Shown here piece by piece: positions 1-64,000 of a stretch of 64,000 nt of DNA. The position numbers were made by a program, and so were the translations under genes. The notes beneath the pieces are model-generated. The model was not told the DNA's origin. It saw only the letters and a list, made by a program, of their open reading frames with translations, and searched no databases. The stretch is from Vibrio pomeroyi (lineage in GTDB: Bacteria > Pseudomonadota > Gammaproteobacteria > Enterobacterales > Vibrionaceae). Where the stretch lies: positions 1,674,001 to 1,738,000 of the forward strand of contig NZ_AP025506.1 of the NCBI RefSeq assembly GCF_024347595.1, written 5' to 3'. Every line of letters starts with the position of its first letter. The first letter of the stretch is position 1.

Positions 1-1
1 C

Positions 2-1648
2 GACCTTTCTACTATCCCTGCAAATTCAATCGAACGTGTTGAGATTATCCGTGGTCCAATGTCTGCACTGTACGGTTCAGATGGTATGGGCGGCACGATC
101 AACATCATTACTAAAGCACCTGTAAATGAGTGGAGTTCTTCACTAAGCACAGACATCAGCACTCCAAATGATGGCAATGGCGGACAAGAACACTCTGTTG
201 GTTTAACGACTTCTGGTGCTCTGATTGAAGATGAGCTTTTCGCACGATTCTCGATCAATCAAACTAGCCGTGATGCATGGCAGCCATATACAGGTACTCG
301 AACTGATGGAAACGTAACAACAGATCGTTCTGATATTACTGCACTTGAAGGGCGCGACACACTTAGCTTACTTGGTACACTAACTTGGCATGCAACTGAC
401 AATCAAACCATCGATTTGGACGTAGGTTACAGCGATGATGAGCGTGATTCTGCGGCTGAGCATGCTACAGGCGTGAACTATTCAAATTCAAACGTGAAAC
501 GTAACAGCCAAGCCCTAACACACAGTGGTTTCTGGAGCTGGGGTGATACTCAAGTTCGTTACTCACGAGAGAATGTCGTGGATAAGAATGCTGCGGATGT
601 CGGCAATTCAACCCGTGATGTAGAAGAGTTGACGCAAATCTTTGAAGCGTCAGCTACAAGCTACCTTGGAGATAGTCACGTTCTAACCGTTGGCTTAGAT
701 TACCAATTGAGCGAATTGACTAATGAAGAGAATGTAACGGGAGATCCAGCAGAGGCTTACCAAGGTGCATTATTCATCCAAGATCAATGGAATGTAACTG
801 AGCAGTTAACTGCGACATTAGGCGGTCGTTTAGATAAGCACGAAAAGTACGGCGAAGAGTTCAGCCCACGTGTTTATTTAGTTCACCAAACAACGAATGA
901 CCTGATCATTAAAGGTGGTGTTGGTAAAGCATTCAAGGCGCCATCATTAACGCAAAACCATGCTGGCTATACAGTAGCGAGTTGTAAAGGTTGGTGTGAC
1001 ATTGTTGGTAACGAAGACCTAAACCCAGAAACAAGCTGGAACTACGAGATTGCTGCACTTTATACTCAACCTCGTTGGAATGTTGAAGGCGCGCTTTTCC
1101 GTAATGAGATTCAAGATTTGATTGACCGTGGCGATACTGAATGTACTTCAGGTGGCACATGGGGCGGTAATGGTGTTGGCTGTGTAGACAGCGGTAACAA
1201 CTTTGTAAGTAACGGTACGCGTACTTACGTTAACGTTTCTGAAGCGGTTATCCAAGGTGCGGAGCTTACGGGTCAATTCCAAATCACGGACGAGTGGGGT
1301 ATTTCTGGTAACTACACTTTCCTAGATACAGAAGATAAATCAACGGGTGAAGAGCTGCTAGAGCGTTACAAGCATTCTGGTTTGGTTAAGCTAAACTGGA
1401 GCCCTACTTACGATCTAAACACCTTTATTAGTGCGCGCTACCGTGGCGAACGCAATATCGAAACGGATCTAACTCAGGATGCTTACACAACATTGAATAT
1501 CGGTACGGTTTACAACGTAAATGATTCTGTTCGTATTCGTGCGGGTATCACCAACTTGACGGACGAAGCGGTATCTCAAGAGCTTGAGAACATGGGTTAC
1601 GTTGAAGAGCCACGCACTTACTACGTAGGTATGACTGCAGACTTCTAA
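2..1648 (+). CDS. TonB-dependent outer-membrane receptor, 3' part (CirA/IrgA-like)
   Basis: Partial gene: the reading frame is open from base 2, so the true start lies before the window. The first visible residues are the end of the plug domain (ERVEIIRGP followed by ALYGSDGMGG), a typical plug signature of FepA/CirA/IrgA-type receptors. The rest is the 22-strand barrel, rich in alternating hydrophobic/aromatic strands, ending in the TonB-receptor terminus MTADF with the final Phe needed for BAM insertion. A pair of Cys-containing loops (around CKGWCD and CTSGGTWGG) look extracellular. The family imports ferric catecholates or similar iron chelates across the outer membrane using TonB energy. 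The substrate cannot be told from sequence. It is about 22 kb from the siderophore locus and not part of it. A strong terminator follows. Confidence 0.9.
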   Translation, partial: DLSTIPANSIERVEIIRGPMSALYGSDGMGGTINIITKAPVNEWSSSLSTDISTPNDGNGGQEHSVGLTTSGALIEDELFARFSINQTSRDAWQPYTGTRTDGNVTTDRSDITALEGRDTLSLLGTLTWHATDNQTIDLDVGYSDDERDSAAEHATGVNYSNSNVKRNSQALTHSGFWSWGDTQVRYSRENVVDKNAADVGNSTRDVEELTQIFEASATSYLGDSHVLTVGLDYQLSELTNEENVTGDPAEAYQGALFIQDQWNVTEQLTATLGGRLDKHEKYGEEFSPRVYLVHQTTNDLIIKGGVGKAFKAPSLTQNHAGYTVASCKGWCDIVGNEDLNPETSWNYEIAALYTQPRWNVEGALFRNEIQDLIDRGDTECTSGGTWGGNGVGCVDSGNNFVSNGTRTYVNVSEAVIQGAELTGQFQITDEWGISGNYTFLDTEDKSTGEELLERYKHSGLVKLNWSPTYDLNTFISARYRGERNIETDLTQDAYTTLNIGTVYNVNDSVRIRAGITNLTDEAVSQELENMGYVEEPRTYYVGMTADF

Positions 1649-1684
1649 TCAACTTGCGTTTGATTTGATAGATACATTTAAAAC

Positions 1685-1722
1685 AAAGAACCCACATGAC
1701 TTTACGTCGTGTGGGTTCTTTT
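1685..1722 (+). terminator. Rho-independent terminator after TonB receptor
   Basis: A 16-bp stem (AAAGAACCCACATGAC pairing with the arm at 1706-1721, one T-G wobble) with a 5-nt loop is followed by Ts. It lies 36 bases after the receptor stop codon and clearly ends that transcript. Confidence 0.9.
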
Positions 1723-1767
1723 GATTTGAGGGCTAGTAATTATAGCGAGTACAGGTGTCGAAAAGTG

Positions 1768-2526
1768 TTAGCCTTTTACACAGGTGATGAGAGCATTACC
1801 CGACTGGGTATCCCACGGCAACAACTTATCGTAATCGTGTTCAAAGATATGAACTTCAAAGTAGGCTTTGAGTATTTCAATCAACTCTTGGAACGAGAAA
1901 GCCACCATTGGGTGTTCATCATTCCATATTTGAGTTTCACCAGCGGTTGTCTTCTCTATACTGAGTTTCAACGCCTGTTTGTCACCTTCGCCTGAATAAT
2001 ACCAACCCGAGCGGAAAGTAAAATCATCCTGCTCTTGGTTAGTTGTGTGTCGAACAAAAAGATCATTACAGATCTTGTCTTTGTCGACCACATTGAAGCA
2101 GAACACACCGCCTTGTTTTAGCGCTTTATGAACGCTGGCAATGCACTCTTTTAACTTCTCGATGCCATCGTTGTAGTGGATGGAATACAAGAAACAAGTA
2201 ATAAGGTCGAACGGCTCGGAGACTTCAAAATTACTCATGTTCTGCACTGAAAAGTTCGCTTCCGGGCAGCGTATTTGAGCGATGTCTAACATGGGCTGGT
2301 TTAGGTCAAGTCCATTGCTTTGATAGCCGTAATCAATAAAGTGACGAACGTGAGGACCTGTACCACAACCAAGGTCTAGGTGAGTTTTTCCTTTATTTCC
2401 AAAAATCTGATGTAGCCTACGAACGCAGTTACTTTGCGCTTGGTAGTCAATATCAACACACATTAAATCATAGTAACCAGATAGGTCGGTATAGAGCGCG
2501 TTGGCGGACATGTTTGCCTGCAGCAT
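1768..2526 (-). CDS. Class I SAM-dependent methyltransferase
   Basis: A 252-residue protein with the SAM-binding motif I LDLGCGTG at residues 50-57, an acidic motif II region (NGLDLN, about 73-78) and a post-motif segment (LITCFLYSIHY, about 108-118), so it is a Rossmann-fold methyltransferase of the Methyltransf_11/25 type. The C-terminal part (about 150-250) is a beta-rich extension like those of small-molecule methyltransferases. The substrate is not predictable. A second in-frame ATG at codon 6 has a weak AGG upstream and may be the real start. It is convergent with the TonB receptor and stands alone, with no partner gene to suggest a pathway. Confidence 0.85.
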   Translation of the reverse strand: MLQANMSANALYTDLSGYYDLMCVDIDYQAQSNCVRRLHQIFGNKGKTHLDLGCGTGPHVRHFIDYGYQSNGLDLNQPMLDIAQIRCPEANFSVQNMSNFEVSEPFDLITCFLYSIHYNDGIEKLKECIASVHKALKQGGVFCFNVVDKDKICNDLFVRHTTNQEQDDFTFRSGWYYSGEGDKQALKLSIEKTTAGETQIWNDEHPMVAFSFQELIEILKAYFEVHIFEHDYDKLLPWDTQSGNALITCVKG

Positions 2527-2636
2527 TTGCTGAAAAAATTGGGGTGGCGCATAGTAAACTAGAACTTAAAAATAACAAGAAAATCTTGGTTCAGTTTACT
2601 GGTTTAAATGACCTTTATTGATGCTTAGCAATTCTT

Positions 2637-3962
2637 TCACTGTCCACACTCTATGCACGCGCCTTCTTGATTGACCGACACTCTATTCTTGCCTTTCGAT
2701 TTAGCCTGATAGAGCGCGTTATCCGTAACACGAATTAAGGTATTGAGCGCCTTGCTCGTGCGCATGATACAGCTATCGGTAATGCCAATACTCACGCTCG
2801 ATTGAAACTTGGTACGATTGAACCCCAAGAACTGACGAGTGCGAAACTCTTCGCAAATGCGTTCGCCCACCACTCTTGCTTGAGAATCGGCAGTGGCTAG
2901 TGCCGTCGCTTGATTCGATCGGGCTTTAGGAAAGAAGACGATAAACTCTTCGCCGCCCCAACGTCCAACAACGCCGTTCAACGCTTTTACGTGTTTCTTG
3001 ATGGTTTGTGCAAGGGTGCGAATGACTTCATCACCCACACTGTGGCCAAATTGGTCGTTAATCTTTTTGAAATCATCAATGTCCAGCAGCAAACAAGACA
3101 TCTCAGTTTGATCACTTAACGGCTTTTTCAACCAATCGTAAATAGCGCTGCGATTGAGCACTTGTGTTAGGTCGTCATGAAGGGCACGGTGTAATAGTTC
3201 CTGTTCCAATATTACCTTATCTGAAACGTCTTCTATCACCACTTGAATTGCTTTTTCGCCTTGCCAATTAATGATGTTGTCGTAGATGTTGAAGTGCTTT
3301 TTACTGCCATCAAAGCATTGGTTTTCAACAACTGAACTGAAGTTTGGCGGACTACCTTTGAGTATGCTCTGGCAACGTTTCATAGCATTCAGTCGGTTTG
3401 CTGGTGGAATGATTGAAATGATCGAATCCATGGCCAACACCTGTTCAACCGATTTTGCGCCCTGTAAATCAACCCAAGCTTGGTTAACCATCAGTGGTTT
3501 GAAGTTTCTATGGACAAGTATGCCTTGTTTAGAGCTGTTGAGCAGAGATTGGTACATCTGGTCTTTTTCTTGATTATGACGCTCGGCTGCGATCACAGGA
3601 GTGATATCAATGATCATTACGCGAAGTGCAGGGCGCTTGTTTACCTGAATGCCTTGGGCAATGCTAAACAAAGACAAGTTACGACCGTTAATGACGATGT
3701 CGGTATAGAGCTTTCCTTTTAGAAGTTGTCCTTTAATTGCAGTCAGGTAACGTTCACGCATGGCTCCGTGGAAATGCTCTGGCACCATTGAATAGACAAA
3801 GTCGACGTTCTTAAGAAGTGATTCTTTACTGGCGTAACCAAATATCTTGGCAATGTTATTATCAACATCAATAACACGATGATCTTGAAGCGTAATGTAG
3901 CCCTGAGCGGAATCAAAGTTCTGGCAAGGTGTGGCTGTGGTTAAGTCTAATTGGATACTCAT
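2637..3962 (-). CDS. PAS-PAS-GGDEF diguanylate cyclase
   Basis: A 441-residue cytosolic protein with no membrane segments. The N-terminal half carries two PAS-like sensory regions (about 15-120 and 135-250), followed by a short coiled linker (DKVILEQELLHRALHDDLT) that leads into a GGDEF domain (about 262-432). The active-site motif is GGEEF at residues 336-340, a catalytically competent variant, so it should make cyclic-di-GMP from two GTP. The inhibitory I-site (RxxD five residues upstream) reads KALN, so product inhibition is predicted to be lost. The protein ends with a small Cys pair (CIEC). An AGG six bases before the ATG supports the start. The sensed signal is unknown. Confidence 0.92.
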   Translation of the reverse strand: MSIQLDLTTATPCQNFDSAQGYITLQDHRVIDVDNNIAKIFGYASKESLLKNVDFVYSMVPEHFHGAMRERYLTAIKGQLLKGKLYTDIVINGRNLSLFSIAQGIQVNKRPALRVMIIDITPVIAAERHNQEKDQMYQSLLNSSKQGILVHRNFKPLMVNQAWVDLQGAKSVEQVLAMDSIISIIPPANRLNAMKRCQSILKGSPPNFSSVVENQCFDGSKKHFNIYDNIINWQGEKAIQVVIEDVSDKVILEQELLHRALHDDLTQVLNRSAIYDWLKKPLSDQTEMSCLLLDIDDFKKINDQFGHSVGDEVIRTLAQTIKKHVKALNGVVGRWGGEEFIVFFPKARSNQATALATADSQARVVGERICEEFRTRQFLGFNRTKFQSSVSIGITDSCIMRTSKALNTLIRVTDNALYQAKSKGKNRVSVNQEGACIECGQ

Positions 3963-4182
3963 ATCGACCTAGTAATCTATCCCCTCACCGAAAATAGGTG
4001 CTTGGTATGAACTTATGAGTTTCGCAGCGATACCCAATGTATCCTTTGTTGCATTGCAATAAGGCGCATTAATTGCCGCGAGACTATGGAAGCGAAGTAT
4101 GATATTCATGATTTATCGAGAGTACCGTAATTTTACTGTATCGAAAACGGATTAAAAATTTATTAAGGATAATTAAAGACTT

Positions 4183-4641
4183 ATGGAAATAAAAATTGAT
4201 GACTTGTCTGGCGGAGAGGTGATTGGACTACTTGAAGAACATTTAGCTGATATGTACGCGACATCGCCACCAGAGAGCGTTCATGCACTTGACCTTGATG
4301 GGCTAAAGTCGCCAGAGATAACATTCTTCAGTGCATGGAAAGATAGCCAACTACTGGGCTGTGTTGCTATTAAAGAGTTGGATACTCAACATGCTGAACT
4401 CAAATCAATGAGAACCTCTCATTTTGCACGTAAATCTGGCGTTGCTAGCCAACTTTTACAACATGTTTTGGATACGGCGAACGCTCGCCAGTATCGACAA
4501 ATCAGCTTAGAAACCGGCTCTGAAGATTACTTCAAGCCTGCACGTAACTTGTACGAGAAATTTGGCTTTGGTTATTGCGAACCTTTTGCAGATTACGAGC
4601 TCGATCCTTACAGCCAATTTATGACGATCGAATTGCGTTAG
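4183..4641 (+). CDS. GNAT family N-acetyltransferase (YsnE/PhnO-like)
   Basis: A 152-residue single-domain GNAT protein. Central strands (ITFFSAWKDSQLLGCVAIKEL, in two parts around 48-68) precede the acetyl-CoA pyrophosphate loop region (RKSGVASQLLQHVL, about 83-96), which corresponds to the RxxGxG/A motif A. The end (LYEKFGFGYCEPFADYEL) is the usual motif B. The closest general type is the YsnE-like group of acetyltransferases. The acceptor is unknown. TAAGGA lies upstream of the ATG. It is a single gene between a divergent cyclase and a repeat-rich spacer. Confidence 0.85.
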   Translation: MEIKIDDLSGGEVIGLLEEHLADMYATSPPESVHALDLDGLKSPEITFFSAWKDSQLLGCVAIKELDTQHAELKSMRTSHFARKSGVASQLLQHVLDTANARQYRQISLETGSEDYFKPARNLYEKFGFGYCEPFADYELDPYSQFMTIELR

Positions 4642-4949
4642 TGCAAGCTCAGAAGCTAATAAACGAAAAGATAAAAGCAAGATTCCCTATCACGTTCGTT
4701 CCTCACTGTAGGGAATGACGGATGGAGGCTCTACGTAGAAAGTGACACGGTTGTAGCGTCTCAAAACAGAAAATGGCATTCATTACATTGACTTGATTCC
4801 GCAGCGTCATTCCAGAACCGAGGGACGAGGTATGTGGAATCTCTAACCGTAAAGTGAGATTCCCTATCACGCTCGTCCCTCGCTTTAGGGGATGACGAAT
4901 ATCTGGTCAATGACCAATGACCAATGACCAATGACCAAAGGCTAAAGCG
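4642..4949. repeat. Spacer with three dispersed palindromic repeat units
   Basis: This 308-base spacer has no gene. It holds three copies of a hairpin element whose arms are ATTCCCTA/TAGGGAAT-like: about 4680-4721, a degenerate inverted copy at 4805-4843, and 4856-4899. Each is about 40-45 bp. The same family forms the tandem array near 15.6 kb. It looks like a REP- or MITE-like genomic repeat scattered in intergenic DNA. Confidence 0.8.
4909..4938. repeat. Heptanucleotide tandem repeat (AATGACC)x4
   Basis: Four perfect head-to-tail copies of AATGACC occupy 4909-4936, just downstream of the subtilase stop codon. It is one of four heptamer arrays of different sequence in the window. Confidence 0.95.
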
Positions 4950-6668
4950 TTAGCGAGTTTCTAGCTCCGCGAAAATGGCTTCTGCATCGACAACGCTTCC
5001 TGAGATTGAAAGTGTGCTGAACGGAACCAAATCTTCCGGGCTCGATGGCTTTTTAACCAGCAACTCTGGGTAGACTTTTGATTCGCCCATCAACATGGCC
5101 TTGAGCTCTTTGACGGATAGGTCAGGGTAGCGAGACCAAACTAATGCCGCTACGCCAGACACAACAGGTGCTGCCATGCTGGTACCACTTTTCGAACCAT
5201 AGGTGTTACCGGGTGTGGTTGATAAAATGCGGTAGCCCGGTGCGAACACATCAACTGATTTTTGACCAAAGTTACTGAAGCTTGCGACTAAGGTTTCGTC
5301 TGCGTATTTTGCGGATGCACCCACATCTAACCATGTTGTGATAGGCTTCGAGCGGTAATGCTTAGCGTAACGGTTTGGAAAGCTTGGTTTGATGTCGTTA
5401 TCGTTACGACTGTTACCCGCAGAGTGAACAATCAGCACGCCTTTACGAGCGGCATAGCGGAAAGCATGGTCGACAATGTACTTACGTGGTGAGTAACTTT
5501 TACCGAAACTCATGTTAATGATCTTCGCGCCGTTATCGACTGCGTAACGCACGGCATTGGCAATGTCTTTGTCTCGCTCATCGCCGTTTGGCACCATACG
5601 TACTGCCATGATTTGAGCATGATCCGCAACTCCATCAATACCAATAAAATTGTCACGTTCTGCTGCAATAATTCCCGCCACATGAGTACCGTGTGAACCT
5701 ACAGGACCTTTTACATCGTTGTTTCCATATCCTTTTTCCCAAGGGTTAGAAATGTCGTCCCAAACAATATCGCCACGTGTGTCGAGCTCTAGGTTAAGGT
5801 GGAAATCTAAAGAGTCTTGGTATCGAGTGCGACGCGATTCTAGATATTCAAATGAGTACCATGAATCAAACACACTCAAAAGTCCTTCAGCAGCGGTTAC
5901 AACGCTAGCATTCTTGCTATCTAATAGTGTTTTTAACCCGTTGGTAGAAAAGTCTTTTTGATCGACGTATTGAAGAATCTGTTTTTTGAACTCATTGGCT
6001 TGCTCAGTTGCTGTCATTACACGATTCAATGCATCTTGGTCGTCTTTCAAAGAAGACAAGTAATCCGATTCTACCGCTTTATAGTAAGCTCGCTTCTTAC
6101 GCGGAATCCAATGACCTTTCTCTTTTAGCTTGAGGTACTTTTTGTATTCTCTGGTGACTTCTAATGTGTCTTGATCGACGTTAATGCCTAGTGAATTACC
6201 CAGAAAGTTCCAACCGTGCACATCATCAATGTAGCCATTGCCGTCATCATCGATTCCGTTGTCAGGGATCTCGTCTTCGTTGGTCCAGAGTTTGTTTTTA
6301 AGATCTTCGTGTTCCACGTCAACGCCCGAATCAAGAACGGCAACGATGACAGGTTGTGGTTGAAGAGGGGGCATTAAGTAGTCGTATACCACATCAGAGC
6401 CCACGCCTTGGAGTCTGGTGTAACTTGCCGAGAGATTAAACCAATCGCCACGTTGTTCGTCAGCGTTACTCATCATTCGCATAGAGAAAAATGCAGGTTG
6501 GAGGGTTTCTCGTGAGTAATCTTCAACTATCGTCCCTTTTACATCTTGGATGAAGGGCGAGTTGGTAGGTTGCGGCTCTGGACTATTTTCATTAAGAGCC
6601 GAGGCAGATACGTGAGCGGAAGCCATAATGGCTAAAGCGAGAGTGGTAAGTCTGTGTCCGTGATTCAT
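4950..6668 (-). CDS. Secreted S8 family (subtilisin-like) serine protease
   Basis: A 572-residue protease with a Sec signal peptide (residues 1 to about 24, hydrophobic core LALAIMASAHVSASA). The catalytic triad is Asp113 (VAVLDSGVD), His326 (SHGTHVAG) and Ser497 (GTSMAAP), with oxyanion Asn419 (SAGNS). The Asp-to-His distance of 213 residues is far above the roughly 30 of subtilisin: a charged insert fills about 150-305. Just before it is an Asp/Asn-rich segment (DNGIDDDGNGYIDD, 137-150) that probably binds calcium. This insert type is known to me mainly from Bacteroidota S8 proteases. A short prodomain-like segment (25-100) lies before the catalytic core. It is expected to be periplasmic or secreted and to degrade proteins. 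AAGGA lies about 10 bases before the ATG. Confidence 0.93.
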   Translation of the reverse strand: MNHGHRLTTLALAIMASAHVSASALNENSPEPQPTNSPFIQDVKGTIVEDYSRETLQPAFFSMRMMSNADEQRGDWFNLSASYTRLQGVGSDVVYDYLMPPLQPQPVIVAVLDSGVDVEHEDLKNKLWTNEDEIPDNGIDDDGNGYIDDVHGWNFLGNSLGINVDQDTLEVTREYKKYLKLKEKGHWIPRKKRAYYKAVESDYLSSLKDDQDALNRVMTATEQANEFKKQILQYVDQKDFSTNGLKTLLDSKNASVVTAAEGLLSVFDSWYSFEYLESRRTRYQDSLDFHLNLELDTRGDIVWDDISNPWEKGYGNNDVKGPVGSHGTHVAGIIAAERDNFIGIDGVADHAQIMAVRMVPNGDERDKDIANAVRYAVDNGAKIINMSFGKSYSPRKYIVDHAFRYAARKGVLIVHSAGNSRNDNDIKPSFPNRYAKHYRSKPITTWLDVGASAKYADETLVASFSNFGQKSVDVFAPGYRILSTTPGNTYGSKSGTSMAAPVVSGVAALVWSRYPDLSVKELKAMLMGESKVYPELLVKKPSSPEDLVPFSTLSISGSVVDAEAIFAELETR

Positions 6669-7180
6669 CTGTGTTGCATCCTTATCATTGTGAGACTGAA
6701 TAGTTGTTTGCCTAAAGCTGATACTTAGGAAAGTTATTTAAGGAGCTCTCACTAAGTCAGTTATACGAGAGGGAAAAGCCCGCTCAAAAAGCATTCAAAA
6801 GGTAATATGCAATCAGATTTGTATCATTCGCTTGGTCAATGAAATGGTAGGAAGATCTCACTGTGATCGATTTTAAAGTCTTAAAGTTTGAGCTAAATTC
6901 TATTAATAAAAGCAACATTTATAAAATAAAAAAACAAGAGTAAAGATGTTTAAAATCAATTGATTAGTTTGTTAATTATTTGAAATGCACGTAAAAACTA
7001 AAATGAGAGTCAGTCTTAGAAAAAGCGGATGTATCATTTAAGTACTGGCATTTCCGCTACGCCAATCGCCAAAACATTTGTAAGAGGCGCTAATAGCGAC
7101 AGGACACTTGTTAACAATATGATAATTTGGCTACTATTGTGGTCCATTACCCTCGTCACTACTTTTAAAGACCTTTTCTC
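6669..7180. other. 512-base AT-rich divergent intergenic region
   Basis: The spacer between the divergent subtilase and argO-like genes should hold both promoters. It is AT-rich, especially 6890-6980. I see no convincing operator, small gene or RNA. The short open frames over its right end on both strands are not gene-like. Confidence 0.5.
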
Positions 7181-7777
7181 ATGTCGACTTATTTTGCTGG
7201 TTTTTCTCTTGGTCTTTCGCTGATTCTCGCGATTGGTTCTCAAAATGCATTTGTTTTAAAGCAAGGTCTCAAGAACCAACATGTTCTAGCTATTTGTGCG
7301 GTGTGTGCGATTTCTGATGCGCTGCTGATCAGTTTCGGTGTAACGGGCTTTGGGGCGATCGTTAAACAGTTTCCACAAATAGAGCAATTTGCTCGTTATG
7401 GCGGAGCTATCTTTTTAGGCGTTTACTCGTTCTTAAGCTTCCGTTCTGCATTTACTGAAAACCACGCTCTGGAAGCAAGTGCAGAAACCAAAGATTCATT
7501 AACCAAAGCGATAGCCATGTGTTTGGCGTTCACTTGGTTAAACCCGCACGTCTATTTGGATACGGTAGTCCTGCTTGGTTCTATTTCGACTCAATATCAA
7601 CCTAATCAAATGTTATTTGGCGCAGGGGCGGTAACGGCTTCGTTTGTGTTCTTCTTTTCACTAGGTTATGGCGCTCGATTCTTGGCACCAATGTTTAAGA
7701 ACCCGAGAGCATGGAAGGTATTAGAATTTATCGTCGGTGTGATCATGGCATCTATTGCAATATCGTTGATCGTGTAA
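7181..7777 (+). CDS. LysE/ArgO family amino-acid exporter
   Basis: A 198-residue inner-membrane protein with about six hydrophobic segments. It has family hallmarks: the N-terminal GSQNAFVLKQGL motif (about 19-30) and TWLNPHVYLDTVVLLGS (about 118-134), both very close to E. coli ArgO. ArgO/LysE proteins export arginine, lysine or toxic analogues, usually under the LysR-type regulator ArgP. No regulator gene is adjacent here. No clear Shine-Dalgarno sequence precedes the ATG, but the N terminus matches the family, so the start is probably right. Confidence 0.9.
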   Translation: MSTYFAGFSLGLSLILAIGSQNAFVLKQGLKNQHVLAICAVCAISDALLISFGVTGFGAIVKQFPQIEQFARYGGAIFLGVYSFLSFRSAFTENHALEASAETKDSLTKAIAMCLAFTWLNPHVYLDTVVLLGSISTQYQPNQMLFGAGAVTASFVFFFSLGYGARFLAPMFKNPRAWKVLEFIVGVIMASIAISLIV

Positions 7778-7910
7778 TCGACCGGATTTAGGGATTCAAA
7801 GTTTCTGTATTTCACTATTTCTATAAAAATTGAATTATTTTTCGTCTTTTGAATCTGGCGTTCGTCTTAAGGGTGTAAACAGAAATTAATAACCTAATTC
7901 GGAGTCGAAA

Positions 7911-8567
7911 ATGATTAAATTGATTAGCTTTAAAAATTGCCCATTTGTTCAACGTGTTATGGGTTCTCTCGTAATGAAAAATGTGCCATTTGAAATTGAA
8001 TATATTGAACTTAATGACAAGCCACAGTGGTTCTTAGATATTTCGCCAAACGGTCAAGTGCCAGTGTTAGTAACAGAAAATGATACTGTGTTGTTTGAAT
8101 CTGACGCGATTGTCGAATACCTAGATGATAAATATTCACCTATTGAAGAAGTAACTGCTGAGCAGAAAGCATTAGACCGTGCTTGGTCTTATCAGGCGAG
8201 CAAACATTACATGCCACAATGCGGCACAATGGGAAGTAAAGACAAAGAGACTTTTGAAACACGTTTAGCGAACCTTCAAAAAGCTTTCCTAAAAGCCGAA
8301 AACAAGTTAGGCAATACAGAATTCTTTAAAGGGGATTATATCTCTAATGTCGACATCGCTTGGTTACCACTGTTGCACCGCGCGTCAGTGATTAAAGAGG
8401 GGTCAGGCTTTGATATGCTCGAAGGCTTCCCGAAAGTACAGAAGTGGCAAGCGGCGCTGATTGAATCTGGATTGACCGACAAAACCGTTCCTGAGGATTT
8501 TATCGAGAAGTTTAGTGGCTTTTATTTAACGAACAATTACTTGGCAAGCCTAGCAGAAGCTCGTTAG
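7911..8567 (+). CDS. Glutathione S-transferase family protein
   Basis: A 218-residue two-domain protein. The N-terminal thioredoxin-like domain (about 1-78) begins with NCPFVQRV, whose Cys suggests an omega/beta-like or glutaredoxin-like active site. It has the cis-Pro motif GQVPVL and the glutathione-binding ESDAIVEYL. The C-terminal alpha-helical domain (about 90-215) includes the N-capping-like NVDIAWLPLL. The family uses glutathione for conjugation, peroxide reduction or dehalogenation; the substrate is unknown. A GGAG about eight bases upstream supports the start. It is a single gene ended by a hairpin at 8636. Confidence 0.88.
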   Translation: MIKLISFKNCPFVQRVMGSLVMKNVPFEIEYIELNDKPQWFLDISPNGQVPVLVTENDTVLFESDAIVEYLDDKYSPIEEVTAEQKALDRAWSYQASKHYMPQCGTMGSKDKETFETRLANLQKAFLKAENKLGNTEFFKGDYISNVDIAWLPLLHRASVIKEGSGFDMLEGFPKVQKWQAALIESGLTDKTVPEDFIEKFSGFYLTNNYLASLAEAR

Positions 8568-8635
8568 TAATATATAGTCATAACTTTAAATATATTTTAA
8601 TAGCATAGCGCTCTAAATAAATTTAGATAAAAAAT

Positions 8636-8670
8636 AAACTCACTCTATTTGACGATAGTGTGAGTTTTTT
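8636..8670 (+). terminator. Rho-independent terminator after GST gene
   Basis: A 12-bp stem (AAACTCACTCTA with its partner at 8655-8666, one mismatch) and a short loop are followed by a run of Ts. Confidence 0.85.
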
Positions 8671-8970
8671 AATATCAAGAGCTAGGTTAACGAAAGGGAA
8701 CTCGATATATAGAGAGTTGGAATAGAGCGAAATAAGCTATTTTAAATTAACGGGTTAGGTTAGTTGTCATCATGAGGTTTACGGTTTTTCCGCCATTGAT
8801 TTATCCATTTCATACTTGATTAAAATACTGAGTCTCATAATTAAGACTCATTGAATGTCGTCAATTGTTCATTTGATGAACGCAAAATGTTGTGATAACT
8901 TCCCATTCACTCCGTAAATGAACAGTGTTTTATTATTCATTAGGAGTTCCTTATTTATTATATTTTAAAC

Positions 8971-9027
8971 GGTAGCGCAACATTTGGAATAGTGTCGGAT
9001 AACGATTCCCGGTTGGCCAACGCTACT
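8971..9027 (+). promoter_or_regulatory. Candidate structured 5' leader of omp gene
   Basis: Outer arms GTAGCG (8972-8977) and CGCTAC (9021-9026) enclose an inner hairpin GGAATAGT (8986-8993) / ACGATTCC (9002-9009) and the palindrome TTGGCCAA (9013-9020). It ends 28 bases before the ATG, so it could fold in the mRNA leader or act as a DNA operator. The function is inferred only from symmetry. Confidence 0.45.
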
Positions 9028-9054
9028 ACAGGACAAACTTAAAAGGGTATTTTC

Positions 9055-9624
9055 ATGCTTAAATCAATATTTCTATTGGGCCTAGTCGGCTTGGTTTCAC
9101 TTCCTACTTTTGCTGCTGGTATTGAAGGCGGTCCATACATTGGTGCTGGCCTTGGCGTATATCAAGATTCAGACACGGATGGCGGTGGCAATCTAGACGC
9201 AGAAAGCATGGGATACAGCCTTTACGGTGGTTACCAATTTAACCGTATCGTTGGTATTGAGCTTGGCTATACAGATTATGCTGACTACGAAGCGCTTGGC
9301 ACTAAGGTGCTTTCACCTACGTCTTTTTCTGTTGCAGCAAACGTAGGTTACACCTTCGATAATTCAATTCGTCCGTTCGTAACAGCGGGTCTGAGCTACG
9401 TTGACCTTAACTCAAAGGGTTCGAGCTATATTGATGATGATTCTGGTGCCGGTTTTCACTTCGGTGTTGGTGTTGAATACACACCAGTTGACAACCTGAC
9501 GTTACGTCTGATCTCGCAAGCGGATGCGGTAAATGTCGAGTTCTTCGATAACCGCGGTAATAGATTAGCGAGTCGCGATGTTGCGTTCAGCACAGTAACA
9601 CTAGGTGCTTCGTACAACTTCTAA
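9055..9624 (+). CDS. OmpA-like small outer-membrane beta-barrel protein
   Basis: A 189-residue protein with a signal peptide (MLKSIFLLGLVGLVSLPTFA, cleavage near residue 21) and an eight-stranded barrel pattern: GGPYIGAGLGVYQ, YSLYGGYQF, VGIELGYTDY, FSVAANVGYTF, RPFVTAGLSYV, FHFGVGVEYTP, LTLRLISQADA and FSTVTLGASYNF. The terminal Phe is the BAM signal. It resembles the OMP_b-brl / OmpA N-terminal domain without a peptidoglycan-binding domain. AAGGG upstream supports the start. It probably acts as a small porin or membrane-stability protein; its precise role is unknown. Confidence 0.88.
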   Translation: MLKSIFLLGLVGLVSLPTFAAGIEGGPYIGAGLGVYQDSDTDGGGNLDAESMGYSLYGGYQFNRIVGIELGYTDYADYEALGTKVLSPTSFSVAANVGYTFDNSIRPFVTAGLSYVDLNSKGSSYIDDDSGAGFHFGVGVEYTPVDNLTLRLISQADAVNVEFFDNRGNRLASRDVAFSTVTLGASYNF

Positions 9625-9650
9625 TTGCTTAGCAGTTTAATTATAGAAAT

Positions 9651-9685
9651 AGCCCATGTTGTCGAGCGATAACGTGGGCTTTTTT
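9651..9685 (+). terminator. Rho-independent terminator after omp gene
   Basis: Stem AGCCCATGTT pairs with AACGTGGGCT (one wobble), with a 10-nt loop followed by six Ts, 27 bases after the stop codon. Confidence 0.9.
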
Positions 9686-9755
9686 ATGGGGTATGGGTTC
9701 GTAAATATAGCCATAGTGTGTAGAATCCTATTTTTGTCAAAATCGAGAAATACTG

Positions 9756-10169
9756 ATGTCTGAACCAATCCAACAGCAAATCGGAAATATCGCGCTCGTC
9801 GTGGATAACTATGATGACGCGATCGAGTTCTATACTAAGAAGCTTCAATTCACTCTGATCGAAGACACCAATCTAGGTAGTGGGAAACGTTGGGTACAGG
9901 TATCTCCTCCGAATTCAAACGGAACTAACCTATTACTGGCTCAAGCGAGTAATGAAGAACAGAAACAGTCAGTGGGTAACCAAACCGGTGGCCGTGTTTT
10001 TCTTTTTCTACAGACCAATGACTTTTGGCGTGACTATGAGTTGATGAGAGCCAATGGCGTTGTATTCAACGAAGAGCCGCGAGTAGAAGAATATGGGACT
10101 GTGGTTGTGTTCCAAGACCTCTACGGTAACAAATGGGACTTACTTCAGTTAAATCGCCCGAACCATTAA
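9756..10169 (+). CDS. VOC family (glyoxalase/bleomycin-resistance-fold) protein
   Basis: A 137-residue protein with the paired beta-alpha-beta-beta-beta modules of the vicinal oxygen chelate fold: IGNIALVVDNYDDAIEFYTKKL (two modules' first half, 9-30) and RVFLFLQTNDFWRDYELMRANGV (about 80-102), ending in FQDLYGNKWDLLQ with the conserved metal-ligand region. Relatives bind divalent metal and act as lyases, dioxygenases or resistance proteins; the substrate is unknown. It is monocistronic, with a terminator immediately after. Confidence 0.87.
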   Translation: MSEPIQQQIGNIALVVDNYDDAIEFYTKKLQFTLIEDTNLGSGKRWVQVSPPNSNGTNLLLAQASNEEQKQSVGNQTGGRVFLFLQTNDFWRDYELMRANGVVFNEEPRVEEYGTVVVFQDLYGNKWDLLQLNRPNH

Positions 10170-10196
10170 GTTCCAAGTTAACTAGATTCGCACATC

Positions 10197-10228
10197 AAAA
10201 CCGCTCTAACTTTGAGCGGTTTTTTTAT
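10197..10228 (+). terminator. Rho-independent terminator after VOC gene
   Basis: AAAACCGCTC, a 7-nt loop and GAGCGGTTTT are followed by Ts: a perfect 10-bp stem. Confidence 0.92.
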
Positions 10229-10388
10229 ATAACAAGTTCCGATTGATGGCACGTTGAGCACGAATCCTCGAAAGCCCGAAATTAGTTGTTTTTCACAAGC
10301 TTATAAACGGGGAAATAATGCTAACTCATTTGGTAGTTGATCGGTATTTTGGTAAATTAAAGCTATTACCGACTTCCAGTGAGCAACA

Positions 10389-11660
10389 ATGAAGATCCTT
10401 CACACGTCCGATTGGCACCTTGGCCAAAAATTCTACAATAAAAGCCGTAAGAACGAACACGAACGGTTCTTACAATGGTTACTTGAGCAAGTTACTGAGC
10501 ACAACATCGACGCGATAATTGTTGCTGGCGATATTTTCGATACCAGTACGCCACCAAGTTATGCTCGTGAAATGTATAACAAGTTTGTCGTCGATTCGAA
10601 TAAGATCGGTTGCCAATTAGTGTTATTGGGCGGCAATCATGATTCAGTATCTGTGCTCAAAGAAACTCAGAAATTACTGAAGTACATGGGTGCTGACGTG
10701 ATTCCCAATACCAATGAAGAATACGCGACTCAGGTTGTCGAACTCAAAGGTAAAACTGGCGATGTAGAAGCGTTGGTGTGCGCGATTCCGTTTATTCGCC
10801 CTCGCGATGTATTGACCAGCCAAGCCGGCGTTACTGGTGTTGAGCGTCAAAAGCAATTAGGTGATGCTATCAAACAGCATTATCAAAGTGTCTATGACGC
10901 CGCTGTTGCAAAGCGTGCGACGTTTGAAAATAGCGACAATATGCCAATCATCGCAACGGGTCACTTAACCGCAATGGGCGTTAAGCAGTCTGATTCTGTA
11001 CGTGATATCTACGTTGGTAATCTAGATGGTTTTGCTGCTGATGGTTTCCCTAATGCGGACTATATTGCCCTTGGTCATATCCATCGCCCACAAGTTGTCG
11101 CGAAACGTGAATACATTCGTTACTGCGGTTCACCCATTCCGCTCAGTTTTGATGAGCTTAAATCTCAAAAGCAGGTCTGTGTGGTTGAGTTTGTCGAAGG
11201 CGAACGCACCATTTCACAACTGGCTGTCCCAACATTCCAACCCCTTGCTGAAATCAAAGGTGATTTGAACGAAATCGAATTGCAGTTGAACCATTACATT
11301 AATGTGGAAGAAGGGCAAAGCGTATGGCTGTCGATAGAAGTTCAAGCTCAGGATTACTTGTCTGATTTGCAAGAGCGCATGCGAGCACTAACGGAAGGTT
11401 TGAATGTCGAAGTACTTCAATTGAGAAGGGCAAGAGAACGTCGTAATCAAGGGTTAGAGCAAGAGTCTGCTGAAACTTTATCAGAGTTAACTCCAATGGA
11501 TGTGTTTGAAAAGCGTATTGCTTTAGAAGAGTTTGAAACGGATTCTGAAAAAGCACGTTTAGAACGAATGACTATCAAGTTCAAGCAAGTGATCGAAGAA
11601 GTCTCTTACGGTGCGGATAGCCAAGAAGAAATAGAAGTGCCCAAAGGGACAGGTGAGTAA
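10389..11660 (+). CDS. sbcD: Exonuclease subunit SbcD
   Basis: A 423-residue Mre11-type nuclease subunit. Phosphoesterase motifs are visible: DWHLGQ (Asp8, His10), AGDIFD (Asp48), GGNHDS (81-86), ATGHLT and LGHIHRPQ. They bind the two active-site manganese ions. With SbcC it forms the ATP-dependent SbcCD complex, which cleaves hairpins, palindromes and protein-blocked DNA ends. E. coli SbcD is about 400 residues, so the length fits. sbcC starts 5 bases after its stop, so the two are one operon. The C-terminal region (about 285-423) matches the SbcD C-terminal capping/SbcC-binding part. Confidence 0.97.
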   Translation: MKILHTSDWHLGQKFYNKSRKNEHERFLQWLLEQVTEHNIDAIIVAGDIFDTSTPPSYAREMYNKFVVDSNKIGCQLVLLGGNHDSVSVLKETQKLLKYMGADVIPNTNEEYATQVVELKGKTGDVEALVCAIPFIRPRDVLTSQAGVTGVERQKQLGDAIKQHYQSVYDAAVAKRATFENSDNMPIIATGHLTAMGVKQSDSVRDIYVGNLDGFAADGFPNADYIALGHIHRPQVVAKREYIRYCGSPIPLSFDELKSQKQVCVVEFVEGERTISQLAVPTFQPLAEIKGDLNEIELQLNHYINVEEGQSVWLSIEVQAQDYLSDLQERMRALTEGLNVEVLQLRRARERRNQGLEQESAETLSELTPMDVFEKRIALEEFETDSEKARLERMTIKFKQVIEEVSYGADSQEEIEVPKGTGE

Positions 11661-11665
11661 CGAGT

Positions 11666-14600
11666 ATGAAGATTTTAAGCCTAGAATTTGAAAACCTGAA
11701 CTCTCTGAAAGGTCGTTGGAAGCTCGACTTTACTCAGTCACCGTTTGCAGAAAATGGTCTGTTTGCGATCACCGGCCCAACGGGTGCGGGTAAGACAACG
11801 ATTCTTGATGCGATTTGTTTGGCACTGTTCCACCGAACACCGCGTTTGAAAAGTATCGCTAAAGGCACCAATGAGCTAATGACGCGCGGTACCGGTGAGT
11901 GTTTCGCTGAGATTGAATTTGAAGTGAAGGGTAAAACTTACCGTTCTAATTTTCATCATAAGAGAGCGCGCGGAAAACACGACGGTGCGCTGCAGACACC
12001 AACCTGTGAATTTGCGGATGCTGATAGTGATGCTGTATTAGAAACGCAGCTCACTAAGAAAATTAAGATGGTTGAGACCGTGACTGGTTTGGACTTTTCA
12101 CGATTTACTAAATCTATCATGCTGTCGCAAGGTGAGTTTGCTGCTTTCTTGAATGCCAACGCTAACGACCGTGCCGAGTTATTGGAAGAGCTTACGGGTA
12201 CCGAAATTTATAGCCTGATTTCAGAGCGTATCTACGACCACTTCAAATCGAGCGAAGAAGCACTGAATCACCTGAAAGCGAAAGCCGAGGGTGTGAGCTT
12301 ATTGTCTGAAGAGCAAATCCAAGAGCTTACAACGGAACGAGAAACCCTTGAAGCCGAACAAAAGCGTTTCGCCGAGCAGCTCAAAGAGTGGCAAGCCCAC
12401 CTTAGCTGGTGGAAAGACGTGACCAAAGCGCAACACACGATTGCGACGAGCGAGCACGACTTAAAAACTGCGCAGGATGAATTGCAACATAACCAAGCAT
12501 CGTTGGCACGCTTGGCAAATAGCGAACCAGCTGAAAAACTGCGCCCGTTGCATAAAGATTTAAAGCGTTGCGAGCAAGAGGTAACTACCACTCAAGCTAA
12601 CCTAGATAACAGCACTAAATTACTGGCAGTTCGTGAAGCGGAGAAACAAGACGCACAAGCTAAGCTGACGCAAAGCAGCGACGCTGTTCAGAAGATAAAA
12701 ACTGAACAACAAGATCAAGAGAAGATCATTGAACAGATTCGTCCTTTAGATAACCAAATCGCGGTGCTTAAAGACAAGCAATCTGCTGCAGTTAATTCAG
12801 CGAATGCACTCAATGAACAACACTCGCAGCAACGCAATCATCAGCTTGTGTTAACGCAGCAGATCGATGAGTTGAAACAGCAAGAAAAGCTTAGTTCTGA
12901 TTACTTAACAGCACACCAAGCCGACCAACAGTTAGAAAAATACTTAGGTCAGTGGCAAGCCAAGGTCGAGCAAGTTCGTGCTTTAGAGCGTCAGCATTCA
13001 GAACAGTTAAACTCGGCTAAGCAAGCTTTGTCGGCTCTCGATGCTCAGCAAGCGGTTATCAAAAGTGCGCAACAAGCCAAAGCATCACAAGATCAAACCT
13101 TAGCTGAATTGGTTGTGACAGAAAACACTACCAAGCAGCAATGGGAAGTTTTGCAATGCAATACCAGTGAACAGGTGTTACATACTCAAAAAGAGTTGTT
13201 GGAGTTCTGGAATCGCAACACGCACTCGTTACTGGAAATTAATCGTAGTTTTTTAAGCGCCCAGCAACAGCTTGGGGCTAAAACTCAAGCGCATCAAATT
13301 AATACTCAGCAAGCTGATAAGCTTTCGAAAGAACGCGAAGTGTTAGTCGAGCGCTACAAAGAGAAAGAGACGTCACTGGAGCGCTTAACCCTGTTAATTG
13401 CGCAAGAGGGAGAGCTGGCGAAATACCGAGCAGCTCTAGAATCTGGATCTGAGTGCCCATTGTGTGGTTCAACAGATCATTCGATTGAGCAGTCGCAAGA
13501 CATTGCAAACTTGGTTGCTCAACAAGAGCGTGAAAAGCATGAGTTAGCGATCATCAAGAAAGACGGTCAAGAGCATCGCCAACAGTTGGATTCTCTTGCT
13601 CCTATGATTTCGGCTCTTAACGATGATATTCAACGTGCACAAGCGGATATTCAACAAGCTCAAATGAACTGGCAAGGAATAATTGGCAAGCTTCAACAGA
13701 GTTTGTCTGATTTCCCTAACAGCGCTCCAGAGTTGGCATTGTTAACGACTAACGATTTAGGTAACGAAGCTGCAGTGACGACGTTCGCTGACCAATGTGA
13801 GCTTCAACTCAATCAAACCTTGCAACAGTTGAAGGCAGTCGTCGACGCTAAAACTTTGTTTGCTGAAGCCGAGAAGCAGCGTTTATCAGCGAGTATGACG
13901 GCAGAAAAAGCGCAAGCAAACCTAGATCTGGCCGAACAACGCTTAGCTGATCTCAATAAGCAAAACCAAAGTGTAAACGAACAGATAAACCAAACGGCTC
14001 AACAGAAAGATCAACAATGGAACTCACTAAAAGAGAGCATTGTTGAAACCTCTATCGAAGCACCGGAACTTGAGCACATTGATGTTTGGTTCACTGAAAA
14101 GCTACAAGCATCAAACACATGGATGCAAACCAAGCAGCAACACGCCGAACTAGAGAAGCAACTTATTACTCAATGTGCTGAGCAAAAAACGCTGGATGAC
14201 AAGCTAAGCAATGCGCAGAAAGAGCTGGATACGCTCACAAAAGAGAGCGAATCGTTAGCGGCGGAATTGGCTCGTATCACAGCGGAAAGGGTGCAATTGT
14301 TTGGTGAGCAAGATATTCAAACTGCCAGCAATGCAATGAAGCAGAAAGTGACGGATGCGGTCACTGCATTTGATGCTGCTCAGGTGGTTGTTAATCGCTG
14401 TGAACTGGAACATCGAACCGAGCAAACCAAATACACTGGTTTCTCTGGTGAATTAGTGAGTAAGCAATCAAGCCACACGCAAGCAACGACTGCTTGGGTC
14501 GAAGCTTTGCAAGCTAGCCCGTTCGAAGCTGAAGTTGATTTTGAAGCCGCATTGTTAGACGAAGAAGTTCGTACTCAACTGCAAAACCTTAAGAAGTCGT

Positions 14601-15382
14601 TGGACGAAGCGATTGTCAGTGCGCAAGCAAGGTTAAACACCGCTAAAACAACCCAAGTAGAGTTACAAAGCCACGACAACGCGCAAACATGGCAAGAGCA
14701 AGATCAACAGCAAGTCGAAGAAGCAACGACGGAATGCCAAAACGCGCAACAAAGTCATGCGACGAAGATCGGTGCGATTTCTGCAAACCTTGAAACGGAT
14801 CGTCAGAATCGCAGTAACCAACAGGACTTGTTCAAGCAGATCTCTGAGCAACAAGTTGAGTTTGATGACATTTCTCGTCTGAACTCGTTAATTGGTTCTA
14901 AAAATGGCGACAAATTCCGTAAGTTTGCGCAGGGGCTAACTCTGGAAAACTTGGTGTACTTGGCGAACAAGCAACTTCAGCGTTTGCACGGTCGTTACGA
15001 GTTAAAACGCAAAGCCGACGATGGCTTAGAGCTGCAAGTATTGGATACTTGGCAGGGCGATGTGATGCGTGATACCAAAACTCTATCAGGCGGCGAAAGC
15101 TTCTTAGTGAGTTTGGCGTTGGCATTAGCACTTTCTGATCTTGTGAGTTACAAAACCAGTATTGATTCTTTGTTCTTGGATGAAGGTTTCGGTACGCTAG
15201 ATAGCGACACATTGGACATCGCACTGAATGCGCTCGATAACTTGAATGCGTCAGGCAAGATGATTGGTGTGATCAGTCACGTTGAAGCACTAAAAGAGCG
15301 AGTGCCAGTTCAATTGAAAGTGACAAAACACTCTGGTCTTGGTGTCAGTGAGATGGAGAAGCAATACAAAGTTGTCGCGTGA
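11666..15382 (+). CDS. sbcC: Exonuclease subunit SbcC (SMC-like ATPase)
   Basis: A 1238-residue Rad50-type ATPase. Walker A is GPTGAGKTT at 37-45 and the Q-loop region is SQGEFAAFL. Two long coiled-coil arms (about 190-590 and 610-1060, Gln/Glu/Ala/Leu-rich) flank the zinc-hook CPLC (Cys597, Cys600), which dimerises complexes through zinc. The C-terminal head has signature LSGGE (about 1140-1144) and Walker B SLFLDEGFGTLD (about 1168-1179). It is longer than E. coli SbcC (about 1050), mostly in the coiled coil. It partners SbcD directly upstream in palindrome and hairpin cleavage. Notably, an array of palindromic repeats lies immediately downstream. Confidence 0.97.
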   Translation: MKILSLEFENLNSLKGRWKLDFTQSPFAENGLFAITGPTGAGKTTILDAICLALFHRTPRLKSIAKGTNELMTRGTGECFAEIEFEVKGKTYRSNFHHKRARGKHDGALQTPTCEFADADSDAVLETQLTKKIKMVETVTGLDFSRFTKSIMLSQGEFAAFLNANANDRAELLEELTGTEIYSLISERIYDHFKSSEEALNHLKAKAEGVSLLSEEQIQELTTERETLEAEQKRFAEQLKEWQAHLSWWKDVTKAQHTIATSEHDLKTAQDELQHNQASLARLANSEPAEKLRPLHKDLKRCEQEVTTTQANLDNSTKLLAVREAEKQDAQAKLTQSSDAVQKIKTEQQDQEKIIEQIRPLDNQIAVLKDKQSAAVNSANALNEQHSQQRNHQLVLTQQIDELKQQEKLSSDYLTAHQADQQLEKYLGQWQAKVEQVRALERQHSEQLNSAKQALSALDAQQAVIKSAQQAKASQDQTLAELVVTENTTKQQWEVLQCNTSEQVLHTQKELLEFWNRNTHSLLEINRSFLSAQQQLGAKTQAHQINTQQADKLSKEREVLVERYKEKETSLERLTLLIAQEGELAKYRAALESGSECPLCGSTDHSIEQSQDIANLVAQQEREKHELAIIKKDGQEHRQQLDSLAPMISALNDDIQRAQADIQQAQMNWQGIIGKLQQSLSDFPNSAPELALLTTNDLGNEAAVTTFADQCELQLNQTLQQLKAVVDAKTLFAEAEKQRLSASMTAEKAQANLDLAEQRLADLNKQNQSVNEQINQTAQQKDQQWNSLKESIVETSIEAPELEHIDVWFTEKLQASNTWMQTKQQHAELEKQLITQCAEQKTLDDKLSNAQKELDTLTKESESLAAELARITAERVQLFGEQDIQTASNAMKQKVTDAVTAFDAAQVVVNRCELEHRTEQTKYTGFSGELVSKQSSHTQATTAWVEALQASPFEAEVDFEAALLDEEVRTQLQNLKKSLDEAIVSAQARLNTAKTTQVELQSHDNAQTWQEQDQQQVEEATTECQNAQQSHATKIGAISANLETDRQNRSNQQDLFKQISEQQVEFDDISRLNSLIGSKNGDKFRKFAQGLTLENLVYLANKQLQRLHGRYELKRKADDGLELQVLDTWQGDVMRDTKTLSGGESFLVSLALALALSDLVSYKTSIDSLFLDEGFGTLDSDTLDIALNALDNLNASGKMIGVISHVEALKERVPVQLKVTKHSGLGVSEMEKQYKVVA

Positions 15383-15796
15383 TTTCCATGTGACTGGTGC
15401 TTGATATTGGAAGCATAGCCAGTTGAACCGAAATGGATTCAGTTGTAGCAAAAGCAGATCCCCGACTCAGTCGTTCCTCCTTCTCGAGGATGACGGGTTC
15501 GGGAGTTGTCATCAATCACTCTGCAGTTACTCCCACAAGCCGGAAGGAGTGTAGTAGGGAATCTAGGTTGGTCGATATTACTTTCGTCATTCCCTAAAGT
15601 GAAGAACGAGCGTAATAGGAAATCTAGGTTTGTTCGTGTTACTTCCGTCATTCCCTAAAGCGAGGAACGAATGCACTAGGGAATCTATGTTTGTTGGTAT
15701 TACCTTCGTCATTCCCTAAAGCGAGGAACGAGCGCAATAGGGAATCTCGCTGTTTAGCAAGTTGATGGAGAGTATCTCACACAGAAGGAGTCGTGC
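15383..15796. other. 414-base intergenic region with palindromic repeats
   Basis: There is no gene before the DUF2256 start at 15797. Most of it is the 61-bp repeat array at 15536-15753 and a degenerate unit near 15460-15500. No clear terminator for sbcC is seen; the repeat hairpins may serve that purpose. Confidence 0.7.
15536..15753. repeat. Tandem array of 61-bp palindromic repeat units
   Basis: The landmark CGTCATTCCC starts at 15585, 15646 and 15707, an exact 61-bp period, with a half unit before and the last arm ending about 15753. Each unit is an imperfect hairpin with arms ATTCCCTA and TAGGGAAT around a GC-rich core (AAGCGAGGAACGAGCG), joined by a linker containing TAGGTTTGTT-like sequence. 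The same element occurs singly at 4680-4899. Copies differ by a few substitutions, so the array is not brand new. Confidence 0.92.
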
Positions 15797-15970
15797 ATGC
15801 ACAAGAAACCACACCTCCCAGCTAAGACATGTCCCGTTTGCAACAAACCTTTCTCGTGGCGTAAAAAGTGGCAGCGCTGTTGGGATGAAGTCATCTATTG
15901 CTCTGAACGGTGTCGTCGTCATAAACCTAAGCCTTCAAAAGATCCTTCCATATCGAATCCTACTTTGTAA
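15797..15970 (+). CDS. DUF2256 family small zinc-finger-like protein
   Basis: A 57-residue gene. The translation starts [15 protein letters not shown], continues with [15 protein letters not shown] and ends its core in YCSERCRR, which is the DUF2256 pattern. The four core cysteines (Cys12, Cys15, Cys35, Cys39; Cys28 lies between) could bind one zinc. AAGGAG at 15785-15790, six bases before the ATG, is an ideal ribosome binding site. In many marine proteobacteria I recall DUF2256 next to cryptochrome/photolyase genes, and here such an operon lies about 1.1 kb away across the RIO kinase. Its molecular function is unknown. It is probably cotranscribed with the kinase 117 bases downstream. Confidence 0.93.
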
Positions 15971-16087
15971 CTCAAAATTGAAGTACTCCTTTCGTTTCTG
16001 TTTCATTTAATAAGTCTTTAATCGCTTATCCCTTCATTTCTTAAGTTTATATTTCTATCTGTAAGATAAGTGATGTATAAAGGCGGC

Positions 16088-16975
16088 ATGAAGATACCTA
16101 AAAGAATACAGCCTTTAGTTGACGATGGTTTAGTCGACGAGGTGACAAGCCAACTTATGAGTGGCAAAGAAGCATCGGTGTACATTGTACGCTGCGGCGA
16201 TACGATCCGTTGTGCCAAGGTATATAAGGAAATTAGCCAGCGTAGCTTTAAAAAAGCCACAGCATACCGAGAAGGCAGAAAGGTGCGTAACAGCCGTCGA
16301 GCGAGAGCGATGGAAAAGGGCTCTGGTTTTGGTCGTGAGCAGCAAGAGAAGGTGTGGCAAAGCGCTGAAGTAGATGCTCTGTATAAGCTAGCCGAAGCGG
16401 GCGTTCGTGTACCTGTTCCTTATGGCTGCTTTGACGGCGTGTTGCTGATGGAATTGGTTACGGACGACGAAGGTTATGTTGCCCCACGACTGAACGATGT
16501 GGTGATGTCACCTGAGCAAGCTATTGAAGATCACGCAGTGATGATGACCTACGTGGTTAAGATGCTGTGTGTCGGTTTGATCCATGGTGACTTGTCTGAA
16601 TTCAACGTATTAGTTGACGAATACGGTCCAGTGATTATCGACTTACCACAAGCGGTTGATGCTTCTGCGAATAACAATGCCGAGTGGATGCTGACTCGTG
16701 ATATCAATAACATTCGTGACTATTACGCGCAATTTGCACCTGAGTTGGCGAAGACTGAGTACGCCAAGGAAATGTGGGCGCTCTACGAAAAAGGCGACCT
16801 TAAGCCAGACAGCAAACTAACTGGCGAGTTTACAGAAAGCGATGCTTTGGCAGACATCGATGCGATTATGCATGAGATAGACGCGGCCAGAATTGAAGAG
16901 CAACACCGACGTGAACGTGCCAAAGAAGAGAAAGACGGAGTGGACGAGAGTAAGTTTAACTGGGCTGAATCTTAA
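16088..16975 (+). CDS. RIO1-like atypical serine/threonine kinase (PA4780 family)
   Basis: The protein is 295 residues from the ATG at 16088, preferred over an ATG 18 bases upstream because AAGG sits just before it and the family starts MKIPKRI. Kinase features are a shortened P-loop (GKEASVYIV), catalytic Lys44 (CAKVYKE), catalytic loop HGDLSEFNVL (His166, Asp168) and metal-binding IIDLPQA (Asp185). There is a Lys/Arg-rich loop near 60-80. A charged, helical C-terminal tail (about 255-295) follows. RIO kinases in eukaryotes and archaea act in ribosome maturation; the bacterial family has no settled role. A strong hairpin terminator ends the gene. Confidence 0.93.
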   Translation: MKIPKRIQPLVDDGLVDEVTSQLMSGKEASVYIVRCGDTIRCAKVYKEISQRSFKKATAYREGRKVRNSRRARAMEKGSGFGREQQEKVWQSAEVDALYKLAEAGVRVPVPYGCFDGVLLMELVTDDEGYVAPRLNDVVMSPEQAIEDHAVMMTYVVKMLCVGLIHGDLSEFNVLVDEYGPVIIDLPQAVDASANNNAEWMLTRDINNIRDYYAQFAPELAKTEYAKEMWALYEKGDLKPDSKLTGEFTESDALADIDAIMHEIDAARIEEQHRRERAKEEKDGVDESKFNWAES

Positions 16976-17023
16976 GCTTTGAATTATTCTCGGTCTTAAT
17001 CCATCACTTCCAAAAACAAATTG

Positions 17024-17058
17024 ACCCAACAGAACAACTGCTCTGTTGGGTTTTCTTT
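17024..17058. terminator. Terminator between RIO kinase and SDR gene
   Basis: ACCCAACAGA pairs perfectly with TCTGTTGGGT around an 8-nt loop, followed by TTTTC and more Ts on the plus strand. It lies between converging genes; the minus side also has a T-rich stretch, so it may work both ways. Confidence 0.88.
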
Positions 17059-17067
17059 TATTCGTTT

Positions 17068-17808
17068 TTACCAAGTCAGTTGTTCACCATCGTATGCGTA
17101 AAAATGCCCGCTCTGTTCTGGTGTCGCAGTACGAATAATATCAACCAATTGACGGGCGACATAACTCGATTCAAACAGCTTTCCTTGCGGCACATTGTTT
17201 TGAAAAGGCTTCGATAGAGCGGTGTCGGTTGTGCCGGGGTGCAGCGCTAACACCGTGCCTTTTTTGAGTGTGCGTTGCCATTCGATCGACATGGTTTTGA
17301 TGAACATGTTAAGTGCGGCCTTGGATGAGCGATAGCTGTACCAACCGCCTAATCGGTTATCTGAAATGCTGCCTACTTTAGCTGATACCACGGCAAATTT
17401 TGGATTGTCGCTGGCTTTAAGAATTGGAGTGAAGTGCTTAGCCAATAGCAAGCTAGGCAGGGTATTGACGGAGATGTTTTTCAAGAAGAACTCTGGATCG
17501 ATCGACGACAGATTCTTTTCTGGCCCTAAGTCTGGCGTGTGCAGCATACCGACGCAGTTTATTAACCAATCCAATCTTTCGAATTGCGTGCTGAGCTCTT
17601 TTATATCGACTTCGCTAGTCGCATCGACTTGGTGCCAATTTAGCCGGTGATCTTCCAGTTCAGGTTGTTGCGAGTGATAAGTGGCGTCGACATGTACATC
17701 GAGAAAATCAAAGCGAGACAGCTCAGACAATAGGTGCTTAACCACGGAAAAACCTATCCCGCCGCTACCACCAATAACCAATATGTGTAATCTGAGTTGC
17801 TCCACCAT
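17068..17808 (-). CDS. Short-chain dehydrogenase/reductase (photolyase operon)
   Basis: A 246-residue SDR. The cofactor loop is GGSGGIG (about 13-19), the NAG-like motif is NCVGML (about 84-89) and the active-site Tyr-x-x-x-Lys is YRSSK (about 156-160). It is C-factor/csgA-like in overall pattern. Its ATG overlaps the upstream photolyase stop by one base (TAATG), so translation is coupled. It is the last gene of the CRY-DASH, FeS-photolyase, SDR operon; such SDRs recur beside photolyases in vibrios, but the substrate is unknown. NADPH versus NADH preference cannot be read with certainty. Confidence 0.9.
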   Translation of the reverse strand: MVEQLRLHILVIGGSGGIGFSVVKHLLSELSRFDFLDVHVDATYHSQQPELEDHRLNWHQVDATSEVDIKELSTQFERLDWLINCVGMLHTPDLGPEKNLSSIDPEFFLKNISVNTLPSLLLAKHFTPILKASDNPKFAVVSAKVGSISDNRLGGWYSYRSSKAALNMFIKTMSIEWQRTLKKGTVLALHPGTTDTALSKPFQNNVPQGKLFESSYVARQLVDIIRTATPEQSGHFYAYDGEQLTW

Positions 17809-19367
17809 TATAAGTCCTCCAAGTTAGTCAGTCGTTGTTCTGCGGTATCAAGTATTGCCTGCTGGTCTTGTTCATCCATGTTGTCCCAAGAGCGATACAG
17901 CATCCCCATTCGAGGGTTACGATTTAATGCTTCACGGTGTTGGTTCATAAAACGCCAGTACAAGCTATTGAATGGACACGAGCTTTCTCCACTGCGTTCT
18001 TTAACCTGATAATGACAGCCTTTGCAGTAGTCACTCATGCGATTAATGTACGAACCGCTGGCAGAGTATGGTTTGGTTCCCACGATCCCGCCATCCGCAA
18101 ACAGTGCCATACCTCGCGTATTTGGCATTTCGACCCATTCAATGGCATCAACGTAAATGCCAAGGTACCAACTGTCGACTTGGTCGGGTGCTATGCCCGT
18201 GATTAAGCAGAAGTTGCCCGTGACCATGAGCCTTTGAATATGATGCGCGTAAGCAAACTCTAATGACTGACCAATCGTGTGCTTCATGCAGTTCATTTTG
18301 GTTTGACCATCCCAAAAGTAATGCGGCAATTGGCGGTCGGCGCCATAGTGGTTTTTGTTGGCGTACGCAGGCATGTTTGCCCAATACACCGCACGTATGT
18401 ATTCACGCCACCCCAAAATCTGACGTACGAAGCCTTCGACCTGTGCAATATCGATAGTTGGAGTGTTTGACTTAGAAGAAGCTTGGTAGGCGGAAAGTGC
18501 CGCATCAATGACTTCTTTGGGGCTGAGAAGCTTGCTGTTCAACGAGAACGAAATTCGGCTGTGATACAAGCTCCATTTCGAGTCGTGTTCTGTGGTCATC
18601 GCATCTTGAAAGTGTCCAAATAGCGGTAGACAGACTTGGCAGAAGTGGGCGAGCAGAGACAAGCTTTGCGCGCGATTGACTGGCCATAACAACTGGTTAC
18701 CCACTTGTCCTATCGTTTCTACTTGATGGCGCTCGATCCTTTCTAAGATAGAGGATATATCGTTAGCAAACATCAAAGGCTGGGGCAGGTTTTCAATGTC
18801 TTGCTTCTTAAGCTTCTTACGGTTGTTTGCATCGTAGTTCCATTTACCACCGACCGGCTTTCCGTCTTCTAATAGAATGTTGAAACGCTTTCTCATTCGA
18901 CGATAGAAGTGTTCCATCATAATGTGTTTGTCTTTAGGAAACTGCTGTTCAATTTCGTCAAATGGGAACAGGAAGTGTTCCGAATCGCAGCAACCTTTGA
19001 TCGCTTTGGTTAGTTTGAGCTGGTTCACCTGCTGTAATAGGCGGTATTCGTCGGGTCTTTGGTATTCGAACTTGTCAGCGTCAAAATCATGTGTGTAGTG
19101 CTGCAGCAATGCATCGAGGTTGTTGAATTGTGCCGTGTCATCCAAGGTGAGGTGTAATACTTGATGGCCGCGTTGTGTCAGTTCCTCGGCGAAGTAGCCC
19201 ATAGCAGAGAAGAACGCAGCGACTTTCTGTACGTGTGACGCGACGTAGTCGGTTTCTTGTTTGAGCTCTGCAATGATGTAGATAACGTCATCGTTGACTT
19301 GCGCGAACCAAGAGTGCTCAATGTTGAGCTGGTCACCCAATATAAGGCGTACGGTTTTGTATTTCAT
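17808..19367 (-). CDS. FeS-type bacterial cryptochrome/(6-4) photolyase
   Basis: A 519-residue flavoprotein of the FeS-BCP class. The N-terminal Rossmann domain (LILGDQLN near residue 9, the DPRP signature) binds a lumazine-type antenna in characterised members; the C-terminal alpha domain binds FAD. Four cysteines at 360, 448, 451 and 464 (spacing 88, 3, 13) match the [4Fe-4S] ligands of Agrobacterium PhrB exactly. Other hallmarks are GWREYIR and YLGIYVDAIEWVEMPNTRGM (split across 399-420). Family members repair (6-4) photoproducts or sense light. It overlaps the upstream CRY-DASH gene by 4 bases (ATGA) and the downstream SDR by 1 base, so the three form a tightly coupled operon. Confidence 0.95.
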   Translation of the reverse strand: MKYKTVRLILGDQLNIEHSWFAQVNDDVIYIIAELKQETDYVASHVQKVAAFFSAMGYFAEELTQRGHQVLHLTLDDTAQFNNLDALLQHYTHDFDADKFEYQRPDEYRLLQQVNQLKLTKAIKGCCDSEHFLFPFDEIEQQFPKDKHIMMEHFYRRMRKRFNILLEDGKPVGGKWNYDANNRKKLKKQDIENLPQPLMFANDISSILERIERHQVETIGQVGNQLLWPVNRAQSLSLLAHFCQVCLPLFGHFQDAMTTEHDSKWSLYHSRISFSLNSKLLSPKEVIDAALSAYQASSKSNTPTIDIAQVEGFVRQILGWREYIRAVYWANMPAYANKNHYGADRQLPHYFWDGQTKMNCMKHTIGQSLEFAYAHHIQRLMVTGNFCLITGIAPDQVDSWYLGIYVDAIEWVEMPNTRGMALFADGGIVGTKPYSASGSYINRMSDYCKGCHYQVKERSGESSCPFNSLYWRFMNQHREALNRNPRMGMLYRSWDNMDEQDQQAILDTAEQRLTNLEDL

Positions 19368-20725
19368 ATTACGTCCAGGTATCTCGATGAAGTTGAAGCT
19401 TCGTCTTCACGGAGCCATTTGTTGATAAATGTATGTTCTGGGTCATACATCTCTGTTTGCTTAACTAAATCAAAATGGCGTGATTTAGGTTGCGTTTGAT
19501 TGGCACCGCCTTGCTTGTAGGCTTGGCTGTTTGCTTGAGAGTTGAGCGCCCCGGCAATATATGCCCAGTTACCCCAGTTTGATGCTACGTCGTAGTCTAT
19601 AAGCTGGCTCTCGAAGTAAGCTGCGCCATGTCGCCAATCGATCCCTAATTCATAAATCAAACAGCTCGCGGCAAGCTGTCTTCCTCGGTTAGACATATAA
19701 CCGGTGGCGTTAAGTTGGCGCATACAGGCATCGACAATTGGGTAGTTGGTGTTGCCACTTTTCCATTTAGCGAAACAGAGGTTAGATGTTGTTGAGGTGT
19801 GTTGATTATCGGGCTCATTGTTTGCCCCGAACAGTGACGACCCTAGCGATAAGCCTTTCCAATAGAAGTACTCGCGCCATAGCAACTCAAAGTAGATCCA
19901 ATAAGTGGAGTCGTTTGCTCCATGTTGCGCTTCAAACTCTTTCAAATGGCGATAGATTGTTTTTGGTGAAACACAGCCAAGTGCTAACCAAGGCGAGAAC
20001 TTAGTTGAATTTTCAATGCCATCAAACGCATTCCGTGTCAGCTTGTAGGAGCTAGGATAGCTTTGTGAAAAGTAGTGTTTTAAGTGCGTTAAACCTGCTG
20101 TTTCGCCACCCATGTATACCGAAGTTTGCGGACTCTCAGTTAAGAGCTCACACTCGTCCTGTAGAGATGCTGGGGCTGGTGGAAGGTGGGAAATGTTCGT
20201 TTCAGGAATATCAATGTCTATGTGCTCAACTTGCATTCTGAACTTGGTAAATGAGCGTGGAAGTTTTGATAACTCAAACGGCAGTTCATCTTGCTCAAAC
20301 AAGGTGGAGTGGTGCGACAAACTCGATATCAAATTTGGGTGTTTGTTTAATAACTCGTTTGTGAGGGATTTCTCGTCATAACCACAATGCGCGCTTGCGA
20401 AGAAGTGTGTGACGTTTTGTGAAACGATAATATGACTGAGTGTTTGAGTGGTTGTATTAAGCTCCAGTCGTTTCTGACTTACAAGAATGAGTTTCTGTCC
20501 AAGTCCTTCTAAATTCGCTGCAAGATTGGCTATGGATTGTGATACGAAATCACGACGGCGGGAACCGTATTCATGCTCTTGGGCGAAGTCTGAGGAGAAT
20601 TGAGATAAAGTTGGCTCTACAACCACGCAGATGAGTTTATCGACACTCTGCGCTGCATGATGAAGTAATAGGTTGTCATTGATTCTTAAGTCATTTGTAA
20701 ACAGATAGAGGCCAATCTTTTTCAT
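19364..20725 (-). CDS. DASH family cryptochrome
   Basis: A 453-residue photolyase-fold protein. The N-terminal photolyase domain starts IGLYLFTNDLRINDN, the usual antenna-binding Rossmann fold. The FAD domain has TKFSPWLALGCVSP, WRDFF-equivalent LLWREYFYW, the NATGYMSNRGRQ(L)AAS block and DWRHGAAYFE...DYDVASNWGNW, which are CRY-DASH signatures. CRY-DASH proteins repair cyclobutane pyrimidine dimers in single-stranded DNA and may signal blue light. It is first gene of the operon with the FeS-type photolyase and the SDR, so its promoter (20726-20915) controls all three. I saw no recognisable LitR/ECF-type site with certainty. Confidence 0.95.
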   Translation of the reverse strand: MKKIGLYLFTNDLRINDNLLLHHAAQSVDKLICVVVEPTLSQFSSDFAQEHEYGSRRRDFVSQSIANLAANLEGLGQKLILVSQKRLELNTTTQTLSHIIVSQNVTHFFASAHCGYDEKSLTNELLNKHPNLISSLSHHSTLFEQDELPFELSKLPRSFTKFRMQVEHIDIDIPETNISHLPPAPASLQDECELLTESPQTSVYMGGETAGLTHLKHYFSQSYPSSYKLTRNAFDGIENSTKFSPWLALGCVSPKTIYRHLKEFEAQHGANDSTYWIYFELLWREYFYWKGLSLGSSLFGANNEPDNQHTSTTSNLCFAKWKSGNTNYPIVDACMRQLNATGYMSNRGRQLAASCLIYELGIDWRHGAAYFESQLIDYDVASNWGNWAYIAGALNSQANSQAYKQGGANQTQPKSRHFDLVKQTEMYDPEHTFINKWLREDEASTSSRYLDVI

Positions 20726-20850
20726 TGCTTACACTCGTTATTTTTTAATTATTAGACGCTTACGAGTTGATAGGCTGACAAGATCACAAATGATGTCAGC
20801 GAGTGAATGATAGTTAGATTGGGTTAAAGAAGGCGATTTAATAAGGATAA

Positions 20851-20880
20851 GCCAACCAATAATACCGGATAGAGGTTGGC
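20851..20880 (-). terminator. Possible terminator of uspA
   Basis: GCCAACC and GGTTGGC form a 7-bp stem with a 16-nt loop, followed on the minus strand by a moderately T-rich run (TTATCCTTATT). It lies 35 bases past the uspA stop; the large loop makes it a weak call. Confidence 0.4.
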
Positions 20881-20915
20881 AAGACAGGATGTTTATAGGC
20901 GCTTTGTTAAAGCCT

Positions 20916-21338
20916 CTATTCCATAGGAACGACTAGAATATCGATAGGAGAGGTGTCGATGATCTGTTTCGAATGGGAAATAAGCTTATGCCAAAAATCA
21001 TGGTGGTGACCACACATCAATAGGTCGACGTTGTTTGCTTCGATGGTATTCTTGAGTTTATCGTTCAAATCGCCCGTACCCACGAAAATATGCTTGATAG
21101 GGTGTTTTGCATAAGCCTCAAACTCTTTCAGATGATTAACTGCATCTTCATTGATGGGTAAATCACCGTCGTTTCCTTGAATATCAACGAGTTCAGGATA
21201 AATTTCACCATGAGTACCGTCGATATAAACAAACGAAATACCCGCATCGAGTTTATCGGCGAAGAAAGCCGCTCTATCAATTAGTACTTTGGTGTCTTCA
21301 GATAGTTCAACGGCGACTAGAATATGTCGGTATTCCAT
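20916..21338 (-). CDS. uspA: Universal stress protein UspA
   Basis: A 140-residue protein with the Usp fold: N-terminal YRHILVAVELS, the central LLMCGHHHDFWHKL segment and the end IDILVVPME. The region where ATP-binding Usps have GxxG(9x)GS/T reads GHHHDFWHKLISHS, as in E. coli UspA, which does not bind ATP by that motif. UspA is a cytoplasmic dimer induced on growth arrest, oxidative and DNA-damage stress. It is a single gene. The 235-base spacer to the divergent PcfJ-like gene should hold its promoter. Confidence 0.93.
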   Translation of the reverse strand: MEYRHILVAVELSEDTKVLIDRAAFFADKLDAGISFVYIDGTHGEIYPELVDIQGNDGDLPINEDAVNHLKEFEAYAKHPIKHIFVGTGDLNDKLKNTIEANNVDLLMCGHHHDFWHKLISHSKQIIDTSPIDILVVPME

Positions 21339-21573
21339 AATTTAAGCCTTTTATTGTGGGTTATGTATCAAGCATAGTTTTTGTTGGCGCAAATGATATC
21401 GAAGATGTCTCATATTGCGCAAAATCATCATTCAAAGATCTTCTAAGTACCCTCGTATTTATATCGCTTTGATTGATAAGAAATTTACAAAAGGTTGTTA
21501 TAGTGGTTCGAGCGTTAGCTTATGCTAGGAGATAGGCTCGACAGTTCAACGCGCCATTAACGAAGAGGCATCA

Positions 21574-22710
21574 ATGACAGCATTACTTACCATTCCCACT
21601 CGAACACTTGGCTTTGATTACGATATTGAGATCAGCGATTGGTCGCAAAAGCTCGTAGGCTTTCATGTGTTTGAAGATGGTAGACGCCCGCTCGATGGTG
21701 GCATTGGGTTAAGTCTCAATCTTGTGGAGCAGTTTGATGTTAATGGTCGCTGGTTAGAATCCTTGCCTGCTCGTTATCGTGAAATCACTGATGACTTTCC
21801 AGAATACCAATATCAAATGCTATGGTTGGCTGCGAACACCTATGAAGCGGCGCAACTGCTTGAATTAAGACCTGTTATCTTGGCGCTGATTTGCATGAAA
21901 TACAGTGTCGATAATCAGAAAGCACTAGAACTGAGCCGTTTAGGACAAAAGAAGATCTTAGCCAAGTTGGGTTTAGACAGCAGCAAAGCGACGCTGAAAT
22001 TTATCGATAAGTTGGAACTGCACTACAACGTTGGCGACGAGCTCGATCACATCGTTCGAATCCTTGAGCCATTACAAAGACGCGTTCTTAAGTTTAAGCA
22101 CTACTCAAAGGTTGGATACACAGCGCTGCGTTTAGACCAAGTGCACCCATTTTTGACAGGCAGTCGACTCGGTATTGCGATGGTTGAAGAGGGCAGGCTC
22201 AATGCTCCATCGAAGATGGCGATGTTCCAAGATGCAATTTTGTTGGGGCAGGATTTAGAAATCGATGATCCTCTGCGCTCGATTACCAGCCAAAACTCAT
22301 TCGCGATGTTTGAACAACTGCATGATAGATGGACGGAACAGCGTCAACTGCGTCGTTTAGAAGGCAGTCGCCCAGTAGACATGGATATCCCTTATCCTGT
22401 ACCTCTGCTTGGTAATGACAACATCCATCCGATTACCGATTATTACGATCTCGAGAAAGAAGGTATCGAGCAAAAGCACTGTATAGGCGTGTACCACAAT
22501 AGAATCATGAGCGACCGCTATGTTGTGTTTAGAGTCTTGAAACCTCAGCGTTTGACCATAGGCTTGCGTCGTGTGCCGAGCAAAGTATTTCCGTTTGAGA
22601 TTGACCAAATCTGTGGAAAAAGAAATGCACCGCCGTCTGAATCTGCTTTGCAAGTTATCCATGATTGGTTAGAAACGAGCAAGCAAAAATACCCTAAGTG
22701 GTCGTCATGA
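21574..22710 (+). CDS. PcfJ-like domain protein
   Basis: A 378-residue protein of unknown function. The C-terminal part (about 290-370) carries the PcfJ-like block: EGIEQKHCIGVYHNRI, then a substrate-like beta hairpin (RYVVFRVLKPQRLTIGLRR, in two strands) and FEIDQICGKRNAPPS. The His-Cys-x-x-x-Tyr arrangement is characteristic of this family. The N-terminal two thirds are mostly helical with no recognised domain. PcfJ was first named on the enterococcal plasmid pCF10, but chromosomal homologues are common in proteobacteria. The ATG follows GAAGAGG. The small zinc-ribbon gene 35 bases downstream is probably in the same operon. Confidence 0.8.
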   Translation: MTALLTIPTRTLGFDYDIEISDWSQKLVGFHVFEDGRRPLDGGIGLSLNLVEQFDVNGRWLESLPARYREITDDFPEYQYQMLWLAANTYEAAQLLELRPVILALICMKYSVDNQKALELSRLGQKKILAKLGLDSSKATLKFIDKLELHYNVGDELDHIVRILEPLQRRVLKFKHYSKVGYTALRLDQVHPFLTGSRLGIAMVEEGRLNAPSKMAMFQDAILLGQDLEIDDPLRSITSQNSFAMFEQLHDRWTEQRQLRRLEGSRPVDMDIPYPVPLLGNDNIHPITDYYDLEKEGIEQKHCIGVYHNRIMSDRYVVFRVLKPQRLTIGLRRVPSKVFPFEIDQICGKRNAPPSESALQVIHDWLETSKQKYPKWSS

Positions 22711-22745
22711 ATAAGTTATCGTCGTGAAGTTGAAGGAAAATCAGT

Positions 22746-22883
22746 ATGTATCAGCAAGGCGATTTATGTCCTCATTGTGGTTTGATTATTGTGATGCCAA
22801 CTGACTTACAAGCCGAATGCTTAGGCTGCGGGGAAGAGATCAATCAAGAGCCAGACGATGACCATTATGAGGAAGAAGAGTAG
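22746..22883 (+). CDS. 45-aa zinc-ribbon protein
   Basis: A short gene with CPHCG (Cys8, Cys11) and CLGCG (Cys25, Cys28), the two knuckles of a zinc ribbon, and a very acidic tail (EPDDDHYEEEE). AAGGA at 22733-22737, eight bases before the ATG, supports translation. It sits 35 bases after the PcfJ-like gene on the same strand. The role is unknown. The C-x2-C-x13-C-x2-C pattern is unlikely by chance in 45 residues. Confidence 0.8.
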   Translation: MYQQGDLCPHCGLIIVMPTDLQAECLGCGEEINQEPDDDHYEEEE

Positions 22884-22961
22884 TGATATTCGTCTTCTTT
22901 CCCTACATCAAAAGTCATGATTTACAGACCCATTTATCCAGTATTTGAAAAGGAATTTTGA

Positions 22962-23429
22962 ATGCAGAAAGTCGTCTTTAGGCAATGTGACCAACACTCA
23001 CCATACTGGCAACAGCTCGAATGTCTTTTTCAAAGCGAATGGACGGATTTCGAGTTTAAATCGACCTATCCAGAGCAATCAAACCCCGACAACATTCAAT
23101 TGCCACCTGTACTCGTAGTGCTTAGAGAAAATGTTGTGATTGGCGGTTTGGCGTATTCCCATTTTCAAGAACCTCATCAAGTGAGGGACGTGGTGTGGGT
23201 CAATGCCGTTTATGTGGATGAGGAATGGCGCGGTCAAGGCATTGCGAGTGAGTTGATCAAGCGTGCGGTCGAGCAAATGCCGGGCTTCTATCAGTCCGCA
23301 GTGTCGCAAGATTCAACGTCGAATCTTTACGCCTATACTAATATTCCATCTCTGTATCTCTCCCTTGGTTGGTCAACCGTCGATATAGAAACCGATCCCG
23401 ACCATCATGTAATGAGCATTCCTATTTAA
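22962..23429 (+). CDS. GNAT family N-acetyltransferase
   Basis: A 155-residue GNAT protein: strand region VVWVNAVYVDEEWRGQGIASELIKRAV (in two parts, about 76-103) contains the acetyl-CoA loop RGQGIA, and the C-terminal LYLSLGWSTVDIE is motif B. A GAAAAGGAA run precedes the ATG. The acceptor is unknown. It ends 21 bases from the converging phosphopantetheinyl transferase; no hairpin separates them. Confidence 0.88.
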   Translation: MQKVVFRQCDQHSPYWQQLECLFQSEWTDFEFKSTYPEQSNPDNIQLPPVLVVLRENVVIGGLAYSHFQEPHQVRDVVWVNAVYVDEEWRGQGIASELIKRAVEQMPGFYQSAVSQDSTSNLYAYTNIPSLYLSLGWSTVDIETDPDHHVMSIPI

Positions 23430-23450
23430 GTTGGTCAATCAAAGCAATTG

Positions 23451-24248
23451 CTATTTATCGAGTTGGAAATAACATATGGTTAAATACGCTTGCTGTTGTT
23501 CTAAGTACCTGTATTGGCAGGTTACTGTCCTCAAATCACTACTTGATACACTGTCACTTATGATGCTACGAGTTGGCAAAGCGACTTGTTGTGATAATGC
23601 AAACTTAACGATGTCTTTATCTATCGCGATCAGTGTTGCTGAGCCAAAATCTAAGCCGTTAGTCACAAATCGAACCAACGCTTTATAGATCGCTTCCTTA
23701 GCCGAGAATAGCAATGTTACAGCTTCTGAATGAATCATCCCAAACTTCACCACAAGCTCTATCTCATCAACGTTTGCCACCATGTTTCCGATATCACGAC
23801 ACACGTCATTTGCTATTAGGTGTTGGATATCAATCCCGATGCTTTCTCTGTTTGAATTGCGAGAAGGTAAAACCGCGATACAAGCCAAGTCTTCACTGTG
23901 GGAAATCGAACCCACAACACCGGAAGGCAACGTTGGGCTTCGATCGATGTTTGACCCTAGCCTCTGATGCGCAAAGCCGAGTTGTAGTAACTCCTTCGCG
24001 ACCAAATAACGCCCTGCAAAGTATTCGGCCTTCCTTTTGTCGACCGAATGAGTAATTGCGATGGGGCAGTACACGTTAGTGATATCAAATAGCTTGTCAT
24101 TGAAGTGCTGTTGATCAAACTGCGCGATATGGATATCAATCTCAGTACCTTTGAAGTCCAAGTCTGTTTTGAAACTGAATTCATCGACCACAAACGGATG
24201 ATCCAGTGGTAATGGGTGAAAGATGTTGTTCTTCATTAGCTTAACCAT
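23451..24248 (-). CDS. 4'-phosphopantetheinyl transferase (EntD-type)
   Basis: A 265-residue Sfp/EntD-type enzyme. Family motifs are KRKAEYFAGRYLVAKELL (about 71-88), the RSPTLPSGVVGSISHS block (about 103-118), metal-binding IGIDIQ (about 137-142) and FSAKEAIYKAL (about 181-191). It moves the phosphopantetheine arm from CoA to the Ser of carrier domains, and here should activate the four T domains at Ser1023, Ser2532, Ser3603 (NRPS1) and Ser1104 (NRPS2). It is divergent from the fhuC-like gene with a Fur-box-like site between them. The start is uncertain: an ATG four codons in is also possible and neither has a clear ribosome binding site. Confidence 0.93.
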   Translation of the reverse strand: MVKLMKNNIFHPLPLDHPFVVDEFSFKTDLDFKGTEIDIHIAQFDQQHFNDKLFDITNVYCPIAITHSVDKRKAEYFAGRYLVAKELLQLGFAHQRLGSNIDRSPTLPSGVVGSISHSEDLACIAVLPSRNSNRESIGIDIQHLIANDVCRDIGNMVANVDEIELVVKFGMIHSEAVTLLFSAKEAIYKALVRFVTNGLDFGSATLIAIDKDIVKFALSQQVALPTRSIISDSVSSSDLRTVTCQYRYLEQQQAYLTICYFQLDK

Positions 24249-24352
24249 TTTGCAACAAGGTGAATAATCCGTAACAAGCGCATGTGATTCATCGTAAGAA
24301 CGCTAACCCTTTAAATTATAGGGAAAAAGCTCGTATGGCATATAGTTTAATC

Positions 24353-24375
24353 TAAATGAAAATCGTTTGCATTTG
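24353..24375. promoter_or_regulatory. Candidate Fur box between PPTase and importer genes
   Basis: The site AATGAAAATCGTTTGCATT is an imperfect palindrome matching the 7-1-7 Fur pattern (12 of 16 core positions of AATGATAATCATTATC). It lies in the divergent region and could control both the transferase and the importer operon. Confidence 0.6.
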
Positions 24376-24475
24376 AATTTTTGCAAGTGTATAAAAGCGT
24401 GTCTGTTAATGATTTTATGAATATGTTCGTATTTCATTAATTTTTTAGTGAATGATGTGTTTTAAGGTTGAAGAT

Positions 24476-25251
24476 ATGCTCGAAGCAAAGGGACTCGGTT
24501 TTAGCGTAGGAGAGAAGCAATTGCTCAAGACATTTGATGTGTCGTTTGAGCAAGGAAAGATTTACGCTTTAGTTGGGCACAACGGCTCCGGGAAATCGAC
24601 CTTGTTAAAGTTGCTCGCTAAGCAACAGCACGCCACTTCAGGTGATATTTTTCTGAAAGATAAACCTGTCGCTAAGTGGTCAGATAAAGATTTCGCTCAG
24701 CAAATTGCCTACTTACCACAACATTTACCCGCAACCGATAGTCTATCTGGCAAAGATCTCGTGAGCTTTGGTCGTTACCCTTGGCATGGCTTATTAGGTC
24801 GACTCTCAAGTCAAGATAAGCAATACGTTAAAGAGGCGATGCAACTCACCGACACTACCCAATACGCGGATCGTTTAGTCGATACTTTATCGGGTGGTGA
24901 ACGCCAGCGTGTGTGGCTTGCGATGCTGTTGGCTCAGCGCACCAAATACCTATTGCTCGATGAACCACTAGCAGCGCTCGATATTGGTCATCAGATTGAA
25001 ATGCTGACATTGATTAAACGATTGAGTGAAACGTTAGAGATCGGTGTGATCATCGTGATACACGATATCAACATGGCGGCACGCTTTTGCGATCATATCA
25101 TTGCCCTTCATCGCGGGGAGCTATTGGTCGAAGGCGCGGTTGATGAGGTGTTCAAAGAGTCGATATTGAAAGACATCTATGGTGTACCTATGCACATTAC
25201 TCAGCACTCGGCGGGTTATCCAGTCGCAATGCCTGGTGATTTGGAGCCAGC

Positions 25252-25255
<4 letters not shown>
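24476..25255 (+). CDS. Siderophore ABC importer ATP-binding protein (FhuC-like)
   Basis: A 259-residue ATPase from the ATG at 24476, chosen because TAAGG lies eight bases before it; an ATG 24 bases upstream has no such site. Walker A is GHNGSGKST (about 34-42), signature LSGGERQR, Walker B LLLDEPLAALD and switch His in VIHDINMA. The FepC/FhuC family energises ferric siderophore import through the inner membrane. Its stop overlaps the next gene's ATG (ATGA), and the genes order fhuC-D-B as in E. coli hydroxamate uptake. Confidence 0.93.
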
Positions 25256-28163
<2,908 letters not shown>

Positions 28164-28187
28164 TGGAATGATGTTGATGACACCATT

Positions 28188-28215
28188 CTAATTGCTAATT
28201 GCTAATTGCTAATTG
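28188..28215. repeat. Heptanucleotide tandem repeat (CTAATTG)x4
   Basis: Four perfect copies of CTAATTG (then CT) lie in the spacer between the permease and the exporter. The unit differs from the other heptamer arrays in the window. Confidence 0.95.
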
Positions 28216-28292
28216 CTCGGTGGTGTAAACAACGCAGAAATAAAACAATAAAGTCACTTGGTTAGGCTTAAACGGGATTACCTTGTCAATTT

Positions 28293-28314
28293 AATGATAA
28301 TGATAATCACAACA
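28293..28314 (+). promoter_or_regulatory. Fur box upstream of exporter-mbtH-NRPS operon
   Basis: GATAATGATAATCACAACA at 28296-28314 matches 15 of 19 positions of the consensus GATAATGATAATCATTATC, with the first 14 exact. It is 13-34 bases before the exporter start, so Fur with iron should repress the whole biosynthetic operon. Confidence 0.85.
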
Positions 28315-28326
28315 ATAATTAATTAA

Positions 28327-29994
28327 ATGGTATGTGAAATGGGATTAATCCTATTACTGGCTGAAAAACAGAAAAAGTCATTGTCCCTTGTGATCTTGTT
28401 AAGTATTGCGAGCGCATTTCTTAGTGTTGGGGTAATTGCGTTTATTCAGCACAAGTTACTTGAGAGTAGTGAGCCACTTTCTAACACCTTGCTCCAGTTC
28501 ACCTTGTTGTTGATTGGTCTGTTAGTGACCGCTACTTTCGCCCAGGTCGCACTTCATAAATTGGGTCATAAGTTCGTTTACAACAAACGTTGTGAATTGG
28601 TTTCTCAACTCTTGAATACCGATATCGAACAAGTTGAAAAAGTAGGAAGTGCAGGGGTGCTTGCTTCACTGAATACCGATATTCGAAATATCACTATCGC
28701 ATTCGTACATTTACCAGAGTTGATTTATGGCTTAGTGCTAACAGCGGTGGCTTTGGCCTACTTGGCTTTTTTGTCTATGCCACTGTTTGGCATCAGCTTG
28801 TTAATGCTCTCTCTAACGGGTGTTGTTGGCTATATGCTCGTTACACGCATCACCAAACACGTTAAACAGGTTCGTGAATATGACGACAAGCTGTATCACG
28901 ATTACCAGTCTTTGATTGATGGTCGTAAAGAGCTTTCGTTAAATCCATTCAGGGCCAAACGTTACTTCGATGAAACTTTTTCGGCGAATGCGGAAGGCTA
29001 TCGAAAAGAAGTGACACAAGCAGACATCTTAAATGGTTTTGCAGCCAACATGGCGAACACCGTTGTATTGGCGTTAATCGGTTTGAATTTTTACCTTGCG
29101 ACGGGTTTGGGGTGGGCATCACTGGAAGTCGCTTCTACGTTCGCCTTAGTTGTGCTGTTCATGAGAACGCCATTGATGTCAGCAGTCGGCTCAATTCCAA
29201 CATTGATCACCGCCAACATTTCGATGAAGAAATTGTCGTCGTTAGACTTGAGCACCGAACTAAGCCTCAATCCGAAGTTAGCGCAAACCAAAGTCTTCAA
29301 TTCACTTGAACTCGTAGGTGCCAGCTATCGATATCGTTCAGATTCTGATGGTGACTCTTTTGGTGTCGGTCCGATTGACTTCAAGATCGAACGTGGTGAA
29401 CACATCTTTATTATTGGTGGGAATGGTAGTGGAAAATCGACCTTTGCTCGCCTTCTAACAGGGCTTTACCGACCGCATTCTGGCCAGGTTTATGTCGATG
29501 GTAACGAAGTAACTCAAGAACATTGGCAAGACTATCGCCATCAATTCTCAGCAGTGTTCAGTGACTTTCATCTGTTTCATCAAATCGTCGATGGTGAAGG
29601 CCAAGACATTGAAAACCAATATATTGATGAGTGGATGATACGACTTGAAATGGCACACAAGGTCGAACATCAGCAAGGTCAGTTGAGCGACGTGAGATAT
29701 TCGCAAGGTCAACGGAAACGACTGGCATTGATGATGTCAGTACTCGACAAACGTGGATGCATTCTACTTGATGAATGGGCCGCTGATCAGGACCCAAGAT
29801 TTAGAAAACTATTTTACCGCCAGTTACTTCCGCTACTTAAACAGCGTGGTGTGACTGTTATCGCGATTACTCATGATGACGCTTATTTTGATGCCGCAGA
29901 CCGAATTTTCAAAATGGATACCGGCAATCTGATTGAGCTGAGTAAAGGGAATTTAGCTCAAGCGCACCAAGCACTAGAAAGTGTTGTCGCTTGA
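28327..29994 (+). CDS. Cyclic peptide/siderophore export ABC transporter (PvdE/SyrD-like)
   Basis: A 555-residue fused permease-ATPase. About six membrane helices (15-290) precede the nucleotide-binding domain: Walker A GGNGSGKST (about 364-372), an unusual signature YSQGQRKR instead of LSGGQ, and Walker B ILLDEWAADQDP. The SQGQ and DEWAADQDP variants are hallmarks of the PvdE/SyrD cyclic-peptide transporter family, which export peptide siderophores or precursors to the periplasm. It heads the operon exporter-mbtH-NRPS1-NRPS2. The start is uncertain: ATG at 28327 or 28339, neither with a good Shine-Dalgarno sequence. Confidence 0.92.
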   Translation: MVCEMGLILLLAEKQKKSLSLVILLSIASAFLSVGVIAFIQHKLLESSEPLSNTLLQFTLLLIGLLVTATFAQVALHKLGHKFVYNKRCELVSQLLNTDIEQVEKVGSAGVLASLNTDIRNITIAFVHLPELIYGLVLTAVALAYLAFLSMPLFGISLLMLSLTGVVGYMLVTRITKHVKQVREYDDKLYHDYQSLIDGRKELSLNPFRAKRYFDETFSANAEGYRKEVTQADILNGFAANMANTVVLALIGLNFYLATGLGWASLEVASTFALVVLFMRTPLMSAVGSIPTLITANISMKKLSSLDLSTELSLNPKLAQTKVFNSLELVGASYRYRSDSDGDSFGVGPIDFKIERGEHIFIIGGNGSGKSTFARLLTGLYRPHSGQVYVDGNEVTQEHWQDYRHQFSAVFSDFHLFHQIVDGEGQDIENQYIDEWMIRLEMAHKVEHQQGQLSDVRYSQGQRKRLALMMSVLDKRGCILLDEWAADQDPRFRKLFYRQLLPLLKQRGVTVIAITHDDAYFDAADRIFKMDTGNLIELSKGNLAQAHQALESVVA

Positions 29995-30053
29995 GTTTTT
30001 AAGAGCCAAGTTAGGTTCAAAACTAAAATAAAACAAAGTTAGTTGAGGAAAGA

Positions 30054-30266
30054 ATGAGTATTGATAGCCCGAATACAGAATTTACCGTTGTTATAAACGC
30101 GCAAGAACAATACAGCATTTGGCCAACTTATCACATCGTGCCAAACGGCTGGACTGAGGTTGGAGTAAAAGGCAACAAAGAACATTGCCTTGAACACATC
30201 CGTGAAGTTTGGACCGATATGCGCCCGAAAAGTTTACGCGACGCGATAGCTGCCCTAGAAAACTAA
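30054..30266 (+). CDS. MbtH-like NRPS accessory protein
   Basis: A 70-residue MbtH-domain protein with the family's conserved core: NAQEQYSIWP, PNGWTEVG, CLEHIREVWTDMRP (the W, W and DxRP positions). MbtH proteins bind A domains and are needed for their folding or adenylation. It lies 59 bases after the exporter and 92 bases before NRPS1, with a TTGAGGAAAG ribosome site, so it probably serves the adjacent synthetases, especially the three similar hydroxyornithine-type A domains. Confidence 0.95.
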   Translation: MSIDSPNTEFTVVINAQEQYSIWPTYHIVPNGWTEVGVKGNKEHCLEHIREVWTDMRPKSLRDAIAALEN

Positions 30267-30358
30267 ACCCATTTAGCTTTTAGCCAATACCTGTACTTTT
30301 CGTCTGTCGTGGGCGAAGAGAGGGTTTCTGCAACCAAATTTCATGCTTAGGTAATAAA

Positions 30359-33300
30359 ATGTCAGTGGATGATGAACAAATTTTGGATTCCGTAACCGCT
30401 TGGAACCCGCTCTCATACTCTCAACAACGTTTGTGGTTATTCCAACAATTACAACCGATGAGCTTAGCCTATAACCTGGGTGGCTTACTTTGGTTTGAAG
30501 GTAACGGTGTTACTGTTGAAAAGCTTCAACATTCATTAAACGAAATGGTCTCGGTATTTCCTTTGCTACGGAGTCAATTTTCTGAAATCGAAGGCAAAGC
30601 ATCTCAGCGCGTGTTGCCTTTTAATCCTGTTGATTATGATTGTATTGACATGCAGGGTGGCTCGGATGCGATTGAAGCGATTAATCAAGATGCTCGCCAA
30701 CGTTGGCAACAACCGTTCAATTTATTGGAAGGTAATCTTGCTCGCTGTTGTATTTATCAAGTCAGTGAGCATCGCTTCGCTGTGTTGCTTTCGACTCACC
30801 ACATCGTCACTGATGCTTGGTCATTTCAAATCAAAATTAAGATGCTGGTTAATTCGGTTGCAGGCAAAACCTACAATGGGAAAGAGGTTCAAAGTTATCT
30901 TGATTACGCAGCAGAGCAGGCCAGAGCAGAAACGTCTGATCTCTATAAGCAACAGAAAGCGGCGTGGATAGAGAATCAGTTTATCGGTGAAGAGTCGCTC
31001 TCGATATCAAATCTTAACGACCAATCGCTAGATACTTACGGGGCGAGACATGAGCTTGTTAGCTTGTCTAACGAAACCAATGAATCAATCAAAAAGTTAA
31101 GCAGTGAGTTAGGCGCGACCAAATTTGAGATTTTGGCATCGGCAATGATGCTAACGCTGCGCCAGTACTCTTCTAATGTTCATCCTTCAATTTGTGTTCC
31201 CGCCCTAAACCGAAATGCCAAGAATCGCAGAACGGTCGGTTTTTATGTGAATAGTGCGATGATCGGTTACCGCATTGACGCAGAAATGACGTTGTCTCAG
31301 TTAGTCAACACGACTCATGCTTCAATGAAAGCGTCGCTAGCCTACGAAAGTACTCCATTAGAAGCGCTAGTCGGCGACTTACCACTTCCTAGAACGGCAC
31401 TGAACTTCCGGAATCACGGTGGTAAATTTTCACTTAATACCAATGGGGTTTCGGCCAAATTTGAAGAATTTCCAGTATTAGAAACACCGTTTGAATTGGT
31501 GTTGGACGTTATTAATAAAGGCGATACACCGTTAAGGTTTGTCTATGCAAAAGAGAAGTTCACTCGTCCGTTTATCACCAAATTCATCGAAAGCTTTAAA
31601 GTAAACTTAACGACCATTGTTCAATCACCAGATGCAGCTGTGGCGTCGGTAAATGCAATCTCAAGCAAGGACATAAGGTTAATAGACCAATATGGTTCGG
31701 GTGATCACTCTTGGGACTATCGTCCGTTTACTGATTTAGTGACGGAGCAAGCCGTTAAGAGCCCGAATAGTATTGCGTTAAAACACCAAAACGAGTCAAT
31801 GAGCTATCTAGAGTTGGAGGCTCGTTCAAACCAGTTGGCGCATTCGATTTTGTCTCAAAATACCACTTCAAAGTCACCGATTGGTGTGATGATGGAACGT
31901 GGTGTCGATATGATCGTTTCAATGATTGCCGTTCTGAAAGCGGGTGCGCCTTTCTTACCGTTAGACCCAGATTATCCAACCGAACGATTGAATTTTATGT
32001 TGGAAGACAGTGGTGCTGAGCTACTCCTGACTCATTCTAAATCTAGGTCTAGATGCACTGATGTATTAAACGGTAGTGATGGTGTTACTCAGTTCTGTGT
32101 TGAGAGTGCAGAGCTTTCAAGTCTTCCTTCAGATAATTCTTTTAAACGTCCGTTGGCCGAAGAGCTGGCCTATATCATCTATACCTCTGGTTCAACGGGA
32201 AAGCCAAAAGGCGTCACCATATCTCATGAAGGTTTGAGCATGCATGTTCAAACGATTGGTCAGCGATATGGCATGAGTGAAGATGACGTTGAACTGCACT
32301 TTGCGTCGATTAGTTTTGATGGTGCGGTTGAACGTTGGACTGTGCCATTAGCCTTTGGCTCTCGCTTGGTGATTCGTGATCAAGAGTTATGGACCGCGGA
32401 AAAGACCTGCGATGTACTACAACAAGAAAAAGTGACCATTGCTTGTTTTCCTCCAAGTTATGTCGGCCCGTTACTCGACTGGATTGAAGCGACAAAACCG
32501 ACATTGGCACTGCGATCCATTACTTTGGGTGGTGAAGCGTTTACTCGAGAGACCTTTGAACGAATCCAAGACGTGTTAACTCCACCACGAATCATTAACG
32601 GTTATGGTCCAACAGAAACGATTATCACACCGATGATTTGGGAAGCGTATGCACAAGATTCAATGGAGAGCGCATACGCGCCGATTGGAACTCCAGTTGG
32701 TGACAGAAAGCTGTATGTACTTGATTCAGAGTTAAGCCAAGTGCCATTTGGATGCAGTGGTGAGTTGTACATTGGTTCTGAAGTGGGCTTAGCTGAAGGC
32801 TATTTGAAACAGCCTAATTTAACCGCTGAACGTTTTGTTCCTGATCCATTTACTGATAATGGCGAGAGGATGTATCGAACGGGTGACCTCGTTAAGTGGC
32901 GCGATGATGGAATCATGGAGTACCTAGGTCGGGTCGACCAACAGGTAAAAATTCGTGGGTTCCGTGTCGAACTAGGGGAGATCGAATCCCAACTTCAGGC
33001 GCTTTCAGGCGCGGAGTTCTGTGCTGTTGTCGATCATGAATCTCCTACGGGTAAAAAGCTTGTCGGTTATGTTCAGCTAAGTGAAGGTCAACAAAACGAG
33101 ACTCAAGCAAAGGATGCCGAACTAAACGATGTTCTATCGCAAAGTACTCATCGAAATGAAGAAGCGCGATGGATTGAACAATTGGGACAAACGCTGCCTG
33201 ATTACATGGTACCTGCGTGTATTATTGTGCAAAACAAGTTGCCTCTGACACCTGCAGGTAAGGTCGATAGAAAGCAATTGCTTGCTCCTGATTGGTCTGA

Positions 33301-36300
33301 GCTACACACCGAACAAGGTGAAGTTGAGAACGAGCGACAACAAGTGCTTGCTGATATTTGGTGTGATCTACTTAAGGTGAAGAGTGTTGGAGCGAATAGC
33401 CAATTCTTTGCGCTAGGTGGTGACTCGATTATGGCTCTTCAACTAGTCGGAAAGTTGCGTCAACAAGGTTTCATGTTATCGCCAAAACAAGTTTTCGATT
33501 TTCCGAAGTTAAGTGATATGGCGGACAATCTAACCGAAACCAAGCTGGTCAAAGCTGAACAGGTTAAGCTCCAAGGCGAAGTCGCACTGCTACCCATTCA
33601 GCAAAGATACATCGATCATTTTAAACTGAGTCGTTGTAATCAATTCATTCAGTTTAACTGGCGTTTCCCAGTAGATGTTGAACGATTGACGGCTTCATTC
33701 AAAGGTCTTGTTGAACACCACGACGCATTGAGACTGCGCTTTGCTCCTTCGTCGGACTCTTCATTAAAAGCGACGGCAAATTATCAAGACAATGCCGAGT
33801 TTGCTATTCATTCATTTGAAGACGAGATAAACCTTGAACAAGTTCAGGCGAGCATCGATTTAACTCACGGTGTGATTGGTGCTGTAGGAACTCGCAGCCT
33901 GAACAAACAGCGTGAACTTGGTCAGCGAAGCGAAATTTTAATTGCGATTCACCATCTCGTTGTAGATGCACTTTCATGGCCTGTGATTATTGAAGATCTC
34001 GCTAAGCTTTATAATGCATATCAAGAAGCTTCTGACACTCAAGGTACGTCTCAAAACGCGTCACCTGAACTCTCATTGGGTCAAAAGACTCATCATCAAG
34101 GTAACTGGGGCCATACCTTAAGTACACTGACGATATCTAAAGATCAAAAAGCGTACTGGGCAGAGCAAACGAAACAACCGCTTTATCCTACAAAACGTGG
34201 AAAGCCTATTGCGATGCAATGGCACACTCCTTTATCAAAAATAAATGCTCTAAACAAAGCTGGCCAAGAATTTGCTCGTCTCACTCAGGAACAAATTGCA
34301 TTCATTGTGAGTGCTTTAACGGTCAGTTCGTTAAACCAAGGAAAGGCGTTAACCATTCATCGTGAATCACACGGTCGCTATACCGAGAACTCTGGGATTG
34401 ATTTAAGTCGAACTGTCGGGTGGTACACATCATTATATCCGCAAGCCGTTCCTGCTCTTGATTCGTTGGAAGAGTGGGTAAAATCCCTCAAAGGTAATTC
34501 TAGTGCAGACGAGCTAGGCGGCGTCACGTTCCATGCCGGTGTGATGCAAGATCTTTGGCCTCATGTTGGTGATATGGATGTGCTGTTTAACTATTTAGGC
34601 AATCTTACTCAACAGATTAATGACGCGGTTGAGGTAACAAATACGGGCTTATGGCGTGATGAATCAAACGCTGCAGATGCGGCGATTGTTATCAATGCTT
34701 CTGTGCACACTGAGCACTTAACATGGGATGTTGAGTTGGATAGCCACAGTTTTAAACAAGTTGAAGTTGAGGCGCTACATGCGGCATTTGATAGTAGCAT
34801 CGAACGTTTACATGAACTGTTTATTGAAGCCAATCCGGTATTAACCAGCAACGATGTACCACTGGTTGAGTTGACTCAAACCCAATTAAATCAACTTTGT
34901 GCTGGTGCCAGTTCATCAAGCTCACTACCTCGAACAATTTTACCGTTATCAACCTTACAGCAAGGGCTATATTTCCACGCGAAGCTGTCTGAAAGTAACA
35001 GTACGTACGTCAACCAGATAACGTTACCCTTAAACAACGTTGATGTGACCAAGATGATTGATGCTTGGCAATGTGTGATGAGTAGACACCAAATGCTGCG
35101 TTCTACATTGTTCTCATTTGATGGTGGGGCTTTCCTTGCCGAATGGCCAGAACTTAGTCTGGATTACACGATATTGGATGTTCGAAAGCGTAGCCAATTT
35201 GACCTTGATTCCTACAAGCAGAAAACGATTGAGCAAGGCTTTGAGTTAGAGCAGTTTGTTGACCATGCAAAAATAAAACCTTTGTGGCGCGTTGATTTCG
35301 TTCAAACTCATGATGATCAAGTGCAATGTATATTTACGATCCACCATATTCTAATGGATGGTTGGAGTACGGGCGTACTACTCAGCGATCTGTTTGCCTT
35401 GTATAAAGGTCATACTGTTGCACCAGTCAAAGGTGAGTTTGCAGACTATTTATCCTGGATACAGAACCAAGATAGTCAGCAGTCTAATCAGTATTGGCAG
35501 CGCTACCTTCAAAACATGGAATCACCAACACGTTTGGTTGAATCTTTTGGAAAACCGAATGCCGAGGTCACTGATTCTAACGTATCCAGTTTCCATCGTT
35601 ACAATGACGACTATTCATCTGAGACCATCAGCGAATGGTTACCTATGCTAAAACAAGCGGGTGTGACGCTTAACACGTTAACTCAAGCAGCTTGGCTACT
35701 GACATTGAATCGCTTCACCGGGCAAGAGAGCCCAGTTTTTGGTAATACGGTAGCGGGGCGTCCGACAGAGCTAGCTCATAGTGATTCGATGGTGGGTTTG
35801 TTTATTAACACGTTGCCTATCTCTCATCGAATCGATCTTTATAAATCAGTATCTGAATGGATGCTAGAGATTCAAACATCATCAAGTGATCAGCGTGAGT
35901 TCAGTTATTCTTCTCTGTCTGATATCCAAGCACAAACTGGGTGGTCTGGTGAAAACCTATTCGACACCTTAGTGGTTTTTGAAAACTACCCCTTGGATGA
36001 AGGTCTTCTAAATAGTGAAGGGAACGGAGAATTTAGCATTGGTGAGCCTGAAAGTTATGAGTTTACCCATTACCCGTTAACCTTGGCTGTTTTGCCGAGC
36101 GAGTCGCTTCGCATCGTTTTTGCTTACGACGAGAGTAAGTTTACACCCCAACAAATAGAAGCTCTGTGTGCGACTAATCGACACTATTTAACTCAACTTG
36201 TTCAACACTTAACGGAAGGCTTAGGGCGATTGTCTGAATTGGCTCCAGAGCAGGTGAGTGAGCTCAGTTCATTTGACCGTGAACCAGAGGCTTGGACATT

Positions 36301-39300
36301 TGAACCGTTTACCGACTTAGTGGCAAAGCAGATGTTACTGCGTCCTGATAATGAAGCGCTAGTATCGAACGTAGAGGTGAATAATGGACAACAAAGACAG
36401 CGTTTAACTTATCAGCAGGTGGTTGAACAGAGTGATGCGATAGCGTCGAGGCTCATTACTGCAGGTGTTGAACGCGATGATATTGTTGGTGTGCTCTTTG
36501 AGCGTGACTGCAATATGCTGGTGGTAATGATGGGCGTGATGAAAGCAGGCGCGGCTTTCCTGCCACTAGACCCTTCATATCCCCAAGAGCGCTTAGACTT
36601 TATGATCAAAGATAGCGGAGCGCGTGTTTTGGTTCATGATTTATTAAGTGAATCGTTAGCGAATCGTATAAAGAACCGAGCTAAAACTATTAGTTATAGC
36701 TCGTTTGATTTAACTGAAACCCTCAGTCAAAAGCCTACGATATTACCTGATCAACTGGCTTACATGATCTACACATCGGGTTCGACTGGCAAGCCGAAAG
36801 GGGTTTGTGTGTCGCAACAAGGGTTGAGCATGCATGTCCAAACTATCGGACAGCGATATGGCATGACAGCAAACGATGTAGAGCTGCACTTCGCGTCAAT
36901 CAGTTTTGATGGTGCGATTGAACGTTGGACTGTGCCATTGGCATTCGGTTCATGCCTGGTTATTCGAGACCAATCATTGTGGAGCGCGAAACAAACCTGT
37001 GACGTCTTAACGCGTGAACAGATCACCATTGCGTGTTTCCCACCAAGTTATGTGCTGCCGCTGCTAGAGTGGATTGAGGGATGTAGCCCTAAGCTCTACG
37101 TGCGTTCTTGGACATTAGGTGGCGAAGCCTTCACTCGTGATACCTATTTCCAATTGCAACGCGTTCTAAAACCTAAGCGAATCATTAATGGTTACGGGCC
37201 AACCGAAACCGTTGTCACGCCAATGATTTGGGAGGCGTATCCAGAAACTGAATTAGAAAGTGCTTACGCACCTATCGGGAAAGCCGTCGGAAATCGAACT
37301 TTATACGTGCTGGATTCGGCATTAAACCGTGTTCCTGCAGGTGTTTCAGGAGAGCTCTATATAGGGGAAGAAGTTGGGCTCGCAAGAGGTTACTTTGAAC
37401 GTCCTGATCTAACATCTGAACGTTTTATTCCTGATCCATTCTCAAGTAATGGTGAGCGAATGTATCGAACCGGAGATGTGGTGAAATGGCGTTCAGATGG
37501 CGTTATGGAGTATCTCGGTCGTAGTGACGAACAGGTTAAGATTCGAGGGTTTAGAGTTGAGCTTGGTGAAATAGAATCTCGCCTACAAAAGATCACCGGT
37601 TCGGAGCAGTGTGCGGTCATTGCTTGTGACAGCCCATCAGGTAAACAGCTGGTGGCATATATACAAAGCGATAACGAGCTATCTAATGATCAAGCACTGA
37701 AAGATCTTTCCAGAGATCTTCCTGATTACATGGTGCCTAGCCAAGTTGTCAAAATGGATAAGATTCCTTTAACTCCAGCAAGTAAAGTCGATAAAAAGCG
37801 CCTACCGATGCCAAACTGGCAAGAGGAAGCTAGCTCAGAGTACATAGCGCCAATTGGGGAGATGGAGCTAGCGTTAGCAAATCAATGGCAAGTGCTATTT
37901 AGCAAAGAGAAGATAAGCCGTGAGGATGATTTCTTCGCTTTGGGCGGTCAATCGCTATTGGCGACCCAACTTGTAGGAAGGCTGAACCAACAAGACAAGA
38001 TCAGGCTGCCATTACAGGCGGTATTTGATACGCCATTGCTTAAAGACCTTGCTGCTCAATGTGTGTTGTCAGACGCTCAAAGTAGAAAAGAAATGGCTGT
38101 CATCGAGCGCGTGTCACGACTGCCATACATGCCGGCTTCTGCTGTACAGAAACGATTGTGGTTCGTTCAACAACTGCTACCAACCAGTGCCGCTTACCAC
38201 ATGCCTTTAGGACTTAAATTTAATGGGGATGTGAACGTCACGGTTCTTGAGCGAGCAATCAATATGCTGATTGCGCGTCATGAAATATTGAGGACGAACT
38301 TTAGCCAGGTTGAAGGTGAGCTGATGCAATCTATTTATGCTGAGCGAGAAATTTCTCTAGGTCTTCATGAGCACTTTGCAACCGATGAACAAAGTTTGTC
38401 TGCGTACCAAGATCTGATTGCTGAACCGTTTGATTTTTCTGAAGGTTCGCTGATTCGATTTGATTGGATAATCGGTAAACCTGAAACATCGCAGAGTGAA
38501 AAATCTGAGACATCAGAGAATGTTAAACAGGGCGAACTGCTTATTGTCGCGCACCATATTATTTCTGATGGAATCTCCATGCAGCAACTGCTTTCAGAAT
38601 TGGCTGATTGTTATATGTCTATGATCAGTAACGAAGAGGAAAGTAAAGCACTGGAGCTACGAACATCTGAAATTACTAATGATTTGCAGTACGTAGACTA
38701 TGCGAATTGGCAAAAGCAGTGGCTTGAATCTGAAGAAGCATCCGAACAAAAAGCATGGTGGTTGAATGCGCTGAAATATGACATTGAACCACTGGTATTA
38801 CACAGTGACGTGTCTAGAGATCAAGCGGATACGCGAGGTAACCGACTCCACTTTGAACTGACAAGTGAGCAAGTTTCCAATATCACTGCTTTAGCTGCAT
38901 CGCATAACACGACTCCTTTTAATGTCATGCTGACGTTGTGGCACCTGCTGATGCACAAGTATTCCGGTCAAGAGCAAGTACGTGTTGGTGTGCCAGTCGC
39001 GGGTCGAACACAGATTGAAACACAGACGATGCAAGGCTGCTTCATCAACAGTTTGGTTATTCCAGCACAATTTAGTGGAGAGCTGTCTTTCTCTGCTTTA
39101 GTGAATCAAGTGAAGTCATTCACTGAACAGGCACTGCAGCGACAAGACTTCCCATTTGAAATGTTGGTTGAATCACTGGGGATTACCGGAAATCTGCGGT
39201 ACCACCCAGTGTTCCAAACCAGTTTCAACTTCCAGAGCTTTGATGAGCAATCATTGTTCGACTGGCAAGGACTTGATGTCGAGCCATTTGACCCGGGTGT

Positions 39301-41362
39301 TGTGAATGCTCAGCTCGAAATCGGTATGGACGTTCAACAGATGTCTGAGAGTAAATGGCATGGTTTCGTAAGCTATGTATCACCGATTTTCACACAAGAT
39401 TTCGCACAAGCGTTACTTGATCATTGGCTATTGCTTTTAGATAGGGTCGCTACAAATAGTGATAAGTTAGTTAGCCAACTTCATTTGATCGATGAGAATG
39501 CAACACAGCAAAGTCGAGCGTTCAATAACACCTCCCTTGATTGGGGTAATTTCGTGACGCCGTCACAATCGATTCAACAGCAAGCTGAAGACACTCCAGA
39601 TGCCGTCGCCTTATCTATGCAAGGTAAAACCCTTACATACAAACAATTTGATGAGCGTGTTAACCAACTCGCTAACTGGCTACGTGAGAGAGGGGTTACT
39701 AGTGAAACGCGTGTCGGTTTAGGGCTAGAGCGTTCGTTTGATTTAGTGGTTGGTTTGCATGCTATCACTCGTGCCGGTGGTGCTTATGTGCCATTGGACC
39801 CAAGTTATCCGGCAGAACGACTTCAGTATATATTGCAGTCGGCGAATATAGACTTGCTGCTTACGGATTCATGCTCAATGCACTTGTGGCCAGAAAGCGA
39901 GGGCTGCGAATATCTCGATTTAAGCCAGTTAGATACGTCAGCGCAGTCATCAATGCCTCCATTAGTGCAATGGCATCCAGAACAGGCGTTGTATGTGATC
40001 TTTACTTCTGGTTCAACGGGCCTGCCAAAAGGAGTGGTGAACACTCAAGCCGCATTACAAAACCGTTTGAATTGGATGCAACAAGAGTATGTACTCAATG
40101 AATCCGATTGTGTGTTACAGAAAACGCCATTTAGCTTTGATGTTTCGGTATGGGAGTTTTTCTGGCCATTGATGACTGGCGCACGCCTAGCGATCGCGCC
40201 GCCTGACGCTCATCGCCAATCAAGTGTCCTATCCGAGGTCATTCAACAAGAACAGGTCACAACACTCCACTTTGTACCGTCGATGTTGAACGCGTTCTCT
40301 GTAGAAACAGACATATCAGACTGTGTCTCTTTAAAACGCATTATCTGTAGTGGTGAAGCATTACCTGCCGACCTTGTTGGCCAAGTACTTAATAACGCTC
40401 CTGTTGAAGTGCACAATCTATACGGGCCTACTGAAGCGGCGATCGATGTGACGTATTGGCCGTGTGAGTTACCCGTGTCTAAGCGTATCCCGATAGGTTA
40501 TGCGATCAGCAATACTCAGCTACATGTACTTGATGATAACTGGAACCCTGTACCGATTGGTGTTCCTGGTGAATTGTATTTAGCGGGTATTGGATTAGCG
40601 CGTGAATATCTTGCTCGCCCAGACCTTACCGCAGACCGATTCGTACCCAATCCGTTTGGAGCGTCAGGAAGCCGAATGTACCGAACGGGAGATCAGGTTA
40701 TACAACTTGCTGATGGTCGATTGGAATATTTGGGTCGTTTGGATAACCAAGTCAAAATTCGCGGTCTACGCATTGAGTTAGAAGAAATCGAAAATGTGAT
40801 TAATCAACTCGAATGGGTAGAGGAGTCAGCTGTGATCGCGTTTAAGCATCAAACTGGCGATCAATTGGTTGGCTATGTCATCGACTCCAATTGGGATCAA
40901 GACAAACAAGAACTCGTGAACAAACACCTTTCTGAACATCTCCCTGACTACATGGTGCCAACGATATTGATTGGGCTGAGTGAAATGCCACTTTCTCCAA
41001 ATGGTAAGCGCGACAGAAAAGCTCTACCTGCACCGGAATGGCAATCAATCGAATACCGCGCTCCGGAGACGGAGTTGGAATTATGGTTTGCGAGTAATTG
41101 GGAAGAGGTTCTAGAAATCCCTCGAGTGGGTTTGGACGATAACTTCTTTGCTCTGGGTGGTCATTCACTATTAGCAACTCGAGTGGTCGCTAAAGCACAT
41201 CAAGAGCTTGGTTTAGAGGTGGTACTGAAAGACTTTTTCGAGGCCAATAACCTGCAGGCGTTAACGGATAGCTTGCAAGCTCAATATCAAACACAAAATG
41301 AACATGAACAAGACGAATTCGATGCCATGGCAGCATTGATGGACGAACTGGAGCTGCTATGA
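30359..41362 (+). CDS. NRPS1: C-A-T-E-C-A-T-C-A-T, amphibactin-like siderophore synthetase
   Basis: A 3667-residue three-module synthetase. Module 1: starter-position C domain (HHIVTD at 147-152), A domain (TSGSTG near 609), T domain (Ser1023) and an E domain (HHLVVD, His1198). Module 2: C (HHILMDG, His1662), A (TSGSTG near 2139), T (Ser2532). Module 3: C (HHIISDG, His2732), A (TSGSTG near 3216), T (Ser3603). A1 and A2 share the pocket D-G-E-C-T-G-G-I/V-T-(K), unlike standard residues; I infer N5-acetyl-N5-hydroxyornithine. A3 reads D-V-W-H-I-S-L-I-D-(K), a serine code. The first C domain, lacking any upstream loading module, probably attaches a fatty acyl group. The acidic C-terminal tail (DEFDAMAALMDELELL) looks like a docking segment, and its stop overlaps the NRPS2 start (ATGA). 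Substrates are predicted from pocket and context. Confidence 0.95.
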   Translation: MSVDDEQILDSVTAWNPLSYSQQRLWLFQQLQPMSLAYNLGGLLWFEGNGVTVEKLQHSLNEMVSVFPLLRSQFSEIEGKASQRVLPFNPVDYDCIDMQGGSDAIEAINQDARQRWQQPFNLLEGNLARCCIYQVSEHRFAVLLSTHHIVTDAWSFQIKIKMLVNSVAGKTYNGKEVQSYLDYAAEQARAETSDLYKQQKAAWIENQFIGEESLSISNLNDQSLDTYGARHELVSLSNETNESIKKLSSELGATKFEILASAMMLTLRQYSSNVHPSICVPALNRNAKNRRTVGFYVNSAMIGYRIDAEMTLSQLVNTTHASMKASLAYESTPLEALVGDLPLPRTALNFRNHGGKFSLNTNGVSAKFEEFPVLETPFELVLDVINKGDTPLRFVYAKEKFTRPFITKFIESFKVNLTTIVQSPDAAVASVNAISSKDIRLIDQYGSGDHSWDYRPFTDLVTEQAVKSPNSIALKHQNESMSYLELEARSNQLAHSILSQNTTSKSPIGVMMERGVDMIVSMIAVLKAGAPFLPLDPDYPTERLNFMLEDSGAELLLTHSKSRSRCTDVLNGSDGVTQFCVESAELSSLPSDNSFKRPLAEELAYIIYTSGSTGKPKGVTISHEGLSMHVQTIGQRYGMSEDDVELHFASISFDGAVERWTVPLAFGSRLVIRDQELWTAEKTCDVLQQEKVTIACFPPSYVGPLLDWIEATKPTLALRSITLGGEAFTRETFERIQDVLTPPRIINGYGPTETIITPMIWEAYAQDSMESAYAPIGTPVGDRKLYVLDSELSQVPFGCSGELYIGSEVGLAEGYLKQPNLTAERFVPDPFTDNGERMYRTGDLVKWRDDGIMEYLGRVDQQVKIRGFRVELGEIESQLQALSGAEFCAVVDHESPTGKKLVGYVQLSEGQQNETQAKDAELNDVLSQSTHRNEEARWIEQLGQTLPDYMVPACIIVQNKLPLTPAGKVDRKQLLAPDWSELHTEQGEVENERQQVLADIWCDLLKVKSVGANSQFFALGGDSIMALQLVGKLRQQGFMLSPKQVFDFPKLSDMADNLTETKLVKAEQVKLQGEVALLPIQQRYIDHFKLSRCNQFIQFNWRFPVDVERLTASFKGLVEHHDALRLRFAPSSDSSLKATANYQDNAEFAIHSFEDEINLEQVQASIDLTHGVIGAVGTRSLNKQRELGQRSEILIAIHHLVVDALSWPVIIEDLAKLYNAYQEASDTQGTSQNASPELSLGQKTHHQGNWGHTLSTLTISKDQKAYWAEQTKQPLYPTKRGKPIAMQWHTPLSKINALNKAGQEFARLTQEQIAFIVSALTVSSLNQGKALTIHRESHGRYTENSGIDLSRTVGWYTSLYPQAVPALDSLEEWVKSLKGNSSADELGGVTFHAGVMQDLWPHVGDMDVLFNYLGNLTQQINDAVEVTNTGLWRDESNAADAAIVINASVHTEHLTWDVELDSHSFKQVEVEALHAAFDSSIERLHELFIEANPVLTSNDVPLVELTQTQLNQLCAGASSSSSLPRTILPLSTLQQGLYFHAKLSESNSTYVNQITLPLNNVDVTKMIDAWQCVMSRHQMLRSTLFSFDGGAFLAEWPELSLDYTILDVRKRSQFDLDSYKQKTIEQGFELEQFVDHAKIKPLWRVDFVQTHDDQVQCIFTIHHILMDGWSTGVLLSDLFALYKGHTVAPVKGEFADYLSWIQNQDSQQSNQYWQRYLQNMESPTRLVESFGKPNAEVTDSNVSSFHRYNDDYSSETISEWLPMLKQAGVTLNTLTQAAWLLTLNRFTGQESPVFGNTVAGRPTELAHSDSMVGLFINTLPISHRIDLYKSVSEWMLEIQTSSSDQREFSYSSLSDIQAQTGWSGENLFDTLVVFENYPLDEGLLNSEGNGEFSIGEPESYEFTHYPLTLAVLPSESLRIVFAYDESKFTPQQIEALCATNRHYLTQLVQHLTEGLGRLSELAPEQVSELSSFDREPEAWTFEPFTDLVAKQMLLRPDNEALVSNVEVNNGQQRQRLTYQQVVEQSDAIASRLITAGVERDDIVGVLFERDCNMLVVMMGVMKAGAAFLPLDPSYPQERLDFMIKDSGARVLVHDLLSESLANRIKNRAKTISYSSFDLTETLSQKPTILPDQLAYMIYTSGSTGKPKGVCVSQQGLSMHVQTIGQRYGMTANDVELHFASISFDGAIERWTVPLAFGSCLVIRDQSLWSAKQTCDVLTREQITIACFPPSYVLPLLEWIEGCSPKLYVRSWTLGGEAFTRDTYFQLQRVLKPKRIINGYGPTETVVTPMIWEAYPETELESAYAPIGKAVGNRTLYVLDSALNRVPAGVSGELYIGEEVGLARGYFERPDLTSERFIPDPFSSNGERMYRTGDVVKWRSDGVMEYLGRSDEQVKIRGFRVELGEIESRLQKITGSEQCAVIACDSPSGKQLVAYIQSDNELSNDQALKDLSRDLPDYMVPSQVVKMDKIPLTPASKVDKKRLPMPNWQEEASSEYIAPIGEMELALANQWQVLFSKEKISREDDFFALGGQSLLATQLVGRLNQQDKIRLPLQAVFDTPLLKDLAAQCVLSDAQSRKEMAVIERVSRLPYMPASAVQKRLWFVQQLLPTSAAYHMPLGLKFNGDVNVTVLERAINMLIARHEILRTNFSQVEGELMQSIYAEREISLGLHEHFATDEQSLSAYQDLIAEPFDFSEGSLIRFDWIIGKPETSQSEKSETSENVKQGELLIVAHHIISDGISMQQLLSELADCYMSMISNEEESKALELRTSEITNDLQYVDYANWQKQWLESEEASEQKAWWLNALKYDIEPLVLHSDVSRDQADTRGNRLHFELTSEQVSNITALAASHNTTPFNVMLTLWHLLMHKYSGQEQVRVGVPVAGRTQIETQTMQGCFINSLVIPAQFSGELSFSALVNQVKSFTEQALQRQDFPFEMLVESLGITGNLRYHPVFQTSFNFQSFDEQSLFDWQGLDVEPFDPGVVNAQLEIGMDVQQMSESKWHGFVSYVSPIFTQDFAQALLDHWLLLLDRVATNSDKLVSQLHLIDENATQQSRAFNNTSLDWGNFVTPSQSIQQQAEDTPDAVALSMQGKTLTYKQFDERVNQLANWLRERGVTSETRVGLGLERSFDLVVGLHAITRAGGAYVPLDPSYPAERLQYILQSANIDLLLTDSCSMHLWPESEGCEYLDLSQLDTSAQSSMPPLVQWHPEQALYVIFTSGSTGLPKGVVNTQAALQNRLNWMQQEYVLNESDCVLQKTPFSFDVSVWEFFWPLMTGARLAIAPPDAHRQSSVLSEVIQQEQVTTLHFVPSMLNAFSVETDISDCVSLKRIICSGEALPADLVGQVLNNAPVEVHNLYGPTEAAIDVTYWPCELPVSKRIPIGYAISNTQLHVLDDNWNPVPIGVPGELYLAGIGLAREYLARPDLTADRFVPNPFGASGSRMYRTGDQVIQLADGRLEYLGRLDNQVKIRGLRIELEEIENVINQLEWVEESAVIAFKHQTGDQLVGYVIDSNWDQDKQELVNKHLSEHLPDYMVPTILIGLSEMPLSPNGKRDRKALPAPEWQSIEYRAPETELELWFASNWEEVLEIPRVGLDDNFFALGGHSLLATRVVAKAHQELGLEVVLKDFFEANNLQALTDSLQAQYQTQNEHEQDEFDAMAALMDELELL

Positions 41363-44300
41363 ACGACCCAATAGACAAGAACAATCTACAAACAAAGAGT
41401 CAGTCAAAAGCGACGACTCAACCCAAGGCCACTAACCAAGGACAAATCGATAAACACGCGTTAGCAAAACGTTTTTTACAACTGGGAAAACCAGAGCAAA
41501 TCAAGTTTATCGAACTGCTGAGTAACAAAGGTTTAGATTTCGAAAAACTACCTATTGTTGCGGTTGGTTCTGAACAGCAAGTCTCGCTGTCTCCGGCACA
41601 ACAACGTTTGTGGGATATTTATCGTCTAGACAAAGGTAACAGTGCCTACCATATGTCGGGGACGTTCAAAGTTAATGGTGATTTGGATATTGACCGATTA
41701 ACCCAGCTCGTCAACCAAGTCTTAGAACGCCATGATGTGCTGAGAACACGCTTTATTACCAGTGCCACGGAGCAAGTTATTCAGTTTGTCGACAAAGCGG
41801 CGGTGATGCATCCGGTTGGTGTTGATGCTCAAAGTTGGAATCAAGAGCAAATTCAAGACGCAGAGCAGGAGTTTATTGGCAAATCGTTTGAGCTTGAGAC
41901 TGAACTGCCAATTCGTATGCAATGTTTACGAACCGGTGATCATTCGTGGAAGCTACAGCTTGTCATGCATCATATCGTTTCTGATGGTTGGTCGATTGGC
42001 GTATTTTTAAATGAACTCGTTACGCTTTATCAACAAGGAAAATTGCCAGAGTTAGCGATTCAATATCGTGATTATTCTCATTGGCAAAGCGCGTTATTGG
42101 ATGCGGGGAAAGGGCAGCAACATATTGAGTTTTGGAAGCGTGAGCTTTTACAAACAGATCAAAGCCCACTGTTCCCTTGGCATAGTGACGTTACACCAAA
42201 TCAAAGACGCATTGCTGATTCGATCAGCTATGAACTCAATGAGTCGCAATCTGACAAACTAAAACAGATTGCGCGTCAGTTGTCGGTAACGACTTCGAGC
42301 TTATGGTTAGGGATATGGCAGGCTGCTTTAGCCAAGGTAACGTATCGCACAGATATATCGGTCGGCGTACCGATGGCGAATCGTACCCGCCACGAAGTGT
42401 CTAATCTGATAGGCTTTTTTGTGAATACAATGGTTATTCAGCAATCCATAACGCCTAACAGCTCTTTATCTGATGTGATTGAAGGAGCCCACAACAAAGT
42501 ACTTGAGGCGCAAGAACATCAACTATTGCCATTCGATCAGTTAGTCAGTGCTTTCACGACTGAGCAAAACGACGGTGAGCCAAAGAATTACGAACGAAAA
42601 GCAGGACAAACTCCCTTGTTTCAAGTGCTTTTTAACCATCAAAGTTCGTTGGCTGATGAGATTCAATTAGATAGTCAACTTACATTGAAGGCTGAGCAAC
42701 AAAACGGGGAATTTGCGTTATTCGATATTGCATTGGATATACGTGAGACAGAACGAAAAACATGTGTCGTGCTCACGTACTCAAAGGATCGAATCGATTC
42801 TGATGTGATGGTTGAGTTGAATGCTGTACTTGAACATCTAATCGGCAGTCTGGAGTCGCATGTAGATAACAGCCTAGCTCGAATCAATCACCTCACACGA
42901 CATGATGCATCTGTTTTAGAAAAACTATCGCAACCAGAAGGCGAGTGGGAGTTTAAGTCGATTGTTGAACTTATTGGAGTTCAAGCCAAAGTGCGACCTG
43001 ATGCCATCGCACTAAAGCATCATGACTTTGAGTTGAGCTACGTGCAATTGGATTCGGCGTCATCAGAATTGGCGTCCAAACTTGTCGCTAAAGGCGTAGT
43101 TCGAGATCAAGCGATCGGTGTGCTGTTCGAGAGAGGCGTCGAAATGATTGTCTCTATGGTTGCAGTCATGAAGGCGGGCGGGGCATTTCTACCACTAGAC
43201 CCTGATTATCCAACTGAGCGTCTTGCATATATGGTTCAAGATTCTAAGGCTGGGTTTGTGATTACGCAGCAAAGCTTAGAGCAACGTTGGCAAAACATTC
43301 AATCTGAGTTTGACGTTTCATCACCGCAAGTAAGTTCTTTAGTTTATCGTCTGCAAGACTTATCTCAATCTTTAGATAACGGACAATGTTTACCAACTGA
43401 ATTAATGCCAACGATACTCCCTGAGCAATTGGCATACATCATTTATACCTCCGGTTCGACAGGTAAACCGAAAGGCGTGGCAGTCAACCACAATGGGTTA
43501 TCTATGCATGTTCAAACCATTGGTAAGCAATATGGTATGACCCCAGAAGACGTTGAGCTTCACTTTGCATCGATTAGCTTTGATGGTGCCGTTGAGCGTT
43601 GGACTGTGCCGTTAGCGTTTGGTAGCAAGCTTGTGATCCGAGATCAAGAGTTGTGGAGTGCTGAGAAAACCTGCGAGGTACTGTGCAATGAAAAGATTAC
43701 TATTGCCTGTTTCCCGCCGAGTTACGTGGGTCCGTTGCTTGATTGGATAGAATATCAACAACCATCTATCAGTGTTCGCTCCTGGACTCTTGGTGGTGAA
43801 GCTTTTACCGCTGAAACCTATCAACGTTTGCAAAAGGTTGTGAATCCTCCTCGTATTATCAATGGTTATGGACCGACAGAAACGGTTGTCACACCGATGA
43901 TTTGGCGAGCATACCCTCAAGATAAATTGGATAGTGCGTATGCTCCGATTGGTCAGCCTGTCGGCGAACGTCGTTTGTACATATTGGATTCGCAGCTCAA
44001 TAAGGTCGCATTTGGCGCCGTTGGGGAGTTGTATATCGGTGGTGAGGTTGGGTTGGCTCGTGGGTATTTAGACCAACCAGACTTAACTTCTGAGCGGTTT
44101 ATGCCTGACCCGTTTAATCTCGATGATACGAGCAATAGACATAGCAACAACCAACGAGCAGGTCAGCGTATGTATCGAACTGGTGATCTGGTTCGGTGGA
44201 GCCGCGATGGCGTGATGGAATACATAGGCCGTGTAGACCAACAGGTTAAGATAAGAGGATTTCGCGTTGAGCTAGGAGAGATTGAAAGTCGCCTCCAATC

Positions 44301-46938
44301 CATCTCTAAGGTTGAGCATTGCGTTGTTGCAGTGGAAGAGGTAGGCCAACATAAGCAGTTGTTTGGTTATTTGCAGAGTAGTGAGCCAGAGCGTTTTGAT
44401 CTTGATGATATTCTCGAAGTGCTTTCACGAGAGTTACCCGATTACATGGTTCCAAACCAATTAATGCTCTTGGACAAATTGCCTTTAACACCTGCTGGTA
44501 AAGTTGATAGAGCCTCGCTCCCCGCGATGGATGAGAATATTCAATCGGTCGCGACAGTTGTGTTACCTAAAACCGAACAAGAGGCGTTGCTCGTAGATAT
44601 ATGGCAGCAGCTACTAGGCATCGATCAAGTGAGCTGTGCGGATAACTTCTTTGCATTGGGAGGTGATTCGATACTTTGCTTACAAATGGTGAGTAAAGTA
44701 CGTGTTGCGGGCTACAACTTAACACCACAACAAGTCTTTGAAGGCAAAACGTTGTCTGACCTAGCCGAAGCGTTGGATATCCATAAGGCCGCAACAGAGC
44801 GTGTTTTGACCGAAGAAGCGTTTGGCTTAATGCCAATCCAGGCGCATTTCTTTGCTCAAGAGTTTCCTGAGCCTGATCATTGGAATCAGCATATCTGTGT
44901 TGAGCTTAAACAAGACATGAATACCGACTATTTGGAGTTGGCGATTCAAGCGTTGGTTAAACAACACCCAAGTCTGAGGCTCGCTTTTAAACAACATCAA
45001 GGTCGTTGGAAACAACAGTATCAACCTTATCAAGAGCGCCAATACCTTTGGATAAGTTCGGTGAGCTCTGAAGACGCATTTTCGGCATTTGCTCAAGAGA
45101 TTCATCAAAGCATGGATATCGATACTGGTCGATTAATTCAGGCCGGTTACGCGCAATGTTCAGAATCCCCAAATCGCTTGATGATAGCTATTCACCACTT
45201 AGCAGTGGATGGTGTGTCTTGGCGAATTCTGTTAGATGACCTTTGGAAGGCGTATCAACAACAAGTTGCGGGGCAAGCTATCCAGTTAATGCCGAATTCG
45301 AGTGAAATCGATGAAACCCTCCGTCAGGTTGAACAATGGTCGACTACTGAACAGGGAGAATTGATGCAATACACTTGGCATGATTTGGTCCAGAAATCGT
45401 CAAATTCAGTCAAGATTAATCAAGAGCTCCCTCCTGCGCTTTATCAAGATAAAGAGGTTTACAAAACTGAACTATCGAATGACTTCACTCAAACGTTGTT
45501 GCGTGTTTCAAACACCAAGCACGGAGATATCCAAAGCGTGTTGATTGCTGCATTAGTGTCAGTATTAACGAGTGAAGCGCAACCTGAGGTTCCTCTGTAC
45601 TTAGAGGGACATGGTCGAGAAGCCTCTGTTTTTTCTAGCGTGGATCTATCAAGAATGGTGGGTTGGACGACCAGTTTGTACCCAATGATTGGGCATTTCC
45701 AACCTGATATTCTAGGTGTGCTCAACCAAACTCATGACTATTTAGAGAGCGTTAAGCAAGATGGCGGCATTGGCTATGGCGTTAGGTATTTAAACAAAGA
45801 GACTAATGATAGTTATCGCGCAAGTGCAACGTTTAACTATCTCGGCCAGTACTCAAGTGATGGGTTCGCACACTGGTGTACACCTGTAGAAGACGGAAGC
45901 CTACCTCAATCCGGCTTAAATCAGATGCTGACGCCACTTGTCGTCAATGCTCAGATTGTGTCTGGACAGTTAAGCTTGTCATGGGAGTTTGCGAAAACAC
46001 ACTATTCATTAGCAGAAATCGAGCACATAGCAGAACAGTATGTTGTGCGTTTAACGGCGCTTGTCAATGCTATGAAACAAGGAGCGAAAGTAGCAAAGAG
46101 TAATCAGTGCATAGCCAACCTGCGATTGGTAGACAAACTCAATAATACAGCGTGCGAGATTGAACCTGTTTTCTGTATTCACCCTGTGACAGGGCGTGTG
46201 ACGGGTTACCAGAGACTCGCACAAGCACTGGAAGGAGATAGAAGTGTATTTGGCATAAAGTCACAGAGCTTTGTATCAGAGAGCGTATTTGATTCCTCGT
46301 TTAATGATATGGCCGACACCTACTACCAAACGATCAAACAGCTCCAGCCTCATGGCCCTTATCGATTAGTTGGATGGTCATTGGGCGGGGCACTCGCTCA
46401 GGAAATCTCACTACGTTTAGAGAGAAATGGGGACGATATTGCATTCGTCGGGTTACTTGATTGCTATGTGCCAGGTACTGAAATTGCTGAAGATCAGTGG
46501 GACTCATCAACCTCAAAAACCAAACTCATGGAACATATTTCATTACTGCTCGGTTCAATTACTGAAGCTCAAGGGCAGCGATGTTTAGAGTTGCTCGATT
46601 CCGTATCTCCTCCAAGGTGGCCAGAAGTCTTTAATATATGGTTAGCGGAAAATAACTTCGACCGCTACATGGCGGACAATGCAAAACAGATGCTCTATAG
46701 CTGGGCAGTGGAACAACACATGCGTGCTTTGTGCCGCGGGTATCAATTACCGAGCATAAAAACCCAGTTGCATTGTTGGTGGGCAGGGCAACCAAATGGG
46801 CGTTCAGAGCTGTTATCAAAAGGGTTGAATAAGCATAACAAGCTTCAGTATTCCTCTGTTATAGGTACGGATCATTTAGGGATCGTACAGAACAATACAG
46901 TAATCAAAGACTTATACAGACATTTGTATTGTGAATAA
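41359..46938 (+). CDS. NRPS2: C-A-T-E-TE, terminal siderophore synthetase module
   Basis: A 1859-residue single-module synthetase. A basic/Gln-rich docking-like N terminus (1-70) precedes the C domain (HHIVSDG, His204), the A domain (TSGSTG near 697; pocket D-G-E-C-T-G-G-V-T, same as A1/A2 of NRPS1), T (Ser1104), an E domain (HHLAVD, His1279; GHGRE and VGWTTSLYP motifs) and a thioesterase (GWSLGG, Ser1674; His1839 near the end). It adds the fourth residue, inferred as acetyl-hydroxyornithine, sets it to D and releases the chain. A4 has an extra polar loop (NLDDTSNRHSNNQRAGQ) before the conserved YRTGD, absent in A1 and A2. It is translationally coupled to NRPS1. Hydrolysis rather than cyclisation is likely if the product is amphibactin-like, but the TE cannot be typed from sequence alone. 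Confidence 0.95.
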   Translation: MNDPIDKNNLQTKSQSKATTQPKATNQGQIDKHALAKRFLQLGKPEQIKFIELLSNKGLDFEKLPIVAVGSEQQVSLSPAQQRLWDIYRLDKGNSAYHMSGTFKVNGDLDIDRLTQLVNQVLERHDVLRTRFITSATEQVIQFVDKAAVMHPVGVDAQSWNQEQIQDAEQEFIGKSFELETELPIRMQCLRTGDHSWKLQLVMHHIVSDGWSIGVFLNELVTLYQQGKLPELAIQYRDYSHWQSALLDAGKGQQHIEFWKRELLQTDQSPLFPWHSDVTPNQRRIADSISYELNESQSDKLKQIARQLSVTTSSLWLGIWQAALAKVTYRTDISVGVPMANRTRHEVSNLIGFFVNTMVIQQSITPNSSLSDVIEGAHNKVLEAQEHQLLPFDQLVSAFTTEQNDGEPKNYERKAGQTPLFQVLFNHQSSLADEIQLDSQLTLKAEQQNGEFALFDIALDIRETERKTCVVLTYSKDRIDSDVMVELNAVLEHLIGSLESHVDNSLARINHLTRHDASVLEKLSQPEGEWEFKSIVELIGVQAKVRPDAIALKHHDFELSYVQLDSASSELASKLVAKGVVRDQAIGVLFERGVEMIVSMVAVMKAGGAFLPLDPDYPTERLAYMVQDSKAGFVITQQSLEQRWQNIQSEFDVSSPQVSSLVYRLQDLSQSLDNGQCLPTELMPTILPEQLAYIIYTSGSTGKPKGVAVNHNGLSMHVQTIGKQYGMTPEDVELHFASISFDGAVERWTVPLAFGSKLVIRDQELWSAEKTCEVLCNEKITIACFPPSYVGPLLDWIEYQQPSISVRSWTLGGEAFTAETYQRLQKVVNPPRIINGYGPTETVVTPMIWRAYPQDKLDSAYAPIGQPVGERRLYILDSQLNKVAFGAVGELYIGGEVGLARGYLDQPDLTSERFMPDPFNLDDTSNRHSNNQRAGQRMYRTGDLVRWSRDGVMEYIGRVDQQVKIRGFRVELGEIESRLQSISKVEHCVVAVEEVGQHKQLFGYLQSSEPERFDLDDILEVLSRELPDYMVPNQLMLLDKLPLTPAGKVDRASLPAMDENIQSVATVVLPKTEQEALLVDIWQQLLGIDQVSCADNFFALGGDSILCLQMVSKVRVAGYNLTPQQVFEGKTLSDLAEALDIHKAATERVLTEEAFGLMPIQAHFFAQEFPEPDHWNQHICVELKQDMNTDYLELAIQALVKQHPSLRLAFKQHQGRWKQQYQPYQERQYLWISSVSSEDAFSAFAQEIHQSMDIDTGRLIQAGYAQCSESPNRLMIAIHHLAVDGVSWRILLDDLWKAYQQQVAGQAIQLMPNSSEIDETLRQVEQWSTTEQGELMQYTWHDLVQKSSNSVKINQELPPALYQDKEVYKTELSNDFTQTLLRVSNTKHGDIQSVLIAALVSVLTSEAQPEVPLYLEGHGREASVFSSVDLSRMVGWTTSLYPMIGHFQPDILGVLNQTHDYLESVKQDGGIGYGVRYLNKETNDSYRASATFNYLGQYSSDGFAHWCTPVEDGSLPQSGLNQMLTPLVVNAQIVSGQLSLSWEFAKTHYSLAEIEHIAEQYVVRLTALVNAMKQGAKVAKSNQCIANLRLVDKLNNTACEIEPVFCIHPVTGRVTGYQRLAQALEGDRSVFGIKSQSFVSESVFDSSFNDMADTYYQTIKQLQPHGPYRLVGWSLGGALAQEISLRLERNGDDIAFVGLLDCYVPGTEIAEDQWDSSTSKTKLMEHISLLLGSITEAQGQRCLELLDSVSPPRWPEVFNIWLAENNFDRYMADNAKQMLYSWAVEQHMRALCRGYQLPSIKTQLHCWWAGQPNGRSELLSKGLNKHNKLQYSSVIGTDHLGIVQNNTVIKDLYRHLYCE

Positions 46939-47008
46939 TTTTATAAATATCTATTGCTGTAATGTTTCATTTTGAAAATTACGTGGTACACTTCGTTAAA
47001 TTATTAAT

Positions 47009-47034
47009 CGCAATGATAACCATTATCGTTATTG
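47009..47034 (+). promoter_or_regulatory. Strong Fur box upstream of siderophore receptor
   Basis: AATGATAACCATTATC at 47012-47027 matches 15 of the last 16 positions of the Fur consensus, and a second overlapping half site (CGTTATTG) extends to 47034. It is 50-75 bases before the receptor start and should give iron-dependent repression of the receptor-acetyltransferase-hydroxylase operon. Confidence 0.92.
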
Positions 47035-47083
47035 TTTGTGTTTTTATTACAATTGGTTCATAGCCGTATTGAAGGAGAATTAT

Positions 47084-49309
47084 ATGAATCGGCACTTTAT
47101 GCGTACCCCAACAGCTCTTGCGGTCGCTTTAGTCATATCGTCAGGAATGGTTCAGGCCAACGAAGATGAAACCGTTGTTGTTATTGGTCAGCAGCTAGAA
47201 GACAGTTCAGTAGGTCCAGATTTTAGTTACGTGGGATTAAGCAGTCGCACAGCAACCAAAACTGACGTTGCGATAGGTGAGACACCGCGCGCTATTTCGA
47301 TTGTGACTCGCGAACAAATGGACGACCGAGCGTCAATCAGTATTGCCGATGCATTGCAGTACACACCAAGTATTCAAGCGAACTACTTTGGTGAAGACAA
47401 CAAGCAAGATTGGTTTGTTATCCGTGGCTTTAAGCAAGCAAACAGTGGCTTGTATCAAGACGGAACGCGTTTGTACTCATCTGGCTTCTACAGCTGGCAA
47501 ATCGACCCGTTTGGACTGGAGAGAGTAGAAATCTTACGTGGTCCAGGTTCTGCATTATACGGCCAAACTCCACCAGGTGGTGTAATCAACGTTGTGAGCA
47601 AGCGTCCGCAATTTGACGGTGGTTCTGGTCAATTTGCTATTGAATACGGTACTGATGATCGCAAGCAGATTAGCTTAGATGTGAACTCTGAAGTTAACGA
47701 TAAAATGGCGTTTCGCCTGCAGGCACTTGGGCGTAAAAATGGCAGCCGTGTCGATGGTGTAGAAGCTGAACGCATTTTTATCGCTCCTTCTCTGGCTTAT
47801 AAATTCACAGACGACACAAAAATCACACTACTAACCAGCTACCAGAAAGATGATTCTGATCCGTACCTACAGTTTTTACCAATGGAAGGAACGTTAACCT
47901 CGAATCCGAATGGCAAAATCAGTGATAGCACTGCAGTAGGCAATACAGATTGGGAAACGTTCGAGCGTGAACAACTGTCAGTAGGTTATGAATTTGAACA
48001 TCATTTCAATGACAGCACTTACTTCATGCAGAACACGCGTTACAGCAAGATGGACATTAACCTTCGTCAAATGTATTCCCTTGGTTATGCAAAAGATAAT
48101 CGGTTAGGAGCATATGACCCTACGGACAGTCAGATTCTACGTGGGGCATCAACGGAAGAAGGTACATCGGACGCATTCAACATTGATAACCGAGTTGTAC
48201 ATACCTTTAAAACCGGGGTTGTAGAGCATACGTTATTGGCTGGTATTGATTACCAAAACATCGATATTGATAGTAAAGATTATGCTGCAGATCCATTTGT
48301 TGCAGATGGCAATAGTTCGATTGGCATTCCAGTGCCCGGAGTGGGCTTAGTTCCAATCGCTAATCCATTGTTTGATGTGTTCAACCCATCATATAGCAAT
48401 AACGTTACTCTGCTTGATTCAACCTTTAGTGTTGTTGATGAATCTGACCGCCAAACGACCAAGACCAAAAACAATCAGCTTGGCTTGTATCTACAAGATC
48501 AGATGATGATTGCTGACAAATGGGCTGTTCAGATTGGTGTTCGTTACGATGATTCTCAAAACAAGACTCACAACACCACGACAGGCAAGAAAACTAAGGT
48601 TGATAACGAAGAATGGACAACCAACTTAGGTGTTGCTTACCTAATGGATAATGGCTTTACGCCATACGTTAGTTACGCACAGTCGTTCAATCCTATTATT
48701 GAACTTGACGTAAATGGCGAACCGGCTAAACCAGAACGCGGCGAACAGTATGAAGTGGGTTTGAAATACCAACCGCGTAGCTTTGAAGGCTACTTCAACA
48801 TAGCGGCATTTGAAGTCTCGAAAGAAAACCTAGCACGCACTGTTAATAGCCAGCTAACGCAAATTGGTGAAGTTCGTAACCGTGGTCTTGAATTAGAGGC
48901 GGTGGCTAACGTAACCGAAGAGCTAACGTTAATCGGTAACGTGTCATTCATTGATTCTGAAATTACTGAAGATGCAAACAGCAGTTATGTGGGTAACACT
49001 CCGTCACAAATTGCTGATCAACTGGCTTCGGCTTGGGCAAACTACCGTTTCTTGAGTGGTCCACTTGATGGCCTAACCGTTGGTGCGGGTGCACGTTACG
49101 TTGGTGATTCATACGCTGATAATACCGAGACTAACGTTGTTCCTTCATACACATTGTTTGACGCAACATTGAGTTACCGAATCGAAGATTACAAGTTCCA
49201 AGTTGCAGCGAAGAACTTAGCAGACAAAGAGTACGTGGCTACGTGTGACTTCTATTGCTTCTACGGCGATCGCCGTAATGTGATTGCGAGCGTAACTTAT
49301 GACTGGTAA
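47084..49309 (+). CDS. TonB-dependent siderophore receptor (FhuE/FhuA-type)
   Basis: A 741-residue receptor from the ATG at 47084, chosen because GAAGGAG lies eight bases before it and a signal peptide (ALAVALVISSGMVQA) follows at once; a longer frame from 47036 has neither. Near the mature N terminus is a TonB-box-like DETVVVIG. The plug has ETPRAISIVTREQMDDR, FVIRGF and the LRGPGSALYGQTPPGGVIN motif of hydroxamate-type receptors. The 22-strand barrel ends ASVTYDW with a terminal Trp. It should import the siderophore made by the adjacent NRPSs. It overlaps the acetyltransferase start by 11 bases, which couples uptake and biosynthesis expression. Confidence 0.94.
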   Translation: MNRHFMRTPTALAVALVISSGMVQANEDETVVVIGQQLEDSSVGPDFSYVGLSSRTATKTDVAIGETPRAISIVTREQMDDRASISIADALQYTPSIQANYFGEDNKQDWFVIRGFKQANSGLYQDGTRLYSSGFYSWQIDPFGLERVEILRGPGSALYGQTPPGGVINVVSKRPQFDGGSGQFAIEYGTDDRKQISLDVNSEVNDKMAFRLQALGRKNGSRVDGVEAERIFIAPSLAYKFTDDTKITLLTSYQKDDSDPYLQFLPMEGTLTSNPNGKISDSTAVGNTDWETFEREQLSVGYEFEHHFNDSTYFMQNTRYSKMDINLRQMYSLGYAKDNRLGAYDPTDSQILRGASTEEGTSDAFNIDNRVVHTFKTGVVEHTLLAGIDYQNIDIDSKDYAADPFVADGNSSIGIPVPGVGLVPIANPLFDVFNPSYSNNVTLLDSTFSVVDESDRQTTKTKNNQLGLYLQDQMMIADKWAVQIGVRYDDSQNKTHNTTTGKKTKVDNEEWTTNLGVAYLMDNGFTPYVSYAQSFNPIIELDVNGEPAKPERGEQYEVGLKYQPRSFEGYFNIAAFEVSKENLARTVNSQLTQIGEVRNRGLELEAVANVTEELTLIGNVSFIDSEITEDANSSYVGNTPSQIADQLASAWANYRFLSGPLDGLTVGAGARYVGDSYADNTETNVVPSYTLFDATLSYRIEDYKFQVAAKNLADKEYVATCDFYCFYGDRRNVIASVTYDW

Positions 49310-50276
49310 CCACCAGCCTTTGAACACTCTGCCCGATGGGCAGAGTGTTTCTTTAAGTGAGGCACAAGACAGTTACTGCGTGGAAGTAAGCTCAGGTGTG
49401 ATTGAAGTTGTGCGTGAAACAAACCAGTTTTGGCGTTTAACTCAAATGACAGCGCTTAATGCGGAGCAACTTTCTGCCTTTGCCATCCTGTTCTCTGCTA
49501 ACCCTGAGATTCGAACGATTGAGCTCGGACAGTTTAGAAGCGAAGTGCTGGATTCTTTGTGTTTTGAAACTGCCGAAGGTTTAAAGGTACTTTGGCGTGA
49601 AGCCGTTATGCAAACACCTGATCTTTGGCTTAAAAATAGGAATCATAATCTTTATCCGCACAAGCAAGTCCTCGACGCTGCAGGGTATCACCCAGCCAGA
49701 CCAAAGCCCTTATTGGGTGAGTTGTATCGCCGTTATATTCCCGATCTTAACGCCGTTCTCACTCTAGAAGGCTTAGATGTCGACAAACACTTAACCTTCT
49801 TCAATAAGTGGCAAAACAACCAGCGTGTCGCGAATTTCTGGGAGCAAACTGGCTCACTGGAAGAGCACAGGAAGTACTTAGAAGAATCAGTTAAAAACAA
49901 TAAGAATCAGCTTCTTATTGTGTGCTTAGACAACCAGCCTTTCGCTTATATCGAAGTGTACTGGACCAAAGAAGACCGAATCGCACCTTATTACGCGGCG
50001 GGGGATTATGACCGAGGTATCCATATGTTGGTCGGTGAAGAATCCCACCGTGGTGCACATAAAGTTGCTGCTTGGTTGCCTTCTGTTTGCCACTTCATCT
50101 ACCTATCAGATCCTCGTACAGAAAAGATTGTTAGCGAGCCAAGAGCCGATAACGACAAGATGATCGGATATCTGCAGAAGTATGGATTTGCCAAAGTAAA
50201 AGAATTTGAATTTCCGCATAAACGTGCGGCTTTAATGTGTCAGTTGAAAGACAGCTTTTTCAGTAACGAGTTCTAA
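49299..50276 (+). CDS. Siderophore N-acetyltransferase (IucB/AlcB-like)
   Basis: A 325-residue protein. The C-terminal half (about 145-325) is a GNAT-fold IucB-type domain with LYRRYIPDLNAVLTL, NKWQNNQRVANFWEQTGS, FAYIEVYWTKEDRIAPYYAAGDYDRGIHMLVGE (in pieces) and LSDPRTEKIVSEPRADN, near-diagnostic of acetyl-CoA:N6-hydroxylysine / N5-hydroxyornithine acetyltransferases. The N-terminal 140 residues are a less conserved extension, as in other siderophore acetyltransferases. It should acetylate the hydroxylamine made by the next gene to give the hydroxamate that chelates iron. The ATG lies inside the receptor gene's end, an 11-base overlap. Confidence 0.92.
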   Translation: MTGNHQPLNTLPDGQSVSLSEAQDSYCVEVSSGVIEVVRETNQFWRLTQMTALNAEQLSAFAILFSANPEIRTIELGQFRSEVLDSLCFETAEGLKVLWREAVMQTPDLWLKNRNHNLYPHKQVLDAAGYHPARPKPLLGELYRRYIPDLNAVLTLEGLDVDKHLTFFNKWQNNQRVANFWEQTGSLEEHRKYLEESVKNNKNQLLIVCLDNQPFAYIEVYWTKEDRIAPYYAAGDYDRGIHMLVGEESHRGAHKVAAWLPSVCHFIYLSDPRTEKIVSEPRADNDKMIGYLQKYGFAKVKEFEFPHKRAALMCQLKDSFFSNEF

Positions 50277-50350
50277 TAATGAAGCGGTAAGTACTGGTAA
50301 AGGGAGTCGGAATAGGGGCCTTGTACCCAACAATTATCATGAGGTTATAC

Positions 50351-51640
50351 ATGACGAAACAAATTAAGGAATATGATGTTCTCGGAGTAGGTTTTGGCCC
50401 TGCTAATTTATCGATAGCCATTGCGTTAGAAGAACAAGCTAAAGACAAAGGCTTAAGTTATTGCTTCTTAGAGCAAAAACCTGATTTTGAATGGCACGGC
50501 GGCATGTTGCTTGATGGAACAAGAATGCAGATCTCTTGTTTGAAAGATCTGGTGACGCTACGAAACCCAACAAGCCCATACTCGTTCGTAAACTATTTGC
50601 ACACCAAAGACAGGCTCAACGCTTTCATCAACCTAGGCAGCATGAACCCTTCCCGTGTTGAGTTTAACGACTACCTGACTTGGGTTGCTAATCAATTCTC
50701 AGAACGCGTAAATTACGGCCAGCGAGTCATTGATATTGAAGCGATTGAAGAAAACGGTCATAGCTCAAAAGTAAAAGTTACCTCTACCGATATACACGGT
50801 AATCAGACGGTTCGAATCGCTAAGAACCTTATTGTTGGTATGGGAGGAATGCCGAAGCTACCGAAACAGTTTGAAGGCCATGATAATGAACAAATTATCC
50901 ATTCTTCAAAATACAAAGCATGGCGCGAGACCTTTAAAGGAAATTCAGATCCTAAAATCGCGATAGTTGGAGCAGGGCAGAGCGCGGCAGAAATATTCGT
51001 TGATCTAACAAACCGTTATGCGGATGGCGAGATACATATGGTCAACCGTCGCTTCGCATTACACCCTGCTGATGACAGTCCGTTCGTTAATGAGGTGTTC
51101 GATCCTGATTTCACTGACCACATGTATGAAAGCACGCAAGAGCAGCGCGATCATATTCTTTCTCGTTTTAGTGCAACCAACTACTCGGTAGTCGATACAG
51201 AAGAGCTCAATGCAATATATGAGTTACTCTATTTGCAAAAAGTAACGGGAGAAGGCAAGCATCAGCATCTACGTTGCCATGACATTCAAGAGGTTGCGCA
51301 GAAGGATGACAAAGTCGCATTGCGCTTGAATGACACGATCAACAAAGCACAGGCATGGAATGAATATGATGCCATCATTCTTGCCACTGGTTATCGATAC
51401 GATGAGTTCAACCAAATGCTGAGCTCAATTGAACCTCTGATTGATAGTAAATCGGTAGGGCGTTCATACCAATTAGACATGAAGCCAAGCTGTGACGTTA
51501 AAATCTTCCTACAGGGTTGTTGTGAATCTTCTCACGGCCTAAGTGACACGCTTCTTTCAGTGTTGGCTGTTCGTTCTAAAGAAATTGTGGATGCTCTTCT
51601 ATCTAATTCTAAGCAAACGGTTGAGACTGAAAAAGCGTAA
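50351..51640 (+). CDS. L-ornithine N5-/L-lysine N6-monooxygenase (PvdA/IucD family)
   Basis: A 429-residue flavoprotein from the ATG at 50351, chosen over an ATG 30 bases upstream because TGAGG sits six bases before it. FAD motif GVGFGPAN (about 12-19), NADPH motif GAGQSAAE (about 207-214) and the C-terminal ATGYRYDEF fingerprint are all present, with the family's DLVTLRNPTSPYSFVNYL substrate block. It hydroxylates the side-chain amine of ornithine (or lysine) with NADPH and O2, the first committed step for hydroxamate residues. Ornithine is preferred by context with the NRPS pockets, not proven. It ends the receptor-acetyltransferase-hydroxylase operon, followed by a hairpin. Confidence 0.93.
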   Translation: MTKQIKEYDVLGVGFGPANLSIAIALEEQAKDKGLSYCFLEQKPDFEWHGGMLLDGTRMQISCLKDLVTLRNPTSPYSFVNYLHTKDRLNAFINLGSMNPSRVEFNDYLTWVANQFSERVNYGQRVIDIEAIEENGHSSKVKVTSTDIHGNQTVRIAKNLIVGMGGMPKLPKQFEGHDNEQIIHSSKYKAWRETFKGNSDPKIAIVGAGQSAAEIFVDLTNRYADGEIHMVNRRFALHPADDSPFVNEVFDPDFTDHMYESTQEQRDHILSRFSATNYSVVDTEELNAIYELLYLQKVTGEGKHQHLRCHDIQEVAQKDDKVALRLNDTINKAQAWNEYDAIILATGYRYDEFNQMLSSIEPLIDSKSVGRSYQLDMKPSCDVKIFLQGCCESSHGLSDTLLSVLAVRSKEIVDALLSNSKQTVETEKA

Positions 51641-51649
51641 TTAACATAT

Positions 51650-51674
51650 CTACATACTACATACTACATACTAC
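51650..51674. repeat. Heptanucleotide tandem repeat (CTACATA)x3.6
   Basis: Three perfect copies of CTACATA plus CTAC lie between the hydroxylase stop and its terminator hairpin. Confidence 0.95.
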
Positions 51675-51708
51675 TTAGCGCCGAGCCCTTGAGTTTGGCG
51701 CTAATTTT
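51675..51708 (+). terminator. Terminator after siderophore hydroxylase
   Basis: TTAGCGCC (51675-51682) pairs with GGCGCTAA (51697-51704) around a 14-nt loop, followed by TTTT. Confidence 0.75.
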
Positions 51709-51993
51709 CTAGATACTTAGATAGCTCGCCTATTTTCATATTTCTTCGCTACCTTTCTCTTATTCATACCAATAATATTTTTCCTTTAGTCATCGCTATT
51801 CTCAGCTCGACACTCGCTTCTCTTACTGCGGGGTTTATCTTGGGTTCAAACAGAGCAACTATCGCCGATAAATCAAACAACTAGACGCTGATTAAAACTA
51901 TCAATACGATTTATTACAGCAGTTGTTGAGCACAAAGCCTATATTGACTAGAATGACGCACTTTTTTTATTTACGTACATTCAGGTAATGAAC

Positions 51994-52248
51994 ATGAGCG
52001 ATACTAATTCAAGACCAGCTTTACCAGATCATCTTGCAGGCAACCCACGCAGCCCACACCACGTGGCTGAGTGTTTCGAATACCCAATCGGCATTCGTCT
52101 AAATGGTAAAGAGCGTACTGATGTTGAAGAATACTGCATCAGCGAAGGTTGGGTTAAGATCCCTTCACCTAAAGCGCTAGATCGTCGCGGTCAGCCAATG
52201 CTTATTACTCTTAAAGGCACTGTAGAAGCTTACTACATCGAAGACTAA
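51994..52248 (+). CDS. DUF3297 family protein
   Basis: An 84-residue small cytosolic protein. It matches the DUF3297 pattern: LPDHLAGNPRSPHHV, GIRLNGKERTDVEEYC and SEGWVKIPSPKALDRRGQP. The function is unknown. An ATG two codons upstream (51988) is also possible; the AGG at 51983-51985 is better spaced for 51994. It is monocistronic with a strong hairpin after it. It follows the siderophore operon but is separated by a terminator, so I do not link it functionally. Confidence 0.88.
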   Translation: MSDTNSRPALPDHLAGNPRSPHHVAECFEYPIGIRLNGKERTDVEEYCISEGWVKIPSPKALDRRGQPMLITLKGTVEAYYIED

Positions 52249-52280
52249 TTGATGTCGTAATAGCTAAAGCCTATTTATTG

Positions 52281-52309
52281 AAGGGTCTAGAGAAGTCTAG
52301 ACCCTTTTT
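52281..52309 (+). terminator. Terminator after DUF3297 gene
   Basis: AAGGGTCTAGA pairs with TCTAGACCCTT, an 11-bp perfect stem with a GAAG loop and a T run. Confidence 0.93.
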
Positions 52310-52336
52310 GTTTTTATCGTGTTCAGCGATTTTTAC

Positions 52337-52837
52337 TCACCACGCAATACCGGCGCCAATTGAAAACTCCAAATCTTCTCCTTCAGCCTTATCGAAACCC
52401 GCTGTAACCACAAAGCCACTGTCCATGATATAGGTCGCGTCCAAACCACCAACTTGTTTGGTTGAGCTATCGGAGAACTCGCGGTTCTCTAGCGTTACGT
52501 CTGTATGTGTGCGCTTGATGCCGTAACCGGGTGTGATGTACAAATTTTCTGTGATACCAATCGGTGCGTGAAACTGATATTCGTTGTCACGTTGTTTGTA
52601 TTCATAAGAATCATCGTCTTCGTTATAAGCAGAGCGTGTAAATTCAACACCGTAGCCTATCGTTCCCGGACCTCGATATTTGATATATGAAGCAGACCAA
52701 TCTCTCCAACCTCGCTCAGCCGATAGCCCGAATGTAATAGCCGTTTCTTCTTGCGTTTGTTCATAGGCTTGAACGTGTGAAGTGCCGAAGATTAGGGTTG
52801 TGGCAAGAATAAGAAAGGGGAGTTTGCTACTGGTCAT
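52337..52837 (-). CDS. Unrecognised small outer-membrane beta-barrel protein
   Basis: I do not recognise a family. The 166-residue protein has a clear signal peptide (FLILATTLIFGTSHVQA, cleavage near residue 24). The mature part alternates polar and hydrophobic residues in barrel-like strands (ETAITFGLSAER, WSASYIKYRG, GTIGYGVEFTRSAY, EYQFHAPIGI, LYITPGYGIKR, VGGLDATYIM, FVVTAGFDKA, LEFSIGAGIAW) and ends in Trp, the BAM terminal aromatic. About eight strands fit an OmpA/OmpX-size barrel. The loops are acidic and Tyr-rich. It is a single gene. Confidence 0.72.
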   Translation of the reverse strand: MTSSKLPFLILATTLIFGTSHVQAYEQTQEETAITFGLSAERGWRDWSASYIKYRGPGTIGYGVEFTRSAYNEDDDSYEYKQRDNEYQFHAPIGITENLYITPGYGIKRTHTDVTLENREFSDSSTKQVGGLDATYIMDSGFVVTAGFDKAEGEDLEFSIGAGIAW

Positions 52838-52958
52838 TGGATCGCTCGCTTATGTATACAAATATCGACGCTTCTCGTGGAGATATAGCGCCATTAAATG
52901 AGTAACTTAGTCGGGGTCGTCCTTGAGCTTTTTGTTATGTATTCCTTCGTGTTGGTTT

Positions 52959-52992
52959 CGAATAGCACTCTCGATGTTGAGAGTGTTATTCG
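52959..52992 (-). other. Strong 14-bp hairpin between omp and lipoprotein genes
   Basis: CGAATAGCACTCTC pairs with GAGAGTGTTATTCG (one wobble) around a 6-nt loop. It lies 34 bases past the lipoprotein stop on the minus strand but lacks a U tract on either side, so it may be an RNA-stabilising hairpin or a weak terminator. Confidence 0.6.
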
Positions 52993-53025
52993 ATAGGGGG
53001 CTAGTTATTAAAAGCGCGTTGTACA

Positions 53026-53742
53026 CTATTTCAAAGTGCGTAATTTATTCACCTGCATCTTTGTTCGTACTTTCGTTACTTCGGCATGCGAAGGCAGTTT
53101 GTCTTTTACTTTGTTCTTGATGTCAGACATAGGAACAAAGTTCCACTGACCGTCGTGATACTTAACGACGAATGTTTGACGATTAATCTCTTCTCGGAAT
53201 ACCCAAACACCATCGTCTAAGCGTTTAAAGTCGCCAACCACGTTTCCGTCGGTGCCTGTCACCGTCCAAAAAGTGTGTTCTTGTTGTCGATAAGCGACGG
53301 AATCTTTTTGTCCCGAGATAAGCTTATCGCCAGAAGTTACCGTAACGTAACCATCGCGAATGATGATTTCACCAACACGTTGATCGTCTGAATAGATGCT
53401 GTAGAGAGTGTGCTCATCACTCACTTGTTCCTTAACGGCCACAATTTCAGCATCACCGTTGTCTTTGTTGAAGAAAGGAATGTCTCCAAGGTCTGGGACA
53501 TAAACAAATCCTAAATCAGCTTGTGCGATTTTGTCTTCTAGAGTAGGAGCGTCATGCCCATAGTTCGGATCTGGATTGTCGTAATCGCCATCTTCGTCTG
53601 AGTCATCCAGTCCAAAACCTGGGTCGACATTTTCAAAACCGTAATCCCCATCGAATTGCGGTTGTGCTTGGTCTGAGTTTCCACCTGATGAGCAACCCGC
53701 TAGAACGGCAGTAAGTACAAGAGCGATAAGTGATTTGTTCAT
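53026..53742 (-). CDS. Acidic lipoprotein of unknown function
   Basis: 238 residues from the ATG at 53742, where an AGGAAA lies just upstream and a lipoprotein signal (SLIALVLTAVLAGCSS) follows; the frame extends further upstream without such signals. The lipobox is LAGC with Cys17 as the lipid site. The first mature 70 residues are very rich in Asp, Gly and Asn (DGDYGF, DDSDEDGDYDNPDPN), possibly calcium binding or a flexible tether. The remainder is beta-rich with repeats of short strands (GEIIIRDGYVTVTSG, FWTVTGTDGNVVGDF) and a basic end. No family is recognised. Confidence 0.78.
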   Translation of the reverse strand: MNKSLIALVLTAVLAGCSSGGNSDQAQPQFDGDYGFENVDPGFGLDDSDEDGDYDNPDPNYGHDAPTLEDKIAQADLGFVYVPDLGDIPFFNKDNGDAEIVAVKEQVSDEHTLYSIYSDDQRVGEIIIRDGYVTVTSGDKLISGQKDSVAYRQQEHTFWTVTGTDGNVVGDFKRLDDGVWVFREEINRQTFVVKYHDGQWNFVPMSDIKNKVKDKLPSHAEVTKVRTKMQVNKLRTLK

Positions 53743-54339
53743 GATATTTCCTATCGTTGGGTTTATTCGTAAACACTTGATGCGCAGAAATGATTCTCGT
53801 GGGAGTAAGCCACTTATGTTCCTTATCACGGACACTCAATGTGACTAGCACTGCTGCATCGCTTGAGGTTGTACGATACGCAATCCAAAGTGTTCAATAA
53901 ATAAACTGATCAATAGGTTTAACATCACGAATGGTTATGTGTTTATTTCGTAAAAGAACGATTATGGAGATGAATTCTTAAGTTAAAGGGAGGGTGAATG
54001 GAGTTTTTTCTCTGATTCGTTCTAAAAAACGCCTTTCCGAATATGCATTAGCAAGAATAACGCAATTAACTTTGATTGCTTTGTGTTCGATTGCTCATTT
54101 TTGTCTATTTTTCACTCTGTTATTGGTTGGTTAAATAATATTCATGCAGTCGAAAATATGAAGCGTAGTCTAATTAAATGAAACTAATTTGCTGTATTTA
54201 AACAAATTAATTGTTAATGGCTATCTCTGTCACAGAAATTAATCCTGAAGCACATACAATTCCTCCTGTTTTCGAATGAGCGTAAATTTTTTTCGTTCGA
54301 GCATTTTATTCTTCCTTCGCCCAATAATATGAGGTTCCT
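53743..54339. other. 597-base AT-rich divergent intergenic region
   Basis: The region between the lipoprotein and glpT has no gene. It is AT-rich. A TTTTTCG/CGAGCA element near 54288-54303 faintly resembles a GlpR half-site pair, but its spacing differs from the E. coli operator, so I do not call it. Nothing else stood out. Confidence 0.5.
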
Positions 54340-55710
54340 ATGTTTGGAATATTCAAACCTATGGCGCATATCGATCGCTTATCATCAGATAAAGTCGATA
54401 GCACCTACACACGATTACGATGGCAGCTGTTTCTTGGTATTTTTGTCGGCTACGCAGGCTATTACTTAGTTCGTAAAAACTTCAGTTTGGCCATGCCTTA
54501 CCTTATCGAACAGGGATTCAGTCGAGGTGAGCTAGGGGTTGCATTAGCAGCTGTTTCTATTGCTTACGGTTTATCTAAGTTCTTAATGGGTAGCGTTTCT
54601 GACCGTTCTAACCCTCGTTACTTCCTCAGTGGCGGCTTATTAATGTCGGCGCTTGTGATGTTCTGCTTTGGTTTCATGCCTTGGGCAACGGGCAGCATTA
54701 CCGCGATGTTTATCCTTCTGTTCTTGAATGGTTGGTTCCAAGGTATGGGCTGGCCAGCGTGTGGACGAACCATGGTGCACTGGTGGTCGCGTAAAGAGCG
54801 TGGCGAGATAGTGTCAGTATGGAACGTTGCTCACAACGTGGGTGGCGGATTGATTGGGCCTATGTTCCTGTTGGGTCTATGGGCTTTCAATGACGATTGG
54901 CGAACCGCTTTTTATGTTCCTGCATTTTTTGCCACTCTCGTTGCTATTTTTGTTTGGTTCACAGTAAGAGATACGCCTCAGTCTTGTGGTCTACCTCCAA
55001 TTGAAGAACACAAAAACGACTATCCAGATGATTACGATAAGTCTCACGAAACTGAGATGACAGCAAAAGAGATCTTCTTTAAGTATGTCTTCAATAACAA
55101 ACTGTTGTGGTCAATCGCTATCGCGAACGCGTTCGTTTACCTGATTCGTTATGGTGTACTTGACTGGGCGCCTGTTTATCTAAAAGAAGCGAAAGACTTC
55201 TCTGTAGATAAATCATCTTGGGCTTACTTCTTATACGAGTGGGCAGGTATTCCGGGGACGTTATTGTGTGGTTGGATCTCAGATAAGCTATTCAAAGGCC
55301 GTCGTGCGCCTGCAGGTATCTTGTTCATGGTACTGGTTACTATCGCAGTATTGGTTTACTGGTTTAACCCAGCAGGTAACCCAACGGTTGATATGTTGGC
55401 TCTTATTGCGATTGGTTTCCTAATCTACGGCCCTGTAATGCTAATCGGCTTATACGCACTTGAGCTTGCTCCTAAAAAAGCGGCGGGCACAGCGGCAGGC
55501 TTAACGGGACTCTTCGGTTATTTAGGTGGTGCGGTTGCAGCAAACGCAGTATTAGGCTTCATGGTTGACCATTACGGCTGGGATGGTGGTTTCACAATCT
55601 TGGTTGGCGCTTGTATCGCCTCGATCATCTGTCTGGTGTACGCATTTATTGGTGAACGTAAGCACCATAAAGAAAAAAGCCTTGAGCGCGAGAAAGAAGC
55701 CATAGCTTAA
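54340..55710 (+). CDS. glpT: Glycerol-3-phosphate:phosphate antiporter GlpT
   Basis: A 456-residue major facilitator with 12 predicted membrane segments. It has the OPA-family signatures [17 protein letters not shown] (the region with the substrate-binding Arg45-like residue), [26 protein letters not shown] and the second-half [17 protein letters not shown]. It exchanges external sn-glycerol-3-phosphate for internal phosphate, and is also the usual entry route for fosfomycin. ATGAGGTTCCT before the ATG provides an AGG site. glpQ follows after a hairpin, the same order as in E. coli, so this is a glpTQ operon. Confidence 0.96.
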
Positions 55711-55773
55711 TCACTCGTTAACTTGATCGTTTGTTAAGTGAGTTTTAGCAAACACAACCATACTAATAAATGA

Positions 55774-55802
55774 CAGAGGCAGGCATAACCTGCCTCTTTG
55801 TT
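55774..55802 (+). terminator. Hairpin between glpT and glpQ
   Basis: AGAGGCAGG pairs with CCTGCCTCT around a 5-nt loop, then TTGTTAT. It is placed just before glpQ and may reduce read-through rather than end all transcripts. Confidence 0.65.
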
Positions 55803-55818
55803 ATCAAGGAATATAACA

Positions 55819-56882
55819 ATGAAAACAACGTCACTGTCTCTTACTTTATTGGCGCTGAGCTTATCGGCGAATGCACTAGCTGATCCTTTAGTTATTGCTC
55901 ACCGAGGTGCATCTGGCTACCTACCTGAGCATACATTGCCAGCAAAAGCGCTTGCGTATGCAATGAAACCGGATTACATCGAACAAGATGTCGTGATGAC
56001 CAAAGACGACCAATTGGTAGTACTTCACGACCATTATCTAGATCGCGTTACCGATGCTGCAGACCGCTTTCCAGATCGTGCACGTGACGATGGTCGTTAC
56101 TACGCGATAGATTTTACGCTTGCTGAGATTAAATCACTAAAGGTAACTGAAGGCTTTAACCTTGATGAGCAAGGTAACAGAGTGGCAGGGTATCCAACTC
56201 GCTTCCCAATGTGGCAGTCTGATTTCCGCGTACCAACGTTTGCAGAAGAAATCGAAATGATCCAAGGGTTGAATAAGATTCTTGGTTACGATGTAGGTAT
56301 CTACCCAGAAATCAAGGCACCTTGGTTCCATCTCCATGAAGGCAAAGACATCTCTAAAGCGGTACTGGCGACCTTGCATCAATACGGTTACTTAACAAAA
56401 GAAGATAAGGTCTATTTGCAGTGTTTTGACGCTAACGAACTTCAACGCATCAACGCATCAACGATGAGCTTATGCCAGCAATGGAAATGGACTTGAAACT
56501 CGTTCAGCTCATGGCTTACACCGATTGGAATGAAACCATGACTTATAAGGGCGATAAGGCGACACCTTACAGTTACGATTGGATGTTTGAGAAAGGCGGC
56601 ATGGCAAAAGTAGCAACTTATGCTGATGGTATTGGCCCGTGGAAACCTATGCTGGTGTACGACGCATCGACCAAAGACAACATCATCATTAAACCATTGA
56701 TGAAATCTGCCAAAGAGTCTGGCTTAGACGTTCACCCATATACGTTCCGTGCTGACCCAGGTCGAATTCCGGGCTATGCCGATAATTTCGATGGCATGTT
56801 GGATGTGTTTTACAACCAAGTGAAAGTCGACGGCGTGTTTACCGACTTCCCAGACAAAGCGGTAGAGTTCCTTAACCGTTAA
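55819..56882 (+). pseudogene. glpQ: Frameshifted glpQ (glycerophosphodiester phosphodiesterase)
   Basis: The start ATG at 55819 follows an AAGGA and opens a signal peptide (LTLLALSLSANALA) and the GDPD core: VIAHRGASGYLPEHT (catalytic His), DYIEQDVVMTKDD and LHDHYLD. The frame runs to a TGA at 56496, and the C-terminal third (LVQLMAYTDWNE... to TDFPDKAVEFLNR) continues in another frame to 56882. The shift coincides with a tandem duplication CAACGCAT-CAACGCAT at 56443-56458. Removing one 8-bp copy joins the frames as ELQRINDELMPAMEMDLK and gives a 351-residue protein, like E. coli GlpQ (358). GlpQ is the periplasmic enzyme that releases glycerol-3-phosphate for GlpT. As read, the protein is truncated to 225 residues plus a short tail and is probably inactive. 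A sequencing error is possible. Confidence 0.9.
56443..56463. repeat. 8-bp tandem duplication inside glpQ
   Basis: CAACGCAT occurs twice in a row, followed by CAACG. It is the exact cause of the glpQ frameshift. Confidence 0.95.
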
Positions 56883-56913
56883 GCTATTCAATAGCTACAA
56901 AACACTCGCTACG

Positions 56914-56958
56914 AAGAGCTAAAAGCAAAGTTCAAAGCTGCTTTTAGCTCTTTCTTTT
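56914..56958 (+). terminator. Terminator after glpQ
   Basis: AAGAGCTAAAAGCA pairs perfectly over 14 bp with TGCTTTTAGCTCTT around an 11-nt loop, followed by a T-rich stretch. Confidence 0.92.
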
Positions 56959-57101
56959 CAGCCCCGTGACAACTCAAATCCCCATTTTGACATTCCTCAG
57001 GTTTACACCGATCTCGCTCCTTGATAGGTTACCAACATCACAGTCAGTCGTTTGCCTAAAGGCATGTACTTACTGAACCTTATATTGAAATTGGAACCAT
57101 C

Positions 57102-57566
57102 ATGGAAGAAAGAAGCCAAGCTTATCTCGATAGCTACCTAAACTCATTACCGGAAGAAATAGCAAAGAAGCACACCTCATTCAGTGCAGACTATTTCTGC
57201 GGAGACGAATACAACGCCAATTTGTGCGCACAACTCATATTGAAAGGCGAAAAGCAGGCGTCTTGCAGCCTTGAATATTGGTACAGCCATGAAGATGAAG
57301 TGATGCCTGTTGTAGGCCACTTACAAGTTGTTACCGATTGGGACGGCAAGCCTATCTGTATTGTTGAAATCACGTCTGTTTCCTTATGTCCATATAATGA
57401 AGTGACCGCTGAATTTGCTGCCGCAGAAGGTGAGGGTGACAAAACTCTAGTATGGTGGAGGGAAGCGCATTGGAACTTCTTCTCACGTGAATGTGAAGAA
57501 CTCAAGATTACACCAAGTGAAGACATGATGTTGGTACTTGAGCGTTTCAAAGTGGTTCATCAATAA
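57102..57566 (+). CDS. ASCH domain protein
   Basis: A 154-residue protein. The ASCH (PUA-like, RNA-binding-type) fold is seen from residue 25: FCGDEYNANLCAQLILKGEKQASCSLEYWY, VVTDWDGKPICIVEITSV and DKTLVWWREAHWNFFSREC (in pieces). ASCH domains are thought to bind RNA or, in some members, hydrolyse N4-acetylcytidine; the role here is unknown. It is a single gene between the glpQ terminator and the broken dehydrogenase. Confidence 0.87.
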   Translation: MEERSQAYLDSYLNSLPEEIAKKHTSFSADYFCGDEYNANLCAQLILKGEKQASCSLEYWYSHEDEVMPVVGHLQVVTDWDGKPICIVEITSVSLCPYNEVTAEFAAAEGEGDKTLVWWREAHWNFFSRECEELKITPSEDMMLVLERFKVVHQ

Positions 57567-57660
57567 GAGTAGGTAAAAAGTGCCCATTGGTTTAATTGAA
57601 TCTTAAGCCGTGGCACTTTGACCTCGAAAAGCAGTCAAGCAATACAACAAGGAGTGTGTA

Positions 57661-58624
57661 GTGAAAATTGCAATATTGGATGATTATCAGGACGCAGTAA
57701 AAAGCCTTGCGTGCTACAGCAAGTTAGAACAGCACGAGGTTGAAGTATTCACGAAACTTACCTTGAAGACGAACTTGCGCTGAAGTTACACGATTTTGAA
57801 GCTCTCGTGCTCATCCGAGAACGTACTGAAATCACCGAGTCGTTACTATCCAAATTACCCAATCTCAAGTTAATCAGCCAAACAGGTAAAGTCAGTAATC
57901 ATATCGACCCACAATTGTGTGAACGCTTCGGTGTGAAAGTGCTGGAAGGGCGCGGTTCACCTGTTGCACCTTCTGAGCTGTGTTGGGCGTTGATAATGGC
58001 TGCATCTCGTCATATTCCTACTTACGCTTCAAACCTCAAACCTCAAACCTCAAACAGAACAAATGGCAAGATTCAGGCTCACTTGGCTTAGGCAGGACAT
58101 TAAAGGGCTTAAAGCTTGGCATTTGGGGTTATGGAAAGATCGGACGCTGCATCGCGCAATATGCCAAAGCATTCGGTATGAATGTGCTTGTGTGGGGAAG
58201 CCAAACCTCAAGAGACCAAGCACAGGCCGACGGATTTGAAGCGGCAGAAAACAAACACGCGTTTTTCAGTAATGTCGATGTACTTTCTTTGCACCTACGC
58301 TTGAATGACGCCACTAGAGGCTGCGTTACTGCTGAAGATCTTGGCTTAATGAAGCCAGACTCACTGTTTGTGAATATCAGCCGAGCGGAGTTGGTCGAGC
58401 CAAAAGCCTTGTTTAATGAACTCACCAAGGTAGCCAGCAAACGAGCGGCGATTGATGTTTTTGAAATTGAGCCCGCAACGTCAGAGAGTGAACCTCTGTT
58501 AGCCTTGTCAAACGTCACAGCGACACCGCATTTAGGCTACGTTGAACAAAATAGCTACGAACTCTACTTTGATATCGCTTTTGACAACATTCTGTCCTAT
58601 CAAATGGATAGCATATCGAGCTAG
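57661..58624 (+). pseudogene. Doubly frameshifted D-isomer 2-hydroxyacid dehydrogenase
   Basis: A GTG start at 57661 with AAGGAG six bases ahead opens MKIAILDDYQDAVKSL, a SerA/LdhA-type N terminus. After FTK near 57754-57756 the frame is lost: one missing A would restore TYLEDELALKLHDFEALVLIRERTE. A second shift is at 58029-58055, where the heptamer TCAAACC is present 3.86 times; keeping about 1.86 copies (14 bases fewer) restores YASNLKQNKWQDSGSLGLG. With both repairs the gene is 317 codons, a normal size. The rest is intact: NAD motif GIWGYGKIG, catalytic Arg in NISRAEL, Glu in EIEPA and His in TPHLGY. As read, no full-length enzyme can be made. Either decay or assembly error could explain it. 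Confidence 0.88.
58029..58055. repeat. Heptanucleotide tandem repeat (TCAAACC)x3.86 in coding DNA
   Basis: Three perfect copies of TCAAACC plus TCAAAC lie inside the dehydrogenase reading frame. Two copies too many (14 bp) explain the second frameshift. Confidence 0.95.
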
Positions 58625-58655
58625 AATCTGCCCAAAGAAAAAAGGTAGAGAAAGT

Positions 58656-59156
58656 ATGAGCTTAACAATCAGACAAGTCACAGTAGATGATGCTCAGGGT
58701 ATTATCGATGTATTAAACCCAATCATCATCGAAGGGCGTTTTACCATCTTAGATCAGACGTTTACGTTGGATGAAGAGAAAGGTTTTATTGAGTCGTTTC
58801 CCGAACGTGGCGTGTTCAGTGTTGCTGTTAATCCAACGACTAATCAATTGCTTGGTTTTCAAAACGTAGAGCCGTTTGCCTCTTATACAAAAGCTTTTGA
58901 TCATGTGGGTATTATTGGAACTTATGTAGACGCAAACAGCCGTGGGCAAGGCGTTGCAAAACAGTTATTTGAACATACATTCGAGGTCGCAAAAGCCAAA
59001 GGCTACGAAAAGCTTTTTGCTTATGTTCTAGCCGATAACGAACGCGCATTAGCGGCTTATCTCAAACCGGGTTTTGAAACTGTCGGGATAGCAAAGAAAC
59101 ACGCCAAGATTGGCGGCCAGTACTATGATGAGATTCTTATCGAGAAGTTCTTATAA
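58656..59156 (+). CDS. GNAT family N-acetyltransferase
   Basis: A 166-residue GNAT from the ATG at 58656, preceded by AAAGGTAGAGAAAG; the frame is open upstream into the dehydrogenase but without a good start. It has the phosphinothricin-type layout: IRQVTVDDAQGIIDVLN, acetyl-CoA loop NSRGQGVAKQLFEH (about 95-108), LADNERALAAYLKPGFE. The acceptor is unknown. It follows the broken dehydrogenase by 31 bases. Confidence 0.87.
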   Translation: MSLTIRQVTVDDAQGIIDVLNPIIIEGRFTILDQTFTLDEEKGFIESFPERGVFSVAVNPTTNQLLGFQNVEPFASYTKAFDHVGIIGTYVDANSRGQGVAKQLFEHTFEVAKAKGYEKLFAYVLADNERALAAYLKPGFETVGIAKKHAKIGGQYYDEILIEKFL

Positions 59157-59198
59157 GTACGGCGAAACATTCGCAACATCATCGATGCAGGAGGCATG

Positions 59199-59720
59199 AT
59201 GAACAAAGCTATAAAATCAACGGTTTCAGCCAAGCTAACCAAAACCGTCTTATTTGATTGGGGTAACACCTTAATGATCGACTTCCCAGACGCACAAGGG
59301 AAAATGTGTGACTGGGAAACCGTACAAGAAGTGAGTGGGGCACAAACCTTACTCGCTCAATTGTCGAAGCATCACAACATCTATATTGCGACTAATGCGG
59401 CCGATTCCAGTGAAGGTGACATCATTCGTGCATTTGAACGCGTCGGATTGTCCCAATACATTGATGGTTACTTCTGTAAGGCGAGTATTGGTTTATCTAA
59501 ATACGATTCTGGTTTCTATCCTGCCATTATTACCGAACTCGATATCGAACCCCAAGATCTCACTATGATTGGCGATACTCTCGAAAAAGACATTTATCCT
59601 GCGTTAGAAGCTGGCTTGCAAGTGGTTTGGCTGAACACTGAAGGCGCCATTGCAGATACACACTTACCTATTGTTGAGGTTCAAAACTTGACCCAACTAT
59701 TGGAGTTTATCAATGAATGA
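59199..59720 (+). CDS. HAD family hydrolase
   Basis: About 173 residues. Motif I is FDWGNTL (nucleophile Asp), motif II is the Thr in ATNAAD, and motif IV is MIGDTLEKDIYPALEAGL. The Gly in place of the second Asp of DxD is seen in some HAD phosphatases. It probably hydrolyses a small phosphate ester; the substrate is unknown. Two ATGs are adjacent (59196, 59199); an AGGAGG ends at 59194, so the second is better spaced. Its last 8 bases overlap the methyltransferase start, so the two are cotranslated. Confidence 0.85.
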   Translation: MNKAIKSTVSAKLTKTVLFDWGNTLMIDFPDAQGKMCDWETVQEVSGAQTLLAQLSKHHNIYIATNAADSSEGDIIRAFERVGLSQYIDGYFCKASIGLSKYDSGFYPAIITELDIEPQDLTMIGDTLEKDIYPALEAGLQVVWLNTEGAIADTHLPIVEVQNLTQLLEFINE

Positions 59721-60318
59721 GCATTCTGAGATCTGGCGTCAGTATTATCAAAAAGCCTTAGATAAACCCCATTCAAAAAGAACAGACTTCGCCATGAAGC
59801 TTAATGAGTCACTCTTAAACGTCGCGATTGATTGTGGTTGTGGTACGGGCAGTGATATCGATTTTTTAGAGCAGCAAGGTTACCAAGTGTACGGGTTTGA
59901 TGTTAATCCTGACTCGATATCAATATGTCGAGACAGGTTTGGCGGTAAGCCTTTGGTCGAGATATCTCAAAGCGCATTTGAAGATTATGATTACCCAAAA
60001 GCAGGGCTTGTCATTACCAATTCGAGCCTATTTTTTGCAGAACCGACTCAGTTTGATGAGACGTGGCAACGAATCATCAATAGCATTGAAATTGGTGGTG
60101 TATTCGCAGGCGATTTCATGGGTGTCGACGATAGCTGGGCTCATGGTTATCGCACCTCAACAACGCCACTCACTAAAGCTAAAGTGTTGAGCTTGTTTGA
60201 TGACTTCGAGGTTATACGTTTTCATGAGCGCGACGAACAAGCGCTAACCTCATTAGGTAAGATGAAGCACTGGCACACTTACTCTGTTATTGCCATTAAA
60301 CGAAGTTCGACATCGTAA
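59713..60318 (+). CDS. Class I SAM-dependent methyltransferase
   Basis: A 201-residue methyltransferase: motif I AIDCGCGTG (about 38-46), YGFDVNPDSI (motif II-like) and LVITNSSLFFAEP. The small size and the start of the catalytic fold near residue 25 suggest a TehB-like or small-molecule enzyme. It overlaps the HAD hydrolase by 8 bases, which hints at one pathway, but no substrate can be named. Confidence 0.86.
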   Translation: MNEHSEIWRQYYQKALDKPHSKRTDFAMKLNESLLNVAIDCGCGTGSDIDFLEQQGYQVYGFDVNPDSISICRDRFGGKPLVEISQSAFEDYDYPKAGLVITNSSLFFAEPTQFDETWQRIINSIEIGGVFAGDFMGVDDSWAHGYRTSTTPLTKAKVLSLFDDFEVIRFHERDEQALTSLGKMKHWHTYSVIAIKRSSTS

Positions 60319-60423
60319 TTTCGACCTAAAACTAGCCGTGCGTTGGTTTTGAAGCCAACCTCTCATTTGTAGTCTGTATAATGCTCTAAGCTAAGCCTAG
60401 ATTTCGAATAGAAGGGCTAGGTT

Positions 60424-60804
60424 ATGAGTATTGAACGTCATGGAATATCGGTTGGAATTGAACGTGTTAGCTGCGAAACCATCATCGTGTTCAAAGCGAA
60501 AGGAAAGCTGACGCACGACGATTATCAAGCAATGATACCAATCTTAAAAACAACAATAGAAGAGCTCGACTCTTCCACATTGAAGATTCTGGTCGATATC
60601 TCAACATTAACCGGTTGGGAGCTGCGCGCCGCGTGGGACGATTTCAAACTCGGATTAGAGCTCAACTCTAAAATCGACAAGATTGCGATTTACGGCGATA
60701 AAAGCTGGCAAGAACTCGCATCAAAAGTTGGAAGCTGGTTTGTGTCTGGCGATATTAAGTCATTTGAAGAATACGACTCTGCCATTGAGTGGTTGATTGA
60801 CTAA
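60424..60804 (+). CDS. SpoIIAA-like (STAS-type) protein
   Basis: A 126-residue protein of the SpoIIAA-like family. Hallmarks are FKAKGKLTHDDYQAMIP, LKILVDISTLTGWELRAAWDDFKLGL (in pieces), KIAIYGDKSWQE and FVSGDIKSFEEYDSAIEWL. The STAS/Sec14-like fold often binds lipids or partners; the role is unknown. Family members frequently occur alone, as here. Between it and the methyltransferase is a weak hairpin near 60342-60359. Confidence 0.87.
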   Translation: MSIERHGISVGIERVSCETIIVFKAKGKLTHDDYQAMIPILKTTIEELDSSTLKILVDISTLTGWELRAAWDDFKLGLELNSKIDKIAIYGDKSWQELASKVGSWFVSGDIKSFEEYDSAIEWLID

Positions 60805-60995
60805 TTCATTCGCGGTTCAGTTGTTGTCGCTGGTGGTAAGCGGAAGGAACCACCTTGAAGGCTGTCGTCTATCCGTTCTCAAGGCCATTCCCTAAGCAAT
60901 TCAATAGAATATGTTTATCGCTGCATGTAACATGCGCCTACCGCGACACGTTCGCGCTAACTAAAAGAATAAGCAAAATAACAAGGTCTAAGAAC

Positions 60996-61397
60996 ATGAA
61001 TAAGGTAATTGATAAGCTCGCTTGGATATTCATTAAAGATGGCAAGCTATTGATGGTGAGATCAAAAGGCAAAGAACTGTTTTACTTACCGGGCGGCAAG
61101 CGTGAAGCCGGCGAAAGTGACGAGCAAGCATTGGTTCGTGAAATCAAAGAAGAGATTTCAGTCGATTTGGTACCTGATTCAATCAAATACGTTGAGACAT
61201 TTACCGGCCAGGCCGATGGCAAAGCGGAAGGCGTATCGGTGCAATTGACTTGTTACGCTGCAGATTACACAGGTGAACTGTCTCCAGATGCTGAAATTGA
61301 AGAGCTCAAGTTTGTTGATGGCAACGACAGAGCGGTATGTTCATTAGCAGCACTGGTTGCGCTAGATTGGTTAGAAAAGAACCAGTACTTAGTTTAA
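60996..61397 (+). CDS. Nudix hydrolase
   Basis: 133 residues from the ATG at 60996; the frame is open 141 bases upstream but the family starts MNKVIDKLAWIFIKDGKLL. The Nudix box is complete in GGKREAGESDEQALVREIKEEI (read as G-x5-E-x7-REIxEE, about 34-55), with the catalytic glutamates. It hydrolyses nucleoside-diphosphate-type compounds, possibly a housecleaning enzyme. AAGG lies upstream. It converges on a YkgJ-type gene. Confidence 0.91.
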   Translation: MNKVIDKLAWIFIKDGKLLMVRSKGKELFYLPGGKREAGESDEQALVREIKEEISVDLVPDSIKYVETFTGQADGKAEGVSVQLTCYAADYTGELSPDAEIEELKFVDGNDRAVCSLAALVALDWLEKNQYLV

Positions 61398-61427
61398 CGA
61401 CAGAGCACGATCCTCAAAAGATCCCTA

Positions 61428-61829
61428 TTATGAAAAGCTTGAAGGACGGCTATCTCTCATTAGAAGGTCGAGTTTTCTTTGAGCTTTTTTCGTATCTTGC
61501 AGATCCACCACCTCAATCATCTCGCACTCGTCCCTCACCATCTCATTGATTAGGCTAGGGTAGTGTCGGCAATCTTCTGGTCGGTCTAAGTAAATACTGC
61601 ATGTGTATTTGGCTTGGGCATTCGTGTCTTTATTCGGAACTAGCTCTAGAAATGGGCAACGAGTTAGGCGTTCGCCAGATTCAGGATCAAACCAAATCTC
61701 ACTACCGCGAACATATTCAAAGATGTCTGGGTTGAACAGCTCCCACAAATCAATCTCTTCTTGAGTTGCGGCAAGGTCACCATCGCCATATTTGATACAG
61801 CATTTTCCGCATTGATTACAATCTTTCAT
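61428..61829 (-). CDS. YkgJ family cysteine-cluster protein
   Basis: A 133-residue metal-binding protein. It starts CNQCGKCCIKYG (Cys4, Cys7, Cys10, Cys11), the YkgJ/Zn-Fe chelating signature, and has further Cys in TRCPFLE, KYTCSIYLDRPEDC and RDECEM. The family probably binds a [4Fe-4S] cluster or zinc; the function is unknown. It is a single gene that converges on the Nudix gene. Confidence 0.9.
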   Translation of the reverse strand: MKDCNQCGKCCIKYGDGDLAATQEEIDLWELFNPDIFEYVRGSEIWFDPESGERLTRCPFLELVPNKDTNAQAKYTCSIYLDRPEDCRHYPSLINEMVRDECEMIEVVDLQDTKKAQRKLDLLMRDSRPSSFS

Positions 61830-62012
61830 TCGTGGCTTCTTAGTTAACTTACTCTTCTAATATTATCACTGATACGATGCGGCACGTTGATTTAGTTGCT
61901 CAGAGCTCAAAAAGAGGGCGAGGAGCAAGCAATCATTCGCAAAGTGAACCGCCGAAGCACAGTAAACAGTGATACAATTTCTCTTCGTAAGTTATTAATG
62001 CAAAGGCTCCAA

Positions 62013-62174
62013 ATGAGAACAATCTATACCACTGAAGGCGACATCAACGCAAAGAAACAGAAAGACGCTTATCCAAAACTGGCGTTATGTGAAAACTGCG
62101 TGCGTGATTATGTGGTGATTGAGCAAGGTGAGCGCACTTACAAGCCTTGTGCTAAATGTGGTACCGACGATTAA
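62013..62174 (+). CDS. Small double-CxxC zinc-binding protein
   Basis: 53 residues from the ATG at 62013, with AAGG six bases ahead; the longer frame from 61896 has no ribosome site. It has CENC and CAKC pairs (about Cys28/31 and Cys46/49), a zinc-ribbon-like arrangement. It is coupled to the pseudouridine synthase by TAATG, one shared base. The function is unknown; coupling suggests a ribosome- or RNA-related role, which is an inference. Confidence 0.82.
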   Translation: MRTIYTTEGDINAKKQKDAYPKLALCENCVRDYVVIEQGERTYKPCAKCGTDD

Positions 62175-62863
62175 TGCGCCTTGATAAATACCTTTGTAAA
62201 AGCACAGACCTCACTAAGCCAGAAGCCATTGAGAGAATCCATAATGGTGAGGTAAGTGTAAACGGTGAAGTGGTGCTTTATGAATCTACTCAGGTTCATG
62301 AAAGTAACACCATCCTGCTCAATGGCGACGTATTAACGCTACGCGCATTTCGTTACATCTTAATGCACAAGCCTGCAGGTACTATCTGTTCCAATATCGA
62401 TGAAGTGTACCCATCGCTTTTCAATCATCTTGAGGTGGATAAAGCCTCTGAACTGCACATCGCAGGGCGGTTAGACGCCGATACTACAGGCTTAGTATTG
62501 ATCACTGATGATGGACGTTGGTCTTTCAATATCACACTGCCAACTAAGTCGTGTAAAAAGGTGTATCGTGTGACATTGTCACGGGATATCAAAGACGATG
62601 TCGCAGATAAATTCAAAGCGGGGGTTCAGCTGCAAGGTGAGAAGAATCCCACGCGGCCCGCAGAACTAGAAGTGATAAGCCCCAAAGAAGTGCTACTGAC
62701 CATCACAGAAGGTAAGTTCCATCAAGTTAAGCGAATGTTCGCTGCGGTTGGAAACCGAGTGGTAGGGCTGCACAGAGAGCAAATAGGCGATGTAAGTCTA
62801 GATGTTGAAGAAGGCCAGTGGCGTTATCTCACAGAAGATGAAGTTAGCTCTTTCAGCCAGTAA
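62174..62863 (+). CDS. RsuA-family pseudouridine synthase
   Basis: 229 residues from the ATG at 62174, which overlaps the preceding stop. It starts with an S4 RNA-binding domain (RLDKYLCKSTDLTKPEAIERI, 2-50 in pieces), then the RsuA-type catalytic domain with HKPAGTICS, the catalytic Asp in AGRLDADTTGLVL, and the KVYRVTL and GKFHQVKRMF motifs. RsuA makes pseudouridine 516 in 16S rRNA; a paralogue with a different uridine is possible. A vibrio genome usually has a few RsuA/RluE homologues, so I leave the symbol empty. Confidence 0.93.
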   Translation: MRLDKYLCKSTDLTKPEAIERIHNGEVSVNGEVVLYESTQVHESNTILLNGDVLTLRAFRYILMHKPAGTICSNIDEVYPSLFNHLEVDKASELHIAGRLDADTTGLVLITDDGRWSFNITLPTKSCKKVYRVTLSRDIKDDVADKFKAGVQLQGEKNPTRPAELEVISPKEVLLTITEGKFHQVKRMFAAVGNRVVGLHREQIGDVSLDVEEGQWRYLTEDEVSSFSQ

Positions 62864-62883
62864 CCTAAAACAAATTAAAACAT

Positions 62884-62909
62884 AAAGCCTAGCGATACTT
62901 CTGGGCTTT
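62884..62909 (+). terminator. Weak terminator-like hairpin after RsuA-type gene
   Basis: AAAGCCTAG pairs with CTGGGCTTT (one wobble) around an 8-nt loop, but only three Ts follow within the stem. It may attenuate read-through into the VOC gene. Confidence 0.4.
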
Positions 62910-62931
62910 AAAACAGAAGGAATTGTTTATC

Positions 62932-63306
62932 ATGGAAAACCTCAAAGTCACAGAAATAAAGTCGTTCGTACCCGCGAAAGACTTCGACTTATCAAAGCGT
63001 TTTTATCAAAATCTCGGCTTTGAAATCATGTCTGAATTCCATGATATCGCTTATTTTCGTCACGGCGATTATGCATTCCTTTTACAAGATTTTTACGAAC
63101 CTGCGCACTGTCACAATTACATGATGCACTTGCTGGTGGAAGACGTAAAAAGTTGGTATCAACACGTGCAAAACTCTAATGTAATGACGGAATTTGAAGT
63201 AACCGTTACTGAGGTTGTAGAGCAACCTTGGGGAATGCTTGAGTTTTGTATCACTGACCCAAGTGGCGTGCTATGGCGTGTTGCCGAGAACATCAGGCCA
63301 CGTTAG
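62932..63306 (+). CDS. VOC family protein
   Basis: A 124-residue VOC-fold protein from the ATG at 62932, where AGAAGGAAT lies upstream. It has IKSFVPAKDFDLSKRFYQNLGFE, DIAYFRHGDYAFLLQ, the His-containing MMHLLVEDVKSW and GMLEFCITDPSGVLWRV with the Glu/His metal region. Relatives include glyoxalase-like and antibiotic-resistance proteins; the substrate is unknown. Confidence 0.87.
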   Translation: MENLKVTEIKSFVPAKDFDLSKRFYQNLGFEIMSEFHDIAYFRHGDYAFLLQDFYEPAHCHNYMMHLLVEDVKSWYQHVQNSNVMTEFEVTVTEVVEQPWGMLEFCITDPSGVLWRVAENIRPR

Positions 63307-63401
63307 CCCGTAAACTTGTTTTAAGGCCAGTGAAACGCTTCAAATTATCCATATATCGCTGAATTTATACCGCTCTCGGTAATTATCAAATAGGTTAAAA
63401 C

Positions 63402-64000
63402 ATGGATATAAAGGCTAAAATGCACAACCAAGACGTTTATTATTGTGATGACGTTGATCTGGTCGCCGAGCAAACACAATGCTTAGAAGTGCTTTACGAT
63501 TTCAACCACACTCGCCCGAGCGAAGGCGACAAACGCCAACAAATCATGAAGCAACTGTTCGCAGAAGTAGGCGAGGGTTGTTACATCGAGCCACCACTTC
63601 ATGCCAACTGGGGTCGTCACACTCATCTAGGCAATAACGTATACGTAAACTTCAACCTAACGCTTGTTGACGACACCGACGTATTCATCGGTGATAACGT
63701 AATGATTGCACCTAACGTTACTATCGCGACAGGCACACATCCCATCAGCCCAGAACTTAGGCTCAAAGCCGCGCAATTCAATGTTCCTGTTCGTATCGGC
63801 AACAATGTATGGCTTGGCGCACACACGGTCGTATTACCGGGCGTCACCATAGGTGAAAACTCGGTTATCGGCGCGGGCAGCATAGTCACCAAAGACATCC
63901 CAGCCAATGTGGTTGCCGTCGGTAACCCGTGCAAAGTGGTACGAGAAATCAATGAACGCGACCGAGAGTATTACCACAAAGATCGCCGCATTCCAGACGA
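63402..64000 (+). CDS. Sugar O-acetyltransferase (Maa/LacA-like), 3' end cut by window
   Basis: Partial at the right edge: 199 codons with no stop in the window. It has an N-terminal Maa-type helix (VDLVAEQTQCLEVLYDFN, about 18-35), then a left-handed beta-helix of hexapeptide repeats (IGDNVMIAPNVTIATG, IGNNVWLGAHTVVLPGVTIGENSVIGAGSIVTKDIP in pieces). The catalytic His is in GTHPISPELR. It transfers acetyl from acetyl-CoA to maltose/galactoside-type sugars. The visible length is already near full (about 185-205 residues), so only a few residues are missing. Confidence 0.9.
   Translation, partial: MDIKAKMHNQDVYYCDDVDLVAEQTQCLEVLYDFNHTRPSEGDKRQQIMKQLFAEVGEGCYIEPPLHANWGRHTHLGNNVYVNFNLTLVDDTDVFIGDNVMIAPNVTIATGTHPISPELRLKAAQFNVPVRIGNNVWLGAHTVVLPGVTIGENSVIGAGSIVTKDIPANVVAVGNPCKVVREINERDREYYHKDRRIPD

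What the first reader, a model, noticed from the sequence alone, without database searches (positions are those of the whole stretch)
23451..51640. Complete amphibactin-type hydroxamate siderophore locus with a predicted product
All required parts are present in one stretch: activation (PPTase), synthesis (MbtH, two NRPSs), tailoring (N-hydroxylase, acetyltransferase), export, receptor and FhuCDB-type import. The module order gives acyl - D-residue 1 - L-residue 2 - Ser - D-residue 4, with 1, 2 and 4 sharing one pocket. Three N5-acetyl-N5-hydroxyornithines plus serine with an N-terminal fatty acid is the amphibactin headgroup known from marine Vibrio. The assignment of the locus to that product is inference.
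Basis: partly seen in the sequence, partly recalled or inferred. Interest (0 to 1): 0.8.

Follow-up and report, generated by a model that had tools for sequence, protein, structure and literature searches.

The report
Amphibactin-type siderophore gene cluster in Vibrio
This stretch holds a complete set of genes for making and re-importing an amphibactin-like iron-scavenging molecule, a system already described in other marine Vibrio; several related genomes lack the making genes at the same spot but keep the import genes, and one of them seems to have exchanged that import-only version with another species.

Summary
Window 23451-51640 holds PPTase, FhuC-D-B importer, ABC exporter, MbtH, two NRPSs, TonB receptor, acyltransferase and ornithine hydroxylase, all open. 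NRPS layout is C-A-T-E-C-A-T-C-A-T | C-A-T-E-TE. Pockets 1, 2 and 4 read DGECTGG(I/V)T; pocket 3 is serine-type. All six condensation-family domains of the genome lie here; no IucA/IucC synthetase was found. Gene order, strands and Fur-box positions fit the amphibactin (abs/abt) cluster of Vibrio neptunius as far as the passages read describe it (PMC8573110). The product remains a prediction.

What I add: (1) a third Fur-like box, before the exporter, seen in 16 of 17 producer loci. (2) Of 196 genus genomes, 38 carry the receptor and 17 the synthetase; in six relatives the same chromosomal site keeps fhuCDB and receptor without the biosynthetic genes, with remnants of the exporter in four. (3) In one of the six, the segment holding the receptor is 95-100% identical to that of another species' genome, against 74-97% (or no match) in the surroundings, suggesting exchange of an uptake-only allele by recombination.

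The parts
23451..24248 (-). 4'-phosphopantetheinyl transferase (entD-like)
   Evidence: PF17837 65.7 bits, PF01648 32.7 bits; one of three ACPS-family matches in the genome
24355..24373 (.). Fur-like box upstream of fhuC (same place as the abtC Fur box of V. neptunius)
   Evidence: 3 of 19 mismatches to the published abtC box; weak match to the consensus pattern (3 mismatches)
24452..25255 (+). FhuC-type ATPase of the ferri-siderophore importer
   Evidence: PRK10575 FhuC 323.7 bits, below its cut-off of 433
25252..26190 (+). FhuD-type substrate-binding protein
   Evidence: PF01497 89.2 bits; PRK10576 FhuD 186.7 bits, below its cut-off of 252
26187..28163 (+). FhuB-type permease (double FecCD)
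   Evidence: NF007866 FhuB 782.1 bits over cut-off 554
28293..28311 (.). third Fur-like box, upstream of the exporter
   Evidence: one mismatch to the pattern on the minus strand; core GATAATGATAATCA upstream of the exporter in 14 of 16 other producer loci, one base changed in G094, degraded in G153
28327..29994 (+). ABC exporter, permease plus ATPase (cyclic-peptide/siderophore exporter family)
   Evidence: TIGR01194 362.7 bits (cut-off 286.2), PRK10522 698.1 bits (cut-off 604)
30054..30266 (+). MbtH-like protein, 70 aa
   Evidence: PF03621 72.4 bits, cut-off 27; coordinates read
30359..41362 (+). NRPS1, 3667 aa: C(starter by position)-A-T-E-C-A-T-C-A-T; residues 1, 2 and 3
   Evidence: (translation; codes)
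41359..46938 (+). NRPS2, 1859 aa: C-A-T-E-TE; residue 4 and release
47012..47030 (.). Fur-like box upstream of the receptor gene
   Evidence: one mismatch on the minus strand, two on the plus strand
47084..49309 (+). TonB-dependent ferri-siderophore receptor (abtA equivalent), likely ATG at 47084 (ORF open from 47036)
   Evidence: PF00593 193 bits, PF07715 89 bits; TIGR01783 393.6 bits
49299..50276 (+). N-hydroxyornithine acyltransferase (Acetyltransf_8)
   Evidence: PF13523 170.3 bits; nearest solved chain SidF transacylase, 162.9 bits
50321..51640 (+). L-ornithine N5-monooxygenase
   Evidence: PF13434 383.3 bits; nearest solved chain L-ornithine 5-monooxygenase 3s5w, 372.3 bits

Best explanation
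The locus makes and recycles an amphibactin-type acyl-peptidic tris-hydroxamate siderophore. Inferred steps: ornithine is N5-hydroxylated (50321-51640) and N5-acetylated (49299-50276). The PPTase arms the carrier domains and MbtH supports adenylation. NRPS1 joins a fatty acyl group, D-OHAcOrn, L-OHAcOrn and L-Ser; NRPS2 adds a second D-OHAcOrn and the thioesterase releases the chain. The ABC exporter moves it out of the cytoplasm, the TonB receptor takes up the ferric form and FhuDBC imports it. Fur-type boxes before fhuC, the exporter and the receptor would switch the locus on in iron starvation. Shown here: the parts, their order, pockets and E domains, and their conservation in 17 genomes. 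Not shown: the molecule, acyl chain, configuration and regulation.
For: All parts present and open. Pockets 1, 2 and 4 alike and module 3 serine-type in 17 of 17 producer genomes (one position of module 1 unread in G094); DGECTGGITK is named among codes that accept N-delta-modified ornithine (PMC12283262, passages). E domains by nearest solved chains. Ornithine rather than lysine hydroxylase. All six C/E domains of the genome here, no IucA/IucC. Fit to the V. neptunius cluster: divergent entD, ten genes on one strand (five abs, five abt; the window has five synthesis and five transport genes on its plus strand), abtC first, absE-absF-abtA-absB in that order, absA last, Fur boxes before abtC and abtA (PMC8573110 passages). 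The published 19-base abtC box occurs without mismatch upstream of fhuC in 8 of 8 loci of the 54-56% NRPS2 group, which share gene order and pockets with the window.
Against: No chemistry. E1 is a weaker match than E4 (92.6 against 186.2 bits; TIGR01720 below cut-off for both), so D configuration at residue 1 is less sure. Nothing but position marks the first C domain as a starter domain. The domain order and pocket residues of the V. neptunius and Alcanivorax synthetases were not available to me, nor the product assigned to each abs/abt name except abtA. The published abtA box was found with up to 4 mismatches only in G137, not in the window; the window has a Fur-like box of another sequence at that place.
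Confidence: 0.92

Rival explanations
1. The locus makes a close cousin rather than amphibactin: a moanachelin (serine replaced by Ala or Gly), or the same headgroup with another acyl group on N5 or on the N-terminus.
For: The acyl donor of the acyltransferase cannot be read from sequence; its nearest solved relative, SidF, is named for a longer donor, cis-anhydromevalonyl-CoA. The fatty acid is not encoded in the locus.
Against: Module 3 reads DVWH(I/L)SLID in 17 of 17 producer genomes, a serine code (recalled). Amphibactins are reported from V. cyclitrophicus 1F53 (PMC6836290, passage) and from V. neptunius with this gene order.
Confidence: 0.07
2. The locus is intact in sequence but silent or partly dead, so that the strain lives on siderophores of neighbours, as its uptake-only relatives presumably do.
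For: Biosynthetic genes are absent at this site in six relatives.
Against: All reading frames are open and C, E, TE and carrier core motifs are present; three Fur-like boxes are present; NRPS2 DNA is 93-96% identical in the three closest producers.
Confidence: 0.05

Closest known systems
Amphibactin cluster abs/abt of Vibrio neptunius PP-145.98 (PMC8573110, passages; original description Galvis et al. 2020, seen as a reference only)
   Same: entD divergent from ten genes on one strand, abtC first, absE-absF-abtA-absB, absA last; Fur boxes before the first transport gene and the receptor; uptake and synthesis in one locus
   Different: The eight loci that carry the exact published abtC box are only 54-56% identical to the window in NRPS2 protein and gave no match to the window's flanking genes in the fetched stretches. 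A third Fur-like box stands before the exporter in both groups but is not among the two named in the passages read
Amphibactins of Splendidus-clade vibrios (9.5% of V. splendidus and 25% of V. tasmaniensis genomes carry the genes, PMC8573110 passage; V. cyclitrophicus 1F53 as producer, PMC6836290 passage; its clade recalled)
   Same: Possibly the same subtype as the window; patchy presence
Marinobactin / formomarinobactin clusters (PMC13037486, passages)
   Same: Acyl-peptidic hydroxamate siderophore, two NRPSs, MbtH, ABC transporter, hydroxylase
   Different: Six modules and an N-terminal acyl-AMP ligase; the window has four modules and no acyl-activating domain
Siderophore non-producers that keep transport genes in wild vibrios (Cordero et al. 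2012, recalled; not held)
   Same: Synthesis lost, uptake kept
   Different: Here resolved to junctions between species-level genomes, with signs that the uptake-only segment itself was exchanged

Membership tests
Amphibactin biosynthesis/uptake cluster (V. neptunius type) | Gene order: divergent entD, then ten genes on one strand beginning with abtC, with absE-absF-abtA-absB and absA last | tested here: met
   against PMC8573110 passages; the product of each named gene other than abtA was not stated there and is inferred
Amphibactin biosynthesis/uptake cluster (V. neptunius type) | Four modules, three alike (modified ornithine) and one serine, in third place | tested here: met
   DGECTGGITK listed for modified ornithine; serine code recalled; residue 517 seen
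Amphibactin biosynthesis/uptake cluster (V. neptunius type) | Ornithine N5-hydroxylase and hydroxyornithine acyltransferase | tested here: met
   acetyl as the donor was not testable
Amphibactin biosynthesis/uptake cluster (V. neptunius type) | Fur boxes upstream of the first transport gene (abtC) and the receptor (abtA) | tested here: met
   positions agree; abtC box 3 of 19 mismatches; receptor box present but of another sequence; binding not tested
Amphibactin biosynthesis/uptake cluster (V. neptunius type) | Same NRPS domain order as the published synthetases, epimerization domains included | tested here: inconclusive
   Similar lengths and the same pockets in 8 loci bearing the published abtC box; the published domain table was not available
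Amphibactin biosynthesis/uptake cluster (V. neptunius type) | Production of an acylated three-OHAcOrn-plus-Ser peptide | not testable with these tools
   needs mass spectrometry
Moanachelin | Ala or Gly in place of Ser (recalled) | tested here: not met
   module 3 DVWHISLID
Marinobactin/formomarinobactin | Six modules and N-terminal acyl-AMP ligase | tested here: not met
   four modules; NRPS1 starts with a C domain

The most novel reading that the evidence does not exclude
In this clade siderophore production is switched off not only by fresh deletions but by import of a ready-made uptake-only allele: a recombination tract of about 2.7 kb, carrying the receptor between two junctions where the biosynthetic genes are missing, replaces the biosynthetic block in another species and leaves the receptor behind the promoters of the importer and exporter.
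Probability: 0.55. Interest if true: 0.55.

Novelty: new member of a known kind. Interest (0 to 1): 0.35.

Why it matters
The locus is a clean, complete example of a known marine siderophore system and holds all the NRPS condensation domains of its genome, so the strain looks like a good single-siderophore test case. The comparative result is the more useful part. At one chromosomal site, related species hold either the whole locus or an uptake-only version, so the junctions can be read. One case looks like exchange of the uptake-only allele between species, which bears on how siderophore cheating arises in wild bacteria.

Tried and rejected
Rejected: (a) A second NRPS or IucA/IucC-type siderophore in the same genome: no further condensation domain, no IucA/IucC match. 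(c) Receptor-plus-importer as the ancestral state to which synthesis was added later: less likely, not excluded. Four of the six keep a piece of the exporter's 3' end before the receptor and two keep the whole exporter, and the same full gene order occurs in the distant 54-56% group. No NRPS remnant was found in the six. In G105 and G120 the alignment runs 38 and 49 bases past the receptor stop into the start of the acyltransferase ORF, but that stretch is hairpin-like by eye and may be a terminator, so I do not count it. (d) The second copy in G165 as a working duplicate: its NRPS1 matches fall into 14 pieces, many in shifted frames, so an assembly artefact or a decayed copy; undecided.

Led nowhere: the genome-contig scan gave one named relative only (Vibrio sp. 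HI00D65; contig length and place agree with G153). A class-wide search of 369 genomes found no NRPS2 relative at E <= 1e-250 except the window's own genome, so no Alcanivorax comparison was possible. Look-up of Cordero et al. by a recalled DOI failed. The rpoB-gyrB tree has five open forks and was used only to show that producers and uptake-only genomes are interleaved.
Full report
Observation. The window lies in a two-contig assembly of 5,659,581 bases, completeness 100%. ORF and domain searches confirm each element of the finding at the stated coordinates; MbtH, too short for my ORF list, is at about 30054-30266. NRPS1 (3667 aa) reads C-A-T-E-C-A-T-C-A-T and NRPS2 (1859 aa) C-A-T-E-TE. The two E domains were told from C domains by their nearest solved chains (PvdL, bacitracin synthase 3, TycA, GrsA), by HHxxxD...SW and E(S/G)HGR motifs in the translation (motif meaning recalled) and, weakly, by TIGR01720, below its cut-off for both. 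Pocket residues, taken by motif anchors at the recalled GrsA positions, are DGECTGGIT, DGECTGGVT, DVWHISLID and DGECTGGVT; the tenth residue was appended by the script without being read, and the lysine is seen. A survey of A-domain signatures names DGECTGGITK among those accepting N-delta-modified ornithine (PMC12283262, passages).

Product. The domain order predicts acyl-D-X-L-X-L-Ser-D-X with X = N5-acetyl-N5-hydroxyornithine. The hydroxylase scores 372 bits against an ornithine 5-monooxygenase of solved structure, 277 against the lysine enzyme MbtG and 200 against another lysine 6-monooxygenase. The acyltransferase is nearest to SidF, so acetyl as donor is inference. No acyl-activating domain lies in the locus, unlike formomarinobactin and marinobactin synthetases (PMC13037486, passages); acyl-CoA as donor to the first C domain is inference, and a search of that domain found only ordinary C domains. 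The genome has six condensation-family matches, all six in this locus, no IucA/IucC match and two further ACPS-family genes besides the locus PPTase.

Known relatives. PMC8573110 (passages) gives the V. neptunius amphibactin genes as absABDEF and abtABCDE, all on one strand, divergent from entD, transcribed from abtC to absA, with Fur boxes before abtC and abtA and with abtA as the ferri-amphibactin receptor. It reports the cluster in Coralliilyticus, Orientalis and some Splendidus-clade vibrios. PMC13249269 (passages) cites the V. neptunius amphibactin B cluster as an antiSMASH reference. Among 196 genomes drawn from the genus, 20 have an NRPS2 match at E <= 1e-200: 17, the window's included, at 54% identity or more, and three with only a distant NRPS at 34-35%. 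In the window and the 16 fetched loci, 17 of 17 have the same gene order from fhuC to the hydroxylase and the same pockets apart from I/V and I/L changes and one unread position in G094. A PPTase match was found in 12 of the 16 fetched producer loci; the four misses may be divergence, since matches go down to 31%. The exact published abtC Fur box is present in 8 of 8 loci of the 54-56% group, and with three mismatches in the window and 8 of 8 other loci of its own wider clade. Flanking genes (gnat, mfs) are shared by the window and seven of those eight loci, not by G076 and not by the 54-56% group. The window therefore belongs to a divergent branch of a published system.

Regulation. Three Fur-like boxes lie in promoter positions: 24355-24373, 28293-28311 and 47012-47030. 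The pattern with up to three mismatches occurs 14 times in the window against 11.1 expected, so most such sites mean nothing; the only two sites with a single mismatch are those before the exporter and before the receptor (chance of single-mismatch sites not computed). The passages read of PMC8573110 name two boxes, before abtC and abtA. The one before the exporter is seen in 16 of 17 producer loci (exact core in 15, one base changed in G094) and is degraded in G153.

Natural variants. The receptor was found in 38 of the 196 genomes (E <= 1e-150, identity 61% or more), all 17 producers among them, so 21 have a receptor without an NRPS2 match at E <= 1e-200. I fetched 20 of these 21 (not G188), about 20 kb each (14 kb for G029). 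In 16 of 20 the receptor lies beside fhuCDB; in 4 of 20 no fhu gene was found in the stretch. None of the 20 stretches gave a tblastn match at E <= 1e-4 to MbtH, NRPS1, NRPS2, the acyltransferase or the hydroxylase. Six (G105, G017, G193, G108, G075, G120) sit at the window's own chromosomal site. In five of the six, sequence matching window position 30020-30021, just after the exporter stop, is followed after 22-28 bases by sequence matching 47028-47035 in the receptor leader; in G105, 30019 is followed after 44 bases by 47042. On the other side, sequence matching 49309-49358, at or just past the receptor stop, is followed after 25-134 bases by sequence matching 51837-51855. The exporter is whole in G017 and G193; only a piece of its 3' end is left in G105, G108, G075 and G120. 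By eye, the receptor's own Fur-like box is gone in these six, while the exporter's box can still be read upstream of the receptor in G108 and G120. G172 and G190 gave no match to the flanking genes and keep the receptor leader, with alignment reaching the last 38 bases of NRPS2, which points to a separate loss.

Exchange. On a tree of rpoB and gyrB (23 genomes) producers and uptake-only genomes are interleaved, with at least five changes (quick method, five open forks). On the fhuB tree at least six changes are needed and on the receptor tree three, and G105, G017 and G193 stand in different places. G017 and G193 are 98.0% identical in the receptor but 84.2% in the exporter, 89.2% in fhuB, 89.1% in fhuD, 93.9% in fhuC, 92.0% in the downstream MFS gene and 96.9% in the two core genes. 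In nine consecutive 300-base windows, from the exporter end through the receptor, G193 is 95-100% identical to G017. The exporter before it is 93-99% identical to the window genome, and the first 2.7 kb scanned on the left are 92-98% identical to G071 (98.5% alike in core genes). The 600 bases after the tract match G165 and G071 (95-96%, then 87-88%) better than G071's distance from G017 would suggest, G017 itself giving 89% and 74% there. Against this reading: G017 and G193 also reach 92-97% in a number of windows of fhuC, fhuD, fhuB and the MFS gene, so the contrast is clear but not uniform, and no formal recombination test was run. G105 has flanks 92-100% identical to G153 (core 98.5%; one window of 85% at the edge), and G153 is a producer; but its fhuCDB is 91-97% identical to the window genome or G165, and three windows in the middle of its receptor are 98-99% identical to G174. 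The simplest account is replacement of parts of the locus by recombination between species-level genomes, including transfer of an uptake-only segment between the G017 and G193 lineages, direction unknown. An older shared deletion followed by patchy recombination around it is not excluded.

Verdict. The finding is real and correctly read, but the system is published for Vibrio, so its interest is modest. Selective loss of synthesis with uptake kept in wild vibrios is, as I recall, also published (Cordero et al. 2012; not held). Five searches of the held library (listings only, capped, open-licence papers only) showed no paper on exchange of uptake-only alleles at an amphibactin locus.

Noticed in passing
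G193 (L064) and G017 (L063), exporter end to downstream of receptor: Uptake-only segment 95-100% identical between two species-level genomes whose surroundings are 74-97% alike or do not match; looks like exchange of a biosynthesis-less allele.
   Followed up: partly
window 28293-28311: Fur-like box before the exporter, seen in 16 of 17 producer loci; not among the two boxes named in the passages read of PMC8573110.
   Followed up: partly
window 25252-26190 (FhuD): FhuD DNA is only 78% identical to G139 while fhuC is 96%, fhuB 90% and NRPS2 96%; the substrate-binding gene seems to be exchanged or to evolve fast.
   Followed up: no
window 23451-24248 (PPTase): PPTase matches range from 87% to 31% protein identity in 12 of 16 fetched producer loci; among 20 uptake-only stretches only G193 gave a whole match and G105 one in two pieces.
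   Followed up: no
G165, contig C1 about 3,474,000-3,488,000 and on to 3,498,000 (L060, L061): Second copy of the locus and its right flank, in the opposite orientation, with many frame breaks; assembly artefact or decayed duplicate.
   Followed up: partly
window 17068-20725: Photolyase (19364-20725), deoxyribodipyrimidine photolyase-related protein (17808-19367) and a short-chain dehydrogenase in one run on the minus strand.
   Followed up: no
window 2-1648: End of another TonB-dependent receptor gene cut by the window edge.
   Followed up: no
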